Shown one piece after another: positions 1 through 64,000 of a stretch of 64,000 bases of DNA. A model generated the notes under the pieces. It made no database searches. It saw only the letters and a program-made list of their open reading frames with translations, and was not told where the DNA came from. Positions within the stretch are counted from its first letter, which is position 1, and each line of letters starts with the position of its first letter. The translations under genes were made by a program, and so were the position numbers. Source of the stretch: Astropecten irregularis (Eukaryota > Echinodermata > Asteroidea > Paxillosida > Astropectinidae); assembly GCA_963971285.1 (NCBI GenBank), contig OZ020254.1, forward strand, positions 16,894,932-16,958,931. The letters run 5' to 3'.

Positions 1-1049
1 GCAGATTATGGATGGAGAAAACAAAAACAGCTTACAAAATGACTGGGATAACCATCCCATGGGGGACGTTCTAGAGGAAAAACACCCAGTACCCACAGGA
101 TTTGGCTCGTTACTACACCCACTATAATGACTAAACCCATCATATCAACCTACACCCAATGGGCTTTTAAGTCACTGTTTTAAGTTGAATGGAGAGCATA
201 GATATATGCGGGATTACAGACTGATGTATTACAAATCCCAGTGACGTATATGCTTATTGCATGTACCTGCACATTTTCATTTCAAGTGAAATTTTGAAAA
301 GTACGGGTACTAGTATAAAAGCTAGAGTGCATGTATATATACATGTACATTATGTTTCTGGGAAAATTTTACCCTTAAAATAAAACAATCATAAAATCCT
401 TCCCTTACGTGGGAAAAATTTATCATGGCCATTGATTTTTATTTTGTTTAGATAAAACAAGAGTTTGATAAAATTATCCCTTTTTTCAGTTCATTTACAG
501 TATATATGTTTGTGCAAGACGTCGCAATGTCATGGCAACAAACATCTATAACACACTGATGAGGACACTCGATGACCTGCCAGCACCACTAGCAAAACAC
601 AAATGAATAAACAAAAACAAACTTCTGGGTGGGACTGCTTTAAATAGAAAATCGGATCCACAGATTATAAATAGATGTTTGGAGTTACAAGGGCCTGACA
701 CGTTTTGATACTAGCAGGATCTTTATTGAAGGCTAAAACAAAAAAGTTTATTACTTGTTTTGATTATAAGTTGATATTTCATCAGATCTCATCACTAGGG
801 TCTCAGACCCTGTTCAATATTGTTGCAGACAGCATGTATAGTTGTAAGAGTTTTCCAAAGATCCCCCACAACCCTGAAACTATTAAAGTGCAATTGATTC
901 CAAGATACCGTCAAGGTTTTTCTGGATACTGGCCTATGTGGGATTTGGACGAATTTGAAGAAAGTCCCATTGAGAAGGGTTCTATTCACTCCATAACCCT
1001 ATTCAAGAGCAAAGATCCTTGAGCAGGAACCCTTTGTTAGAGATAGAGA

Positions 1050-1379
1050 GATCAACCAGAATAGTTTCTGCGCTAGGCTTATTGATTGAGATGGGTGCCT
1101 CACTGGGTTTCTCANNNNNNNNNNNNNNNNNNNNNNNNNNNNNNNNNNNNNNNNNNNNNNNNNNNNNNNNNNNNNNNNNNNNNNNNNNNNNNNNNNNNNN
1201 NNNNNNNNNNNNNNNNNNNNNNNNNNNNNNNNNNNNNNNNNNNNNNNNNNNNNNNNNNNNNNNNNNNNNNNNNNNNNNNNNNNNNNNNNNNNNNNNNNNN
1301 NNNNNNNNNNNNNNGATCAACCAGAATAGTTTCTGTGCTAGGCTTATTGATTGAAATGGGTGCCTCAATGGGTTTCTCA
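1050..1379. repeat. Tandem repeat interrupted by assembly gap
   Basis: The 65 bases at 1050-1114 reappear at 1315-1379 with about three substitutions, directly on either side of a run of 200 Ns (1115-1314). The most economical reading is a minisatellite with a unit of at least 65 bp whose middle could not be assembled. The 200-N length is probably a placeholder. Open frames running through the Ns are meaningless. Confidence 0.8.
1115..1314. other. Assembly gap of 200 N
   Basis: Exactly 200 consecutive undetermined bases, flanked by copies of the same repeat. A round size of this kind usually marks a gap of unknown true length. Confidence 0.99.
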
Positions 1380-4300
1380 GAAGTCACAAAAGGTAAAAGT
1401 ATGGTTCTTTACAGTTGCATACAAGACCATGGGTGGGGTAGGATTAAATAAATTAAAATCACAATATGACTATCTGTTATGAGAAAAGACACTTTCTTTA
1501 CAGTTATGCAGGGGAGGGAGAATAATCTGAGCCTCTTCCAAATACACATTTAGTTATAAATGCCACAGAGTATTGATTTAATGGCACTGGTTGTCAGGGT
1601 TGGTCATTAGTCAAAAATGGAGTGAACAACCTTAAAAGCTATTGTACATGAATACACTGACAGTGATAATGTTACATGGTATTGAGTCAACTTCAAAGTC
1701 AATAGACAACTGTACATTAACCCTAGTATGACACTTGAGAGTATTTCCTATTTTGATCTTTCTAACATCCTCCATGTAAACATGACACATGTATGTGGTC
1801 CGTAGATCAGAGTTCCTGTAGTAATAATGTTACAGGTGAACTGCAGCTTGGTTAACTCTGGGTCAATTAAGGACATACAAAGGCATGTTTGGAGAAAGGC
1901 AATGTGCATATAGTTGTAATGTTTCTTATCGGCCTGTGTTTGTAAAGGGATGGCAAACTCATTGCTAATAGTTCTTGTTTAATTTTGAAAAGTAATTCCT
2001 TGCTTCGCACAAAGACGCACACTTCAGTACGCAGTGCGTGTTCATACCCACAGGGCAGACACTTCGAAATGGAACACCTCGCTGCATACGCAGTGAATAC
2101 TTAGCGAGTATAATCAGCCTTTACTCAACTCTAGGCTGTGCGACGGTGTCCATGTTACAGTAAGCTTCATTTATGTAATGAACACGCACATTAACTGTAG
2201 GCCTATGTGTTTCTTCAAATTAGAATGTGATCTATCTTCATGTACAGTTTGTACACCAGGGAAAGTGCATTTTGTTTTGGCATACCTAAATGCTTACAGG
2301 TGCAGTGAATGAGACTCCACTTCATTTTGAAGTCCTGTGATGAAGACTTTCTCTTCTAATACAGAAACAACAAACATACACAGAAGAATTGCATACATTT
2401 AAAAAAAATCTTTACTGATCAACTGACTCCAGATAATTGCAACAACCCTAGAACCATGGCTGAGTCAGAGTACATTTTTGTCTTCTGGGAAAACATCTTC
2501 AATATTGCAGTCTGCATTGCATCAAATCACTCAATTTTATTTACAGTAAAATCAATACATCTTGAATCTTTAAGGTTTTATCATTAGAGTCAAGGGGACC
2601 CAACACCCAATACCTTTTGTACTATGAATGGGTGTACAGTGCATGTGGGCGTAAGGTGAAACGCTTGCAACTGATCAAATGTTTAAACAGAATAATGACA
2701 GTTTCTCGGTGTATTGTTCTACGTCCCTGAATATTAAAAGCAAAGTGCAGGAGAGAGGCCTGTCGGAACAATATGTTGTTTCCCACTAGACGGGGACACC
2801 AGACACCCATTTCACCCATTCTGAAGGCATGTGGGTGGGCATACAACCATCCCGATCAAATGTAAAACAGGCTTGAGGTTCTTGTTCCTGGTTTCACTTC
2901 TGATTCTAGTCCTTGTAATCTGAAGTCACCCAACACCCAGTGTCGCCCATTTTTCTAGTGTGTGTGGGTGGACACTCATCAGCAGCCTTCCCCTCAACTG
3001 GGTGACTTGTGAAGGGTTGCGTATGGATTTCTGTTCGGGCCTCAAGACTCTTCACACCCACCAAAATTGTTTCTCAACCAAACCATCTATTTGAGAGGTG
3101 TAATTAATGAAACAAGGGCATTGCATTTCAAGTCATAAGTGTATTTCACCTGCCAAACCCTTCCTGCTTTAGAACATACTCAAGGAGCCAAAGCTTGAAG
3201 AAGTCTCGTGTGTCAATAAATGGTAAACCCACATCTGCCAAATATAGTCAAAGATGTTATTACTTAGCACACATCTCCAGAATTTGTTTTTTATCAAAAC
3301 AGGAGCTTCAGAAAATTACAGACTTCATGGCAGATGAAATGTTTACAGAGAATTCCACTAAAAATAATCATTCTTGGTTAACAAAACATTTTCCTGAATT
3401 TGTTTTCCGGCCCAAACAAATAAAACATTTGAATCAAATGTTTCAACTTCCCAAAACTCAAGCTGAAATGTCATGATAAATAACAATATTTTAAATAAAA
3501 TAATAAATTTATATTTAATAGTTTTACTGAGCAATTGTGACATATTGTGATTCCGGCTAAATGTTTGTTATTATGTTTAAAAGGGCATAAGGCCAACATG
3601 TACAATGTTGGTAAATTATTTATTGTGCTTTTCGGAATAGAGGTTTTGATCTTACCACAAGATCAAAACAGTTTTCGATCTATGTTTTACTAATTTCTAG
3701 ATAAATACACAATTTCAGGCGGAAATATTTTAAGTGTGTCTACCAGCACCAATTGTACCCTGTAACGTATACATTACAGTTTGTTACCAATGTTGTACAT
3801 GCCCTTGGAAAGACCTGTAATGAATTGTTAACAATATACATGTATATGTCCATAGAGGAAGGAAACAGATGTCTGAGTCCAAACTTCCACCAGTTATCAG
3901 ACAAATCAAATACTACACTATCAGTATCAGTACTGCACCTGATCTTTCAAAGTGATTCTTAAGTTTTTACATATTGTATTCAGCCATGGATACTATCAGT
4001 ATCTCTGTGAAAACAGAAATTCCCAACACACTGTTGGTTGCTATACACTTGGCATACGTGTACAAAGTACAGTATACAGTTTACATGTACATGTACTTGC
4101 TTCTACTGTACCAATAGTACAGCTATCATGCATTGTCATTGTCCTACAATACAGCAGCAGTGCTAGCAGTGGGGCGGTTCCGTCCATACACAAGTGAGGG
4201 CAGCAGATAAGATTACCGTAATTGAATCTGAAATAAATGAATGAGGGCAGCAGAGCATTCTAACGGAAGCTCATTTCCTGGTAGTCTCACACTTCATCTA

Positions 4301-4924
4301 CTTACATTACATGTATCCAGTTACAAACCAATATTTTGTTTTCCTATGAAACATTTGTGGAGTGCTTGAAAACAACTCTTCAAGCAAAAATTTCATTCTC
4401 AGAATTCTAGTTATGAAAGTGGATCATCAGTAGATTAATTTGAAGTTGTTGAAAAAGTATTAATCGGGCCCTGTTTTATTATTTATAAAGATGAATAATT
4501 ACCCTGTTTTTGGTTTATTTTTGTTTCACTGCAGATTCTTTGGAACTGAAACTAATGGGCAAGTGACTCTGGTGATAAATGACTTTATGAAAATATCAAA
4601 TTATATCACACTTAGGTAAGCATTACCTCCTCTTTGTTCCCAGTGAAAAGAACCATTTTCAAAAATTCTGTATGTTTCCTTTATATAAAAAAAAATGTAA
4701 AAAGAAAAACCCACCTCAGTCATTTTTTTGTAGAAAAGTGCAATTTACAGCAATATTTGATACATTTAAGCATCTGGAATAACATTGCTGTGGGTGATAC
4801 ATACAGCACAGGTCTTTCTTACTTGCGTTTAGTATTTTTTATCCAAAGACCCGTTTGTTTAAGTTAGTATGAAAAGAGTTTTCTTAAAGGTTAAATTAAG
4901 TTAGTATGAAAAGAGTTTTCTTAA

Positions 4925-5284
4925 AGGTAGTATAATACTTTGGTAAGAAACCAAAACAGAAATGTTCACAGATTTACGTATAACTTACAGGGTATAAAGA
5001 TGGTGGTGGTAGAAACATACCGTTAAAACTTTTCCGCCTGAAATGGTGTATTTATCCAGAAATTAGTAAAACAACGACCGAAAATCTTTTTGATCTTTTT
5101 AAAGATCAAAAATAAAAGAGAAAAGACTTGAGAAATAATGTGGCCAATTTTCACTGTTTTCTCAAAAAGTGGGCATCGTATGGAACTTAAATTTTCACAG
5201 ATGACTGTGACTGTATCTTCCTTGTTGATATATTGGCCCATGAATCTGTATTTCTTTGATAAAAAACAAAGTATAATACAACCT
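4925..5284. mobile_element. TTAA-target miniature transposon (family T1)
   Basis: 360-bp non-coding element flanked by TTAA on both sides (4921-4924 and 5285-5288). It starts AGGTAGTATAATACTTTGG and ends with the imperfect inverse (GTATAATACAACCT). The interior has a short hairpin around TTTTGATC and AAAGATCAAAA. The TTAA target is typical of piggyBac-type elements; the superfamily is inferred. Related copies occur at 7741-8051, 34311-34664, 37668-37996, 44513-44849, 63427-63786 and in degraded form elsewhere. Confidence 0.75.
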
Positions 5285-5711
5285 TTAAAATTCAAATCCA
5301 CGGTGATTTACTATTTTTGTGACGTAACAAACAAAAAACTTACAAACTGTCAACAAAATGGATTCAAACAACCAAAATATTTAAAAGAGTCATTGCACGT
5401 TATTTTGTAACTTGAAATGATTGACACTCTTAAGTAATTGTCAACCACTTTCAAGAATGTATTATATTAAATTTTCCAAAGTCAAATTGTCACTTTTTCT
5501 TTGCATACTTACAATTATAGAGCATTAGGGCAGGTAGGTTACTTAAAAGGATCTTTTTTGGTAGTCTACGGCTGCATGAATGTCACAGTTAATATTGAAC
5601 CTTGCAGTTTAGACTAATACTAATGTTGGTTTTATCATCAAATAACCACAAGTGAAAACTGACTGAATTTTAAGTCATTGAAAGGTGAACAAAGAAAAAT
5701 TTACTGGAGTG

Positions 5712-5816
5712 AGATTCAAAACGGCGACCTCCTGAATGAGCGGGATTCGAACCAGCGACCTCCTAAATACAGGTAGTTCAGGAGGACTGTTGCCGGTTTG
5801 AATACCGCTCCAGTCA
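5712..5816 (-). repeat. tRNA-like (B-box) repeat fragment
   Basis: On the minus strand this stretch contains GGTTCGAATCC, the RNA polymerase III B-box/T-arm motif of tRNA genes, followed by a partial repeat of the same block ending in TTTTGAATC. A related arm, GCCGGTTTGAATACCGCTCC, lies at about 5790-5811 on the plus strand. No complete cloverleaf can be drawn, so it is more likely a decayed tRNA-derived repeat than a working tRNA. Confidence 0.4.
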
Positions 5817-5900
5817 ATTTTTGTTTGTTCCTGATTGGTTCCATACTTGTACTTTTCATGTTAATTAAAACTTTAATAAGTGCCGAAACGTTATTCTTAA

Positions 5901-6257
5901 AGGGATGGTACAGAACTGGTTTTTGCAACAAAACTGTTGCTGACAGTGAAAGCACATTATGTAATCCATCATATACCTAAACTGACAAACCTGTAGAAGT
6001 TTGAGGTCAATCAGCCATCTGGGTCACGAGAAAATAGTGAAAACCCGTTTACACATTTCAACGAATGAATAAAACGCTTCAAAGCGATTTATTCCAATCA
6101 GAAAATAGTTTCATTTATTTCTCAACAATTATATGGCATTTCAGACAAAAACATTTCATGGGATGCATTCTCTTATCATCACCATTATACTGTGTAAGTT
6201 TTATGTGAATCTGTGATTTTGAAGTGTATTTTGTCTTACCAATTCTGTACCGTCCCT
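5901..6257. mobile_element. TTAA-target miniature transposon (family T2)
   Basis: 357-bp non-coding element between TTAA duplications (5897-5900 and 6258-6261). The terminal inverted repeats read AGGGATGGTACAGAACTGG on the left and the inverse of CCAATTCTGTACCGTCCCT on the right. It shares the target site and the AGG start with family T1 but has a different interior. No transposase is encoded, so it would need one in trans. Confidence 0.75.
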
Positions 6258-6261
6258 TTAA

Positions 6262-7736
6262 GTGAACTTTCCTCAAGAAATTATATTCTTACATTGCGGA
6301 TTTGGAGGGTGTGGTGCCTGTAATCATTTGACATAGAAATGGCACTTGTACCAATCATGTTTTGGGTGGTGCGCCTACCACACACACCACCTGCGCAATG
6401 TAAGAATGGCTGCAGTGTTCTGTGTATGGGCTGGGTAGTACTACCAGCACCTCAAACCTTTTGTACCTTCCATGTTAAATAAATTTCACCCAGCTCCCAT
6501 ACTAATAAGTAATAGTATACTGTAGGCCCTACATTGATGAAGCAATAACCATGTTATTTAGCCATTTTATGTAGGCCTAGTAGGTCCTACTAGTACTAGG
6601 GGGCCTACTGTACGGTTGAAAGAATGTGTTTCTAATTCTAGCTTGGCTCTTACTAAGACTCAATCAATCATGCCTACTGTGGTACAAAGTAGGGGTTAGT
6701 GTGATTTAGTCCACAAGAATTATTTTCAGGCCCCCATAATTTCCCTCAAAAATCAAAGCCCTCATGCCCTCATTCCACAAATTTAACCTTGCTACTATTG
6801 AAAAGGACATCACAACTGGTCAACATTTAGGCGAGTTAGTTTACTGTAGAAGCCATGTCTGAAAATTAATAATCCTTGTGGACTAAAGCATACTGACTCC
6901 CAAAAGTACAGATTTGTTTACAAAGTTTCAGACAAAAGTTGGGGTTTTTGTCAGTGCACAATTTACATAATTTAGGCCTTTTTGGTTGTCATCCCCAAGT
7001 GAAACTGAAAAGCACACGTGCACAAAACAAAACACGCTGAAACTAAAAAAGTGAAACCAAATTTTGCATTTTTTTCGTTCTAGAAAGTTGGGCCTACACG
7101 AAATGAGAGCTAACTTGAAGACATGAACTCCACTTACGTTATTTTCCGTAGTTTCCTAGCGTAGTAGACACAAACTTCATAACAAGTTGGGGAAAATGAT
7201 CAGCAAACTTAATTTGTTGTCCGACGGTCACTTTTGCATTTCTGATAATGTCAGATCGTCTGCTCGGAGTATGTCCATAAAAGTTGTACGTCGCCCTCTA
7301 TAGTTGGTTTTGGGTTATTTTGTTTGACACAGTGCACGATGCCGCGGGTGACGCGTGTGAACTTTCTCGCCAAACTAAAGTAATTTTGCCGCCCTTTTTG
7401 GTGACGTCTTTTTCAAACGATTGAGAAATTCAACGTTTTGCTTGCCTAAGAGAGGCAGAAGTATACTGGGACACAAAAGATTAACGCAAACGATGGGTCT
7501 ATTCAATTTATCGTCATGTTTTTGACATTTTTCATTGCAATTGAACAAAATTTGGTACAAAGTTTCTGACTCTTGCTGAATTCCATTAATTTAAATAGCC
7601 GCAGTATGAAATACCGGTATCTCAAGTTTCTCAACAGATAAATATCAGTTTTTGTTGATCTATGGATAGGGGAAACATGCCAAATTTACTCAAGCAAAAG
7701 ATGAAGACAAAATCTTTATTCTACACTAGATGCATC
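6262..7736. other. Intergenic stretch, nothing recognised
   Basis: AT-rich sequence with several GGCCTA words around 6520-6610. I see no open frame with a recognisable product, no RNA gene and no clear inverted repeat. Confidence 0.5.
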
Positions 7737-7740
7737 TTAA

Positions 7741-8051
7741 AGGTAATACCATACTTTGGTTTTTGTCAAAGAAATACAAACTCATGGGCAAAAATATCAA
7801 GGAAGATACAGTAACAGTCATCTGTGAACACTCTCCAGTCTCATACGGTGCCCACTTTTTGAGAAAACAGTGAAAACGACCAGTATTTTCCCTTTTATTT
7901 TTGAAATAAAAAGGTGGTCACTGGTTTATACTCTTTTCTGGATAAATACAACATCTCAGGCATTTCATTATTTCTTTATACATTGCAGTTACAGATAAAT
8001 CTGAGTGTGAAAATTTCTGTTTCGGTATGCTACCAAAGTATGTTAGTACCT
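7741..8051. mobile_element. TTAA-target miniature transposon (family T1)
   Basis: 311-bp copy of the T1 family flanked by TTAA (7737-7740 and 8052-8055). The left end reads AGGTAATACCATACTTTGG and the right end ATGTTAGTACCT. Interior blocks shared with the 4925 copy, in inverse orientation, include the CATGGGCAAAAATATCAAGG segment and the CAGTAACAGTCATCTGTGAA segment. It is non-coding. Confidence 0.7.
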
Positions 8052-8055
8052 TTAA

Positions 8056-9022
8056 CTCGGGTCGACAGATTATTATTGCAATGTTTTTGTATAGTTCCTA
8101 AATAGTGCCTACACCTTGAAAAGATCAAGTACCATTCAAGTTGTAAACACAAGTATATAGCAGGATAGCGCACTCTTATGCTAAAAATAACTTTTATGTG
8201 AAGGTTGACTCCAACCCACACAAAAAATACTGATTGTTTACCAGCAATTTATTAGTAAATCGAGGAAAAGGGAAAACCTGCTTCATCAACAACTTGTCAG
8301 TCATTATTGCTGATTGATAGGTATTTTGTTATTTTCTGATTAATAATTTGTCAAAAAATAATACTTTCCCAGTCTAAAATTATGCATGCATTGTACAAAT
8401 GTTAATATGTGAATATGAAAACATAAATTGCAGCTGTGTACTAATCTAGTTTAACGTTTAAATTTTTGTATACAGACATGGAAGAGACAATAAAAAGTGT
8501 CTAACCTCAACTTTAGTTACTTTAAAGTGTCTTTCTTGGAAACGACTTGATTGTTCTAACTGAACAAATGAAAACAAATATTCATATTTCTTATGAGAAA
8601 TCTCTGAAATATAGGACCGATGTAAACACAAAAACTGGCTGACGGTTGGTTGCCTGCCATGTGGATGGAACGCATTCATCGCATATGAAAATGTTTGTTT
8701 GTCTCATTCATTCATTCATTCATTCATTCATTGTGGTCGTCATCCCTTTGTCCGTCTGTTCATTCATTTCTTTGTTGATTATTTTGTCTGTCTGTTTTAT
8801 GTTTGCTTAATAAATATCTAGAGGCCTCAAATTAAAGCAGAGTGAACACTGTCAACAATTTCTGTGCTAAGCAGTGCCGAGAAATTGACCCGCGGTTATT
8901 CAATCTTCAGCTTATTTAATGTTATTGTCAATATAAAATCAGCCCAAGAAGAAATTATGTCCACACTTTTCAAACAAAGTGAACTGAAGTATATTATATG
9001 AATCAACTTGACTTTGAATAAC
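8056..9022. other. Intergenic stretch with an (ATTC)n microsatellite
   Basis: Contains about seven perfect CATT units at 8703-8731. I recognise no gene. Confidence 0.6.
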
Positions 9023-9028
9023 AGAGAC

Positions 9029-9428
9029 TACGGAGCTCCACGAGTGCCATTCCACTCATCCAGATAACCACATAATTTATCTCGCCAAGTCGACTTATTG
9101 AGCCCTAAAAGTCGACTTATAGAGATGATTTATTCGTAAAAGATGACTTAGTGAAAACTAAGAAGTCGACATATCCTGATAATTTAATCTTGCCAAGACG
9201 ACTTACTGAAAGAAGGAAGTCGACTTGTCCTGATAGTTTACCTTGTAAAGACGACTTAATAAAACTGAGGCTAATTATCAGGATAAGACGACTTTTCATT
9301 TTCCCTAAAAGTCATCTTGTTGAGATAATTAGTGAGATAAGATGACTTTTACCACTCCAAAAGTCGACTTGGCGAGATAAATTATGTGGCTATATGGATA
9401 AGTGAAATGGCATTCGTGGAACTCCGTA
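9029..9428. mobile_element. Foldback element with tandem-repeat arms (TACGGAGCTC family, copy 1)
   Basis: 400-bp element flanked by the perfect 6-bp duplication AGAGAC (9023-9028 and 9429-9434). The terminal inverted repeats begin TACGGAGCTCCACGAGTG and end with the inverse (CATTCGTGGAACTCCGTA). Inward of the termini are inverted runs of a short unit built on AAGTCGACTT plus GATAATTTATC. The ORFs at 9117-9345 on both strands are by-products of this palindrome. It has the same termini as the element at 13633-14210. Confidence 0.8.
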
Positions 9429-9434
9429 AGAGAC

Positions 9435-11066
9435 AATTGAAGTCACCACGTTTAAGTATACTCAGGGTTGCTTACCATAGAAATAAATAGACTCACCATT
9501 GCCTGTGCAGTATTTTTCCCTCGTGGACTGGCATGCGCATTTCTAAATCATACATACATGTACATCCCAACGAGTATATTTATACACTGAATTATCATCT
9601 GAATATACATGCAGTATATACTATAAGAGCACCATATGTGAATTCTGGCCCATGTGCTTTCATCAGCACACGAGGATAAATGGCAAGAATGGACTTGAGG
9701 AAGTAATATAAACGATGGCAAAAGGCAGCCCACGGGTTTTTATCCAAATGGTTGTTATGATTTCTTTCTTTCTTTTCATTCATTTTGTTTGGTGAAAGAC
9801 ACAAGGGTGTGTGTAGGTGAGCCCTGGAGTGGGGCTTGACACGTGTGGATGGATAGCATGCCATTAATGCAGGATATGACCATACTTAATTATTAAATAT
9901 TACATATCCATTGTAGTGGGAGGTTATATAAGGCTAATCAAACTCCCACTCAGTGTAGGAGTCAGGGCAGTGTAACTAACTACCAAGCCAGAGGTCCATA
10001 TTGGCAACTGATATTCTTCAGATACTGATTGTGTGGGAGGCTATAAGGGAAAAGGTGAAAATCACATGATTGGTGTCTGGTATCAGCCTCACCGTTTCGC
10101 ATGCAGAGATTCTTATCTTCGAATGTGTACACCAGGCTATTATTGGCCATTAGGATTCAAACTGCAATACTTTATCATTGGATATCGTCTTGCAAGATGA
10201 TTGGCTGTGTGTAGGCCCCAATGAGTGATGTCCACCATAGGTGTCGATTTCTTTTCATGATGGGGAGGGGGGGGATATGTGATTTGGTGTCCTATGCGAG
10301 GGAGCTAAGCGACCAAGCGGGGGAGGGTGTGGGAGGGGGAATACCCCCTTGAAAACAGAGTAGACAAGTCGCATTTTAGAGCATTTAAAAACGATATTCA
10401 GGAGAATAAGAATTCAATATACAATGTAGTATAAATTCAACACTGCTTATTAATAATATGGCACATCTCTTCGCTTTCTCGCATGACTCGCATAATTCTC
10501 TCTCACGCCTCACAAACTACCCACATCAATATTATCAATGTATATTGAAGTGCGAACAAGTAAAATTTATTGTCTTTCTACATTCCAAGCATGCTATTTT
10601 TTCTCATTATTTTGTTGGTACTTCAGATATTCTGTCGGTATTAAATGATATTCAGCCTCGAAATATTGGGGGGATGATAATACACGCCCCCATCTGATTT
10701 CTTTTTTTTTTTTTGGGGGGGGGTAGATTAAATTTATTTATATGTACATGTATATATATAAAATTATTTATTTTATGTCTCTTTTGTGAGTGGATCAACA
10801 GGCTCTTGAGCTACAGTGTTTTATTATACTTGTGTTGATCCTGGCCATCACAATTAGAGTTGTTCCTGTATGTTGTTTATTTAATGTCAACTGTATTTTA
10901 TGTCTTCTTGCTTTTTAAGTCATGTACTTGTTTACTGTATTCATTTGTTGTGTGATTCTGGCCGAATAAATAATAATAATAATAATAATAATCCCCCGGG
11001 ATCGAGACCTATGATGTCCACCCACAAGCAGCCAGGCTACTTAGCCCCATCCATAGGGCTGTAGTA
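9435..11066. other. Non-coding stretch with a possible retroelement tail
   Basis: No recognisable gene. G-rich runs lie at 10260-10340 and 10715-10725. The stretch 10740-10992 ends in AATAAATAATAATAATAAT, a simple-repeat tail of the kind seen at the 3' end of some LINE or SINE copies. I could not identify a coding part upstream, so this is only a suggestion. Confidence 0.4.
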
Positions 11067-11177
11067 GATGGCTCTCTTTAAAAATCTGTCTCTCTCTCTG
11101 GTCGCCATTCTCATGTGAATGGCGACCATGAGAATGGCAACCAGAGAGAGAGAGACAGATTTTTAAAGAGAGCCATC
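11067..11177. mobile_element. Near-perfect hairpin (foldback) element
   Basis: A 111-bp palindrome: GATGGCTCTCTTTAAAAATC on the left pairs with GATTTTTAAAGAGAGCCATC on the right across arms of about 49 bp and a loop of about 11 bp. The stem includes a (CT)n/(AG)n stretch and GGTCGCCATTCTCATG. It has the shape of a small non-autonomous transposon. No clear target duplication is visible. Confidence 0.7.
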
Positions 11178-11217
11178 TCCCCCCCCCCTATATGTGTGGG
11201 GCTAGCAGGCTACTTTA

Positions 11218-11346
11218 GGGTGCATTCGTTTAGCTAGCACAGGTCGACACCAGTCAACCTCGTCCCCATTCTCTCGCTTGTTTTGTGCAGTATAGCACGA
11301 CCATTCCCAGTAAAGGCTGACCCGTGTTAGCTAAACGAATGCACCC
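11218..11346. mobile_element. Short inverted-repeat element (MITE)
   Basis: 129-bp unit with terminal inverted repeats GGGTGCATTCGTTTAGCTA and the inverse TAGCTAAACGAATGCACCC. A second, solo end (GTGTTAGCTAAAACGAATG) occurs at about 28798-28816, so the family is dispersed. It is non-coding. Confidence 0.7.
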
Positions 11347-11783
11347 ATACATGCACTATAGCATGGAAATCATTATAAGGAAAAATAATCACGACGGCCA
11401 TGCACAGACGAAAATGCACACAGACCACATACTGCAAGGAGTAACACGTGATAAAGGCACCATCATTGGAACAATGCAGTTGATATTACAGACGAATCAA
11501 ACAAGAATTGAATGCACCAAACATCACTTGGTCTATAGTTCAACAATAAATATTATCAGCAATTGGTCAAACACCAAAGCAAGATGGCAGACAATGATGC
11601 ACATTGATGGAATGCCAGCAGCTGATGACACTGATTTCCTGGATGACATTCGGCAGATCTGGAAGACAGTAAAACAGAAGAAACAACCAATCTCGGAATG
11701 AAGGTTTTGCATGAAATGTAAAGTATCAGTTAAGTATCATTAATGGCGGTGGTTCATAACCACTGCAGATCAAAGTGGCCAGG

Positions 11784-12020
11784 GGCCAATTTCATAAAAC
11801 TGTTAAGCACACAAATTTGCTTAGCACAAAAATGTCTCGCCCAATAAAACAAACCACCATTGAAAATTCCAATTGATATTCATGGTCAGCGAACAACAGC
11901 CAAAGGAGAGTCACAAGTGATACACAACACATGGACATTTGGTTGTTAACCCTGTTTTTATTAAGACAGAAATGTCATGCTTAGCAAATTTTTGTGCTTA
12001 AAAGTTTTATGAAATTGGCC
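11784..12020. mobile_element. TTTCATAAA-type MITE
   Basis: 237-bp element with termini GGCCAATTTCATAAAACTG and the inverse (AGTTTTATGAAATTGGCC), flanked by CCAGG on both sides (11779-11783, 12021-12025). Internal TTAAGCAC/GTGCTTAA arms add to the inverted repeat. A more degraded relative follows at about 12030-12235 (GTTGAAGCACC to GCTTTTGGCCCC). Confidence 0.7.
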
Positions 12021-12235
12021 CCAGGGGCCATAATAGAGCTGTTGAAGCACCAACATTTTCTTAAGCACCAAAAACCGTGGTAAATAAAATTAGTATGCCA
12101 GCCAAAACTCCTTGTGAGTGTTATGCTCAGTAAACAATGGCCGAATACAAGTCAAAAACAAACATGGTTGGTAATCAGGTTTGATCAAGGAAGACTTTTC
12201 ATGCTTAAGCAAATTTTGTGCTTTTGGCCCCAAGT

Positions 12236-13632
12236 CTGAGAACTTGTCTACACGACTGTATTACACATTACACAAATTCAATGAGGGATTAGTTTATTTA
12301 CCAAAACCCAGTAGATACTTCCAGGATGATCTAATTATTATACAGGTAAACCTTTGTACATGTCCATGCTAGTAGCTATTCCACCCCCTCTATAGATTCC
12401 CTACCCACATTGTTATTCCAGCCCCCTCTTTGGCCTTTATGATGGATGTGGCAAAATAGGGCCTTAATGATCCATCTTGATCGATTCATTTGCAAATTTC
12501 AGGAACAAAGGACCTTTTAGTATTTATTTATTTATTTCAAACAAAGTTTAGGGTTGTGAAAAAGTCATCAACGTCCATTTTAAAATTCACTCCCCGGATA
12601 GGAATAAAAATAGTACGAAAACAGATATACATGTATATGAATATGTATATAGGATAAGAGATAACATTAAATGTTCACTGTAATCAAATTTGGGAAAGGG
12701 ATGAAAGTGCTTTAACATTTTTGCTTATTACATAATTAATGACAATATAGATTATATGTTGTATGTAAGTACTTAATTTTGACGAAACAGTTATAAAATC
12801 GATGCATGTTTGCCCCGCCCCTCAAAAAGGTCCCCCTTGAAACCGACCCACACAACAATAGCTTGTGACATCACATACAGAACTAGTATAGCTTGCACCA
12901 CAGTATACTGCGAGGTGTTCTGCATGTCACGTAAGCGAGGTTTTTCGTTGGGAAAAGTGGGGTGCTCAATAATGGGTCTAAATTATGGTTCTATTTTTGG
13001 TAAATAGAACAGCATAAGATGCAAAAAAAAACTTATGACAGAAAATATAGTTTGATCAAGAACAGAACACGTGTGTTCCAAAGAAAAACATACGTGGAAA
13101 TATTAAATTGCACAATGATTTTTATTTAACAGAAGAAAATGCGTGGGTGCTTGTTGTTTTAAATGCAACTGCATTTGCGTTTCAAATAATTAAATTTCTA
13201 CGTCACCAAATTTTGGGAGGAAAACATTCTCCTAGAGGAAGGTTGTCTGATTAAATTTGTTTCAATATCAAGGAATCTTCATCACTGTGTGCAGTACACA
13301 TGTTAAAATAACAACATGTTTTTGCATTTTTGGACAACAAATTATGGTGTTCCTCATCAGTTAGGGATGTAAGGACCCTGATTCTGTTTTTCAAGAGACA
13401 GGAAATAGTTACGAAGAAAAGCAATCATTTTGTTGTTGCTGGCCCAGAAAGAACAACTGAGGGGCAGAATTATATCGGATGTTTTGTTTTCTCTAGCGAT
13501 TGCTCTCAATTGTTCCCGCACCCACGGTTTCCACTTAATGTGATGAAATATTACTGAGTATTTCCTCCAGACTCAAATGGACAAGTTCCAAGTTTTCAAT
13601 AAGATGACATGATGATGAGGCGTGAGCCTAAG
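12236..13632. other. Intergenic stretch, nothing recognised
   Basis: AT-rich sequence with a few chance open frames under 80 codons that show no motif I recognise. No RNA gene or clear element boundary is visible. Confidence 0.5.
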
Positions 13633-14210
13633 TACGGAGCTCTCGAGGTGCCATCCGACTTGTTGAGATCCTGAGATAAATTATCTTGGGATGACGACAT
13701 TATTACGGTCAGGATGTCAACATCCTGAGATAATTTATCACGAGATGATGACATCCTAAAATCAAGATGTCGACATCCTAAGATAATTTATCACGGGATG
13801 ACAACATCCTAAAATCAAGTTAATATAATGTTTGAAAGTATGCTGGGGCCTGTGCTGAACCGTTTGTATCCTTTACATGTAACCTTATTATCTCAGGATG
13901 TTGTCATCTTGATTTTGTGATGTCGTCATTCGTTATCCCGTGATATATTATCTCAGAATGTCGTTATCTTGATTTTAGGATGTCGTCATCCCGTGATAAA
14001 TTATCTCTGGATGTCGACATATTGATTATAGGATGTCGTCATCCCGTGATAAATTATCTCAGGATGTCGTCATCTTGATTTTAAGATGTCGTCATCCCGT
14101 CATAAATTGTGTCGGCATGTCGACATCTTGCTCGTAATAATTATGTCGTCATACCGAGATAATTTATCTCAGGATCTGAACAAGACGGATTGCACTTCTG
14201 GAGCTCCGTA
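13633..14210. mobile_element. Foldback element with tandem-repeat arms (TACGGAGCTC family, copy 2)
   Basis: 578-bp element beginning TACGGAGCTCTCGAGGTG and ending with the inverse (CTTCTGGAGCTCCGTA). The flanks CCTAAG (13627-13632) and CCTACA (14211-14216) look like a decayed 6-bp target duplication. The two arms consist of repeated units containing GATGTCGACATC and TGAGATAATTTATC, head-to-tail within an arm and inverted between arms, about a centre near 13,830-13,890. The repeat unit differs from that of copy 1, although the termini match. Confidence 0.75.
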
Positions 14211-14216
14211 CCTACA

Positions 14217-14777
14217 CATGGATACCATGCAAACTATACTTGCATTGTGGCCAACTGATCCGCAAGGGAAATGCGTGGACTGAATTGGTTCTGACAGGCT
14301 GCAATTTATTATGGATTAGTTTATGTGTGGGAAGTTGAGTCCATTAAAAAAGGTGTATCATGCACTCTCCTACCCCCACTCAAGCCAGGAAGTACTTGTC
14401 AACATTGCAGAAGAAGCAGGATGCATATGGTAACTAGGTAATGTCAATAAAAACTCAATTTATCAAAATCCTGAATATGCATGCCAGGAAAATTTAAAGG
14501 GCATCATACAACTTTGGTAAAGGTGACAGAGCAGCTGCAGGCTGCTCATAATTCGATTTGTCATTGAATAAAAACAAGCCTGTGAAATGAGCTCAATTGA
14601 TCATTGGAAACAGTAGAAAACAGCGAAACGGTGTTGCAATTATTGTTATGCCAAATAACGTGGGATATAGCTGTCTCAATTTTGATCTTGCCAAGACAAA
14701 GTGCACGTACGTCCAAACTTTTCATGGATTGGCGCGGACGCCGAGTGCCGAGTAAAAATTGCGCTCTTAGCTCGTTT
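14217..14777. other. Intergenic stretch, nothing recognised
   Basis: No gene or repeat boundary recognised. The open frames at 14561-14816 on both strands overlap each other and run into the inverted-repeat element that follows. Confidence 0.5.
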
Positions 14778-15274
14778 ACGAAACGGAGGCTCAGGCTCCG
14801 TCTCAATTCTCACTGAGGCTCCGGCTATAATTTCGTGAATCCATTCTGAAATAACGTGTATGATCAGAATGGGAGTTTTGGCTGCGGTTCGGAAGTAGAT
14901 TCTCCTGTTTGAAAAGGAAAAGAGAGCATCTTGAAAGAAAAACAACAACTTATATACAGTGGCGTCACCAGACTTTTGAGTCTGGGGGGGGGGGGGGGGC
15001 ACAAGGGGGGCACTAGCAATTGTTGGGGGGCACTACAATAATGTATATTATATTTTTTTTCACCAACCCAAATCTCAAATGGGGGGGCACGCGGGGGGGG
15101 CACGAGGTTTTCCAGGGGGGGGGGGGGGGGCACGTGCCCCCCCCTGGCCCCCCCCTTGGCGACGCCACTGCTTATATATATCATGGAGATGTCTTATTAT
15201 CATCAGCATGGATGTGAGAGCTGGAGCCTGAGCCTGAGCCTGAACCTGAGCCTGAGCCCGAGCCTCCGTTTCGT
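14778..15274. mobile_element. Inverted-repeat element with ACGAAACGGAGGCTC termini
   Basis: The left end reads ACGAAACGGAGGCTCAGGCT and the right end is its inverse, with a run of degenerate GAGCCT hexamers closing in CGAGCCTCCGTTTCGT. A hAT-type element is nested inside (14957-15170); without it the outer element is about 275 bp. A second copy with the same termini is at 57249-62030 and is also interrupted by another transposon. The GAGCCT repeat creates the artefactual Ala/Gln-rich frames here. Confidence 0.7.
14957..15170. mobile_element. hAT-type MITE with 8-bp target duplication
   Basis: 214-bp element with termini CAGTGGCGTCACCAG and the inverse (TTGGCGACGCCACTG). It is flanked by a perfect 8-bp duplication, CTTATATA (14949-14956 and 15171-15178). 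An 8-bp duplication and CAGTGGCG termini are characteristic of hAT elements. The interior has several long G or C homopolymer runs, whose exact length in the assembly should not be trusted. Confidence 0.85.
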
Positions 15275-15527
15275 ATGACGTCATTAGATTAGCTTTCTTG
15301 AACTGCTTAACAGAGGGCAGTTCAATGGTAGCTTGCGGAAGTCCATCCCACTCTCTCAATAGTTCTTGGGAAGAAGCTGTGCCTGTATGAGTCAGACTTC
15401 AAGCTCAGCACCTCGAGCATCTCCACTTTTTCTATCAAAAATTTAATCAGCAGACCAGAAGTTTTCGGGATTGGTGCATGATATACAGCCGTTGCTTCAC
15501 AGCTGCTACAACGTGCACATGACTTAC

Positions 15528-15538
15528 GTGACCCCGCG
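15528..15538 (+). promoter_or_regulatory. Candidate antioxidant response element upstream of AKR-1
   Basis: GTGACCCCGCG fits the published consensus RTGACNNNGC, about 540 bp before the start codon. The same block occurs before AKR-2 and AKR-4 and in the split upstream region of AKR-3. In this copy it also reads as an everted nuclear-receptor half-site pair (TGACC-N4-GGTCA). The consensus is short, so chance matches are expected; conservation among recent duplicates is weak support. Confidence 0.35.
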
Positions 15539-15561
15539 GTCAGGCACATGCATGACGTTTA

Positions 15562-15604
15562 AGGTCACGGTGCCTGGTTTAAAAAAGAACAGGCACCGTG
15601 ACCT
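15562..15604. repeat. Perfect 15-bp inverted repeat in AKR-1 upstream region
   Basis: AGGTCACGGTGCCTG at 15562-15576 is followed, after 13 bases, by its exact inverse at 15590-15604. It lies between the candidate response element and the gene. It could be a cruciform, a small transposon end or a binding site. The other copies do not show it. Confidence 0.6.
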
Positions 15605-16076
15605 AGACTAGACTAGCCTGACTAGGCTTTTTAGTAGCTGTACCTTAGCACTTACCAAGCTATCGTTTACTCCTAGCATGCTTCAGTGCTGATGTGTTTG
15701 CACCAAACCAAAGAGACCCTGATTATACCAGCTAGGAGTATGTGTGGCTGTAATCTGCTTCAGGGGATTGTCTCAGTGTAAACACAGCGTACGTGGTGCT
15801 CATGAAGGTGAACTTCGAACCCCAGCCTGAGACTGAAAGCAGAAACATCACTCATATTAATACATGTACATAATGCATGTTGCCGAGGTCATGGTTATAG
15901 GTGCTACATATACAAACGGTACCGGTAGGCGTATTTATTTTTGCATTGCTGGATTCTATATTATGGTTAATGATTATGAATGTATGATAAGCATTTTACT
16001 AACCTTTCTAACAACCGCAGTCGGGTTTATTTTTCAGATCTCACATTCCACTGCTGGACCGTAGTATAAACCAACC

Positions 16077-19000
16077 ATGGTTTTCCAGAGGTGCATCCAG
16101 TTGATCAACAAAGCAAAGATGCCAATTCTTGGTCTTGGGACTTGGAAGGTAAATATAAATAAATTAGTAGCGAATACTAGCGATGAACATAACCCTTGGT
16201 CTAGCCAATGTCATGTACAGCACCACGATAGACTAAACTGGCTTTCATAATTGTGACTTTCTCGTCTTCATCTGAAGTCCAAGCCTGGAGAGGTGACCAA
16301 TGCAGCCAAGGTTGCTCTGGATGTTGGCTATCGTCACTTAGACTGTGCCTATGCCTACGGAAATGAGCCCGAAGTCGGTGCTGGCTTGAAGGCAAAGATC
16401 GACGATGGTACAGTCAAAAGGGAAGACGTTTTCATCACCAGTAAGGTATGTATTAACAAACTATTCTGCAAGTTGAAAATAGGCCAATAGATATGGCTTG
16501 AAGGAAAAGATCGATGATGGTACAGTCAGAAGGGAAGATGTTTTCATCACTAGTAAGGTATGATCACTGCTGCTCTCAGGAACATGCCACTTGTACAAGT
16601 AGTATTATTATGCCCTTCTTTGTCTAGATTCAATATGGTGGTAGATTGAACAAAACACTGGTTTTGAAACTGGTCCCAAGATTGGAACCAAGCAACCAAC
16701 ATGGAAGAATATGCTGAAGAGAAAATAAAAAACAAACAAACAAACAAACAGAAACTGCAACTGCATGCAACGCAAGAGGGGATAAGGCATATCACATTAC
16801 ATGCCTCATATTACCTTAATACCTTCTTTAGTCACTTAACCCTTAACCACCTTCATACCACGTTTTACCACACATGGTTTCTCCTATTGTGAGTGTGGTA
16901 TCCTGAATACCACAATGTGTGGTTTTCGTGGTAAAGCGTGGTTACGTATACTTTATGATATGTCCCCTTGTGGAGACTGTGCTATAAGCATCTCTTGTCC
17001 TCTGTGGTAGATGCAGAGGGTTAACCTTCATAATGCTTTTAATGAATTATATGTTTAAGGTGAAATTACTCTTTACTTTGAATACACAGCTTTGGGCCAC
17101 CAAAATGCACCCTGATGACGTAGAGGGCGCTTGTCTTGAGACGCTATCCATGCTGAAAGTGGATTATCTTGATCTGTATCTCATGCACATGCCATTTTGT
17201 CTCAAGGTATCAGCCATAGCACTTTCTCTATATTTTCCATGGAAGTATACATTGAGTTTTTGCAAGTAGGCCTACTTGTAAATTTATACCATAGAGCTAG
17301 CTTTATGTTTATACGTACTATTTCCATTTAGTCCATAATGTTCAGATTCATGCTAAGAATGTGTCTGCATGTTTTTTTCTTTCTCTTTTTGCAGAGGGAT
17401 GAAACTAACACAGTACTTCCTAGGGATGAAAATGGTGAATTACTGTATGGTGATACTCATTACACAGATACATGGCTGGTGAGTTTATGATGATCATGTT
17501 TTGTGCTAGCTATGAGAAGTATCAGTTTCATGGTGGTTACAACTAAAGATATTTAAATTTGTAATTTGTGAACTTCATGTTTTCTATTCACAGGCTATGG
17601 AGAAACTGGTTGGGAAGGGATTATGCAAAGCTATTGGTGTGTCCAACTTCAACCTTCAGATGATTAAGGATGTTCAAGCCATCTGTACAGTCCCTATTGC
17701 TAATAACCAGGTTAGTATGACCAATAACTATTACACAGGTCTAGGAACTGCGTCAGAGTTCGGCACAAGTCTTCATGAAAACAGTGATTTGAACGTAGAC
17801 CCACTGATGATTTGATGTTGTGTGCTTACAGATTGAGCTTCATCCTTACCTAGTTCAAGAGGAGCTTGTTAAGTACTGCTTCGACTCTAACATATCAGTC
17901 ACTGCATATAGCCCCTTGGGGTCACCGGCTCGCCCTACGTAAGTTCAAACCATTTTTTCCCTCTTTAGGGTCACCCTTAGAGAAAGTAACCACTGACCAG
18001 GAGTACTAAAACAATACATGACCGGGGTCAGCTAGGCAATAATCAGGGAAAGGCAATGACCAGGTTGCACCAAGACCATGACCAGGGGCACCAAGGCAAT
18101 GACTAAGGGCACCAAGGCAATGACCAGGGGCACCAAGGCAATAACCAGGAGGAACCAAGGCAATGACCAGTGGCAGTTAGGCAATGGCCAGGGGCACCAA
18201 GGCATTGATTGACCAGCAGGGACACCAAAGCAATGACCAGGGGCACCAAGGTAATGACTGCGGGCACCAAAGCCGTGTTCCCATTGGACTTTTTTTTCCG
18301 CGGCCACGCGGTAACTTACCGCTACATTCCTTCATGTCAATCTACTGTGCGTTCCCACTTGGACTTTTATTTACCACAGCGGACAGTTTATTGGCCGTAA
18401 TAAGTGAACACATAGCGGACGGTGGACAAATCACCTTTGACTCGAGCAGGATATGACTCATATCTTGACGTAACTTTCGCGCGTCGACAATAATTCTTTC
18501 CAATATATAGACACACACGGTATGTAGATATAAAAAAAATTCTATTCATAAAAGAATCCATGAAAAAGACCGACGTGTCACCGTGACAATAAAACAAGCT
18601 AGCCGCCAGCTAGATGACAAGAAAATAGAGTCGCCAAATTCACGGGCGCAGTCTCGAGGAAATACTAGTGACGATGCCAAAGCACGAACTTGGCCTACGT
18701 CACGAATTGGGCCCATGCAGAAACCCACATCTCAGTGCCCAAATCTGTCAAATCTGAAACATTTTAAGTATTTGAACGAGAAACGTACGTACCGGTACGC
18801 ACACGTACAATATTTACCCGCAGTTTGCCCGCTGATGTTGATGACATGTGCAAGGTGAGACAGGGAATCGTAGTGCAAGTATTTTCGCGCGCTCGCTGTA
18901 CAGCCTGCGTGTGCTGGTGACGTAACACAGGAAGCTGGACTGTTTTACAGCGTGCTCGCGGTACGTTTACCCACGGGAAGTGTTCCCATTGGACTTTTTT

Positions 19001-20134
19001 GCGTCCCTGTTAAGTTACCGTGGCTGCGCGGAAGTTTTCCGCGACTTCTTTCGGCCTGTTAGTTTTACATCACGGTCGCGGTAAGTTGACCAGTGGGCAT
19101 TAACCATACCATCACCAACATCCCATGTGCAGCTCCAAGTCTTTGCCTTGAATTTTAATAAAGGAACTTTCATTTGAAACATTGTGTGTTATCTTCCAGG
19201 GCAAAGGACACTGACCCCAAACTGATGACCGACCCAGAGATCGTTAGGATCGCTGAGTCAAAGGGAAAGACCCCAGCCCAAGTGTTGATCAGATTTGCTC
19301 TTGAACGAGGCATCAACTGCATCCCAAAGAGTGTCACAGATTCCAGGATCAAAGCTAACTGCGACGTAAGTTTTCTAATTTCAGGAAATGTGTCTAAATT
19401 AAGACGGTATACAAAATTCAATCTCATTTTCCTTGTTCCTAGTCATCTTCCATGGTAAAATTTTGAAAATGAGTAATTTAGAATGATACTGTAATTGCCT
19501 GCTGTCTTATAACGTCGTCTTTGATAATTCTTTTTTCAGGTGTTTGATTTTGAGTTGAGCCCAAAAGACATGAAAGACCTGATGGCCTTGAACAGAGACT
19601 ACCGAGCATGTAATCTAAGTTGGTGAGTCTTAGTTGCTATAGACTTTCTACTGTTTATAATTATGGGATCACGATGTGGGATAAATTTGGAGGGAAATTT
19701 CAGGAGGAGAGCCACCAACAAATCTGGAAAATTCAGGGCAAATCTTTTAGTATTAGAGCTTCTATCATACATTGGTAGTGCTCTTACCAAAACAGAAATC
19801 TTCAAAGATGTACATATAACTTACAGGGTATAAAGATGGTGATGGTAGAAGCAACAGTGATGTGTTTTGTTTGAAATGCTGTACTTATTCTGAAAAGAGT
19901 AAACCCAATTGACTCAAAAACATATCAGGGAGATCAAAACTCCAGTGAATACATTTGAAAATGCCGTGAGTACTTTTCACTGTTTGGTCAGTATTTTAAA
20001 GCTGTTTATGGGCCTAATTATAAATAACTAGTGATTTTACAGTTGTATAAACTCATTCCGAATACCTTCTTTGTTTTCTATACAGGATCAAAGATGACCA
20101 TCCCAACCATCCATTCCCTCCGACTACTTCATAA
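16077..20134 (+). CDS. Aldo-keto reductase family 1-like gene, copy 1 (AKR-1)
   Basis: Predicted NADPH-dependent cytosolic carbonyl/aldose reductase of the AKR1 type. Nine coding exons: 16077-16148, 16278-16445, 17090-17206, 17395-17478, 17594-17710, 17832-17938, 19200-19365, 19540-19622, 20086-20134; 320 residues, the usual AKR1 length. All introns are GT-AG. The start is in CCAACCATGG, a good initiation context. Catalytic tetrad: Asp46, Tyr51, Lys80, His113 (AKR1B1 Asp43, Tyr48, Lys77, His110). Cofactor residues: Ser164-Asn165, Gln186, Tyr212 and the IPKS motif near 263-266. The active-site Trp23 is present, but the residue after His113 is Met where many family members have Trp. Intron 1 is only 129 bp, against 0.7-1.9 kb in the other copies. 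The physiological substrate cannot be read from sequence. Confidence 0.93.
16495..16557 (+). pseudogene. Duplicated 3' fragment of AKR exon 2
   Basis: 63 bases in AKR-1 intron 2 repeat the last 21 codons of exon 2 (starting Gly-Leu-Lys-Glu-Lys), followed by GTATGA as in a real donor site. It differs from the neighbouring AKR-1 exon 2 by several bases, including GAAAAG where AKR-1 has GCAAAG, which matches AKR-3, AKR-4 and AKR-6 more closely. It lacks an acceptor and the 5' part of the exon, so it is probably a relic of unequal exchange between copies. Confidence 0.85.
18006..18270. repeat. 21-bp minisatellite, AKR-1 intron 6
   Basis: Degenerate head-to-tail units close to CAATGACCAGGGGCACCAAG plus one base. 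Every AKR copy has such an array in the same intron. The unit length is a multiple of three, so long artefactual frames appear on both strands. Confidence 0.85.
18275..19106. mobile_element. Composite inverted-repeat element in AKR-1 intron 6
   Basis: The block opens with GTGTTCCCATTGGACTTTTT followed by CGCGGTAACTTACCGC, and the same opening recurs at about 18979. It closes at about 19106 with the inverse type of end (GTCGCGGTAAGTTGACCAGTGGGCA). A third, divergent terminus (GCGTTCCCACTTGGACTTTT) is at about 18350. It looks like nested or dimerised copies of one element. It is absent from intron 6 of the other AKR copies, so it inserted after they separated. Exact borders are uncertain. Confidence 0.55.
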
Positions 20135-20632
20135 ATCAAGATCACCACAGAAACAGCTGGTATCCTGCATGCTGGTACCCTGCACAGGACATGGAAGTTA
20201 CCATGTAGGATTCTCTGTGCATTATTTTTTTTTACAGACTGGTTAACTCATATGACTGGTCGTCATAACTATTTCAGTGATATTTTCTCCTTTTTAACTT
20301 CAAGTTTTAATCAGTGAACAAAAATTGAGGAAATCAGTTATCTGTAATCATGTTGTTAGCATCTACATAATTTGCTCAAAATGCAAAGGTCTTGCCAATA
20401 TTGTTTTGTGGATAACTGGATAACTCATAGGTGACTGGACGTCATCTTTTTTTTCAGTGACATTTTCCTCCTTTTTAAATTCAAGATTTAATCAGTGGAT
20501 AAAAATTGGGAAATCAGTTAACTGTTATTGTCAAATCAGTCTTATGGACAACCTGATACCAATTTTATTGCAGTTCTTTTTAGGATCAGATTAATCCTAG
20601 TGTAATATAGAAAGTTATGAATATGATATAGC

Positions 20633-20638
20633 AATAAA
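20633..20638 (+). terminator. AKR-1 polyadenylation signal
   Basis: AATAAA about 500 bp after the stop codon, in the block ATAGCAATAAAGATAATAAG. The block is conserved after AKR-2 (27520), AKR-3 (37595) and AKR-4 (44440), and in altered form after AKR-5 (53239). Confidence 0.6.
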
Positions 20639-21538
20639 GATAATAAGACACATCGATCATTACCAAGATATGCTACACAGGAATATTTCCTTTTGGGCAA
20701 TCCTTCGGGAGCTGATTGGATTATTATGTAGTTATTGTATTTGTTTTGTCCTGTTATATGGAAAGTGTTAATTGTTGTTCTTGTGCTTTGTAACTTGTTC
20801 TTCCCGAGAAATGAAATAAATACTAAATACTAAATACTGTACATTTCTTGTAACGAACCTTTAAAGACGTTGTCTGATTTGTTTGATTGAATAAATAAAG
20901 ACTGTAATGTCTCAGGAACTAAGGAACTAACAATTCGGCATGCAGGCAATTAATGTGAACTTTGATATATAAAACAGAGACCACAAGCTGATTTGTATTT
21001 TATTCTCAGGCTGCTGTTATCATAGGATCATTGTGGTCACAGTCACATACGGGTACATTTTGAAAATGTTCAATGAGTGTGTCTCAATAATTATACTGAG
21101 GATCTGACTTGACTTTACTGTGCACCAATAGTTTTCACCCAATCGATTGATCAAGCCAATTACATTGCTCTTTACCTTTAAGAGTTTTGCATAAAATTGA
21201 GTCAGTGAGGAAACGCCCATGCGGTCTTACTTCTGTCTCTGTATTGACTAAGCCTGTCTAATTGATTGTCTAATTAATGACCAGATATAATTCCATATGG
21301 CATTGTGATGTCGATCTATATTGCATGCAGCAACTCGCTTGAAATCAACTATACTGTATACTGTCTACCAACTTGTCAAATTTGTATTGAAATATACTTT
21401 CATCATTGATATTATAAAGGAATCAAAATCAATTTTGATGTGTAATATGCATAGGTAAGCCATAATTAAGTTCATGAATGGTACGAAAACAGCTGTTGGG
21501 TCATTGAACCAGCTACAACGTGCACTGATATGATCGAC

Positions 21539-21549
21539 GTGACCCCGCG
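21539..21549 (+). promoter_or_regulatory. Candidate antioxidant response element upstream of AKR-2
   Basis: GTGACCCCGCG, identical to the AKR-1 block, about 380 bp before the AKR-2 start codon. It is followed by the conserved stretch GCGCGCTTGACCGCAACGG and a TATTTATTTGCATTGCT block at about 21773. Functional status is inferred only. Confidence 0.35.
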
Positions 21550-21927
21550 GTCCGTCAGGCACATGACTTCACTTGTACAGGCGCGCGCTTGACCGCAACG
21601 GTACGGTGCACGTGGTCGGAGTGGGTGTGGCTGTTATCTGCTTCATATCAGTAGTTGTAGTTCTCAGAATCTGGGATTAGCACAGCCTAGCCAATTGTTG
21701 TTTCTGTATAATTGAATAACAAAACCCCGAGTCATGATGTTAGCTTAAAGGATTGGTCAGACGATGGGGCGTATTTATTTGCATTGCTATAGATTGTACG
21801 TATTATAGCCTATAGTCTATACTCATCGTTCTGATAAACACAGTCAGAATTTTTCGGATATCATATCCTACTTGGGCCTAGAGGCGACAGGTTGAGTTTT
21901 AATACTACTAACTATTAGGGACCAACC

Positions 21928-24900
21928 ATGGTTTTCCAGAAGCACATCCAGTTGATCAACAATGCAAAGATGCCAATTCTTGGTCTTGGGACTTGGCAGG
22001 TAAATATAAATCATACATCATAATAGGATGATAGTTGTGATGAACATAACCCTTGGTCTGTCCAACGTCATGTACATGTTACAAAGGTTACGATTACTTA
22101 CTGACTTTTGTTTTGGGGGCCTTACGAAATGAGGCACTCAAAGCTTGGGATTTATTTTGCTAAGAAGTACTGTCATTGTGTGTCCTGATTGAAATAAAGG
22201 GCTTGATATGAGATACATGGCGAAGCAGCCTTTCTTCGGGTTCGTTATGTGGCCCAATGCCAATTGTTTGATTCTCGTAATACGTCATGCTTTTCCGTGA
22301 GCTCCGAAAGCTCTAGAAGTGCAGCAGCCGATTTCACGAAACTTTACGCAGTTGCGTAAGTCCACTTACGCCACGTAATTTGTGGCGTAAGTGGACTTAC
22401 GCAACTGCGTAAAGTTTCGTGAAATCGGCTGCTGAGTTCACAGAGGAGCCTATAGTTCTCGAAGTAGGTTACAATCAGACAATTTCACCTTGACAGTCCA
22501 AGGCAATTTATGATCATCACAAGTTATTGCTGGATATCAGGTCCAATTTACGAACAACAGCTATACATAAATAATACCAACGGTTCTTCTCAGAACCACA
22601 CACTCTCACAGAAGAGATTACATGGTGTCACCGCAAACCTACTTTCTTTTAGTACTTCCACCATGCATAGCTTCAAGTCTTACTTAGCTACAGAAATAGT
22701 ATGGCTTTTGCCCAGCTGAGTCACAGCGCCACTGTGCATAGCTGGGCTTGAGCATGTAGTTAGGTGCTAGCCATCATGAGTTACAGCCGTTTGTATATAG
22801 TTGTTGATTCTGAGCAGCCTGAGTATACTTCATTGTGACTTTCTTGTTCTTCATCTGAAGTCCAAGCCTGGAGAGGTGACCAATGCAGTGAAGGTTGCTC
22901 TGGATGTTGGCTATCGTCACTTAGACTGTGCCTACGCCTACGAAAATGAATCTGAAGTTGGTGCTGGCTTGAAGGCAAAGATCGACGATGGCACAGTAAA
23001 AAGAGAAGATGTTTTCATCACGAGTAAGGTATATATCAACAAACCGCCGTATCCTGCAATTTGAAATAGGCGCCTGTGCAGTTCTTTGAAATAATACAAG
23101 GTCTAGTTGAACGGATCAAGAGTCGTGCACATAAACGCACGCACACCGAAGACCAGCACCGTTCCTAGCAGTTTATCCTTGCGTTTCATCTCTCAAATGC
23201 ATGTTGTAGGCCTATAACAATAATTAAATACTTTTAGACTGACATACATTGCATGATTATACTTAAGTTTAAATCCCCCCCGATAGAAACATGGGGTTGA
23301 TTGTACACACCCCCCCCCCCCCACCTAAAATACTGGGGGATGCAACATCCCCCCCCCCCCGGTATCTACGCCCCTGTTTGAAACTGTGGTAATGTATGGT
23401 AAGCAGCTCTTGTCTTCCGTGACGTAGATGCAGAAGGTTTATAGGGTTAGTCCTCATAATGCTTTTAATGAATAATGTATTTAAAGTGAAATTACTTTTT
23501 ATTTTGAACACACAGCTTTGGAGCACCAAACATCACCCTGATGACGTAGAGGGCGCTTGTCGTGAAACTCTGTCCATGCTGAAGTTGGATTATCTTGATC
23601 TGTATCTCATACACAATCCAATTAGTTTTAAGGTATCGACCATAGCACTTCTTCTATAGCTCTATGTTTATAGCGTGTAACAGCGTATGATATTTGTTCC
23701 ATTCAGTATCATTAGAATTATGTTCAGATTCATGCTGCAATGCTGTTATCTCTCTTTTGCTTTCAGAGGGCCGATGAAACTAATTCAATCCTTCCTAGGA
23801 ATGAAAATGGTGAAATACTGTATGGTGACACTCATTACACAGATACATGGCTGGTAAGTTTATGATGATCATGCATTGTGCTAGCTATGAGAAGTATCAG
23901 TTTCATGTTGGTTGCAAGGTGCAACTAATGATGTATTTAATTTGTAAACTTCATGTTTTCTATTCACAGGCTATGGAGCAACTGGTTGGGAAGGGATTAT
24001 GCAAAGCTATTGGTGTGTCCAACTTCAACCTTCAGATGATTAAGGATGTTCAAGCCATCTGTACAGTCCCTATTGCTAATAACCAGGTAAGTAATGACAT
24101 CAGAGTTCAGCACAAAGTCTTCATGAAAACAGTGATTTGAACGTAGACCCACTGATGATTTGATGTTGTGTGCTTTACAGATTGAGCTTCATCCTTACCT
24201 GGTTCAAGAGGAGTTTGTTAAGTACTGCTTCGACTCTAACATATCAGTCACTGCATATAGCCCCTTGGGCTCACCGAATCATCCTATGTAAGTTCAGTGT
24301 TTGAGTGGAGTCCTCAGATCCGAGTACAGAGTACTCCGAGTACTTCAAGGTCTGAGTACTGGGCCGAGTCCGAATACCAAAGGCAATGATCAGGGACACC
24401 AAGGCAATGACCAGGTTGCACCAAGACCATGACCAGGGGGAGCAAGGCAATGACCAGGGGCACAAAGGCAATGACCAGGGGCAGCTAGGCAATGACCAGG
24501 GGCACCAAGGCAATACCAGGTTGCATCAAGACCATGATCAGGGGGAGCAAGGCAATGACCAGGGGCACGCGCACCCAGGCGATGACCAAGGGCAGCTATA
24601 GGCACTGGCCAGGAACACGAAAGCAATGAACAGGGGCAGCTATATGCACAGTGACCAGGGGCAGCAAGGCAATGAACAGGGGCACCATGGTGACAATGAC
24701 ACCAGGCACTGGCAAACTTTACAGGGCCAACGAGACAATGGCAATGGGTGCTACGCCAATGTAAGAAGCACCAAGGCAGTGACTATATAGGGGCAAAGAG
24801 GCAATGACCAAAGGCACCAGGGCATCAATGCATTAACCAATGAGCACTTACAGACTTAGGCAATATGAACCATCACCCCTGTGCAGCTTCAAATGTACCC

Positions 24901-27160
24901 CTGCGGTAAACGGAGCCATTGGAGGACACAGAAGAACGGCCTCCCTCAAGGAAGTGTGCTCGCCCCTCTGTTGTTCAACATCTACACAAACGATCAACCC
25001 ATCCAACCAGACACAAGATGCTTCCTCTATCCAAGGCAAAAGTGGGATCAAGGAATAATTTCCTTAAGAAGCTCACCAACACTAAGTGGGGTGCCGATCC
25101 AAAGACAGTCCGTACGACAGCACTGGCCTTATATGTTTATACTCAGCTGCAGAGTGTGCATCACCAGTCTGGAGTAGATCATGCCCATGCCATCAAGATC
25201 GATACTGCCTTGAATACCTCCTGCCGGGCAATTACTGGCTGCCTGAAGCCTACAAAAGTTGACCATGAGTGGAATAGCTCGGCTGCCTGAATCCTACAAA
25301 GGTTGACCATGAGAGGAATAGCTCGGCTGCCTGAATCCTACAAAGGTTGACCATGAGTGGAATAGCTCGGCTGCCTGAATCCTACAAAGGTTGACCATGA
25401 GTGGAATAGCTCGGCTGCCTGAAGCCTACAAAGGTTGACCATGAGTGGAATAGCTCGGCTGCCTGAATCCTACAAAGGTTGACCATGAGTGGAATAGCTC
25501 GGCTGCCTGAATCCTACAAAGGTTGACCATGAGTGGAATAGCTCGGCTGCCTGAAGCCTACAAAGGTTGACCATGAGTGGAATAGCTCGGCTGCCTGAAT
25601 CCTACAAAGGTTGACCATGAGTGGAATAGCTCGGCTGCCTGAATCCTACAAAGGTTGACCATGAGTGGAATAGCTCGGCTGCCTGAAGCCTACAAAGGTT
25701 GACCATGAGTGGAATAGCTCGGCTGCCTGAAGCCTACAAAGGTTGACCATGAGTGGAATAGCTCGGCTGCCTGAAGCCTACAAAGGCTGACCATGAGTGG
25801 AATAGCTGGGCTGCCGGAAGCCTACAAAGGTTGACCATGAGTGGAATAGCTCCCCCTAACATCCGGAGGGCAGTTGCATCTTAGAAGGAAAGGCTGAAGC
25901 AGGAAACTGACTGTGGCCACCATCTCTTCAACTATGAGCCATCGAGAAACAGACTGAAATCTAGGCACTGCTTCATGCACTCTGTAGAGGCCTTAAGCAA
26001 CAGTCCTGACAGACAGCGTTCGTCCCTGTGGGCTGAACATCTCTCCCTTTCACCTCATATGGTCCCCATAACAAACCCAAAGGAGGCCCTACCCCCAGAT
26101 GCCAGTGAAGCTTGGCCTTTCTGGTCATGCCTCAACCGACTTAGAACTGCTGTCGGCCGTTGCAAAACCAATCTTGCTTCAAATTTAAAGGAATTCATTT
26201 GAAACATTGTGTGTTATCTTCCAGAGGAAAGGACACTTACCCCAAGCTGATGACTGACCCAGAGATCGTTAGGATCGCTGAGTCAAAGGGAAAGACCCCA
26301 GCCCAAGTGTTGCTCAGATTTGCTCTTGAACGAGGCATCAACTGCATCCCAAAGAGTGTCACAGATTCCAGGATCAGAGCTAACTTTGACGTAAGTTTTC
26401 TAATTTCAGGAAATGTGTCTAAATAAGGACGGTATACAAAATTCAATCTCATTTTCCTTGTTCCTAATAATCTTTCATTGTATCATTTTGAAAATGAGTC
26501 ACTTAGAATGATACTTTAATTGCCCATTGTCTTATGACGTCGTCTTTGATGATTCTTTTATCAGGTATTTGATTTTGAGTTGAGCTCAAAAGACATGAAA
26601 GACCTGATGGCTTTGAACAGAAACTTTCGAGCATGTAGTCTACGTTGGTGAGTCAAGTTATAGCTGCTATAGACTTTCTCCTGTTAATATGGGATCATGA
26701 TCTGGGATGCATTGAAGGGAAATTTCAGGAGAGCCACCAACAAATCTGGAAAATTCAGGGCAAATCTTTGAGTATTAGAGTTACTATCATACATTTTTGG
26801 TAGCATACCAAAACAGAAATCTTCACAGATTTACCTATAGCTTTACAGTGTAGAAAAATGGTAATGGTAGAATCATGAGTGATTTTGTTTTGTCTGAAAT
26901 GTTGTACTTATTCTGAAAAGAGTAAAACCAATTGACACAAAAACATATCAGGGAGATCAAAACGCCAGTGAATACATTTGAAAATACCGTGAGTGTTTTT
27001 CACTGTTTTTTGGTCAATATTATAAAGCTATTTATGGGCCTAATTGCAATTGACTTGTGATTTTACAGGTGTACAAACTCATTCCGAATACCTTCTTTAT
27101 TTTCTATACAGGATCAAAGATGACCATCCCAACCATCCATTCCCTCCGACTACTTCATAA
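21928..27160 (+). CDS. Aldo-keto reductase family 1-like gene, copy 2 (AKR-2)
   Basis: Nine coding exons: 21928-21999, 22861-23028, 23516-23632, 23767-23853, 23970-24086, 24181-24287, 26225-26390, 26565-26647, 27112-27160; 321 residues. The tetrad Asp46, Tyr51, Lys80, His113 is intact, with Trp23 and the IPKS cofactor motif. The residue after His113 is Asn (Leu-Ile-His-Asn-Pro), shared with AKR-3 and unlike the Met of copies 1, 4 and 5. Exon 4 has one extra codon (Arg-Ala-Asp-Glu). Intron 6 is about 1.9 kb because it holds a hAT-end fragment, the 21-bp minisatellite and a broken LINE fragment; intron 1 holds a 111-bp palindrome. The exon 7 acceptor is AG followed by AGG, leaving a choice that one cDNA would settle. 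Expected to be a soluble NADPH-dependent carbonyl reductase. Confidence 0.92.
22323..22433. mobile_element. 111-bp near-perfect palindrome in AKR-2 intron 1
   Basis: AGCAGCCGATTTCACGAAAC on the left pairs with its inverse ending GGCTGCT on the right. The arms are about 52 bp around a 7-base loop (GTAATTT). AKR-3, AKR-4 and AKR-5 have continuous sequence at this point (GAAGTGC followed by the GAGGAGCC block), so this is an insertion specific to copy 2. Confidence 0.8.
23268..23378. mobile_element. C-rich MITE-like fragment in AKR-2 intron 2
   Basis: Runs of C flank GATAGAAACATGGGG on the left, and the right end is GGTATCTACGCCCCTG, of the CAGGGGCGTAGA type found at ends of hAT-like elements. 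It is not in intron 2 of the other copies. Homopolymer lengths are unreliable. Confidence 0.45.
24295..24375. mobile_element. Solo end of a CAGTGTT-type hAT element
   Basis: Starts CAGTGTTTGAGTGGAGTCC and runs into GAGTACTCCGAGTACTT repeats. This is the inverse of the right end of the complete element at 55235-56539. Only one end is left, directly before the AKR-2 minisatellite. Confidence 0.7.
24379..24840. repeat. 21-bp minisatellite, AKR-2 intron 6
   Basis: Degenerate units of the CAATGACCAGGGGCACCAAG type, with longer variants containing CAGGTTGCACCAAGACCATG. The Asn-Asp-Gln-Gly-His repeats in translation are a by-product. Confidence 0.85.
24894..26180 (+). pseudogene. Broken non-LTR retrotransposon reverse transcriptase fragment
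   Basis: Translation gives [20 protein letters not shown], the reverse transcriptase block just before the catalytic motif in jockey-like LINEs. It is followed by [15 protein letters not shown] and by [14 protein letters not shown], typical of the region after the polymerase core. After a 44-bp minisatellite (25241-25853) the C-terminal part resumes: [11 protein letters not shown], a stop, [10 protein letters not shown], then [15 protein letters not shown]. The YADD catalytic motif and the thumb region are missing through an internal deletion, and frames are broken, so it cannot encode an active enzyme. Other AKR copies have continuous sequence here (GTGCAGCTTCAA followed by TTAAAGGAATTC), so the LINE fragment inserted in AKR-2 only. 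Confidence 0.85.
25241..25853. repeat. 44-bp minisatellite inside the LINE fragment
   Basis: About 14 units of exactly 44 bp, each starting GCCTGAATCCTACAAAGG (or GCCTGAAGCC) and ending GGAATAGCTCGGCT, with almost no variation. The first unit is the reverse transcriptase codons for CLKPTKVDH. Since 44 is not a multiple of three, the expansion destroys the reading frame. High homogeneity implies recent expansion. Confidence 0.95.
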
Positions 27161-28156
27161 ATCAAGATCACCATAGAAACAGCTGGTATCCTGCATGCTG
27201 GTACCCTGCACAAGACATGGAAGTTACCATGTAGGATTCTCTGTTGTTGTTTTGTTGTTGTTGTTTTTTTGCAGACTGGTTAACTCATATGACTGGTCAA
27301 AACTATTTCAGTGATATTTTCTCCTTTTTGACTTTTAATTTTTAATCAGTTAAAAAGTTTTAATCAGTGGAAAAAAAGTTAGAAATCAGTTATCTGTTAT
27401 TGTCAAATCAGTCTTTTGAACAACCTGATACCAATTCTATTGCAGTTTTTTTTATGTATTAACGTTTCAGGATCAGATTAATCCTACTGTAATATAGGAA
27501 GATATGAATATGATATAGCAATAAAGATAATAAGACACATCGATCATTACCAAGATAATTATGCTACACAGTACATTTTGTGTAAAGAACCTTTAAAGGT
27601 AGTATCATACTTTAGTATAGCATACCGACTCAGAACTTACAGGGTATGGTGATAGTATAGAAACCGCGTTACAATTTGTCTGGCTGAAATGCTGTATTTA
27701 TCCAGAAAAGAGTAAAACCAGTGACCCAAATTATTTTTGATCTTTTAAAGATCAGGCAATGTGACCTTTGATATATAAAACAAGAACAAGATCACTTGCT
27801 GATTTGTATTTTATTCCCAGGCTGCTGTTCTTATAGGATCATTGTCACAGTCACATTCTGGTACTGTATGGTTGAAAGTGTTCAATGGGTGTGTCTCAAT
27901 ACTGAGGATCTGACTTATCTGACTACTAAAGTTACCGTGCACCAATAGTTTACATTGCGCTTTACCTTTAAGAGTTTGGCATAAAATTGAGTTAGCGAGA
28001 AAACGCCCATGCAGTCTTGTTATTTTATGGCTCTGCTGACTAAGCTTGTCTAATTAATTTACTAATTAACGACCAGATATAATTCCATATGACATTGTGA
28101 TGTCGATCTATATTGCATGCAGCAACTCGCTTGAAATCTACTACTGTATTTATTAA
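27161..28156. other. AKR-2 3' flank
   Basis: Contains the 3' UTR, a poly(A) signal at 27520-27525 and a truncated T1-family element (27597-27757) that has lost its right end. It also contains the start of the intergenic block shared with the other copies. Confidence 0.65.
27520..27525 (+). terminator. AKR-2 polyadenylation signal
   Basis: AATAAA in the same conserved block (ATAGCAATAAAGATAATAAG) as after AKR-1, about 360 bp past the stop codon. Confidence 0.6.
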
Positions 28157-28634
28157 ATTCTAGCCATAATAGTATGACCTTGACAGTGATACTTTTAACT
28201 CTAGTTCGTCGTGAATTTACATGTGCATATTTTGTTTTTATCTTCATGGTATATAAATAAAGAAATAAGTTATAAGTCCGTCTCTAACTGTAGTTATAGT
28301 GTAGACCACTTGCTATAGAGAAATCATTTACATGCATTTGCCATGGGCATTTTTCATTTTTATGAAGTAATGCACACATTTTAAACTGATACTGATAGAT
28401 ATTACTTTTGTTCCAGTTTACTACAAACAATTATTTATTAAAGGAATCGAACAAAAACTATAGTTTGAAAATGCAGTCTAATGTAACTAACTACAGTATA
28501 TAGTACTGTTGCCTTATTTGAAATTGTATATCACCCTCAAATAAAATGGACTCGTCTTAACGGCCGTCTCTATGGCAACCACGATGCAAAGCACGCCCGT
28601 ACGTGAATAAATGAATAAAGTCTAAATCGTGTTT

Positions 28635-28772
28635 GGCTAGTCGTTATTTTCGAGTGGTCCCGCGCCGAGAGCCGAACTCTCGTCGTAGCCATGAGTCTCG
28701 CGAGAAAGTAGAGCGGTTTCACGAGAGTAGCATGAAAGAAGAGACGAATAACGCGACTTACAACGACTAGCC
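28635..28772. mobile_element. Short inverted-repeat element (GGCTAGTCGTT termini)
   Basis: 138-bp unit starting GGCTAGTCGTTATTTTCG and ending with the approximate inverse GCGACTTACAACGACTAGCC. The interior has TCTCGCGAGA and related palindromic pieces. It is non-coding. Confidence 0.55.
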
Positions 28773-28819
28773 TGCTAGTATAGTCTAGACCCGTGTTAGC
28801 TAAAACGAATGTACTCTGT

Positions 28820-28830
28820 GTGACCCCGCG
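28820..28830 (+). promoter_or_regulatory. Displaced candidate antioxidant response element of AKR-3
   Basis: GTGACCCCGCG followed by GTCAGTCAGGCACA, as in the upstream blocks of AKR-1, AKR-2 and AKR-4. The continuation of that block (GCGCGCGCTTGACTGCAACGG) resumes only at about 32107, so about 3.25 kb of inserted DNA separates this site from the AKR-3 promoter; it lies about 3.7 kb from the start codon. Confidence 0.35.
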
Positions 28831-30551
28831 GTCAGTCAGGCACAGCCTTGACGCAATGTTCCCGGAACCACCGGTAGGTGGCGCTGCACACGACTAGGGC
28901 TTTATCGGAACACTACTTTCGTAGAAAAAAATCTGGTAATGACCAAAAATGCCCCAGATATGTATGTTGTAGCCAACATTTTGACATTGTTTCTCATGGA
29001 ACGCCTTAGAATGGTTTCAAGAGGGTTGGAAACGCTGAAAAAAAATACGAAACAATATATACCTGAGCCAAAAAGTGGATTTTATTACTTTATTTAAATG
29101 ACCTGTGACGTCACAACGAACGTCATCTTCGGCAGGTCTTCGGAAGCAACGTTTTCGGAAGCATTCGGATGCTCGGAAATGTGCAAATGCAAATGGGAAA
29201 GAATTCCACTGATCACCATTACGGAAAAAGGATTATATAGGGTTCTTTTACCTGCAAACTGTACAAAGCCAGTTTGCTCAAAACGCCCTCTGTTGGTTCT
29301 ATATAGAGTTGTGCACAAATTATGGTCATCAGTGGAATTCTTTCCGATAGGTGCACTAGGGCCTATTAGACTAAAGAACGGTGCCACATACTTTATATTA
29401 CATGATCCAATTCCTATTATAAAATGTCACATTTTCTGATAGGAAATTGGGGCGCAACCTCAAGTAAAAAAAAAAGGGTGATCCTTAACTTAAGAGCCCT
29501 GTTAAAAATAGGGTTGTGAGAAAATGCATTATTTAAAAACACAGAAAATTAATTAAATTTAACAGGATTTTTTTTATATGAAACTGGTATATTCTGTTCA
29601 TCAATATACCATCAAGGTCCAAATTATGGAGAGCTGCGTTGCCAATTTGAACTTGCATAAATTTCCTTGTCCAGAAGCCAAGGTATATGTGCCATGATTT
29701 TTGACACTCCATTGATTTATGCTACCCAGGCCCCCAGAGTCGCTAAAAAATATGCCAAAATAATTTTGTGGCTTGTGTATGTTCCATTTTCGAAGAAATG
29801 CCGGCATCTCCCGAATTTACACTCCACTCCATTGACTGCCGTTCATTTCGTCAATGGCTGGAGTCTAATATCTACGCCATTGACTTTGTACACACTAGAG
29901 TCGTGCGCACGGGAGCACACGGACGGAATGGAGTCCGATTTCACGATATGGCTGAAATGGCCCGTTTTTATCAGGGCATTGCCTTCAAAAACTCTGAAAA
30001 ATATAAGTCCTGGATGTGTCCATGCACCAATTTTCTTTTTTGAGTTCTGAGCAGTCAAATGACACTTTTTTGGGAAAATAAATGGTGGCAACTTAAGAAT
30101 TTGCCCACTGCATTGATGAGGTATTATTTATTTTGCAAGGCATGTTTTTTCAGCATTTTTTCATGTGTGTCCGAATCATGGACAGGGTGTCCGAATCATG
30201 GCAAAAATTAAGGTTATGTTTCAAGTCAATTTCATTTCAAGGACACAAAAAACTTTCATAAAATATCAACCTGGATATAATAACTACACTTTCTTGTTCA
30301 TAAGTGAAAATAGTTGAGAGAAACAAACATTAAGAAGGTCAAATAATCCAAAATTGCTTAAGTGTCCGAATCATGGCACATTTACCCTACGTGTTCATCT
30401 CGTACCAAATTCAGCAGCCTGTCATGCTTAGAGAAAATGTTGATTTATAACGCCAAAGTATATATACTCAAATATCGGGAAATTTCGGGTCATTAATTTA
30501 CACCGTACAGTAAATACGCATGCATCTGGTGCAGAATTCTGATGTTCACAT

Positions 30552-30596
30552 TGCCCTTATAGGTACACTCTCCAGGGGAGTGTACCTATAAGGGCA
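30552..30596. repeat. Perfect 19-bp palindrome
   Basis: TGCCCTTATAGGTACACTC at 30552-30570 is followed, after a 7-base loop, by its exact inverse at 30578-30596. It is a hairpin remnant of a small element or a cruciform-forming site. Confidence 0.75.
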
Positions 30597-31178
30597 TCCC
30601 AATACTGCCACGACACTTCCCCTATACTCCTCTCGAGAGGTTGTTCCCTTGCTCCCATACTTGCTTCACTTGTGAGTGATGACATACATATATCGAATTA
30701 TGTCAATGAAGCAATCGCCATTGCGAGGGGAGTATACTTCCTGCTGGATCATACATGTACTCCTCCACAAATGCTTCACGTTTGGACCCTCATTGATAAA
30801 AAAAATAAATAATTATCTTAAATACTGTATATACTTCGGAGGTCAACAGACTTTTCCCAAATATAAACGTTACTCTTATGTCAGGCCACTCAACACACGG
30901 TCCATGGTGTCATTGTCTTTTATTGGTCACTGGCGGGGAGGGATATCTTATCCACATTCTTATCATCCTGCATATCCTTCACCTCAAGAACACCATGTAA
31001 ACGTTTGTTTTAAGCACAATTCAAACACGTACAAAAAAAACAAGGGCCCTAGGAAGTTATTTAGAATGTTCATTATTGTTGAGATATCCACGCATAATAG
31101 GATTTGCACATGTCTATACCCATCATGCTTCCAACAACCCCCCCCCCCCCCCCCCCCCCTCCAGGATGCGCCACAAGT

Positions 31179-32004
31179 CTAGGCCTGGGCGATTAGTGCT
31201 TTTCACTAATCGATTAATCGCGGAGGAAATAATCGCGATTAATCACTTAATCGCGATTACCCGGAAGTGACTATACAAGCAGCACGTACCTTGTTTTCAT
31301 CATAGCGGCACTGCAGTAAACTGCACTAGCGTAATGCATTGATTCTTACAAGTTTCAACAGCGATCAGTTCCGATTTCAGAGGCATTGAGCAATGCCATT
31401 TTTGTTCTGATAATGTATAATGCAAAATTCGTGAAGCTAATATCGTCCATAATTACTTCCTTCAGTAAAGTATAATTTCGCGAAGTGTTGGCCGACAAGG
31501 CATGCAGTTACTGCCTCACGTACGTACACACAGACCCATCCGGCATCCGGTGCACGTGCAGCACCAGACTTGATATCAAGTCGGTAATTATTTTTATCGC
31601 TACACCAGGGGTACGGTGTGCGTGTTCATCTCTGTGTGTACGTCCTGCATAATGTCCAACATGCGGGGACGCGACCGCGGTACATATACACCCTCGACCC
31701 CCTATTGAATCAAGATTAATACGTTGCCTCACTATACGAACGATGCATGATATTGACGGACGGATGGACAAAACACGAATATCTAACGACTTGTCATCAA
31801 GTCTATGAAGCTGCTCCATGCAACACACACGGCATGGCTATTGATCGACTGAGAATAGTAGTAACTCATGGAATTAATCGCAACGCGAAGGCGCTAATCG
31901 CGCTGGCACGATTAATCGAGTAGTTCAGAATTTACTAATCGAGTAATCGACACAGGAATGTAATCGCGATTAATCGATTAATCGAGTTAATCGCCCAGGC
32001 CTAG
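31179..32004. mobile_element. hAT-like element with GGGCGATTA termini
   Basis: 826-bp unit with termini CTAGGCCTGGGCGATTA and the inverse (TAATCGCCCAGGCCTAG). Both ends continue into repeated TAATCGCGATTAATCG words, so the subterminal arms are themselves repetitive. The flanks CCACAAGT and CCACAACA match at six of eight bases, as expected for an aged 8-bp duplication. No transposase is seen. Confidence 0.7.
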
Positions 32005-32493
32005 CCACAACATCTATAAAATGTACAGGTAGCCCCTTTCATCTGGCCAGACGCAACACATAGCATCTATCTCTAGTTCCGAAAAACTCTGGATTGTCGC
32101 GTAGGGCGCGCGCTTGACTGCAACGGTACGGTGCACGTGCTTGGAGTATGTGTGGTTGTAGTATGCTTCATACCTCAGAATCTGGGATTGGCACAGCTTA
32201 GGTAATTGTTGTTTCTGTATAAATGAATAGCAAAAACCCCGAGTCATCATTGTGCAAGTTGCTGAGGTCATACCATGGGGTCATGGAACTATTAAACGGA
32301 TCCATGGTGAGACCATAGAGCTACACACGGTGCAAGGGCGTATTTGCATTGCTGGATTGTACGGGTTTATAGGGCCTATAGAGTAAATTCAACTCATCGT
32401 TCTCCTATAAATCCAGGCAGATTTTTTTTCGGATCTCACGTCCGGAGCCTAGAGGGGACAGGTTGAGTTTTAATACTAACTAAGGGACCAACC

Positions 32494-35400
32494 ATGGTTT
32501 TCCAGAAGTACATCCAGTTGATCAACAATGCAAAGATGCCAATTCTTGGTCTTGGGACTTGGCAGGTAAATATAAATCATAGATCATAATAATAACTTAG
32601 GATTAGTTGCGATTAACATAATTAACCTTCCGTCCAACGTCATGCACAGCACGTTATGACAGACCAAAGGTTATACTTCTTGACTTTACGAAATGAGACA
32701 CTCGAAGCCTAATTTTGGGATTGGCTAAGTATACTACATGAACTTGTGTTCTGATTGAAAGGAAGGCCGGGCGGCTTGATAAATTATGAGATACATGGCG
32801 AAGCTGGAGTCTTTCTTCGGGTTCGTCATGTGGCTCAATCAATCCGTTTGTGGTTCTCAAATGGCGGTAGCGGAATAAGTTCCAAGCCATAGCCTCATGA
32901 CTGGATCCGCAAAAGGCCCATTATAAGCCTTTTCCGTGAGCTCACAGCTCTAGAAGTGCGGAGCTCATATACTGATCGAGGAGCCTTCTAGTCCTCGAAG
33001 TAGGTTACAATCAGACAATTTCACCATGTCAGTCTATGATGGCAAGCTAATGGCGAAGTTATTGTTGAATACCGGCCGAATTTACGAATACGAGCTACAG
33101 AAATAGTATGGCTTTTGCCAAGTTAAAGAGTCGCAGCACCTCTGTATACTTGCACACTGAAGTACAATATTTAAAGCTGGGCCAGATCGTGTGGTTAGGT
33201 GCTAGCCATATAGTCACAGCCGTATGCAGTTGTTGATACCGAACAGCCTGAGTATACAAGAGACTTTCTTGTTGTTCTTCATCTGAAGTCCAAGCCTGGA
33301 GAGGTGACCAATGCAGTGAAGGTTGCTCTGGATGTTGGCTATCGTCACTTAGACTGTGCCTATTTATACGGCAATGAGTCTGAAATTGGTGCAGGTTTGA
33401 AGGAAAAGATCGACGATGGTACAGTCAAAAGGGAAGACGTTTTCATCACCAGTAAGGTATGTTTTAACACACTCTTCTGCAAGTTTAAAATAGGCCAATA
33501 GATATGCAGTACTTTGCATATATTCACAATTATTTAATGTACATGTTGGATCAGACAAAGTGTGAGTGATGTTTTGTGATATCATGTATTATACCTTTAA
33601 CTTCATAGTATACTACACATGGTTTTTCCAGGCTGTTGTAAGTTTGGTATTTTGAATACCACAATACATAAAAGTTTGTTTTTGTGGTAATGCGTGCCTT
33701 ACGTATAGTTTATGATACGTCCCCCTGTGGGGAGTTTGGGACTGTGGTAATTCATGGTAAGCAGCTCTTGTCTTCTGTGGTATATGTAGAAGGTATATAA
33801 AATGAATAATGTATTTAATGAATAATATTTTGAACACACAGCTTTGGAGCACCAAACACCACCCTGATGACGTAGAGGGCGCTTGTCGTGAAACTCTGTC
33901 CATGCTGAAGTTGGATTATCTTGATCTGTATCTCATACACAATCCAATTAGTTTTAAGGTATCGACTTTAGCACTTCCTCTATATTTTCTTTATTTTTCT
34001 GTAAAGTGTCTGAGGTCATGGAACTTGATGGAAGTATACATTTTTGCAAGTAGTAGCTATTTACTTTATACATATCAGCACATTTTCCAATTTAGTCAAT
34101 TTCAGATTCGTGCCATGAATGTGTCTGCTTGCCCTTTTCTCTCATTGTTTTCAGAGGGATGAAACTAACACAGCACTTCCTAAAGATGAAAATGGTGAAT
34201 TACTGTATGGTGACACTCATTACACAGATACATGGTTGGTAAGTTTATGATGATCATGTACTGCCTAAGTATCGGTTTCATGTTGGTTACAACCAATGAA
34301 CCTGTTTTAAGGTACTATCATACTTTGGTAACATACCGAAACAGAAATCTCCACAGATGTACATATAATTTACAGGGTATAAAGATGGTAGAAACATATC
34401 ATTCAATTGTTTTCTGCCTAGAATGCTGTATTTATCCAGAAAAGAGTAAAAACCAATGACCAAACTTTTCTTTTTATCTTTAAAAGATAACAAATAACAG
34501 TGAAAAGTTTTTTAACATACCGCAGGTGTTTTTCACTGCTTTCTCAAAATGTGAGCACCGCAGGGAACTGGGAATTTCACAGATGACTGTTGCTGTATCT
34601 TTCTTGATATTTTTGCTCACGAATCTGCATTTCTCTGACAAAACCTAAAATATGATATTACTTTCAAAGTACATGTAATTAACCTCATGTTTTCTATTCA
34701 CAGGCGATGGAGAAACTGGTTGGGAAGGGATTATGCAAAGCTATTGGTGTATCCAACTTCAACCTTCAGATGATAAAGGATGTTCAAGCCATCTGTACAG
34801 TCCCTATTGCTAATAACCAGGTACGTATGAACAGGCTACTGTATAGTACTCGGGTGTAGGAACTGCCTCAGAGTTCAGCATACAGTCTTCTTAATGAAAA
34901 CACTGAATTGAGCCTAGACCCACTGATGATTTGATGTTGTGTGCTTTACAGATTGAGCTTCATCCTTACCTGGTTCAAGAGGAGCTTGTTAAGTACTGCT
35001 TAGACTCTAACATATCAGTCACTGCATATAGCCCCTTGGGCTCACCGAATCGTCCCTTGTTCATGTAAGTTCAAACCTGGTATTTGATATGTTCTGACCA
35101 AACTGAATACGAATAGTGCTGCAGTACAAAATTAATGGTTGTACATGGAGGATATCTCAATTCAGGGCTTGAGATACATACACAAATAGGTCAACCCTGA
35201 CAACAACCACTGACCAGGGGTACTAAGGCAATAAATGATCAGGGGCAGCTAGGCAATAATCAGGGACATCAAGGCAATGACAAGAATGCTCCAAGAGCAT
35301 GACCAGGGGCAGCAAGGCAATGACCAGGAGCACCAAGGCAATGACCAGGGGCACCAAGGCAATGGCCAGCGCGCGGCACCATGCAAGGTAATGAGCACCA

Positions 35401-37248
35401 AGGCAATGACCAGGGGCACCAAAGCAATGACCAGGGACAGCTCTAGGCAATGACCAGGGACACCATGATGACAATAACACCAGGCACTGGCAAACTTTAT
35501 AGGGCCAGCAAGACAATGGCAAGGGGTGCTATTAAAGCCAATGTTAGAAGCACCAAGGCAGTGACTAGGGGCAAAGAGGCAATGACAAAAGGCACAAGGG
35601 CATCAATGCATTAACCAATGGGCACTTACAGACTTCGGCAATATGCACCGTCACCCCTGTGCAGCTTCAAGTCTTTGCTTTTAAATTTAAAGGAATTCAT
35701 TTGAAACATTGTGTGTTATTTTCCAGGGTAAGGGACACTGACCCCAATCTGATGACTGACCCAGAGATCGTTAGGATCGCTGAGTCAAAGGGAAAGACCC
35801 CAGCCCAAGTGTTGATCAGATTTAATCTTGAACGAGGCATCATCTGCATCCCAAAGAGTGTCACAGATTCCAGGATCAGAGCTAACTTTGACGTAAGTTT
35901 TCTAATTTTATATCATATTGTGCTTATGGAAATGTGCAAAGCCAAAATTAAGATGGTATTGTAGTGTATTTATAGCCTGGGAAAACAGACTAACAGACAT
36001 GTCACCTGCGTAGGATTGCTGTTCAAGATGGATGATTTATTTATTCACTCCCAAAGACAGACCTATCATTATCAGTCAATCCAAAACCATTTATAATCCA
36101 TTATATTAATGAATACAGAGTACTTGTTTACATCAATTTATAACCTGAAAAACCAAAATAAAAGCCTCCATCCCATTTCCAAGTTACAGTCAAAGGTTTA
36201 GCTGAAAACTTACCAACCGATCCCCTCCAAGGATTTAGCTATAATTTCTACCAAGCTTGGGCATCACTAACGAAGAAATCTCTCATCATTCCTCATGGAG
36301 ACATGTTACATTCATAAACTAATTCCGGCAAGAGCTCACAAAGTAGGCCCAGGCCCAGCCACTCACTAGGCTACCATATTAATCCGCCTTCCTCCCAGAA
36401 CTTAAAACACAATAAAATACGGGTTACAAAAGAAACCTGATTTTGTTACATCACAATACTGCAATTAATATTTACTTAGACCTTAATAAACCCCCTTTTA
36501 TATCAAGAATGGTGTTTATAATCCAAAAAGTTGCACCCCATAACAATCTCTAATCACATATAACTACGCGTCACAACTAAAGTGACAGAGCGCCCTCTAT
36601 AGACCAACAAAATCATTCAACAATAAAGCAAAGTTTCCGTTCACCACAGTATAATAATTATTAAAAATTTGAATCCCCTTTTCCCCGTTGAAAATGAGTC
36701 ACTTATATACTGTTGTCCATTGACTTCTTTGCGTTTCTTTCAGGTGTTTGATTTTGAGATGAGCCCAAAAGACATGAAAGATTTGATGGCTTTAAACAGA
36801 AACTTTCGAGCATGTGATTTTAGTTGGTGAGTCTTATTAGCTGCTATAGATTTCCTATACTAATTATAGGATCTTGATCTATTTTTGGTAGCATACCAAA
36901 ACAGAAATCTTCACAGATTTACCTATAGCTTTACAGTGTAGAAAAATGGTAATGGTAGAAACATGAGTGATTTTGTTTTGTCTTAAATGCTGTACTTATT
37001 CTGAAAAGAGTAAAACCAATTGACACAAAAACATATCAGGGAGATCAAAACTCCAGTGAATACATTTGAAAATACCTTGAGTGTTTTTCACTGTTTTTTG
37101 GTCAATATTATAAAGCTGTTTATGGGCCTAATTGCAATTGACTTGTGATTTTACAGGTGTACAAACTCATTCCGAATACCTTCTTTGTTTTCTATACAGG
37201 GTCAAAGATGACCATCCCAACCATCCATTCCCTCCGACTACTTCGTAA
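32494..37248 (+). CDS. Aldo-keto reductase family 1-like gene, copy 3 (AKR-3)
   Basis: Nine coding exons: 32494-32565, 33289-33456, 33842-33958, 34155-34238, 34704-34820, 34952-35064, 35727-35892, 36744-36826, 37200-37248; 322 residues. Asp46, Tyr51, Lys80, His113, Trp23, Tyr212 and IPKS are all present. As in AKR-2, His113 is followed by Asn-Pro. Exon 6 is 6 bp longer than in the other copies (Asn-Arg-Pro-Leu-Phe before the donor), which lengthens the C-terminal side of the substrate pocket by two residues. Intron 7 holds a copy-specific insertion (about 35965-36690) and intron 4 a T1 element. The upstream region is split by inserted DNA. Predicted cytosolic NADPH-dependent reductase; substrate unknown. 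Confidence 0.92.
34311..34664. mobile_element. T1-family miniature transposon in AKR-3 intron 4
   Basis: Starts after TTAA (34307-34310) with GGTACTATCATACTTTGG and ends near TATGATATTACTTTC. The right target copy is degraded. It carries the CATACCGAAACAGAAATCTC and GCTCACGAATCTGCATTTCT interior blocks of the family. Confidence 0.65.
35205..35640. repeat. 21-bp minisatellite, AKR-3 intron 6
   Basis: Degenerate CAATGACCAGGGGCACCAAG-type units in the same position as in the other copies. The array ends before the conserved GTGCAGCTTCAAGTCTTTGC block that precedes exon 7. Confidence 0.85.
35965..36690. other. Copy-specific insertion in AKR-3 intron 7
   Basis: About 725 bp between sequences that are adjacent in AKR-5 (GTGCAATGCCAAAGTTAAGATGG on the left, CCCTTTTCCC near the right). 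It has no coding potential that I recognise and no clear terminal repeats. It is AT-rich and could be a retroelement piece. Confidence 0.5.
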
Positions 37249-37594
37249 ATCAAGATCACCATAGAAACAGCTGGTATCCTGCATGCTGGTACCCTCCACA
37301 GGACATGGAAGTTACCATGTAGGATTCTCTGTGAATTTCTTCTTTTTTTGCAGACTGGTTAACTCATATGACTGGTCAAAACTATTTCAGTGATATTTTC
37401 TCCTTTTTGACTTTTATTTTTTAATCAGTTAAAAAAGTTTTAATCAGTGGACAAAAAATTTAGAAATCAGTTATCTGTTATTGTCAAATCAGTCTTAGGA
37501 ACAACCTGATACCAATTTTATTGCAGTTTATGTACTAACGTTTTAGGATCAGACAATCCTATTGTAATATAGGAAGATATGAATATGATATAGC

Positions 37595-37600
37595 AATAAA
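37595..37600 (+). terminator. AKR-3 polyadenylation signal
   Basis: AATAAA within the block ATAGCAATAAAGATAATAAG shared with the neighbouring copies, about 350 bp past the stop codon. Confidence 0.6.
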
Positions 37601-37667
37601 GATAATAAGACACATCGATCATTACCAAGATATGGTACACAGTACATTTTGTGTAAAGAACCTTTAA

Positions 37668-37996
37668 AGGTAGTATCATACTTTGGTATAGCATACCGAA
37701 ATAGAACTTACAGGCTATGGTGATAGTATAAACCGCGTTACAATTTTCTGGCTGAAATGCTGTATTTATCCAGAAAAGAGTAAAACCAGTGACCCAAATT
37801 ATTTTTGATCTGTTAAAGATCAAAATAAAAGAGAAAAGACTTACGAAATACCGTGGCCGTTTTTCACTGTTTTCTCAAAAAGTGGGCACCGAATATCGGA
37901 CTGAACTTTTCACAGATGACTGTTACTGTATCTTCCTTGATATTTTTGCCCATGAATCTGCATTTCTTGGACAAAAACCAAAGGATGATACTACCT
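37668..37996. mobile_element. T1-family miniature transposon downstream of AKR-3
   Basis: 329 bp between TTAA duplications (37664-37667, 37997-38000) with ends AGGTAGTATCATACTTTGG and GATGATACTACCT. The element at 44513-44849 after AKR-4 is at the same position in the duplication unit, so it was copied together with the gene. Confidence 0.8.
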
Positions 37997-38720
37997 TTAA
38001 AGACGTTGTGTTATTTGTTTGATTGACGAATTAAAGACTATAACGTCTCATCCGGGAATAGGAACTTTAACAACGGCAGGCAATATGAACTTTGATATAT
38101 AAAACAAGATGCTGGACAAGAACAAGATCACTGTGCTGATTTGTATTTTATTCTCAGGCTGCTGTTATCATAGGATCATTGTGGTCACAGTCACATACTG
38201 GTACTGTATGGTTGAAAGTGTTCAATGAGTGTGTCTTAATACTGAGGATCTGACTTATCTGACGACTATAGTTACCGTGCACCAATAGTTTTCGCCCAAT
38301 CGATTGGATCAAGCCAATTACATTGCTCTTTACCATTAAGAGTTTTGCATAAAATTGAGTTAGCGAGAAAAAGCCCATGCAGTCTTGTTATTTTATGGCT
38401 CTATACTGACTAAGCCTGTCTAATTAATTTGCTAATTAATGACCAGATATAATTCCATATGGCATTGTGATGTCGAAGATCTACATATTGCATGCAGCAA
38501 CTCGCTTGAAATCTACTACTGTATTATTTTATTACATTTCAGGAAATTGTCGAATTTGCATTGAAATTTATACTTTCATCATTATACCGGAATCATAAAT
38601 CAAATTGGATATGCAATATGCATATATAGCTAAGGCTAAGCCATAATTAAGCTCTTGAATGGTACGAAAACAGCCGTTGGGTCATTGAAAAGGGTACAAT
38701 AACGTTGTGCATTGATCGAC

Positions 38721-38731
38721 GTGACCCCGCG
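38721..38731 (+). promoter_or_regulatory. Candidate antioxidant response element upstream of AKR-4
   Basis: GTGACCCCGCG about 435 bp before the AKR-4 start codon, followed by GTCCGTCAGGCACATGAC exactly as before AKR-2. Confidence 0.35.
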
Positions 38732-39164
38732 GTCCGTCAGGCACATGACTTCACTTGTACATGCGCGCGCTTGACCGCACCGGTACGGTGCACGTGGTCG
38801 GAGTGAGTGTGGCTGTAATCTGCTTCATTATCATTGGTTTTGGTGCTCAGAATCTGGGAAGGACGCAACCTATAGCTAATTTTTTGTAGTGGTTTTCTGT
38901 AAACATGTAGATAAAGAGCAAAAAACCCGAGTCATCATATTGTGCGAGTTGCCGCGGTCATTTCATGGGGTCATGGTCAGACCATGGAGGCTAAAGGATT
39001 CATGGTCAGGCGGTGGGCGTATTTATTTCCATTGCTAGATTCTACGTATATAGGGCCTATAGACTCATCGTTCTGATAAACCCAGTCAGATTATTTCAAA
39101 TCACATCCTACTTGAGCCTAGAGGCGACAGGTTGAGTTTTAATACTAACTATTAGGGACCAACC

Positions 39165-42100
39165 ATGGTTTTCCAGAAGTACATCCAGTTGATCAACAAA
39201 GCAAAGATGCCAATTCTTGGTCTTGGGACTTTTCAGGTAAATATAAATCATCATAACAATAACATATAGGATTAGTTGCGATGAACATAACCCTTGGTCT
39301 GTCCATGCGTATATATACAGCACGTTAAAACAGTCCAAAGGTTACGACTACCGTTTTGGCTTTTGTTTTGGGGGTCTTTACGAAGTGAGCCACTCAAAGT
39401 TTGGGATTTATTTTGCCAAATACTGCCATGATGTTGTGTCCTGATTGAAATGAAGGGCTTGATATGAGATACATGGTGAAGCTGGAGCCTTTCTTTAGGT
39501 TCGCCATGTGGCCCAGTCCATTTTGTTTGACCATGTGGTCCTCATATGGTGGTAGGGAAATAAGTCCCAAGCCTATAGCCTCCAACATGCTATGGTTTCG
39601 TATCATGTTGTTCCGTGACCTCCGAAAGCTCTAGAAGTGCAAAGCTCACTCAGAGGAGCCTCCTAGTCTTCTCGAAGTAGGTTTAATACAATCAGACAAT
39701 TTCACGAAATATTTGAGGCTTTGCATGGTGACAATGCGGAAACACCATGTAAGAATCGTTCGTACTTTCGCACTTCTATATCGTTCGCACTTCTCGCAAT
39801 TAAGGTCTCAACGTTTTGACTAGTCTGCTCTAGTCCTCATCAGGAGATAATTGCGAGAAGTGCAAACGAAATAGAAGTGCGAAAGTATGAATGATTCTTT
39901 CATGGTGTTTCCGCAAACCGATCAACAAAACAATTTCACCTTGACAGTCCAAGGTAAGTTTATGATCATCACAAGTTATTGTTGGATCCCTGTCAAATTT
40001 ATGAACAACTGCTGCAGAAATAGTATGGCTTTTGCCCAGCTAGAGGCGCAGCAAGCTCTGTGCAAAGCTGGGCCCGAGCATGCAGTTAGATACTAGCCAT
40101 AGTCACATCCGTATACAGTTGTTGATACTGAACTGAAACTGAGTATACAAGATACGTTCTTGTTGTCCTTCATCTGAAGTCCAAGCCTGGAGAGGTGACC
40201 AATGCAGTGAAGGTTGCTCTGGATGTTGGCTATCGTCACTTAGACTGTGCCTTTGTCTACGCCAATGAGTCTGAAGTTGGTGCAGGCTTGAAGGAAAAGA
40301 TCGACGATGGTACAGTCAAAAGGGAAGACGTTTTCATCACCAGTAAGGTATGTATTATAATTACAAATGGGGTATTAGGGAGACACGTAGTATCTAAAAG
40401 TGGACATTAGGGAGACATCGGGACTTAGGGAGACTTTTCGGTGTCTCCCTAAGGTACCAGCTACCTCTTAAATAGCCTACATATTTTTAATGTCCATATT
40501 TTAATAGAAGACAGAGAATGCTCTCAATATGAACATTATGTTAATTTCAAGTTAATTGGTTTGGAGGATGTTTAGAAATAGGTATAAGTAAAGTTTGTGC
40601 GCGACCCTTTGGGAAAGTCTCCCTAAGGTCCCATCCTCGATTATTATTATGTGTGTATGTACAGTATGTATTAATTATTTTGCACTCCGTTGTATTATGC
40701 AGTTCTTTTTAGTGTGGTAGTAGATTGAACGAAACAGATGGATTTGTAACTGGTCCCAAGATTGGAACCAACATGGCAGAATATGCTGATCAGATATACA
40801 GAGAACAAACAAACAAACAAACAAACAAACAAACAAACACCCCAAGGCACCCCAACAGAAACTGCAGGGAGTGAAACAAGGCATATCACATTACGTGCCT
40901 CATATAATAATGATTACCTTTTGTTTTTAGTCACCTAAACCTAAACCACCTTCATACCACAATATTTACCACACATGTTGTTTCCTCTTGTATAAACGGT
41001 GGTATCCTGAATACCACAATACACCAAAGTGTGGTTTTCGCGGTAATGCGTGGTTACGTCTATACTTTATGATACTTCCCCCTGTGAAGACTGTGGGAAA
41101 AGGTAAATTGTGTCTTATGTGTTATATAGGTACAGAGGGTTTAGGCTATACGGTTAATCTTCATTATGCTTTTAATGTGTTTAAAGGTAATATCAACTTT
41201 GGTTTTTGTCAAAGAAATACAGATTCATGGGCACAATATCAAGGAAGATACAGTAACAGCCATCTGTTAAATTTTCAGTCCCGGTATCCCATACGTTGTC
41301 CACGTTTTGAGAAAACAGTGAGAAACGGCCGCAATATTTTAACAATCTTGTCACCTTTATTTTTGATCTTACAAGATTGTTTTTGGTCATTGGTTTTACT
41401 CTTTTCTTGATAAATACAGCATTTCAGACAAAAAGATTTTAACGATACGTTTCGATCACCACCATTATCTTAAATGACTTTTTATTTTGAACAACACAGC
41501 TTTGGGCCACCAAAATGCACCCTGATGACGTAGAGGGCGCTTGTCGTGAGACTCTATCCATGCTGAAAGTGGATTATCTTGATCTGTATCTCATGCACAT
41601 GCCATTTAGTTTGAAGGTATCAGCAATCAGTATTTTTGTATATTTTCCAGTTTTTCATCTTATTGTCAGAGGTCGTACTAGACATTATGCCATACATTGT
41701 ATAAGATCTATAATAGCTAAAAAAAATTACGTACATCAGCGCATGATATTTTTCCATTAAGTCCATGAAGTCCATATCTTCAGGTTCATGCTAAGAATGT
41801 GTTTCCATGGTCTTTTCTTGTTTTTTTTCAGAGGGATGAAAATAACTTATTTCCTGACGATGGAAATGGTAAATCACTGTGTGGTGACACTCATTACAAA
41901 GATACATGGCTGGTAAGTTTATGATGATCATGCATTGTGCTAGCAGCTATGAGAATTAGTAGCCTATCAGTTTCATGTTACAAACTTACTAATGAATCTG
42001 TTTTCATGTTTTCTATTCACAGGCTATGGAGCAACTGGTTGGGAAGGGATTATGCAAAGCTATTGGTGTGTCCAACTTCAACCTTCAGATGATTAAGGAT

Positions 42101-44104
42101 GTTCAAGCCATCTGTACAGTCCCTATTGCTAATAACCAGGTACGTAACAGACCAGCCTTCAGTAATGACTTGTATACTCAAGTCTAGGAACTTCAGCAAA
42201 AAGTCTTCTGAATGAAAACAGTGATTTGAACGTAGACCCACTGATGATTTGATGTTGTGTGCTTACAGATTGAGCTTCATCCTTACCTGGTTCAAGAGGA
42301 GCTTGTTAAGTACTGCTTCGACTCTAACATATCAGTCACTGCACATAGCCCCTTGGGCGCACCGAATCATCCTATGTAAGTTCAAACCTGGAGTCTGGAG
42401 CCCCATTCAGCGTGTTCTTTTTTCCCTATAAAAGCTTTACCTTTGCTAGGTGTTTTGTGATATTTGGTAGGGTTTTGATGAAACTGAACATGCATTGAAT
42501 TTGCTGCAGTACAAAATAATGGTTGTACATGGAGGATATCTCAATTCAGGGCATGAGATACACACACACACATTTTAGGGTCACCCTTAGAGATTAATGA
42601 TCACTGACCAGGGGTACTAAGACAATATACATGACCATGGGCAGCTAGGCAAAGATCGGGGGAACCGAGGCAATAACCAACAGGGACACCAAAGCAATGG
42701 CCAAGGGCACCAAGGTTATGACCAGGGACAGCTAGGTAATGACCAGGGGCAGCTAGGCAATGACCAGGGCACTGAGGCAATGACCAGTAGGGACACTAAG
42801 GCAGTAAGGCTATGGCCAGGGGCACCAAGGCAATGACCATGAGGAGCACCAATGACCATGCAGGAACACCAAGGCAATGACCAGGGACACCAATGACCAG
42901 GGGCACCAATGACCATGCAGGAGCACCAAGGCAATGACCAGGGGCAACAATGCAATGACATTAAGCACTGACAAAGACTATAGGGCCAGCAAGACAATAG
43001 TAGGTGGTGCTAAGTCAATGTTAGAAGCACCAAGGCAGTGACTAGGGGCAAAGAGGCAATGACCAAAGGCACAAGGGCATCAATATGCACCGTCACCCCT
43101 GTGCAGCTTCAAGTCTTTGCTTTTAAATGTAAAGGAATTCATTTGAAACATTGTGTGTTATCTTCCAGGGCAAAGGACACTCACCCCAATATGATGTCTG
43201 ACCCAGAGATCGTTAGGATCGCTGAGTCAAAGGGAAAGACCCCAGCCCAAGTGTTGATCAGATTTCCTCTTGAACGAGGCATCATCTGCATCCCAAAGAG
43301 TGTCACAGATTCCAGGATCAGAGCTAACTTTGACGTAAGTTTTCTAATTTCAGGAAATGTGTCTAAATTAAGATGGTATACCAAATTCAATCTCATTTTC
43401 CTTGTTCCTAATAATCTTCCATTGTATCATTTTGAAAATGAGTCACTATAGAAAGATACTGTAACTGCCCATTGTCTTATGACATCTTTGATGATTCTTT
43501 TATCAGGTGTTTGATTTTGAGTTGAGCCCAAAAGACATGAAAGACCTGATGGCCTTGAACGGAAACTTTCGAGCATGTAGTCTACGTTGGTGAGTCAAGT
43601 TTAATAGCTGCTATAGACTTTCTCCTGTTAATATGGGATCATGATCAGGGATGCATTGAAGGGAAATTTCAGGAGAGCCACCAACAAATCTGGAAAATTC
43701 CGGGCAACTCTTTGAGTATTAGAGTTACTATCATACATTTTTGGTAGCATACCAAAACAGAAATCTTCACAGATTTACCTATAGCTTTACAGTGTAGAAA
43801 AATGGTAATGGTAGAATCATGAGTGATTTTGTTTTGTCTGAAATGTTGTACTTATTCTGAAAAGAGTAAAACCAATTGACACAAAAACATATCAGGGAGA
43901 TCAAAACTCCAGTGAATACATTTGAAAATACCGTGAGTGTTTTTCACTGTTTTTTGGTCAATATTATAAAGCTATTTATGGGCCTAATTGCAATTGACTT
44001 GTGATTTTACAGGTGTACAAACTCATTCCGAATACCTTCTTTGTTTTCTATACAGGATCAAAGATGACCATCCCAACCATCCATTCCCTCCGACTACTTC
44101 GTAA
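39165..44104 (+). CDS. Aldo-keto reductase family 1-like gene, copy 4 (AKR-4), divergent active site
   Basis: Nine coding exons: 39165-39236, 40180-40347, 41500-41616, 41832-41912, 42023-42139, 42269-42375, 43169-43334, 43507-43589, 44056-44104; 319 residues. The tetrad Asp46, Tyr51, Lys80, His113 is kept, but two usually invariant positions differ. The Gly-Thr-Trp of the first exon is Gly-Thr-Phe (Phe23, AKR1B1 Trp20). The nicotinamide-stacking Tyr of Ala-Tyr-Ser-Pro-Leu-Gly is His211 (AKR1B1 Tyr209). Exon 4 is one codon shorter and strongly changed (Asn-Asn-Leu-Phe-Pro-Asp-Asp; Ser-Leu-Cys-Gly-Asp). Other odd changes are Pro for Ala/Asn after Ile-Arg-Phe in exon 7 and Gly for Arg in exon 8. 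It is open throughout, so either specialised or in early decay. Confidence 0.9.
39736..39914. mobile_element. Inverted-repeat element in AKR-4 intron 1
   Basis: 179-bp hairpin: GCGGAAACACCATGTAAGAA on the left pairs with the right end TTCATGGTGTTTCCGC, and the inner arms carry CGCACTTCTATATCGTTCGC and its partner. The central loop reads GTCTCAACGTTTTGACTAGT. It is not seen in intron 1 of AKR-3 or AKR-5. Confidence 0.75.
40370..40640. mobile_element. Possible inverted-repeat insertion in AKR-4 intron 2
   Basis: TTAGGGAGAC occurs three times near the left side (40374-40432), and its inverse GTCTCCCTAA occurs at about 40443 and 40618. This resembles a foldback element with repeated arms. Borders are not well defined. 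Confidence 0.4.
40803..40839. repeat. (CAAA)n microsatellite in AKR-4 intron 2
   Basis: About nine units. The same intron has about five units in AKR-1 (16731-16750) and about seven in AKR-5 (47812-47838), so the microsatellite predates the duplications and has changed length in each copy. Confidence 0.85.
41185..41472. mobile_element. Partial T1-family element in AKR-4 intron 2
   Basis: Begins after TTAA (41181-41184) with AGGTAATATCAACTTTGG, carries the interior blocks in the orientation of the 7741 copy and breaks off just before exon 3 at about 41472. It is truncated on the right. Confidence 0.6.
42600..43080. repeat. 21-bp minisatellite, AKR-4 intron 6
   Basis: Degenerate CAATGACCAGGGGCACCAAG-type units with higher-order variants (CAATGACCATGCAGGAGCAC repeated at about 42848-42930). 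Confidence 0.85.
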
Positions 44105-44439
44105 ATCAAGATCACCATAGAAACAGCTGTATCCTGCATGCTGGTACCCTCCACAGGACATGGAAGTTACCATGTAGGATTCTCTGTGAATTTCTTCTTC
44201 TTTTTTGCAGACTGGTTAACTCATATGACTGGTCAAAACTATTTCAGTAATATTTTCTCCTTTTTGACTTTTAATTTTTAATCAGTTAAAAAAGTTTTAA
44301 TCAGTGGACAAAAAATTTAGAAATCAGTTATCAGTTATCAGAAATCAACCTGATACCAATTTTATTGCAGTTTATGTACTAACGTTTTAGGATCAGACTA
44401 ATCCTATTGTAATATAGGAAGATATGAATATGATATAGC

Positions 44440-44445
44440 AATAAA
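44440..44445 (+). terminator. AKR-4 polyadenylation signal
   Basis: AATAAA in the conserved ATAGCAATAAAGATAATAAG block, about 340 bp after the stop codon. Confidence 0.6.
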
Positions 44446-44512
44446 GATAATAAGACACATCGATCATTACCAAGATATGGTACACAGTACATTTTGTGTA
44501 AAGAACCTTTAA

Positions 44513-44849
44513 AGGTAGTATCATACTTTGGTATAGCATACCGAAACAGAACTTACAGGGTATGGTGATAGTAGAAACCGCGTTACAGTTTTTCTGGCTG
44601 AATTGCTGCATTTATCAAGAAAAGAGTAAAACCAGTGACCAAAATCATTTTTGATCTGTTAAAGATCAAAATAAAAGAGAAAAGACCTAAGAAATACCGT
44701 GGTCGTTTTTCAGAAATTTCACAAAAAGTGTGCACCGTATCGCGAATATCGGACTGAACTTTTCACAGATGACTGTTACTGTATCTTCCTTGATGTTTTT
44801 GTCCATGAATCTGCATTTCTTGGACAAAAACCAAAGGATGATACTACCT
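44513..44849. mobile_element. T1-family miniature transposon downstream of AKR-4
   Basis: 337 bp between TTAA (44509-44512) and TTAA (44850-44853), with AGGTAGTATCATACTTTGG and GATGATACTACCT ends. It is the same insertion as the one after AKR-3, inherited through tandem duplication. Confidence 0.8.
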
Positions 44850-45169
44850 TTAAAGACGTTGTGTTATTTGTTTGATTGACGAATTAAAGACTATAACTAT
44901 TCATCCGGGAATAGGAACTTTAACAACGGCAGGCAATATGAACTTTGATATATAAAACAAGATGCTGGACAAGAACAAGATCACTGTGCTGATTTGTATT
45001 TTATTCTCAGGCTGCTGTTATCATAGGATCATTGTGGTCACAGTCACATACTGGTACTGTATGGTTGAAAGTGTTCAATGGGTGTGTCTCAATACTGAGG
45101 ATCTGACTTATCTGACTACTATAGTTACCGTGCACCAATAGTTTTCGCCCATTGATTGGATCAAGCCAA

Positions 45170-45339
45170 TAGCGCTCCGCACTAATGACGTCACACGAGT
45201 CCCCGGATGTCAGACAAACATTGACTCACACATGTAGTATACACCATGCATGGACGCGCACATACCACACGTTTGCATGGTTGCAATATAATTTGTCTGA
45301 GATCCGGTGTGATATTTTTAGCGCAAGTGCGGAGTGCTA
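45170..45339. mobile_element. MITE upstream of AKR-5
   Basis: 170 bp with termini TAGCGCTCCGCACT and the inverse (AGTGCGGAGTGCTA). It interrupts a sequence that is continuous after AKR-1 and AKR-3 (AAGCCAATTACATTGCTC). It is specific to this interval. Confidence 0.75.
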
Positions 45340-45748
45340 TTACATTGCTCTTTACCTTTAAGAGTTTTGCATAAAATTGAGTTAGCGAGAAAAAGCCCAT
45401 GTAGTCTTTTTATTTTATGGCTCTATACTGACTAAGCCTGTCTAATTAATTTGTTAATTAATGATCAGTATAATTCCATATGGCATTGTGATGTCGAAGA
45501 TCTACATATTGCATGCAGCAACTCGCTTGAAATCTATACTGTATTTATTAAATTCTAGCAAATTGTCGAATTAGCGAATTGTTGTAGTCTAGATTGCTAG
45601 ACGTAGTTATCGTATCCGCCACCACGAGAGGGCGTATCATGACAATCCGCTAGCGACGCACGAGTGCACGACTACTAACTTGGACTTCGATAACGAGAGG
45701 CGACAGGTTGAGTTTTAGTACTAGGCCTACTAACTATAGGGACCAACC

Positions 45749-48700
45749 ATGGTTTTCCAGAAATACATCCAGTTGATCAACAATGCAAAGATGCCAATTC
45801 TTGGTCTTGGGACTTGGCTGGTAAATATAAGATCATAGATCATAGATCATAGGATTAATTGTGCTGAACATAACCCTTGGTATATCCAACGTCATGTACA
45901 ACACGGAATATGACAGTCCAAAGGTTACGAGTAGGCTAGTTGCGATGATCGTAGACCCGTAAACAGGGCCCAGATACATCGCTTCTCTCAGATCCTGGAG
46001 TAGCGATGTATCTGGGCCCTGTTTACGGGTCTACGATGATCGTAACCCTAGGTCTGACATGGGGACTGGAAGGTCCCAGTCCCCATGTCAGACTAGACCC
46101 AGTAACTGGGGCGCTGAACTCCCTTTTTGACTTTTGGGGTTGACGGTCGGTCTAGCGCCCCAGTTACTGGGTCTAATGTCAGACCTAAGGTCCCAGTCCC
46201 CATGTCAGACCGATTTTGGGTCATCTCGTACCCAAGTTAACTCGTACCCAAGTCATCTCGTACCCAAGTTAACTCGTACCCAAGTCAACTCGTACCCAAG
46301 TCAACTCGTACCCAAGTCAACTCGTACCCAAGTCAACTCGTACCCAAGTCAACTCGTACCCCTATATGCAATTGTGAATAAAATCCCGTTCGTGTTGACT
46401 GTGACATTTTAGTTATCGTATTTTAATGTCTCTTTTAATCGAAAAAATCACATTAACTTCAAAATTATTATTTATCCGCCTCCAAAAAACTCCTATTTCA
46501 AAATCAATTGAACAACACCCCACCCCTCACCGTCCGTATCAAAATTAACAAACTATTAAAACACAGCAAAATTAAAACAAACAGACAGTAGGCTAAGACT
46601 AGTTCAAGAGTTGTAGTTTTATATATTCATCTTAATTCAACCTTTACATACATGTATATAGATGTCAATTTAATACAAGTACGTAGTTTGACAGCTTTGA
46701 AGTCTGTTGGCGACAGCCGCATGCCTTGTGCAATAATGGGGTACGACTTGACTCGGGTACGACTTAACTTGGGTACGAGTTAACTTGGGTACGAGATGAC
46801 TTGGGTACGAGTTGACTTGGGTGTCATTTTTGGGGTACGAGTTGACTTGGGTACGAGTTAACTTGGGTACGACTTGACCCATTTAGGTCAGACCTAGGGT
46901 TACGATCATCGCAACTAGGACCTTAGGCCTACTTCTTGGCTTTTGTTTTTTGGGGCCTTTACGAAATGAGGCACTCAAACCTTGGGATTCATTTTGCTAT
47001 TACTGCCATTTTGTGTCCTGATTGAAATGAAGGGCTTGATACCGGCGATCGCGAACATGCAGCCTCAGGTTAATTTTCGCCATGTGGCCCAATACTTGTT
47101 TGATTCTGTGGTCAATGGTAATAGGGAAATAAGGTCTATAGCCTCATGTCACGTGTTTTGTATCATAACTTACGCTTTTCCGTGAGCTCGGACAGCTTTG
47201 GAAGTGCGCAACTCACAGAGGAGCCTTCTAGTTCTCGAAGTAGGTTACAATCAGACAATTTTAACTTGACAGTCCAAGGCAAGTTTATGATCATCGCAGC
47301 TTATTGCTGGATGATCCTGGCCAAATTTACGAACAACAGTTGTACAGAAATTGTATGGCCTTTGCCCAGCCATAGAGTCGCAGCACCGGTACATTGCTGG
47401 GCCTGAGCATGTAGGTAGGTGCTAGCCAATGGCCATAGTCACAGTCGTATGCAGTTGTTCATACTGAACAGACTGAGTATACAAGAAACTTTCTTGTTGT
47501 TCTTCATCTGAAGTCCAAGCCTGGAGAGGTGACCAATGCAGTCAAGGTTGCTCTGGATGTTGGCTATCGTCACTTAGACTGTGCATATGCCTACGGAAAT
47601 GAGCCTGAAGTTGGTGCTGGCTTGAAGGCAAAGATCGACGATGGTACAGTCAAAAGGGAAGACGTTTTCATCACCAGTAAGGTATGTTTTAACACACTCT
47701 TCTGCATTAAATTAGGCGCCGATATGCAGTTCTTTGCATTCAAAGTGGTGGTAGATTGAGAATTTGAGATTGGAACCAGCATGGCAGAATATGTTGATTA
47801 TTTACAGAGACAAACAAACAAACAAACAAACAAACAAACTGAAACTGCAATGCACGGGGAATCATTGGATATCACATTCAATACGTGCGTCGTAATACCT
47901 TTTGTTTTTAGTCACTTTAAAGGTAGTATCATACTTTGGTAAGAAACCAAAAGAGAAATGTTCACAGATTTACGTTTAACTTTCAGGGTATGAAGACGCT
48001 GCTGGTAGAAACATACCGTTAAAATATTTCCGCCTGAAATTGTGTATTTATCCAGAAATTAATGGGAAAAAAAACAACCGAAAACAGTTTTGATCTGGGG
48101 GTAAGGTCAAAACCATTTTTTATGTTTTATAAGAAAAATTGAGTCAGGTTTTCACTATTTTCTCGTGACTCAAATGTCCGATTGAGCTCAAATTTTCACA
48201 AGTGTGTACGTTATTTAATGTAAATGTTGGATCAGACAAAGTGTGAGTGACGTTTTGTGATCTTTACCAATCATGTATTATACCTTTAACCATAACTTCA
48301 TAGTTTACTACACATGGTTTTTCCAGGCTGTTGTAAGTTTGATATAATTATCTTGAATACCGGGCACAATACATCAAAGTTTGGTTTTTGTGTCGGTAAT
48401 GTGTGCCTTACGTATAGATTATGATACGTCCCCCTGTGGGGAGTTTGGGACTGTGGTAATTCATGGTAAGCAGCTCTTGTCTTCTGTGGTATATGTAGAA
48501 GGTTTATAAAATGAATAATGTATTTAATGAATAATATGTATTTTGAACACACAGCTTTGGAGCACCAAACATCACCCTGATGACGTAGAGGGCGCTTGTC
48601 GTGAATCTCTGTCCATGCTGAAAGTGGATTATCTTGATCTGTATCTCATGCACATGCCATTTTGTTTCAAGGTATCGGCCATAGCACTTTCTCTATATTT

Positions 48701-51700
48701 TCCACTTTGTCAGAAGTATACATTGAGTTTTTGCAAGTAGGCCCACATGTAAGAGCTATACATGTAGCTCTATGTTTATACGTGTAACAGCGCACGATAT
48801 TAGTCCATTCAGCCCATTATGTTCAGATTCATGCTGCAATATGCTCTTTTCTCTCTTTTGTTTTCAGAGGGATGAAACTAACACAGTACTTCCTAGAGAT
48901 GAAAATGGTGAATTACTGTATGGTGACACTCATTACACAGATACATGGCTGGTAAGTTTATGATGATCATGTTTTGTGCTAGCTATATGAGAAGTATCAG
49001 TTTCATATTGGTTATATACAACTATAATGAATCTGTTTAAAGTAATTTGTAAACTTCATGTTTTCTATTTACAGGCTATGGAGAAACTGGTTGGGAAGGG
49101 ATTATGCAAAGCTATTGGTGTGTCCAACTTCAACCTTCAGATGATTAAGGATGTTCAAGCCATCTGTACAGTCCCTATTGCTAATAACCAGGTAAGTAAT
49201 GACATCAGAGTTCAGCTAAAAGTCTTCATGAAAACAGTGATTTGAACGTAGACCAACTGATAATTTGATGTTGTGTGCTTACAGATTGAGCTTCATCCTT
49301 ACCTGGTTCAAGAGGAGCTTGTTAAGTACTGCTTAGACTCTAACATATCAGTCACTGCATTTAGCCCCTTGGGCTCACCGGCTCGCCCTACGTAAGTTCA
49401 AACCTCGGGACTCTGGAGCCCCAATCAGTCTGTTCTATTTCCCCCCTCTTATAGCTTTACCTATACTAGGATTTGTGTGGTATTTGATATATGGTTCTGA
49501 CCAAACTGAATATGCATTGAGTTTCTTGCAGTACACATGGTTGTACATGGAGGATATCTCAATTTAAGGCTTGAGATACACACACACATTTTAGGGTCGC
49601 CCTTAAAAGGCAATGACTACTAACCAGGGGTACCAAGGCAATGTATGACTAGGGGAAGCTAGGCAATGACCAGCAGGGCAACACGGCATGACCATGGGCA
49701 CCAATGCAATGACCAAGGACACCAAGGCAATGACCAAGGACACAAAGGCAATGGCCAGGGGCATCAAGACAATGACCAAGGACACCAAGGCAATGACCAA
49801 GGACACCAAGGCAATGGCCTGGGGCATCAAGACAATGACCAAGGACACCAAGGCAATGACCAAGGACACCATCAAGGCAATGACCAGGGGCATCAAGACA
49901 ATGACCAAGGACACCAAGACAATGACCAAGGACACCAAGGCAATGACCAAGGACACTAAGGCAATGACCAAGGACACCAAGGCAATGACCAAGTAAACCA
50001 AGGCAATGGCCAGGGGCATCGAGGCACTCACCAGGCAAATAAAGGCAATGCATGACGAGGGGCAGCTAGGCAATGATCAGGGGCGGACCAAGGGCGCACC
50101 AAGGCAATGACCAGGGACTGGCAAATACTGGAGCCAGCAAGACAATGGCAAGGGGTGCTAAGCAAACCAATGGGTACTTATATCAACACTATCACCCCTG
50201 TGCAGCTCCAAGTCTGTGTCTTGCATTTCAATAAAACAACTTTCATTTGAAATATTGTGTGTTATCTTCCAGGGCAAAGGACACTGACCCCAATCTGATG
50301 ACTGACCCAGAGATTGTTAGGATCGCTGAGTCAAAGGGAAAGACCCCAGCCCAAGTGTTGATCAGATTTAATCTTGAACGAGGCACCTTCTGCATCCCAA
50401 AGAGTGTCACAGATTCCAGGATCAGAGCTAATTTTGACGTAAGTTTTTCTTAAGAGCATAATGTGCAATGCCAAAGTTAAGATGGTTTATTAAAAATCAA
50501 TTCCCTTTTCCCTGTTGAACAGTATTCATTTGTATCATTTTGAAAAAAGAGTCACTTAGAATGATACTGTTAGCCATAGTCTTTTGACGTCTTTTACCTT
50601 TCTTTTATCAGGTATTTGATTTTGAGTTGAGCCCGAAAGACATGAAAGACCTGATGGCTTTGAACAGAAACTACCGAGCGTGTGCTTTTACTTGGTGAGT
50701 CTTACCTGCTATAGACTTAGGCCTAAGTTCCTACTGTCATAGAATCATAACCTGGGATACAGTGGAGGGGAATCTCAGGGGAAACAGGTCAACTCGCCCC
50801 GTAGCCGACTCACCCCTTACCGACTCGCCCCCTCCCCGACTCGCCCCCTCCCCGACTCGCCCCCTGACCGACTTTTGTGGTTTTTGTCCTTAATAACGAT
50901 GTTTTTGAGTTTTTGTGACTCTTTGAGATAAAATAACCATTTTTTGTTTTATTATTCGATGTTCTTTCTTAACATATTTTGATATCGATTAGCGTTTTGT
51001 TTTAAAATGTCTTGCTTTAAATTAAACTTTAAGTGTTATTGTTGACATCATTTTGTAGACTTTTTTCATTATGACGATACGTTTTGTTCTATGGTTTGTT
51101 TTAAGTATGTTGTTGCTGTTGACTTGTTTTTCTTGTTTTTAAGTTGCGTTTTTAAAGTTTTGATGTTAGTTCTGCGAAGGAAATATTAAATTGCTTGAAC
51201 TGCAATCGAATCATGCAGGAGTTTGTGTGTGGACTTTGTGCATTTTTCGTTCTTAATCATAATTATGTTTGACATAAACACATAGGCCTAGTAGGCCCTG
51301 CAAAAGGGTCAGAAGCATTTGGTTATTAATTATGATGCATAATCAACTTCACATTTTGCATCTCATTTCTGAATAGATTAGGGGGCGAGTTGGCCAGGGG
51401 GCGAGTTGGTCAGGGGGCGAGTCTGCTAGAGAGCGAGTAGGGGAGGGGGCGAGTCGGGGAGGGGGCAAGTCGGTAAGGGGCGAGTCGGTAAGGGGCGAGT
51501 CGGCTAGGGGGCGAGTTGACTTGTAATCATTTCAGGAGAGCCACCAACAAATCTGGAAAATTCAGGGCAAATCTTTGAGTATTATACATAGGTAGCATAC
51601 CAAAACAGAAATCGTCACAGATTTACCTGTAGCTTACAGGGTATAAAGATGGTGATGGTGGAAACTGGAAACATACCGTTAAATTGCTCCTACCTAAAAT

Positions 51701-52290
51701 GCTGTACTTATCCTGAAAAGAGCAAAACCACTTTACAAAAAAACAAACAAGTTTTGATCTCGGGAGATCAAAACTCCAGTGAATAGATTTGAAAATACCG
51801 TCAGTGTTTTTCACTGTTTTCTCAAAAGTTGAACACCGTACGATCCCTGGAAATTTCACAGATGACTGTTTGTGTATCCGTGTGGAAATTTGTGCCCATG
51901 AATTTGCATTTCCGTGACAAAAAGTATGAAATTATCTTTAAACCCGAAATGAAAAGCTGACAAATACAAAAAAGTTTTATACGAGACTCAGTGTTTGCGA
52001 TGTAAAAGTGTCATTTTTTATTTTACAGCAGGTTTCATTTCGTATTATTTTGTTCATGCATAAAAACAGAAGTTTATATCGTGAAAGGATTTTTTTTTTT
52101 TTTCAGATATTAATTTCTTTTTATTCAATTTCACTTGAAAAAATGGTGGGTCGTTATTAAAAAGCCGATAGGCCTAATTATAATTGATTTTACACTTTTT
52201 GTACAAACTTGTTCTGGATACCTTCTTTGTTTTCTATACAGGATCAAATATGATCACCCCAACAACCCATTCCCTCCGACTACTTCATAA
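45749..52290 (+). CDS. Aldo-keto reductase family 1-like gene, copy 5 (AKR-5)
   Basis: Nine coding exons: 45749-45820, 47514-47681, 48555-48671, 48868-48951, 49075-49191, 49285-49391, 50273-50438, 50612-50694, 52242-52290; 320 residues. The tetrad Asp46, Tyr51, Lys80, His113 and Trp23 are present. The nicotinamide-stacking Tyr is Phe212 (Ala-Phe-Ser-Pro-Leu-Gly). The Ser-Pro-Ala-Arg-Pro-Thr loop at the exon 6/7 junction matches AKR-1, whereas exon 7 (Phe-Asn-Leu-Glu-Arg-Gly) matches AKR-3, giving a mosaic. The C-terminus differs slightly (Tyr-Asp-His-Pro-Asn-Asn). Intron 1 carries a 979-bp foldback element and intron 8 another. The usual upstream block with the candidate response element has been lost, so its regulation may differ. 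Confidence 0.92.
45952..46033. mobile_element. 82-bp hairpin element A with 9-bp target duplication
   Basis: Begins TAGACCCGTAAACAGGGCCC and ends with the inverse, GGGCCCTGTTTACGGGTCTA; the arms are 32 bp. The flanks CGATGATCG (45943-45951 and 46034-46042) are identical, a 9-bp duplication as made by Mutator-type transposases. It sits inside the left terminal repeat of the foldback element. Confidence 0.85.
46094..46175. mobile_element. 82-bp hairpin element B with 9-bp target duplication
   Basis: Begins TAGACCCAGTAACTGGGGCG and ends with the inverse. The arms are 22 bp around a longer loop. The flanks ATGTCAGAC (46085-46093 and 46176-46184) are identical over 9 bp. Length, TAGACCC terminus and duplication size match hairpin A although the inner stems differ. 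Confidence 0.85.
47921..48205. mobile_element. Degraded T1-family element in AKR-5 intron 2
   Basis: Starts after TTAA (47917-47920) with AGGTAGTATCATACTTTGG and the AAGAAACCAAAAGAGAAATG block. The right part diverges and resembles the inner part of family T2 (CAGGTTTTCACTATTTTCTCG), so it may be a hybrid or a truncated copy. Confidence 0.5.
49605..50160. repeat. 21-bp minisatellite, AKR-5 intron 6 (most homogeneous)
   Basis: About 20 units, the central ones nearly identical (CAATGACCAAGGACACCAAG plus one base). The array yields repetitive open frames of up to 156 codons on the minus strand and about 100 on the plus strand; these are artefacts of a unit divisible by three. Confidence 0.9.
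50785..51523. mobile_element. Foldback element with CTCGCCCC-repeat arms, AKR-5 intron 8
   Basis: 739 bp starting CAGGTCAACTCGCCCCGTAG and ending with the inverse (GGGGGCGAGTTGACTTG). The left arm has about five units close to CGACTCGCCCCCTCCC (16 bp) and the right arm about nine inverted units. The AT-rich spacer between them has no gene I recognise. The flanking intron sequence is continuous in AKR-2 and AKR-4, so the insertion is copy-specific. Confidence 0.85.
51590..51944. mobile_element. T1-related element in AKR-5 intron 8
   Basis: Carries the family blocks GTAGCATACCAAAACAGAAA, GTATAAAGATGGTGATGGTG and the right end AAGTATGAAATTATCTTTAA. Degraded copies sit at the same intron position in AKR-1 (about 19789-20020), AKR-2 (26809-27050), AKR-3 (36883-37130) and AKR-4 (43745-43990), so the original insertion predates the array. 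Confidence 0.65.
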
Positions 52291-53238
52291 ATCAAGATCA
52301 CCATAGAAACAGCTGGTATCCTGCAAGACCTGCATGTTGGTATCCTGCACAGAGCAAGGAAGGCGCCATGATGTAGAATTCCCTGTGCATTATTTTTTAG
52401 GGCTGGATAAACACGTCTTTACCAGTGATATTTTCTGCTTTTTAGGTCAAGTTTTAATCAGGGGACAAAAATTGAGAAACTGATATCTGTAATCATGTTG
52501 TTAACATAAATATAACAATTGCTCTAAATGCAAAAGTCCCAGAATATTGCCAATATTGGTTTGTTCATTTTGATAGTAGGGACATATAATTAGATATTTT
52601 GGTATGATTGTGATGTATAGTTTTGCATATTTAATTACACAAATCGTTTGTTTGATATTAAACTTGGATTCATGAAATGAAATCAAGGCTTACAGAGTAC
52701 AGTACCCAATCAAATATAATTTATTAGTTGAAAAGTGAACAGCGAAAACTTGAAGTTCCAATCCCTTTCGAAACCAATTTCGATCCAGGCCTCCGGAATA
52801 CCGTACCGGTGCTCTTACCCGATAAGGTGGGAGTGTTATACGGGAAAGCAAACGCACGCGAATGTCGGAAGTCCAATATTCGCCGAAGTTTTTCTCTCAG
52901 CGTCTCGCGACAATAAAGTCGCAAACCATTCTATCTTGCGCAGTTTGTGCGAAGTTCTCACAACGTATTTGCGAATGTCACGCGTGTAAACATACAGTTA
53001 AACACGCGACAATGGGAACAACACCGTTAAGAAATAATCTGTGTTAATAACCCCCTGCTTACGCAAGACATTTTGCAAACTGTCGGGGATCCACTTACGA
53101 GGATTTATTTTTTATTTTACTTGAGTGGAATTTCAAATTCCCAAGAAGTGGTTATATGAGCCACAAGAATCTGTGTTCACACAGGGACTGCCAACTGGAA
53201 GGATCAGATATAGAAATGATTATGATTGTGCTGTTGAT

Positions 53239-53244
53239 AATAAA
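53239..53244 (+). terminator. Likely AKR-5 polyadenylation signal
   Basis: AATAAA followed by ACACGCATCATTACCAAGAT, homologous to the poly(A) block of the other copies but moved to about 950 bp from the stop codon by inserted DNA. Confidence 0.45.
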
Positions 53245-53836
53245 ACACGCATCATTACCAAGATATGCGACAGAGTACATGTGTCTCATTTTGTTCGATT
53301 GAAGAATTGAGGACTACCCGACTCGCCCTGTCTGCACTGGACTTTTCGTCTGTCTCGGGAAAAAGTGTCTCTGGAATTCTTCATGGGCAGATGTTGGCTG
53401 GTAGAAATACCCGCGCGGGTGGGGAATATAGTAACTGAGAGGAAGCCTTCCTGAGACGTCCGTGCGTACTGGACTTAAAACCAGTACCCAGCGTCTCGGT
53501 AACTTTGCCCCAAAAGACTGAGTCCAGTGCGGGCAGGACTTATTTAGTCTGTCACGGGGGTAAGCTTGGCCAGGTCGTCAAGCGGCAAGTTGCTGACAGA
53601 GAAGTCCGAGGTTAGGGCTTGGTGAGTATCTTACTGTCTCCCGGTCTCGGCGGTCCCTCTTACCAAAATATGATGAAATACGTCATTTATGCGCATTCTA
53701 GCGAGAAAGTCGTCCATTAAGTGGCGTGATGTCGCTACGTCAGGGCCCGGACAGCTTAAACCGCGACGGCGGGAAATAGTGTCCTTGGAGCTACCAAATG
53801 GGTCTAGTGTGAATGGTTGCTGGGGGACGTGTTAGA

Positions 53837-54210
53837 CTCAAATGATTTTACATTTTCAAGTTTGGCACGGCAATAGCACGGCGTCTAGCGTGAATTTGGC
53901 TTGGCAAATTGAGTTCGGCACGGCAAGCTCTTTGGCTCGACAGAGTCTGCCGCGCCGTATTAGCGCAACTGCCGCGCTACTGCCGTGCCGAACTTAAATC
54001 CAATGAGTGCAGCAATAGCACGGCAATAGCGCGGCAGTTGCGCTAAATGCCGAGCTAAATATTGAAAGTGTCCAGCGACTGCCAGTTACGAATACCGAGA
54101 ATATGTCGAGCCAAAGAGCTTGCCGTGCCGAACTCAATTTGCCGAGCCAAATTCAAGCTAGACGCCGTGCTATTGCCGTGCCGAACTTGAAAATGTAAAA
54201 ATTATTTGAG
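53837..54210. mobile_element. 374-bp palindromic foldback element upstream of AKR-6
   Basis: The outer arms CTCAAATGATTTTACATTTT and the inverse pair over roughly 100 bp and include GGCACGGCAATAGCACGGCG, AAATTGAGTTCGGCACGGCA and GAGCCAAAGAGC. The inner part repeats the GCACGGC/GCCGTGC word in both orientations. Base composition is far more GC-rich than the surroundings. No reading frame of note. Confidence 0.8.
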
Positions 54211-54468
54211 TTCGGCACGGCAGTAGCACGGCGTATAGCCTAGGCCTAAGTTGGGTAAAAAAAATCCCAGCGATTGGCGGTCTGCATGCAGTGTGATACT
54301 GCATGGAAGGGTCTTTATTTGTCCGGCCAAGGCCTGTGTGTACGGTGCACGACGTCCGACCGTCCGTACCGTGCATGCAGTGTCCTAGCAGTCCAGTAAG
54401 CGCAGACCAAGGACCTTGTATTGGTCCTTAATTGTCTAGTCTATGGCTAGTATCCTACCCACCATAAA

Positions 54469-54478
54469 GTGACCTCGC
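54469..54478 (+). promoter_or_regulatory. Candidate antioxidant response element upstream of AKR-6
   Basis: GTGACCTCGC fits RTGACNNNGC about 174 bp before the AKR-6 start codon. The surrounding sequence is unrelated to the blocks before AKR-1 to AKR-4, so this is an independent occurrence and could be chance. Confidence 0.25.
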
Positions 54479-54642
54479 TGAACCCAAGGTTTGATATTTT
54501 ATTTTTTGCCAAATGCTCCATTCGCACAGCCGTGTGGCCGGACACCATAATCTCTACGGGGTTTGGTATACTTCCCAGCCTTCGTCCTACATTAGTCTGT
54601 TAATTAGTAATAGTAATTCGACCACTCGTCATTTATACAATC

Positions 54643-57600
54643 ATGGTTGTCCAAAAGTACATCGAACTGCCAAACAAAGCAAAGATGCCCATTGTTGGAC
54701 TTGGTACATGGACCGCTTGGACGGTAAGATTTATCGATATTATTTTTGTGATGCTTTTGAGTGCTAGGATAACGACAAACAAAATGTGAAGTACACACTA
54801 GCTAGAACTACTAGTTAGTACATGTACACAAAATTCGTGTCACGTAGAGACTATTATTATGGCATGCTGCATGCAATTCATGAATAAAGTAAAAAGGAAA
54901 AAACTAGTGACAGTGTCCATACTTATATAGGCAGTTCATAATTCTATAGGCCATTGCTTGATAATTAAACTCAAATCCTCATCTTCCATTTGAAAACACT
55001 TCAAGCATGCTTGATTGAATAAAGACTATAAGTATGAAGCAAGGCTTTCAAACATTCGATATTGTTGAATTTCAAAGAAATATCACATTTCTAGAAAGTA
55101 CATTGGAATACGGTGCTATAGCCTATACAGTGTAAGTGTAATTATTATTATTAATTATTCAAGGGATTTAACTATTACATGGTGTCTCAAAGCAAACCCC
55201 ATTCTATGCCATGCAAAACGGTCCCCCTTGATAGCAGTGTTGTAGTAACTCGAGTCCACAAAAGTACTTGGCCCGTACTCGATTAAAAGTACTCGAAAAC
55301 AAAAAATGTACTTGGCCCGTACTCGATCTGATGTACTCGAATTGTGGCCCGTACTCGACGTTAAGTACTCTGTACTCGATCCCAGTACTCGATAATTTCC
55401 GATACAAAAAATTGAATTAATTCCCCTTTTCGTCGATGACATTGCTCAACCTCGAACATATCGTAAGCGCGATATCAAGTAGCACGATATCCATAATTAT
55501 TATAATGTGTAGAAGGCTTTCCTTGCATTTGGTACGGTGTGCGTGCGTGCATACATGTAGTGGAGTTAGTGGTTAGCGCGGCCCGAATTGGGCCCAATGC
55601 CCAATCATGGTTGGGTCAAAATTATGCGCTATACATGTATACACATGTACACTCCATGGTACATTCTCAATTGGTACATATTTGTGTTTACTCCGTACAC
55701 TTCGTGTCACGCTCGTGTATTCCCCTGCCGTGTATATATATTGCATGACACTTAATTTGGCAGACTTTACATATTCCGAAGCGAAGGTATCATGTTGGCG
55801 ATATCTGATATCATACATTATGTTTGTTCCAGGTCTTTCTTTATACCCTGTCAATTATACATAGATCTGTTTGGGTTTCCTACCAAAGTACGATAGTACT
55901 TTTCAAGGTTATTTGTCAAAAAAATGCAGTTTCATGCAAAAATATCAACAACGATACAGCAAATATCCAGTTCCACGGTACCCATGCCATTTCCTTTTAG
56001 AAAAACGGTGAAAACGCTCACTGTATACGAGTTATGATCTCACCCTGAGATCCAAAGTGTTTTTGGCTTGTGATTAATTTTTTTCTTTCCTTTTTAAATA
56101 CAACATTTTAGGCAGAAAAGGTTTTGCCATTATATTTGTACCATCACTATCTTTATACCTAAAGTTTGATAAAAAGCACTGTTCAGTGTTCATACAAGGT
56201 ATTTTGACTATTTTGTTAAGTCCAGAGAGAATAAAGGGCAGTTGTTTTTGTTTCTTTTAAATTTACCTGTTGACTGTGTTGTGTAATAAAGAGACTTTAT
56301 TAAACACGACTGTCATGAACTGCATTTGTTGGTACTGTGCATTGGTTCTGTGCATGTACTCGGACCGGGACACGAACTTTGGTACTCGGACTCGGCCCTG
56401 TACTCGACCTTGAATGTAGTCGGACTCGACACCTAGGACTTGGACTCGGCAGCAATGTACTCGGACTCCCCCCAGTACTCGGACTCTGAAGTACTCGGAG
56501 TACTATGTACTCGGATCTGAGGACTCCACTCCAACACTGCTTGATAGTACAGTATATTTCCATTGTGATTTTTGTACTGAGTAGTTTTAGCAATCTCAAC
56601 AATTAATACACACCGTAATCTTCAAGTCTAATTTAATTCTCTCTTATCATTTTCTTTGTGTGAACTCCAAGCATGGAGAGTTGACAAATGCAGTCAAGGT
56701 TGCTCTGGATGTTGGCTATCGTCACTTAGACTGTGCCTACGCCTACGCCAATGAATCTGAAGTCGGTGCTGGATTGAAGGAAAAGATCGACGATGGCACA
56801 GTCAAAAGGGAAGACGTTTTCATCACTAGTAAGGTATATCATACCTCATCATACAGAAATGATTTCTGCTCCAGAAACAACTTTCAGACCAAGTAGATCT
56901 CAGAGAGATCATACGTTGTCATACGTCAACTTCTTATAAGAAAATAATTTGTTTTTCTGATTTTGAACACATTATACATGCTGTAGCTTTGGAACACGAA
57001 ACACCACCCTGATGACGTAGAGGGCGCTTGTCGTGAGACTCTATCCATGCTGAAATTGGATTATCTTGATCTGTATCTCATGCACTGGCCAATGTGTTTC
57101 AAGGTACCTACTATTGAATTTAATGTAACTATTTTCCAGTTGATGAATGTTATGATTATGATGAAAGGCAAGGGGCTGGAGGTCATATTATGCCATACAC
57201 GTTTCACTTTACCACCACAAGAGGGCGCTATAGAGGCTATGGGAGCTTACGAAACGGAGGCTCGGGCTCAGGCTCGGGCTCCAGCTCTGACACCCATAAT
57301 TATGCTGAAAATATAGGTTGTGGTTTATCATTGAAGCTGAAGCTCTGTTTTCCTTTTCAAACCAGAGAATCTACTTCCGAACCAAAAGCCTCCATTTTGA
57401 TACCCGTTATTTTAGAATGGATTCAAGGAATGGAGCCGGTGTAAAGGTTATATCTGTCCCCCCTCAAAACGTGTCCCCCCGGACAGATTCAGCCAGCTAA
57501 AAGTGTCCCCCCGCCGTGTTAATTATGTCCCCCCTGAGTTTAAATTGTCCCCCTCCATGTAATTTGTGTCCCCCCTGCTGGGCTCTATTTCATAAAGAGT

Positions 57601-60600
57601 ACTTAGGAATCTTCCTAAATAAAATGTTCCTAAATAACTAAGGAACAATTTGGAAAAGACAATTCTTATCTTAGGAAGAAAGAATCTTCCTTAGTTTGGA
57701 ACAATTTTTGTAAAATAAAATGAAAAGTTCCTATCTTTAATGATAGTGAAAGAGCCTGAGGTCAAATATGCCCTTGACCCAGCTGCAGAGGATTTTGCAA
57801 ACTTAGATTCCACCATTTTGTTTTGCAAAAAAAGGAAAGAAAAATGGTAAGTTTATCACTAAATTCCCATCATTTATATATTCACTGCTGATTAACTTTT
57901 AGATGTCAACATTCTCTATTCAATGAGACCAAATTTAGCAGATAGAAGCAACAAATTAATGCAGTTTTTCAAGCAAGAATGTCAATCTAGCTGGAGAAAG
58001 CTTACACCATGTACACAGCATTATCATTATGCATGCAATGCATAGCCATAGCCTATGCACAGTGTATACTTATAAATAGGCCTATCGGAGTAACGTTACA
58101 CTACAGCACAGATAGGCTTGGCCTATTATTATAATCACTGTTGCATTCATGTGCACTACACTCAAAACTAGGTCTTATCATTTGGGAGAATCACTATTTC
58201 ATCCATGAGTGATGATGCTTTGAAGAATTTTAGAAGATTTGGGGCTTATTTTTTTTAAATTTGTACAACAACTTAAAGTTAAACGCTCGCACTGTTGGTT
58301 TTGACTTAGGTCATCCAAATAATTAGGCCTATGGCTGTAGGCCTACATGTACTGTGGGCAGCCTTTAAGGCCCTAGTTGTACTTGTACTTGTAGAGGCCT
58401 AAACTATAATTAGGCCTAGCCTATTGCTGTTTATGTATAGGCTAGTACTACTATAGTTCTAGTACTATAGCCTAACCCTTCAATAACAAGTACCGATAAT
58501 TAGGTTTCTGCATTACTACCACCGTAGACGGCATTAATTTTCATACAGCATTAAATTCAAATGCAACTCCTGTGACAGCAATATTTCTTGGTCTATATGT
58601 TTCAAGTGAACAACCAAATTATGAATGATTCTGTATTTAGGTTCAACCTTTGGCTATTCCATGAGTACTTCCAAAAAGGTATCAGTATTTTTTTGTATTT
58701 ACCATGCACAAGTAGAAATAGAAAAACAATTGACTTTTTACTTTCATTTAAATCACGGTATACTGAATTCTCTTTTTTTCATACACATGATACAGGTTGA
58801 AGAGCGAAAGGCCAGGTACTAGCAGAAATGTACCCAGGCTGTAAATGCTGTGGGAGGCAATGGAAGGGAGTGGAAGAAAGTGAGAAAGCAGTGGTTTTCT
58901 CTGAAGGACAGGGTAAAGAAGTTGAGGAGTGAGATGGGACAAACTGGTAAATGTTGTCATTAAAATGTTATTGGAATGCTATATTATAGTGCTAGTGTTC
59001 AAAACACTTATTTATTTAAATTGCCATGTACACATTATTTGCAGCACTTTCCAATCTAAAATATGTACCTTGTGTGAAATTGGTATTGTGCAAATTTTAA
59101 AATCACTTTATTTTTGTTACTGAGTGCATTTATAATTCAGACAAATTAAACTCAGACAAATATCCATAGTTGTAACTGGGCACTTTTACCACTTCATTTA
59201 TTCCCAATATTATTTATGAACATACATGTATTTTTAATGAATGTTTGATTTTCAGGAGGTGGTCCAAAACCTGACATTTCAAAAGCCATGCACCTCTGCA
59301 TGAAGTCATGGCAAGGGAGTCATTGGAGGGCATCAGAGGCAAGGACACAGAAGTGGACCCAACTGGTGCTGAGACACCTCGACATGTCACAGGTAATATT
59401 TCTTTGGACTCTCACCTCCACAACCACCCCCATCATCCCAAAAAGAAAGAAGCATAGACAAGGACAGATTGAATGAACAAACAAATCAATGGAGAAAAGC
59501 CCCTCAAATTTATTCACAATCTTTGATCACTCAATAAAACAGTCAATAGTAAAAATTATCCTATGCCATGTGTGCTGTCTGAATTAGTAGGATTAATTTC
59601 CACATGAAATGGTGTTACCATTTTCAACTTAGGATTCCTCCCAAGATGTGGCAACCCCAACTACATCAGCTGATGTACCACCGGCAACAAGAGCAGAACA
59701 CATGGCAGAAGCAACCCCTTCAACGACTGCCTTCACTGCCTTACAGGATCAAGTACATCAGCTGCAGGAACAGATTCAGGCAATCTCCTCCCAGCCATCT
59801 TCTCTCCAAAGGGCAACTGAAATTAGGCAGCTCAAGTTTCATGAGGAGCTCTTGAAACTTGAGAAAGTCAAGATTAACCTCCACCGCCAAAATTTAGAGG
59901 TTAAAAAAAATATATCAGTTGCCCTTGATTCAATTGCATCACAAGCACTACTCAAGTCAATGTGTGAGCAATAATTTTATTTCAGAAATCATTTTAACAT
60001 TTTAAACCAACCCCTTGGTGACAAATTGATTTTTAAAGGGTTGCTGCAGTGCCTTTTTCAGTCAGGTTATTTTATTGCCTTCATACAGAGAATGTACTGA
60101 CAAATAATGAATGGCATGTCTTATTTTGGTTTCAAACCTGCATTTGGTTTTCCTTTGAATGGCTTTGTAAAACGGGGGATTTTCACGCATACTCATGTAG
60201 GGAACCAACAGAAAAAATATAATGAAAAAACATAGAAAATGAAGATGCAAACTTGACCTACAGAAATGGTTTGGTAAAAAAATTACACCACCAGTTGAGT
60301 GAAAATAAAGTTGGCACCAGTTGGCAAAATAAAACCCATTGAGGAGGAAAAGGTCTGTCAGAAAACCTATAGATAAAACAACCGCTGAATTTAACCCTGA
60401 ATCAGTGTGAGGAAGTGGGTAAAATCACAGTCCCCATGTACAGTTTTTATATTGGCACATGTTCAAGCCATAATATTCCCATTGCAGAGACCCTTTAATA
60501 TCACATTTCTGGTTTTTCTATGTACATGTACATACAGACATAGTTTCATGTTCAAATTCAGGCTCTATCAGTTTGATTTGCATCAGCAAAAATACTGAAG

Positions 60601-63214
60601 GAAAGGAAAACTGACTGGGAAATTCAAAGATTTACATGTATGTGAAAACTGGTTGGGAAATTCAAAGATTTGCATGTATGTGAAAACTGACTGGGAAATT
60701 CAAAGATTTACATGTATGTTAAAACTGACTTGGAAATTTTAAGCTTAATCGGCCAGCTGAGTCCCAAGAGAATATTATTGAAAAACTTAGTCAATTATTT
60801 TCTTATAATATATAAAGAATACTGTAGTTTTGATCATGCGTGACAAGAAATTTCAAGTCAAGTGTTTTCTAAAAAAGAAATATACATCTTATAATAAGCA
60901 TTTTGGACAGGAATATTTTAACAGCAAAATCATAATGAGATCATACAGTGTGTGTGGCTTGAAATAAAGATTCCTTTGTGGGAATAAAGTCATGTATGCA
61001 ACTATATTGAAGTCTCAACCTCATTGTGATAATTGTTTTGTTTTCCTTGTCATCAAATCTTTTTATTGTAATTTTATTTAGATTAAGCTGGTAGGTTCAA
61101 AACGTCAGGCATTCCCAATCCCAAGAATGATTATTTTAGGCTCTTATTTTGGTTGATTAGCGGTTTGCAGCAGTTTATTACTTCCTCATCATTTAGAATT
61201 TTGCTGGGAGAAACATCTTAAAAAACATGTGTCATATTTTCCATCCACCATTCAACTAATTTTCCCATAATTAAAACGACAAATAAAATATCCCTAGAAA
61301 TAATCACGTTGAAGTTTGATCAGTTTCCAATCATGTAAAGGGTTTTACATCGGGAATAAAAATAGCACGGGTATGCAGTTCCTATAGTTTTATTATGTAG
61401 ATAAATACTTTCTACCGATTGAGGGCGCTGTTTATTCTTATGTTTTTTCTGTACGTAAATTTTGACGATTTTCTATCGCAAATTTCTCTTTAGGGAACAC
61501 AAATTGGACGTGGGAACAAATCGATTCTTGTTCAGTAATGTCAGATCTACATCCATGCCGAATGGGAACAAATTCGGTAATGATGGTCACGTATAACTCA
61601 AAAACTAAAGCGAATTTGGCCTCACGGCCCACGGACTATAATTATGGCCGATCATACACAGCCGATCCGCGATCCGTCCACGTATAGAAATCCACAGTTC
61701 ATCATCTTTGACGTGATCTAACAGAGCATTAAAATTCATGCTTCTTCTCACCCTGCCCTAAAACAATGTAAAATGCACTAACGTAGTCTGGGTGGTAGAC
61801 TGGTTACGTATCACGAGGTGGGGGACCAATCTAACCGGGGGACACAATTAACCTTTGGAGGGGGACAGATATAATTTGAGGGGGACAGATTCATCCATGT
61901 AAACGTGTCCCCGCGGACAGCTGTATATGGCCGCAACGGCGTAAATGTGTCCGCGCGGACTCGTTTTGAGGGGGGACAGATATAACCTCTACACCGGAGC
62001 CTATAGTCGGAGCCTGAGCCTCCGTTTTATGAATGCCCTATGAGACTTTTCAGACACATTGCAGACAGCTAATACGTGACTCGACTGTGTACATATACAC
62101 ACAATTTGTACCCAAACACGTACAAAGTTGCCATAGCACGTACGGTTTGCACGTGTTGATACTGACCAGAGATAGGCTATTGATGCGAAAGCAGAAAAGT
62201 GGATTTATCCAAAACGTTAAATCTGCAAAAAGAGATGACCACTTTCGAACCACTAGCTACGTGTCACAAGCGTTCAATCTGCGTTCTTGGAAGGCAGAAA
62301 TGCAAAAAAGTGTATTCATCAAAAACGTTCAATCTGCTTTTTTTATAGTAAGAAAAGTGAAAATGCAGATGTCTACTTTTTTACCGAAGTTTACGGGTAA
62401 AATCTAACATTTGCTTTTCTGGTAGCAGAAAACCAGAAAAGTGCATTTTACCAAAATGTTCCATCTGCTTTTCTCCTTAGACTTAGAAAAGTAGAAAAGT
62501 GCATTTTACAAAAGCGTTCGATCTGCTGTGTTTTGCTATTTGGAGAGCAGAAAAGCATATGTCCACTTTTGAACCTCCATACCTCTTGTCTTGTGCAGTG
62601 TAAATGTACAGGGTTTAGGGTTATGATGTATTTTCATATTCGTTTTTATGTTTTTATGTTAGAGGGGTGAAAATACCTTTCCCGTAGATGAGAATGAACA
62701 AACATTGATTGGTGACACTCATTACACTGACACATGGCTGGTAAGTAAGTAAATACATTGTGCCAATATCACAAGAAGCTTTTTAGTTCTAGACCAAATG
62801 GCCTATCGTACAATAGAAACATCAATAAATTTGACCCAAATTCAACATTTTGTTATCGTTTTCTAAGGCTTTGGAGAAACTGGTTGGGAAGGGATTATGC
62901 AAAGCTATTGGTGTGTCCAACTTCAACCTTCAGATGATTAAGGATGTTCAAGCCATCTGTACAGTCCCTATTGCTAATAACCAGGTAAGTATGACTAATA
63001 ACTATTACACAGATCTAGGAACTGCCTCAGAGTTCAGCAAAAAGTCTTCATGAAAACAGTTATTTGAACGTAGACCCACTGATGATTTGATGTTGTGTGC
63101 TTTACAGATTGAGCTTCATCCTTACCTGGTTCAAGAGGAGCTTGTTAAGTACTGCTTAGACTCTAACATATCAGTCACTGCATTTAGCCCCTTGGGCGCA
63201 CCGAATCGTAGTTG
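54643..63214 (+). CDS. Aldo-keto reductase family 1-like gene, copy 6 (AKR-6), 3' end outside window
   Basis: Six coding exons visible: 54643-54723, 56672-56833, 56987-57103, 62663-62740, 62868-62984, 63108-63214; 220 residues, with exons 7-9 beyond 64,000. Exon 1 is the most divergent of the array and three codons longer (Gly-Thr-Trp-Thr-Ala-Trp-Thr). Exon 2 compensates by using an acceptor six bases further in (CTCCAAG before CATGGAGAG). The tetrad Asp47, Tyr52, Lys81, His114 is intact. His114 is followed by Trp, the usual residue in aldose reductases and unique in this array. The nicotinamide-stacking residue is Phe211. Exon 4 is two codons shorter and strongly changed, yet exons 5 and 6 with intron 5 are almost identical to other copies. 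Intron 3 is 5.6 kb owing to a transposon. Confidence 0.88.
55235..56539. mobile_element. hAT-type element with 8-bp target duplication, AKR-6 intron 1
   Basis: 1305 bp with termini CAGTGTTGTAGTAACTCGAG and the inverse type (GGACTCCACTCCAACACTG). It is flanked by a perfect 8-bp duplication, CTTGATAG (55227-55234 and 56540-56547). Both arms are runs of GTACTCGGACTC-like words; an inner block at about 55835-56165 resembles the T1 family, so one element may have jumped into another. No transposase frame is seen. Another end of this family is at 24295-24375. Confidence 0.85.
58796..59974 (+). pseudogene. Myb/SANT-like (NAIF1/Harbinger-associated type) gene remnant
   Basis: Three likely exons: 58796-58946, 59256-59392, 59633-59974. 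The first encodes [18 protein letters not shown] and then [19 protein letters not shown] across the splice, the second half of the Myb/SANT-like DNA-binding domain found in NAIF1-like and Harbinger-associated Myb proteins. An in-frame stop (58820-58822) follows VEERKARY, and the helix in between is missing. The second exon stays open into the third, but a better family match ([14 protein letters not shown]) lies in the +1 frame, suggesting frame shifts. The last exon gives a Gln/Leu-rich coiled coil ([36 protein letters not shown]) and ends in TAA. An upstream exon ending near 57846 (CKKRKEK) is possible. Probably a decaying gene, not a host gene. Confidence 0.65.
60607..60740. repeat. 38-bp tandem repeat, about 3.5 copies
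   Basis: AAAACTGACTGGGAAATTCA followed by AAGATTTACATGTATGTG, repeated with few changes inside the 4.6-kb transposon. Confidence 0.85.
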
Positions 63215-63219
63215 GTAAG

Positions 63220-64000
63220 TTCAGCCAGTGACTAGGGGCACCAAGGCAATGACCAGAGCCAGCCTGAGATTGGTGAAATCGTGAAGACCATGACACCCAT
63301 TAAGGTATAAAGTGATCCGAGGGGCACCAAGGCAATGACCACAGACACTGGCAAAGACTAAAGGGCCAGCAAGACAATGACAAGGGGTACTAAGCAGATG
63401 ATGGAAGCGCCAAGGCAGTGACTTAAAGGTAGTATCATACTTTGGTAAGACACCAAAACAGAAAATGTTGACAGATTTACGTATAACTTACAGAGTATGA
63501 AGATTGTGGTGGAAGAAACATACTGTTAAAATTGTTCCGCCTGAAATGGTGTATTTGTCCAGAAATTGGGCAAACAACGACAGAAAATCTGTTTGATCTT
63601 TTAGAAGATCAAAAATAAAAGAGAAAAGACTTAAGAAATACTGTCGGGCCGTAAGTTCACTGTTTTCTCAAAAAGTGGGCACCGTATGGGACTGAAATTT
63701 TCACAGATACTATTACCGTATCGTCCTTAATATGTTTGCCCATGAATCTGTATTTCTTTGACAAAAGTCAATGTATGATACTACCTTTAAATAGGAGCAA
63801 AGAAGCAATGACCAGGGCAGCAAGGCAATGGCCACGGGGGCACCAAGTCATTGACCAGGGGCACAAAGGCATTGAACAGGAGTACTAGACCACAGACACT
63901 GGCAAAGACTTGAGCCAGGAAGACAGTGGCAGTTGGGATGCAAAAACAACTTGGTGGAAGCACCAAGTAGGCAGTGACTAAGGACAAAGAGGCAATGGTC
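63220..64000. repeat. 21-bp minisatellite, AKR-6 intron 6, split by a transposon
   Basis: Degenerate CAATGACCAGGGGCACCAAG-type units at 63228-63422 and again from 63791 to the window edge, interrupted by a T1 element. The array presumably continues past the window towards exon 7. Confidence 0.8.
63427..63786. mobile_element. T1-family miniature transposon inside the AKR-6 minisatellite
   Basis: 360 bp flanked by TTAA (63423-63426 and 63787-63790) with ends AGGTAGTATCATACTTTGG and the inverse (GTATGATACTACCT). It is the best preserved copy in the window. Its insertion point within a minisatellite gives it a clear before-and-after context. Confidence 0.85.

Follow-up and report, generated by a model that had tools for sequence, protein, structure and literature searches.

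Conversion between the human fetal globin genes ends at a simple repeat within an intron. These genes are named in a review as a case of gene conversion (PMC3966223), and in Caenorhabditis, conversion tracts cluster at 50–200 nt (12–2,958 bp across one survey), and introns are reached by 15% of the detected conversion events (PMC3966223). In human genes, minisatellites belong to the sequence types that are frequently observed next to conversions (PMC3966225). For aldo-keto reductase (AKR) genes, work on pig AKR1C mentions conversion in general terms (PMC1586007), and for a structural variant of human AKR1C1/AKR1C2, repair by gene conversion has been suggested (PMC10655400). Judged by titles and the opening lines of abstracts, we found among the papers listed no AKR cluster with the block pattern described below.

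Here, we analyse a window of 64,000 nt from the sea star Astropecten irregularis (contig OZ020254.1, assembly GCA_963971285.1), to which all positions refer.

An array of AKR1-type genes

The window contains six aldo-keto reductase genes, arranged head to tail on the plus strand. By their splice models, AKR-1 (16077..20134, 320 aa; exon models and translation), AKR-2 (21928..27160, 321 aa), AKR-3 (32494..37248, 322 aa), AKR-4 (39165..44104, 319 aa), and AKR-5 (45749..52290, 320 aa) have nine exons each and complete frames of 319–322 residues. In AKR-6 (54643..63214), exons 1–6 form an open frame and the remainder of the gene lies past the end of the window, which comes 786 bases beyond exon 6. 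The initial annotation had drawn attention to the differing lengths of exon 4 in AKR-4 and AKR-6 and of exon 1 in AKR-6, and the exon coordinates bear these out: exon 4 measures 84 bp in AKR-1, AKR-3, and AKR-5, 87 bp in AKR-2, 81 bp in AKR-4, and 78 bp in AKR-6, and exon 1 measures 81 bp in AKR-6 versus 72 bp in AKR-1 to AKR-5.

The Aldo_ket_red domain (PF00248) was detected in both of the copies scanned, AKR-1 (E = 3.4e-54) and the partial AKR-6 (E = 1.4e-41). AKR-1, the one copy of the six that was searched against solved structures, has human AKR1B1 as its best match (E = 1.9e-101), and the best 60 of its 165 structure matches comprise aldose and aldehyde reductases, NADP+ alcohol dehydrogenase, FR-1, CHO reductase, AKR1B, AKR1C4, 3-oxo-5-beta-steroid 4-dehydrogenase, and prostaglandin-E2 9-reductase, enzyme names that we take to denote AKR1 members. 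In a six-row alignment read by eye against the AKR1B1 row, from which we assume the positions of the catalytic tetrad, Asp, Tyr, Lys, and His are present in all six copies, with Asp in HLDCA..Y and Tyr five residues further on, Lys in ITSKLW, and His in L(M/I)H. The array is an ordinary tandem cluster of AKR1-type aldo-keto reductase genes.

The window has several further features. AKR-6 is without the usual exon 2 acceptor; its frame is preserved because the acceptor has moved and exon 1 is longer (56640–56680 and 54700–54723). Intron 2 of AKR-1 carries a partial duplicate of the 3' end of exon 2 (16495–16557), with 56–59 of 63 bases as in the six exon 2 copies. In AKR-2, intron 1 contains a match to the histone 3' UTR stem-loop (22577–22621; RF00032, 37.2 bits), and intron 6 holds a 44-bp tandem repeat of 14 copies with 97% matches (25237–25852). 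A dispersed repeat, about 370 bp at its longest, occurs in both orientations at eight places, namely 4920–5289, 34306–34668, 37736–38001, 44562–44854, 47910–48096, and 63417–63791, and, in the opposite orientation (minus strand), 7737–7888 and 41180–41465. An assembly gap of 200 N spans 1115–1314.

A uniform block within a diverged gene

Exon 5 is 117 bp long in every copy (17594–17710, 23970–24086, 34704–34820, 42023–42139, 49075–49191, and 62868–62984 in AKR-1 to AKR-6, respectively, all on the plus strand). According to the initial annotation, any two copies of this exon differ by at most about four bases, even at silent sites, and both statements hold: over all 15 pairs we count 0–4 differences per 117 bases, with the maximum of 4 in AKR-2/3, AKR-3/4, and AKR-3/6 and none in AKR-1/5 and AKR-2/4, and the mean silent difference over the same pairs is 0.040. 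The exon-by-exon comparison of silent divergence that the initial annotation had proposed likewise came out as predicted over the six copies, with values per silent site of 0.040 and 0.063 for exons 5 and 6 versus 0.135–0.242 for exons 1–4 (0.222, 0.191, 0.135, and 0.242, in order; means of 15 pairs). For exons 7, 8, and 9, which were compared among AKR-1 to AKR-5 (10 pairs), the means are 0.045, 0.295, and 0.179. Over the six copies, exon 5 is thus the most uniform exon, though others are uniform too. Counted as codon columns with silent variation, exons 5 and 6 together have 5 of 64 (permutation P = 0.0023), and singly 3 of 36 (P = 0.046) and 2 of 28 (P = 0.058), respectively.

Exon 5 stands out owing to AKR-6. 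Among AKR-1 to AKR-5 alone, neither exon 5 (3/36 columns, P = 0.27) nor exons 5 and 6 combined (6/65 columns, P = 0.20) are significantly low. In these five copies, 8 of the 107 columns in exons 5–7 are silent-variable (P = 0.018, the exons having been grouped post hoc); the counts are 0/17 for exon 1 (P = 0.08) and 2/42 for exon 7 (P = 0.058). Long silent-identical runs extend through exons 4–7 in AKR-2/4 (P = 0.0002), AKR-2/5 (P = 0.0066), and AKR-4/5 (P = 0.021), the P values being per pair and uncorrected for ten pairs; the other 7 of the 10 pairs show no unusual silent-identical run.

The uniform region extends beyond exon 5 and forms a homogenised block of exon 5, intron 5, and exon 6, in which the last codons of exon 6 vary (17594..17938, 23970..24287, 34704..35064, 42023..42375, 49075..49391, and 62868..63214 in AKR-1 to AKR-6, plus strand). 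The view that the neighbouring exons diverge applies to the tail of exon 6 and fails for its first 30 codons, whose silent sites vary about as little as those of exon 5: among AKR-1 to AKR-5, the silent difference is 0.040 for codons 1–30 and 0.226 for the tail, and in the pairs with AKR-6, it is 0.020 and 0.120 (2 of 17 sites), respectively. As had been noticed from the letters, intron 5 of AKR-6 also shares sequence with the rest; the 20-mer concerned is common to all six copies, exact in five and with one mismatch in AKR-5, and has no occurrence in 100 shuffles. Compared with AKR-1, the block of AKR-6 is 99% identical in exon 5, 94% in intron 5, and 89% in exon 6.

Outside the block, AKR-6 is strongly diverged and is probably an older copy. 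Its introns 1–4 have no blastn match to those of AKR-1 to AKR-5 in 19 of the 20 comparisons, the sole match covering 11% of intron 3 in AKR-4/6, whereas its intron 5 matches all five copies at 86–98% identity over 61–100% of the shorter intron. The silent difference of its exon 1 from the other copies is 0.57–0.64. Throughout exons 1–4, silent-different codons between AKR-6 and AKR-1 to AKR-5 number 22/109, 25/112, 27/114, 18/111, and 26/113, respectively (16–24%), versus 3/67, 0/65, 3/69, 0/67, and 1/69 in exons 5 and 6 (0–4.5%), with permutation P values of 0.0029, 0.0001, 0.0005, 0.0001, and 0.0001. In all five AKR-6 pairs, the longest silent-identical run reaches exons 5–6 (P = 0.0001–0.0094). 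Exon 5 taken alone has zero silent differences in four of these pairs and 3 in 37 in AKR-3/6, where it is not significantly low (P = 0.10).

In the alignments, AKR-6 becomes similar to the other copies right at the start of exon 5, and this resemblance weakens over the closing codons of exon 6. The roughly 125 bp on the 5' side of exon 5 are 43–51% identical over aligned columns, versus 86–94% for intron 5; with a more permissive aligner, the 40 bp before exon 5 of AKR-6 reach an identity of 0.65–0.68, slightly above a baseline for unrelated sequence of 0.59 (sd 0.06). High identity within the tract at silent and noncoding sites, set against a diverged flank, is thus seen for AKR-6 on the 5' side. 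The phylogenies differ in the terminal branch of AKR-6, which measures 0.175 for exons 1–4 and 0.0097 for exons 5–6, so that gene trees built from exons 5–6 would make this gene look recent. Bootstrap values near AKR-6 are weak to moderate (e.g., 47 for exons 1–4, and 38 and 80 for exons 5–6). When applied to the block, the AU test rejects the tree topology of exons 1–4 (P = 0.0196); in the opposite direction, it yields no rejection at 5% (AU P = 0.060).

Probable gene conversion and its alternatives

We consider it very likely, with a probability of roughly 0.85, that interlocus gene conversion repeatedly copied the block between paralogues, AKR-6 included. A segment of about 330 bp, comprising exon 5, intron 5, and the first 30 codons of exon 6, would have moved between the genes. 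The transfer was presumably non-reciprocal, i.e., conversion and not crossing over, and presumably directed into AKR-6, for which the donors appear to have been mixed. The outer ends of the tract would lie where homology gives out, at the diverged intron 4 and the variable tail of exon 6, and selection for differing substrate-loop parts (the exon 3 tail and exon 4) may shield those parts from overwriting.

The initial annotation had proposed repeated conversion over exons 5–6. This proposal is partly supported: the silent and intron 5 contrast in AKR-6 favours it, though the contrast is carried mainly by that gene, and exon 7, as well as exon 1 in AKR-1 to AKR-5, is low too (each non-significant singly). 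The pattern therefore looks like a patchwork, not like one exon 5–6 event. A GENECONV-like run test, which had been named as a further check, did not reach global significance for the block: at coding sites, the best run in exons 5–6 is that of AKR-5/6 (P_pair = 0.012, P_global = 0.083), and with silent sites only, P_global for exons 5–6 is 0.12. The test is weak for the block, probably because homogenisation leaves little variation to work with (variable sites: 5 of 116 in exon 5 and 11 in exon 6). The only runs with P_global < 0.05 are in exons 1–2 of AKR-2/3 (0.033, six-copy comparison) and exons 8–9 of AKR-2/4 (0.0065, five-copy comparison). Together with long stretches of high identity, such as 26169–27754 with 43110–44668 (93.6%) and 36881–38318 with 43737–45170 (95.6%), these runs show that exchange or recent duplication acted elsewhere in the array too.

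Within the block, the sites are mosaic. Among ten informative sites, 21 of the 45 pairs fail the four-gamete test, applied without a control for homoplasy, and with this incompatibility several transfers fit better than one. A gap in intron 5 is common to AKR-2 and AKR-5. Intron 5 of AKR-6 has a full-length match in AKR-1 alone; over 86% of the shorter intron, AKR-2 is the closer copy, at 98%; and exon 6 of AKR-6 has sites in common with AKR-3, AKR-4, and AKR-5. A single donor for the block of AKR-6 was considered and is not supported, given these mixed sites among the five copies.

AKR-6 could instead be a chimera, produced by one unequal crossing over in or just before exon 5 and composed of an old 5' half and a recent, AKR-1-like 3' half. 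The sharp change at its intron 4/exon 5 junction and its AKR-1-like intron 5 would follow from such an event, and its exons 7–9 fall outside the window. We nevertheless regard this origin as improbable: at exon 6 sites, AKR-6 agrees with AKR-3, AKR-5, and AKR-4 over AKR-1, a pattern that fits no one donor from this set of five, and the 40 bp after its exon 6 are near the baseline (0.55–0.68 vs 0.59), although AKR-1 to AKR-5 differ there too. Moreover, divergence in AKR-6 is lower in exons 2–3 than in the introns, perhaps a sign of several transfers. An even smaller chance attaches to purifying selection, by which the block would hold either a conserved nucleotide element, such as a splicing enhancer or a structured or small RNA, or a strongly constrained protein segment. 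In favour of such constraint, coding sequence makes up about two thirds of the block, the 3' half of intron 5 varies very little, and intron 5 of AKR-5 folds better than its shuffles (z = −2.98); for AKR-1 and AKR-6, however, intron 5 shows no such advantage over shuffled sequence (z = 0.84 and 1.43), and no intron 5 has an Rfam match at the gathering threshold, the histone 3' stem-loop outside intron 5 being the one match in the window. A functional RNA in intron 5 was accordingly set aside, with no Rfam match and a low z in one of the three introns folded (AKR-1, AKR-5, and AKR-6). Intron 5 is less uniform in its 5' half, which AKR-6 and AKR-1 have in common but which is mostly absent from AKR-2 and AKR-5 and changed in AKR-4; this distribution and the mosaic sites of the block also speak against constraint. 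At the protein level, exon 5 of AKR-1 is 50% identical to human AKR1B1, the third lowest value among the nine exons (30–83%; one protein pair), and on this one pair, protein constraint on exon 5 is not supported either.

Recent duplication alone, with every copy young and the low value of exon 5 due to chance, agrees with the unexceptional level of exon 5 among AKR-1 to AKR-5 (P = 0.27), and for some pairs of these five genes, recent duplication is a possible account. AKR-6, by contrast, can hardly be young, given the silent difference of 0.57–0.64 in exon 1 and the lack of a match for introns 1–4 in 19 of 20 comparisons, yet its block is near identical to the others. Recent duplication is contradicted for this gene, and as an explanation of the whole pattern, we give it almost no credence.

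Enzyme parts, an intronic minisatellite, and known systems

Of the eleven protein parts compared in AKR-1 to AKR-5, the tail of exon 6 changes fastest (replacement difference 0.236); the tail of exon 8 (0.186), columns 1–19 of exon 4 (0.151), and the tail of exon 3 (0.146) come next. Judging from the structure of AKR1B1, the substrate pocket (Trp111 and loop A) would be lined by the exon 3 tail and exon 4, loop C would fall in the last exons, and exon 5 would hold cofactor contacts. In AKR-4, whose exon 4 lies at 41832–41912, the first 19 columns of this exon differ from the other four copies by 0.276 per site at replacement versus 0.150 at silent positions, an excess that, over few sites, hints at diversifying selection. 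Selection against overwritten substrate parts would sharpen the contrast between exons.

In each of the six genes, a 21-bp minisatellite with the unit GGGGCACCAAGGCAATGACCA lies 3' of exon 6; its orientation is the same throughout, and the first unit starts 21–284 bp past the exon. It occupies 18025..18270 in AKR-1, 24380..24839 in AKR-2, 35234..35617 in AKR-3, 42631..43079 in AKR-4, 49627..50113 in AKR-5, and 63235..63880 in AKR-6 (all plus strand), where it is degenerate and interrupted by the dispersed repeat at about 63422–63791. All 73 unit matches in the 64 kb (up to 5 mismatches, both strands) fall in intron 6, and five mononucleotide shuffles gave none; for AKR-6, whose exon 7 is beyond the window, the stretch after exon 6 was counted as intron 6. 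The minisatellite is flanked by exons 5, 6, and 7, the exons with the three lowest mean silent differences. Tentatively, it might act as a conversion hotspot retained in every copy, with breaks that start transfers upstream into exons 6 and 5 and downstream into exon 7. The cofactor-binding core would then stay uniform, and the substrate-loop parts (from the tail of exon 3 to exon 4, as well as exon 8) would go on differing. We think this role rather doubtful; the minisatellite could also be just an old feature of intron 6. If the hotspot reading were true, a noncoding repeat would determine the portion of an enzyme that undergoes concerted evolution, and the link, if it holds, would provide a testable case of a repeat steering this process. 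The shared intron 6 minisatellite is the new element here and is worth follow-up.

Like the vertebrate AKR1B and AKR1C clusters, the Astropecten array consists of tandem AKR1 genes, and the nearest solved structure to AKR-1 is human AKR1B1; the accounts of pig AKR1C and human AKR1C1/AKR1C2, in the portions available to us, describe no conversion at the level of exons such as that proposed for the block of AKR-6. With interlocus conversion in other tandem families, such as the human fetal globins and those of Caenorhabditis, the locus shares a homologous block in diverged flanks and mosaic sites. It differs from these cases in that introns 1–4 of AKR-6, the presumed recipient, have diverged too far for blastn to match them in 19 of 20 comparisons, and in its adjoining repeat, a 21-bp minisatellite that each of the six copies carries. 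Gene conversion is a well-known process, which the present case resembles in a neat form. The array would thereby be a clear case, found in nature, of a single block overwritten by conversion within an otherwise strongly diverged paralogue, and of modular evolution within one enzyme, with its core exons uniform and its substrate-loop parts diverging.
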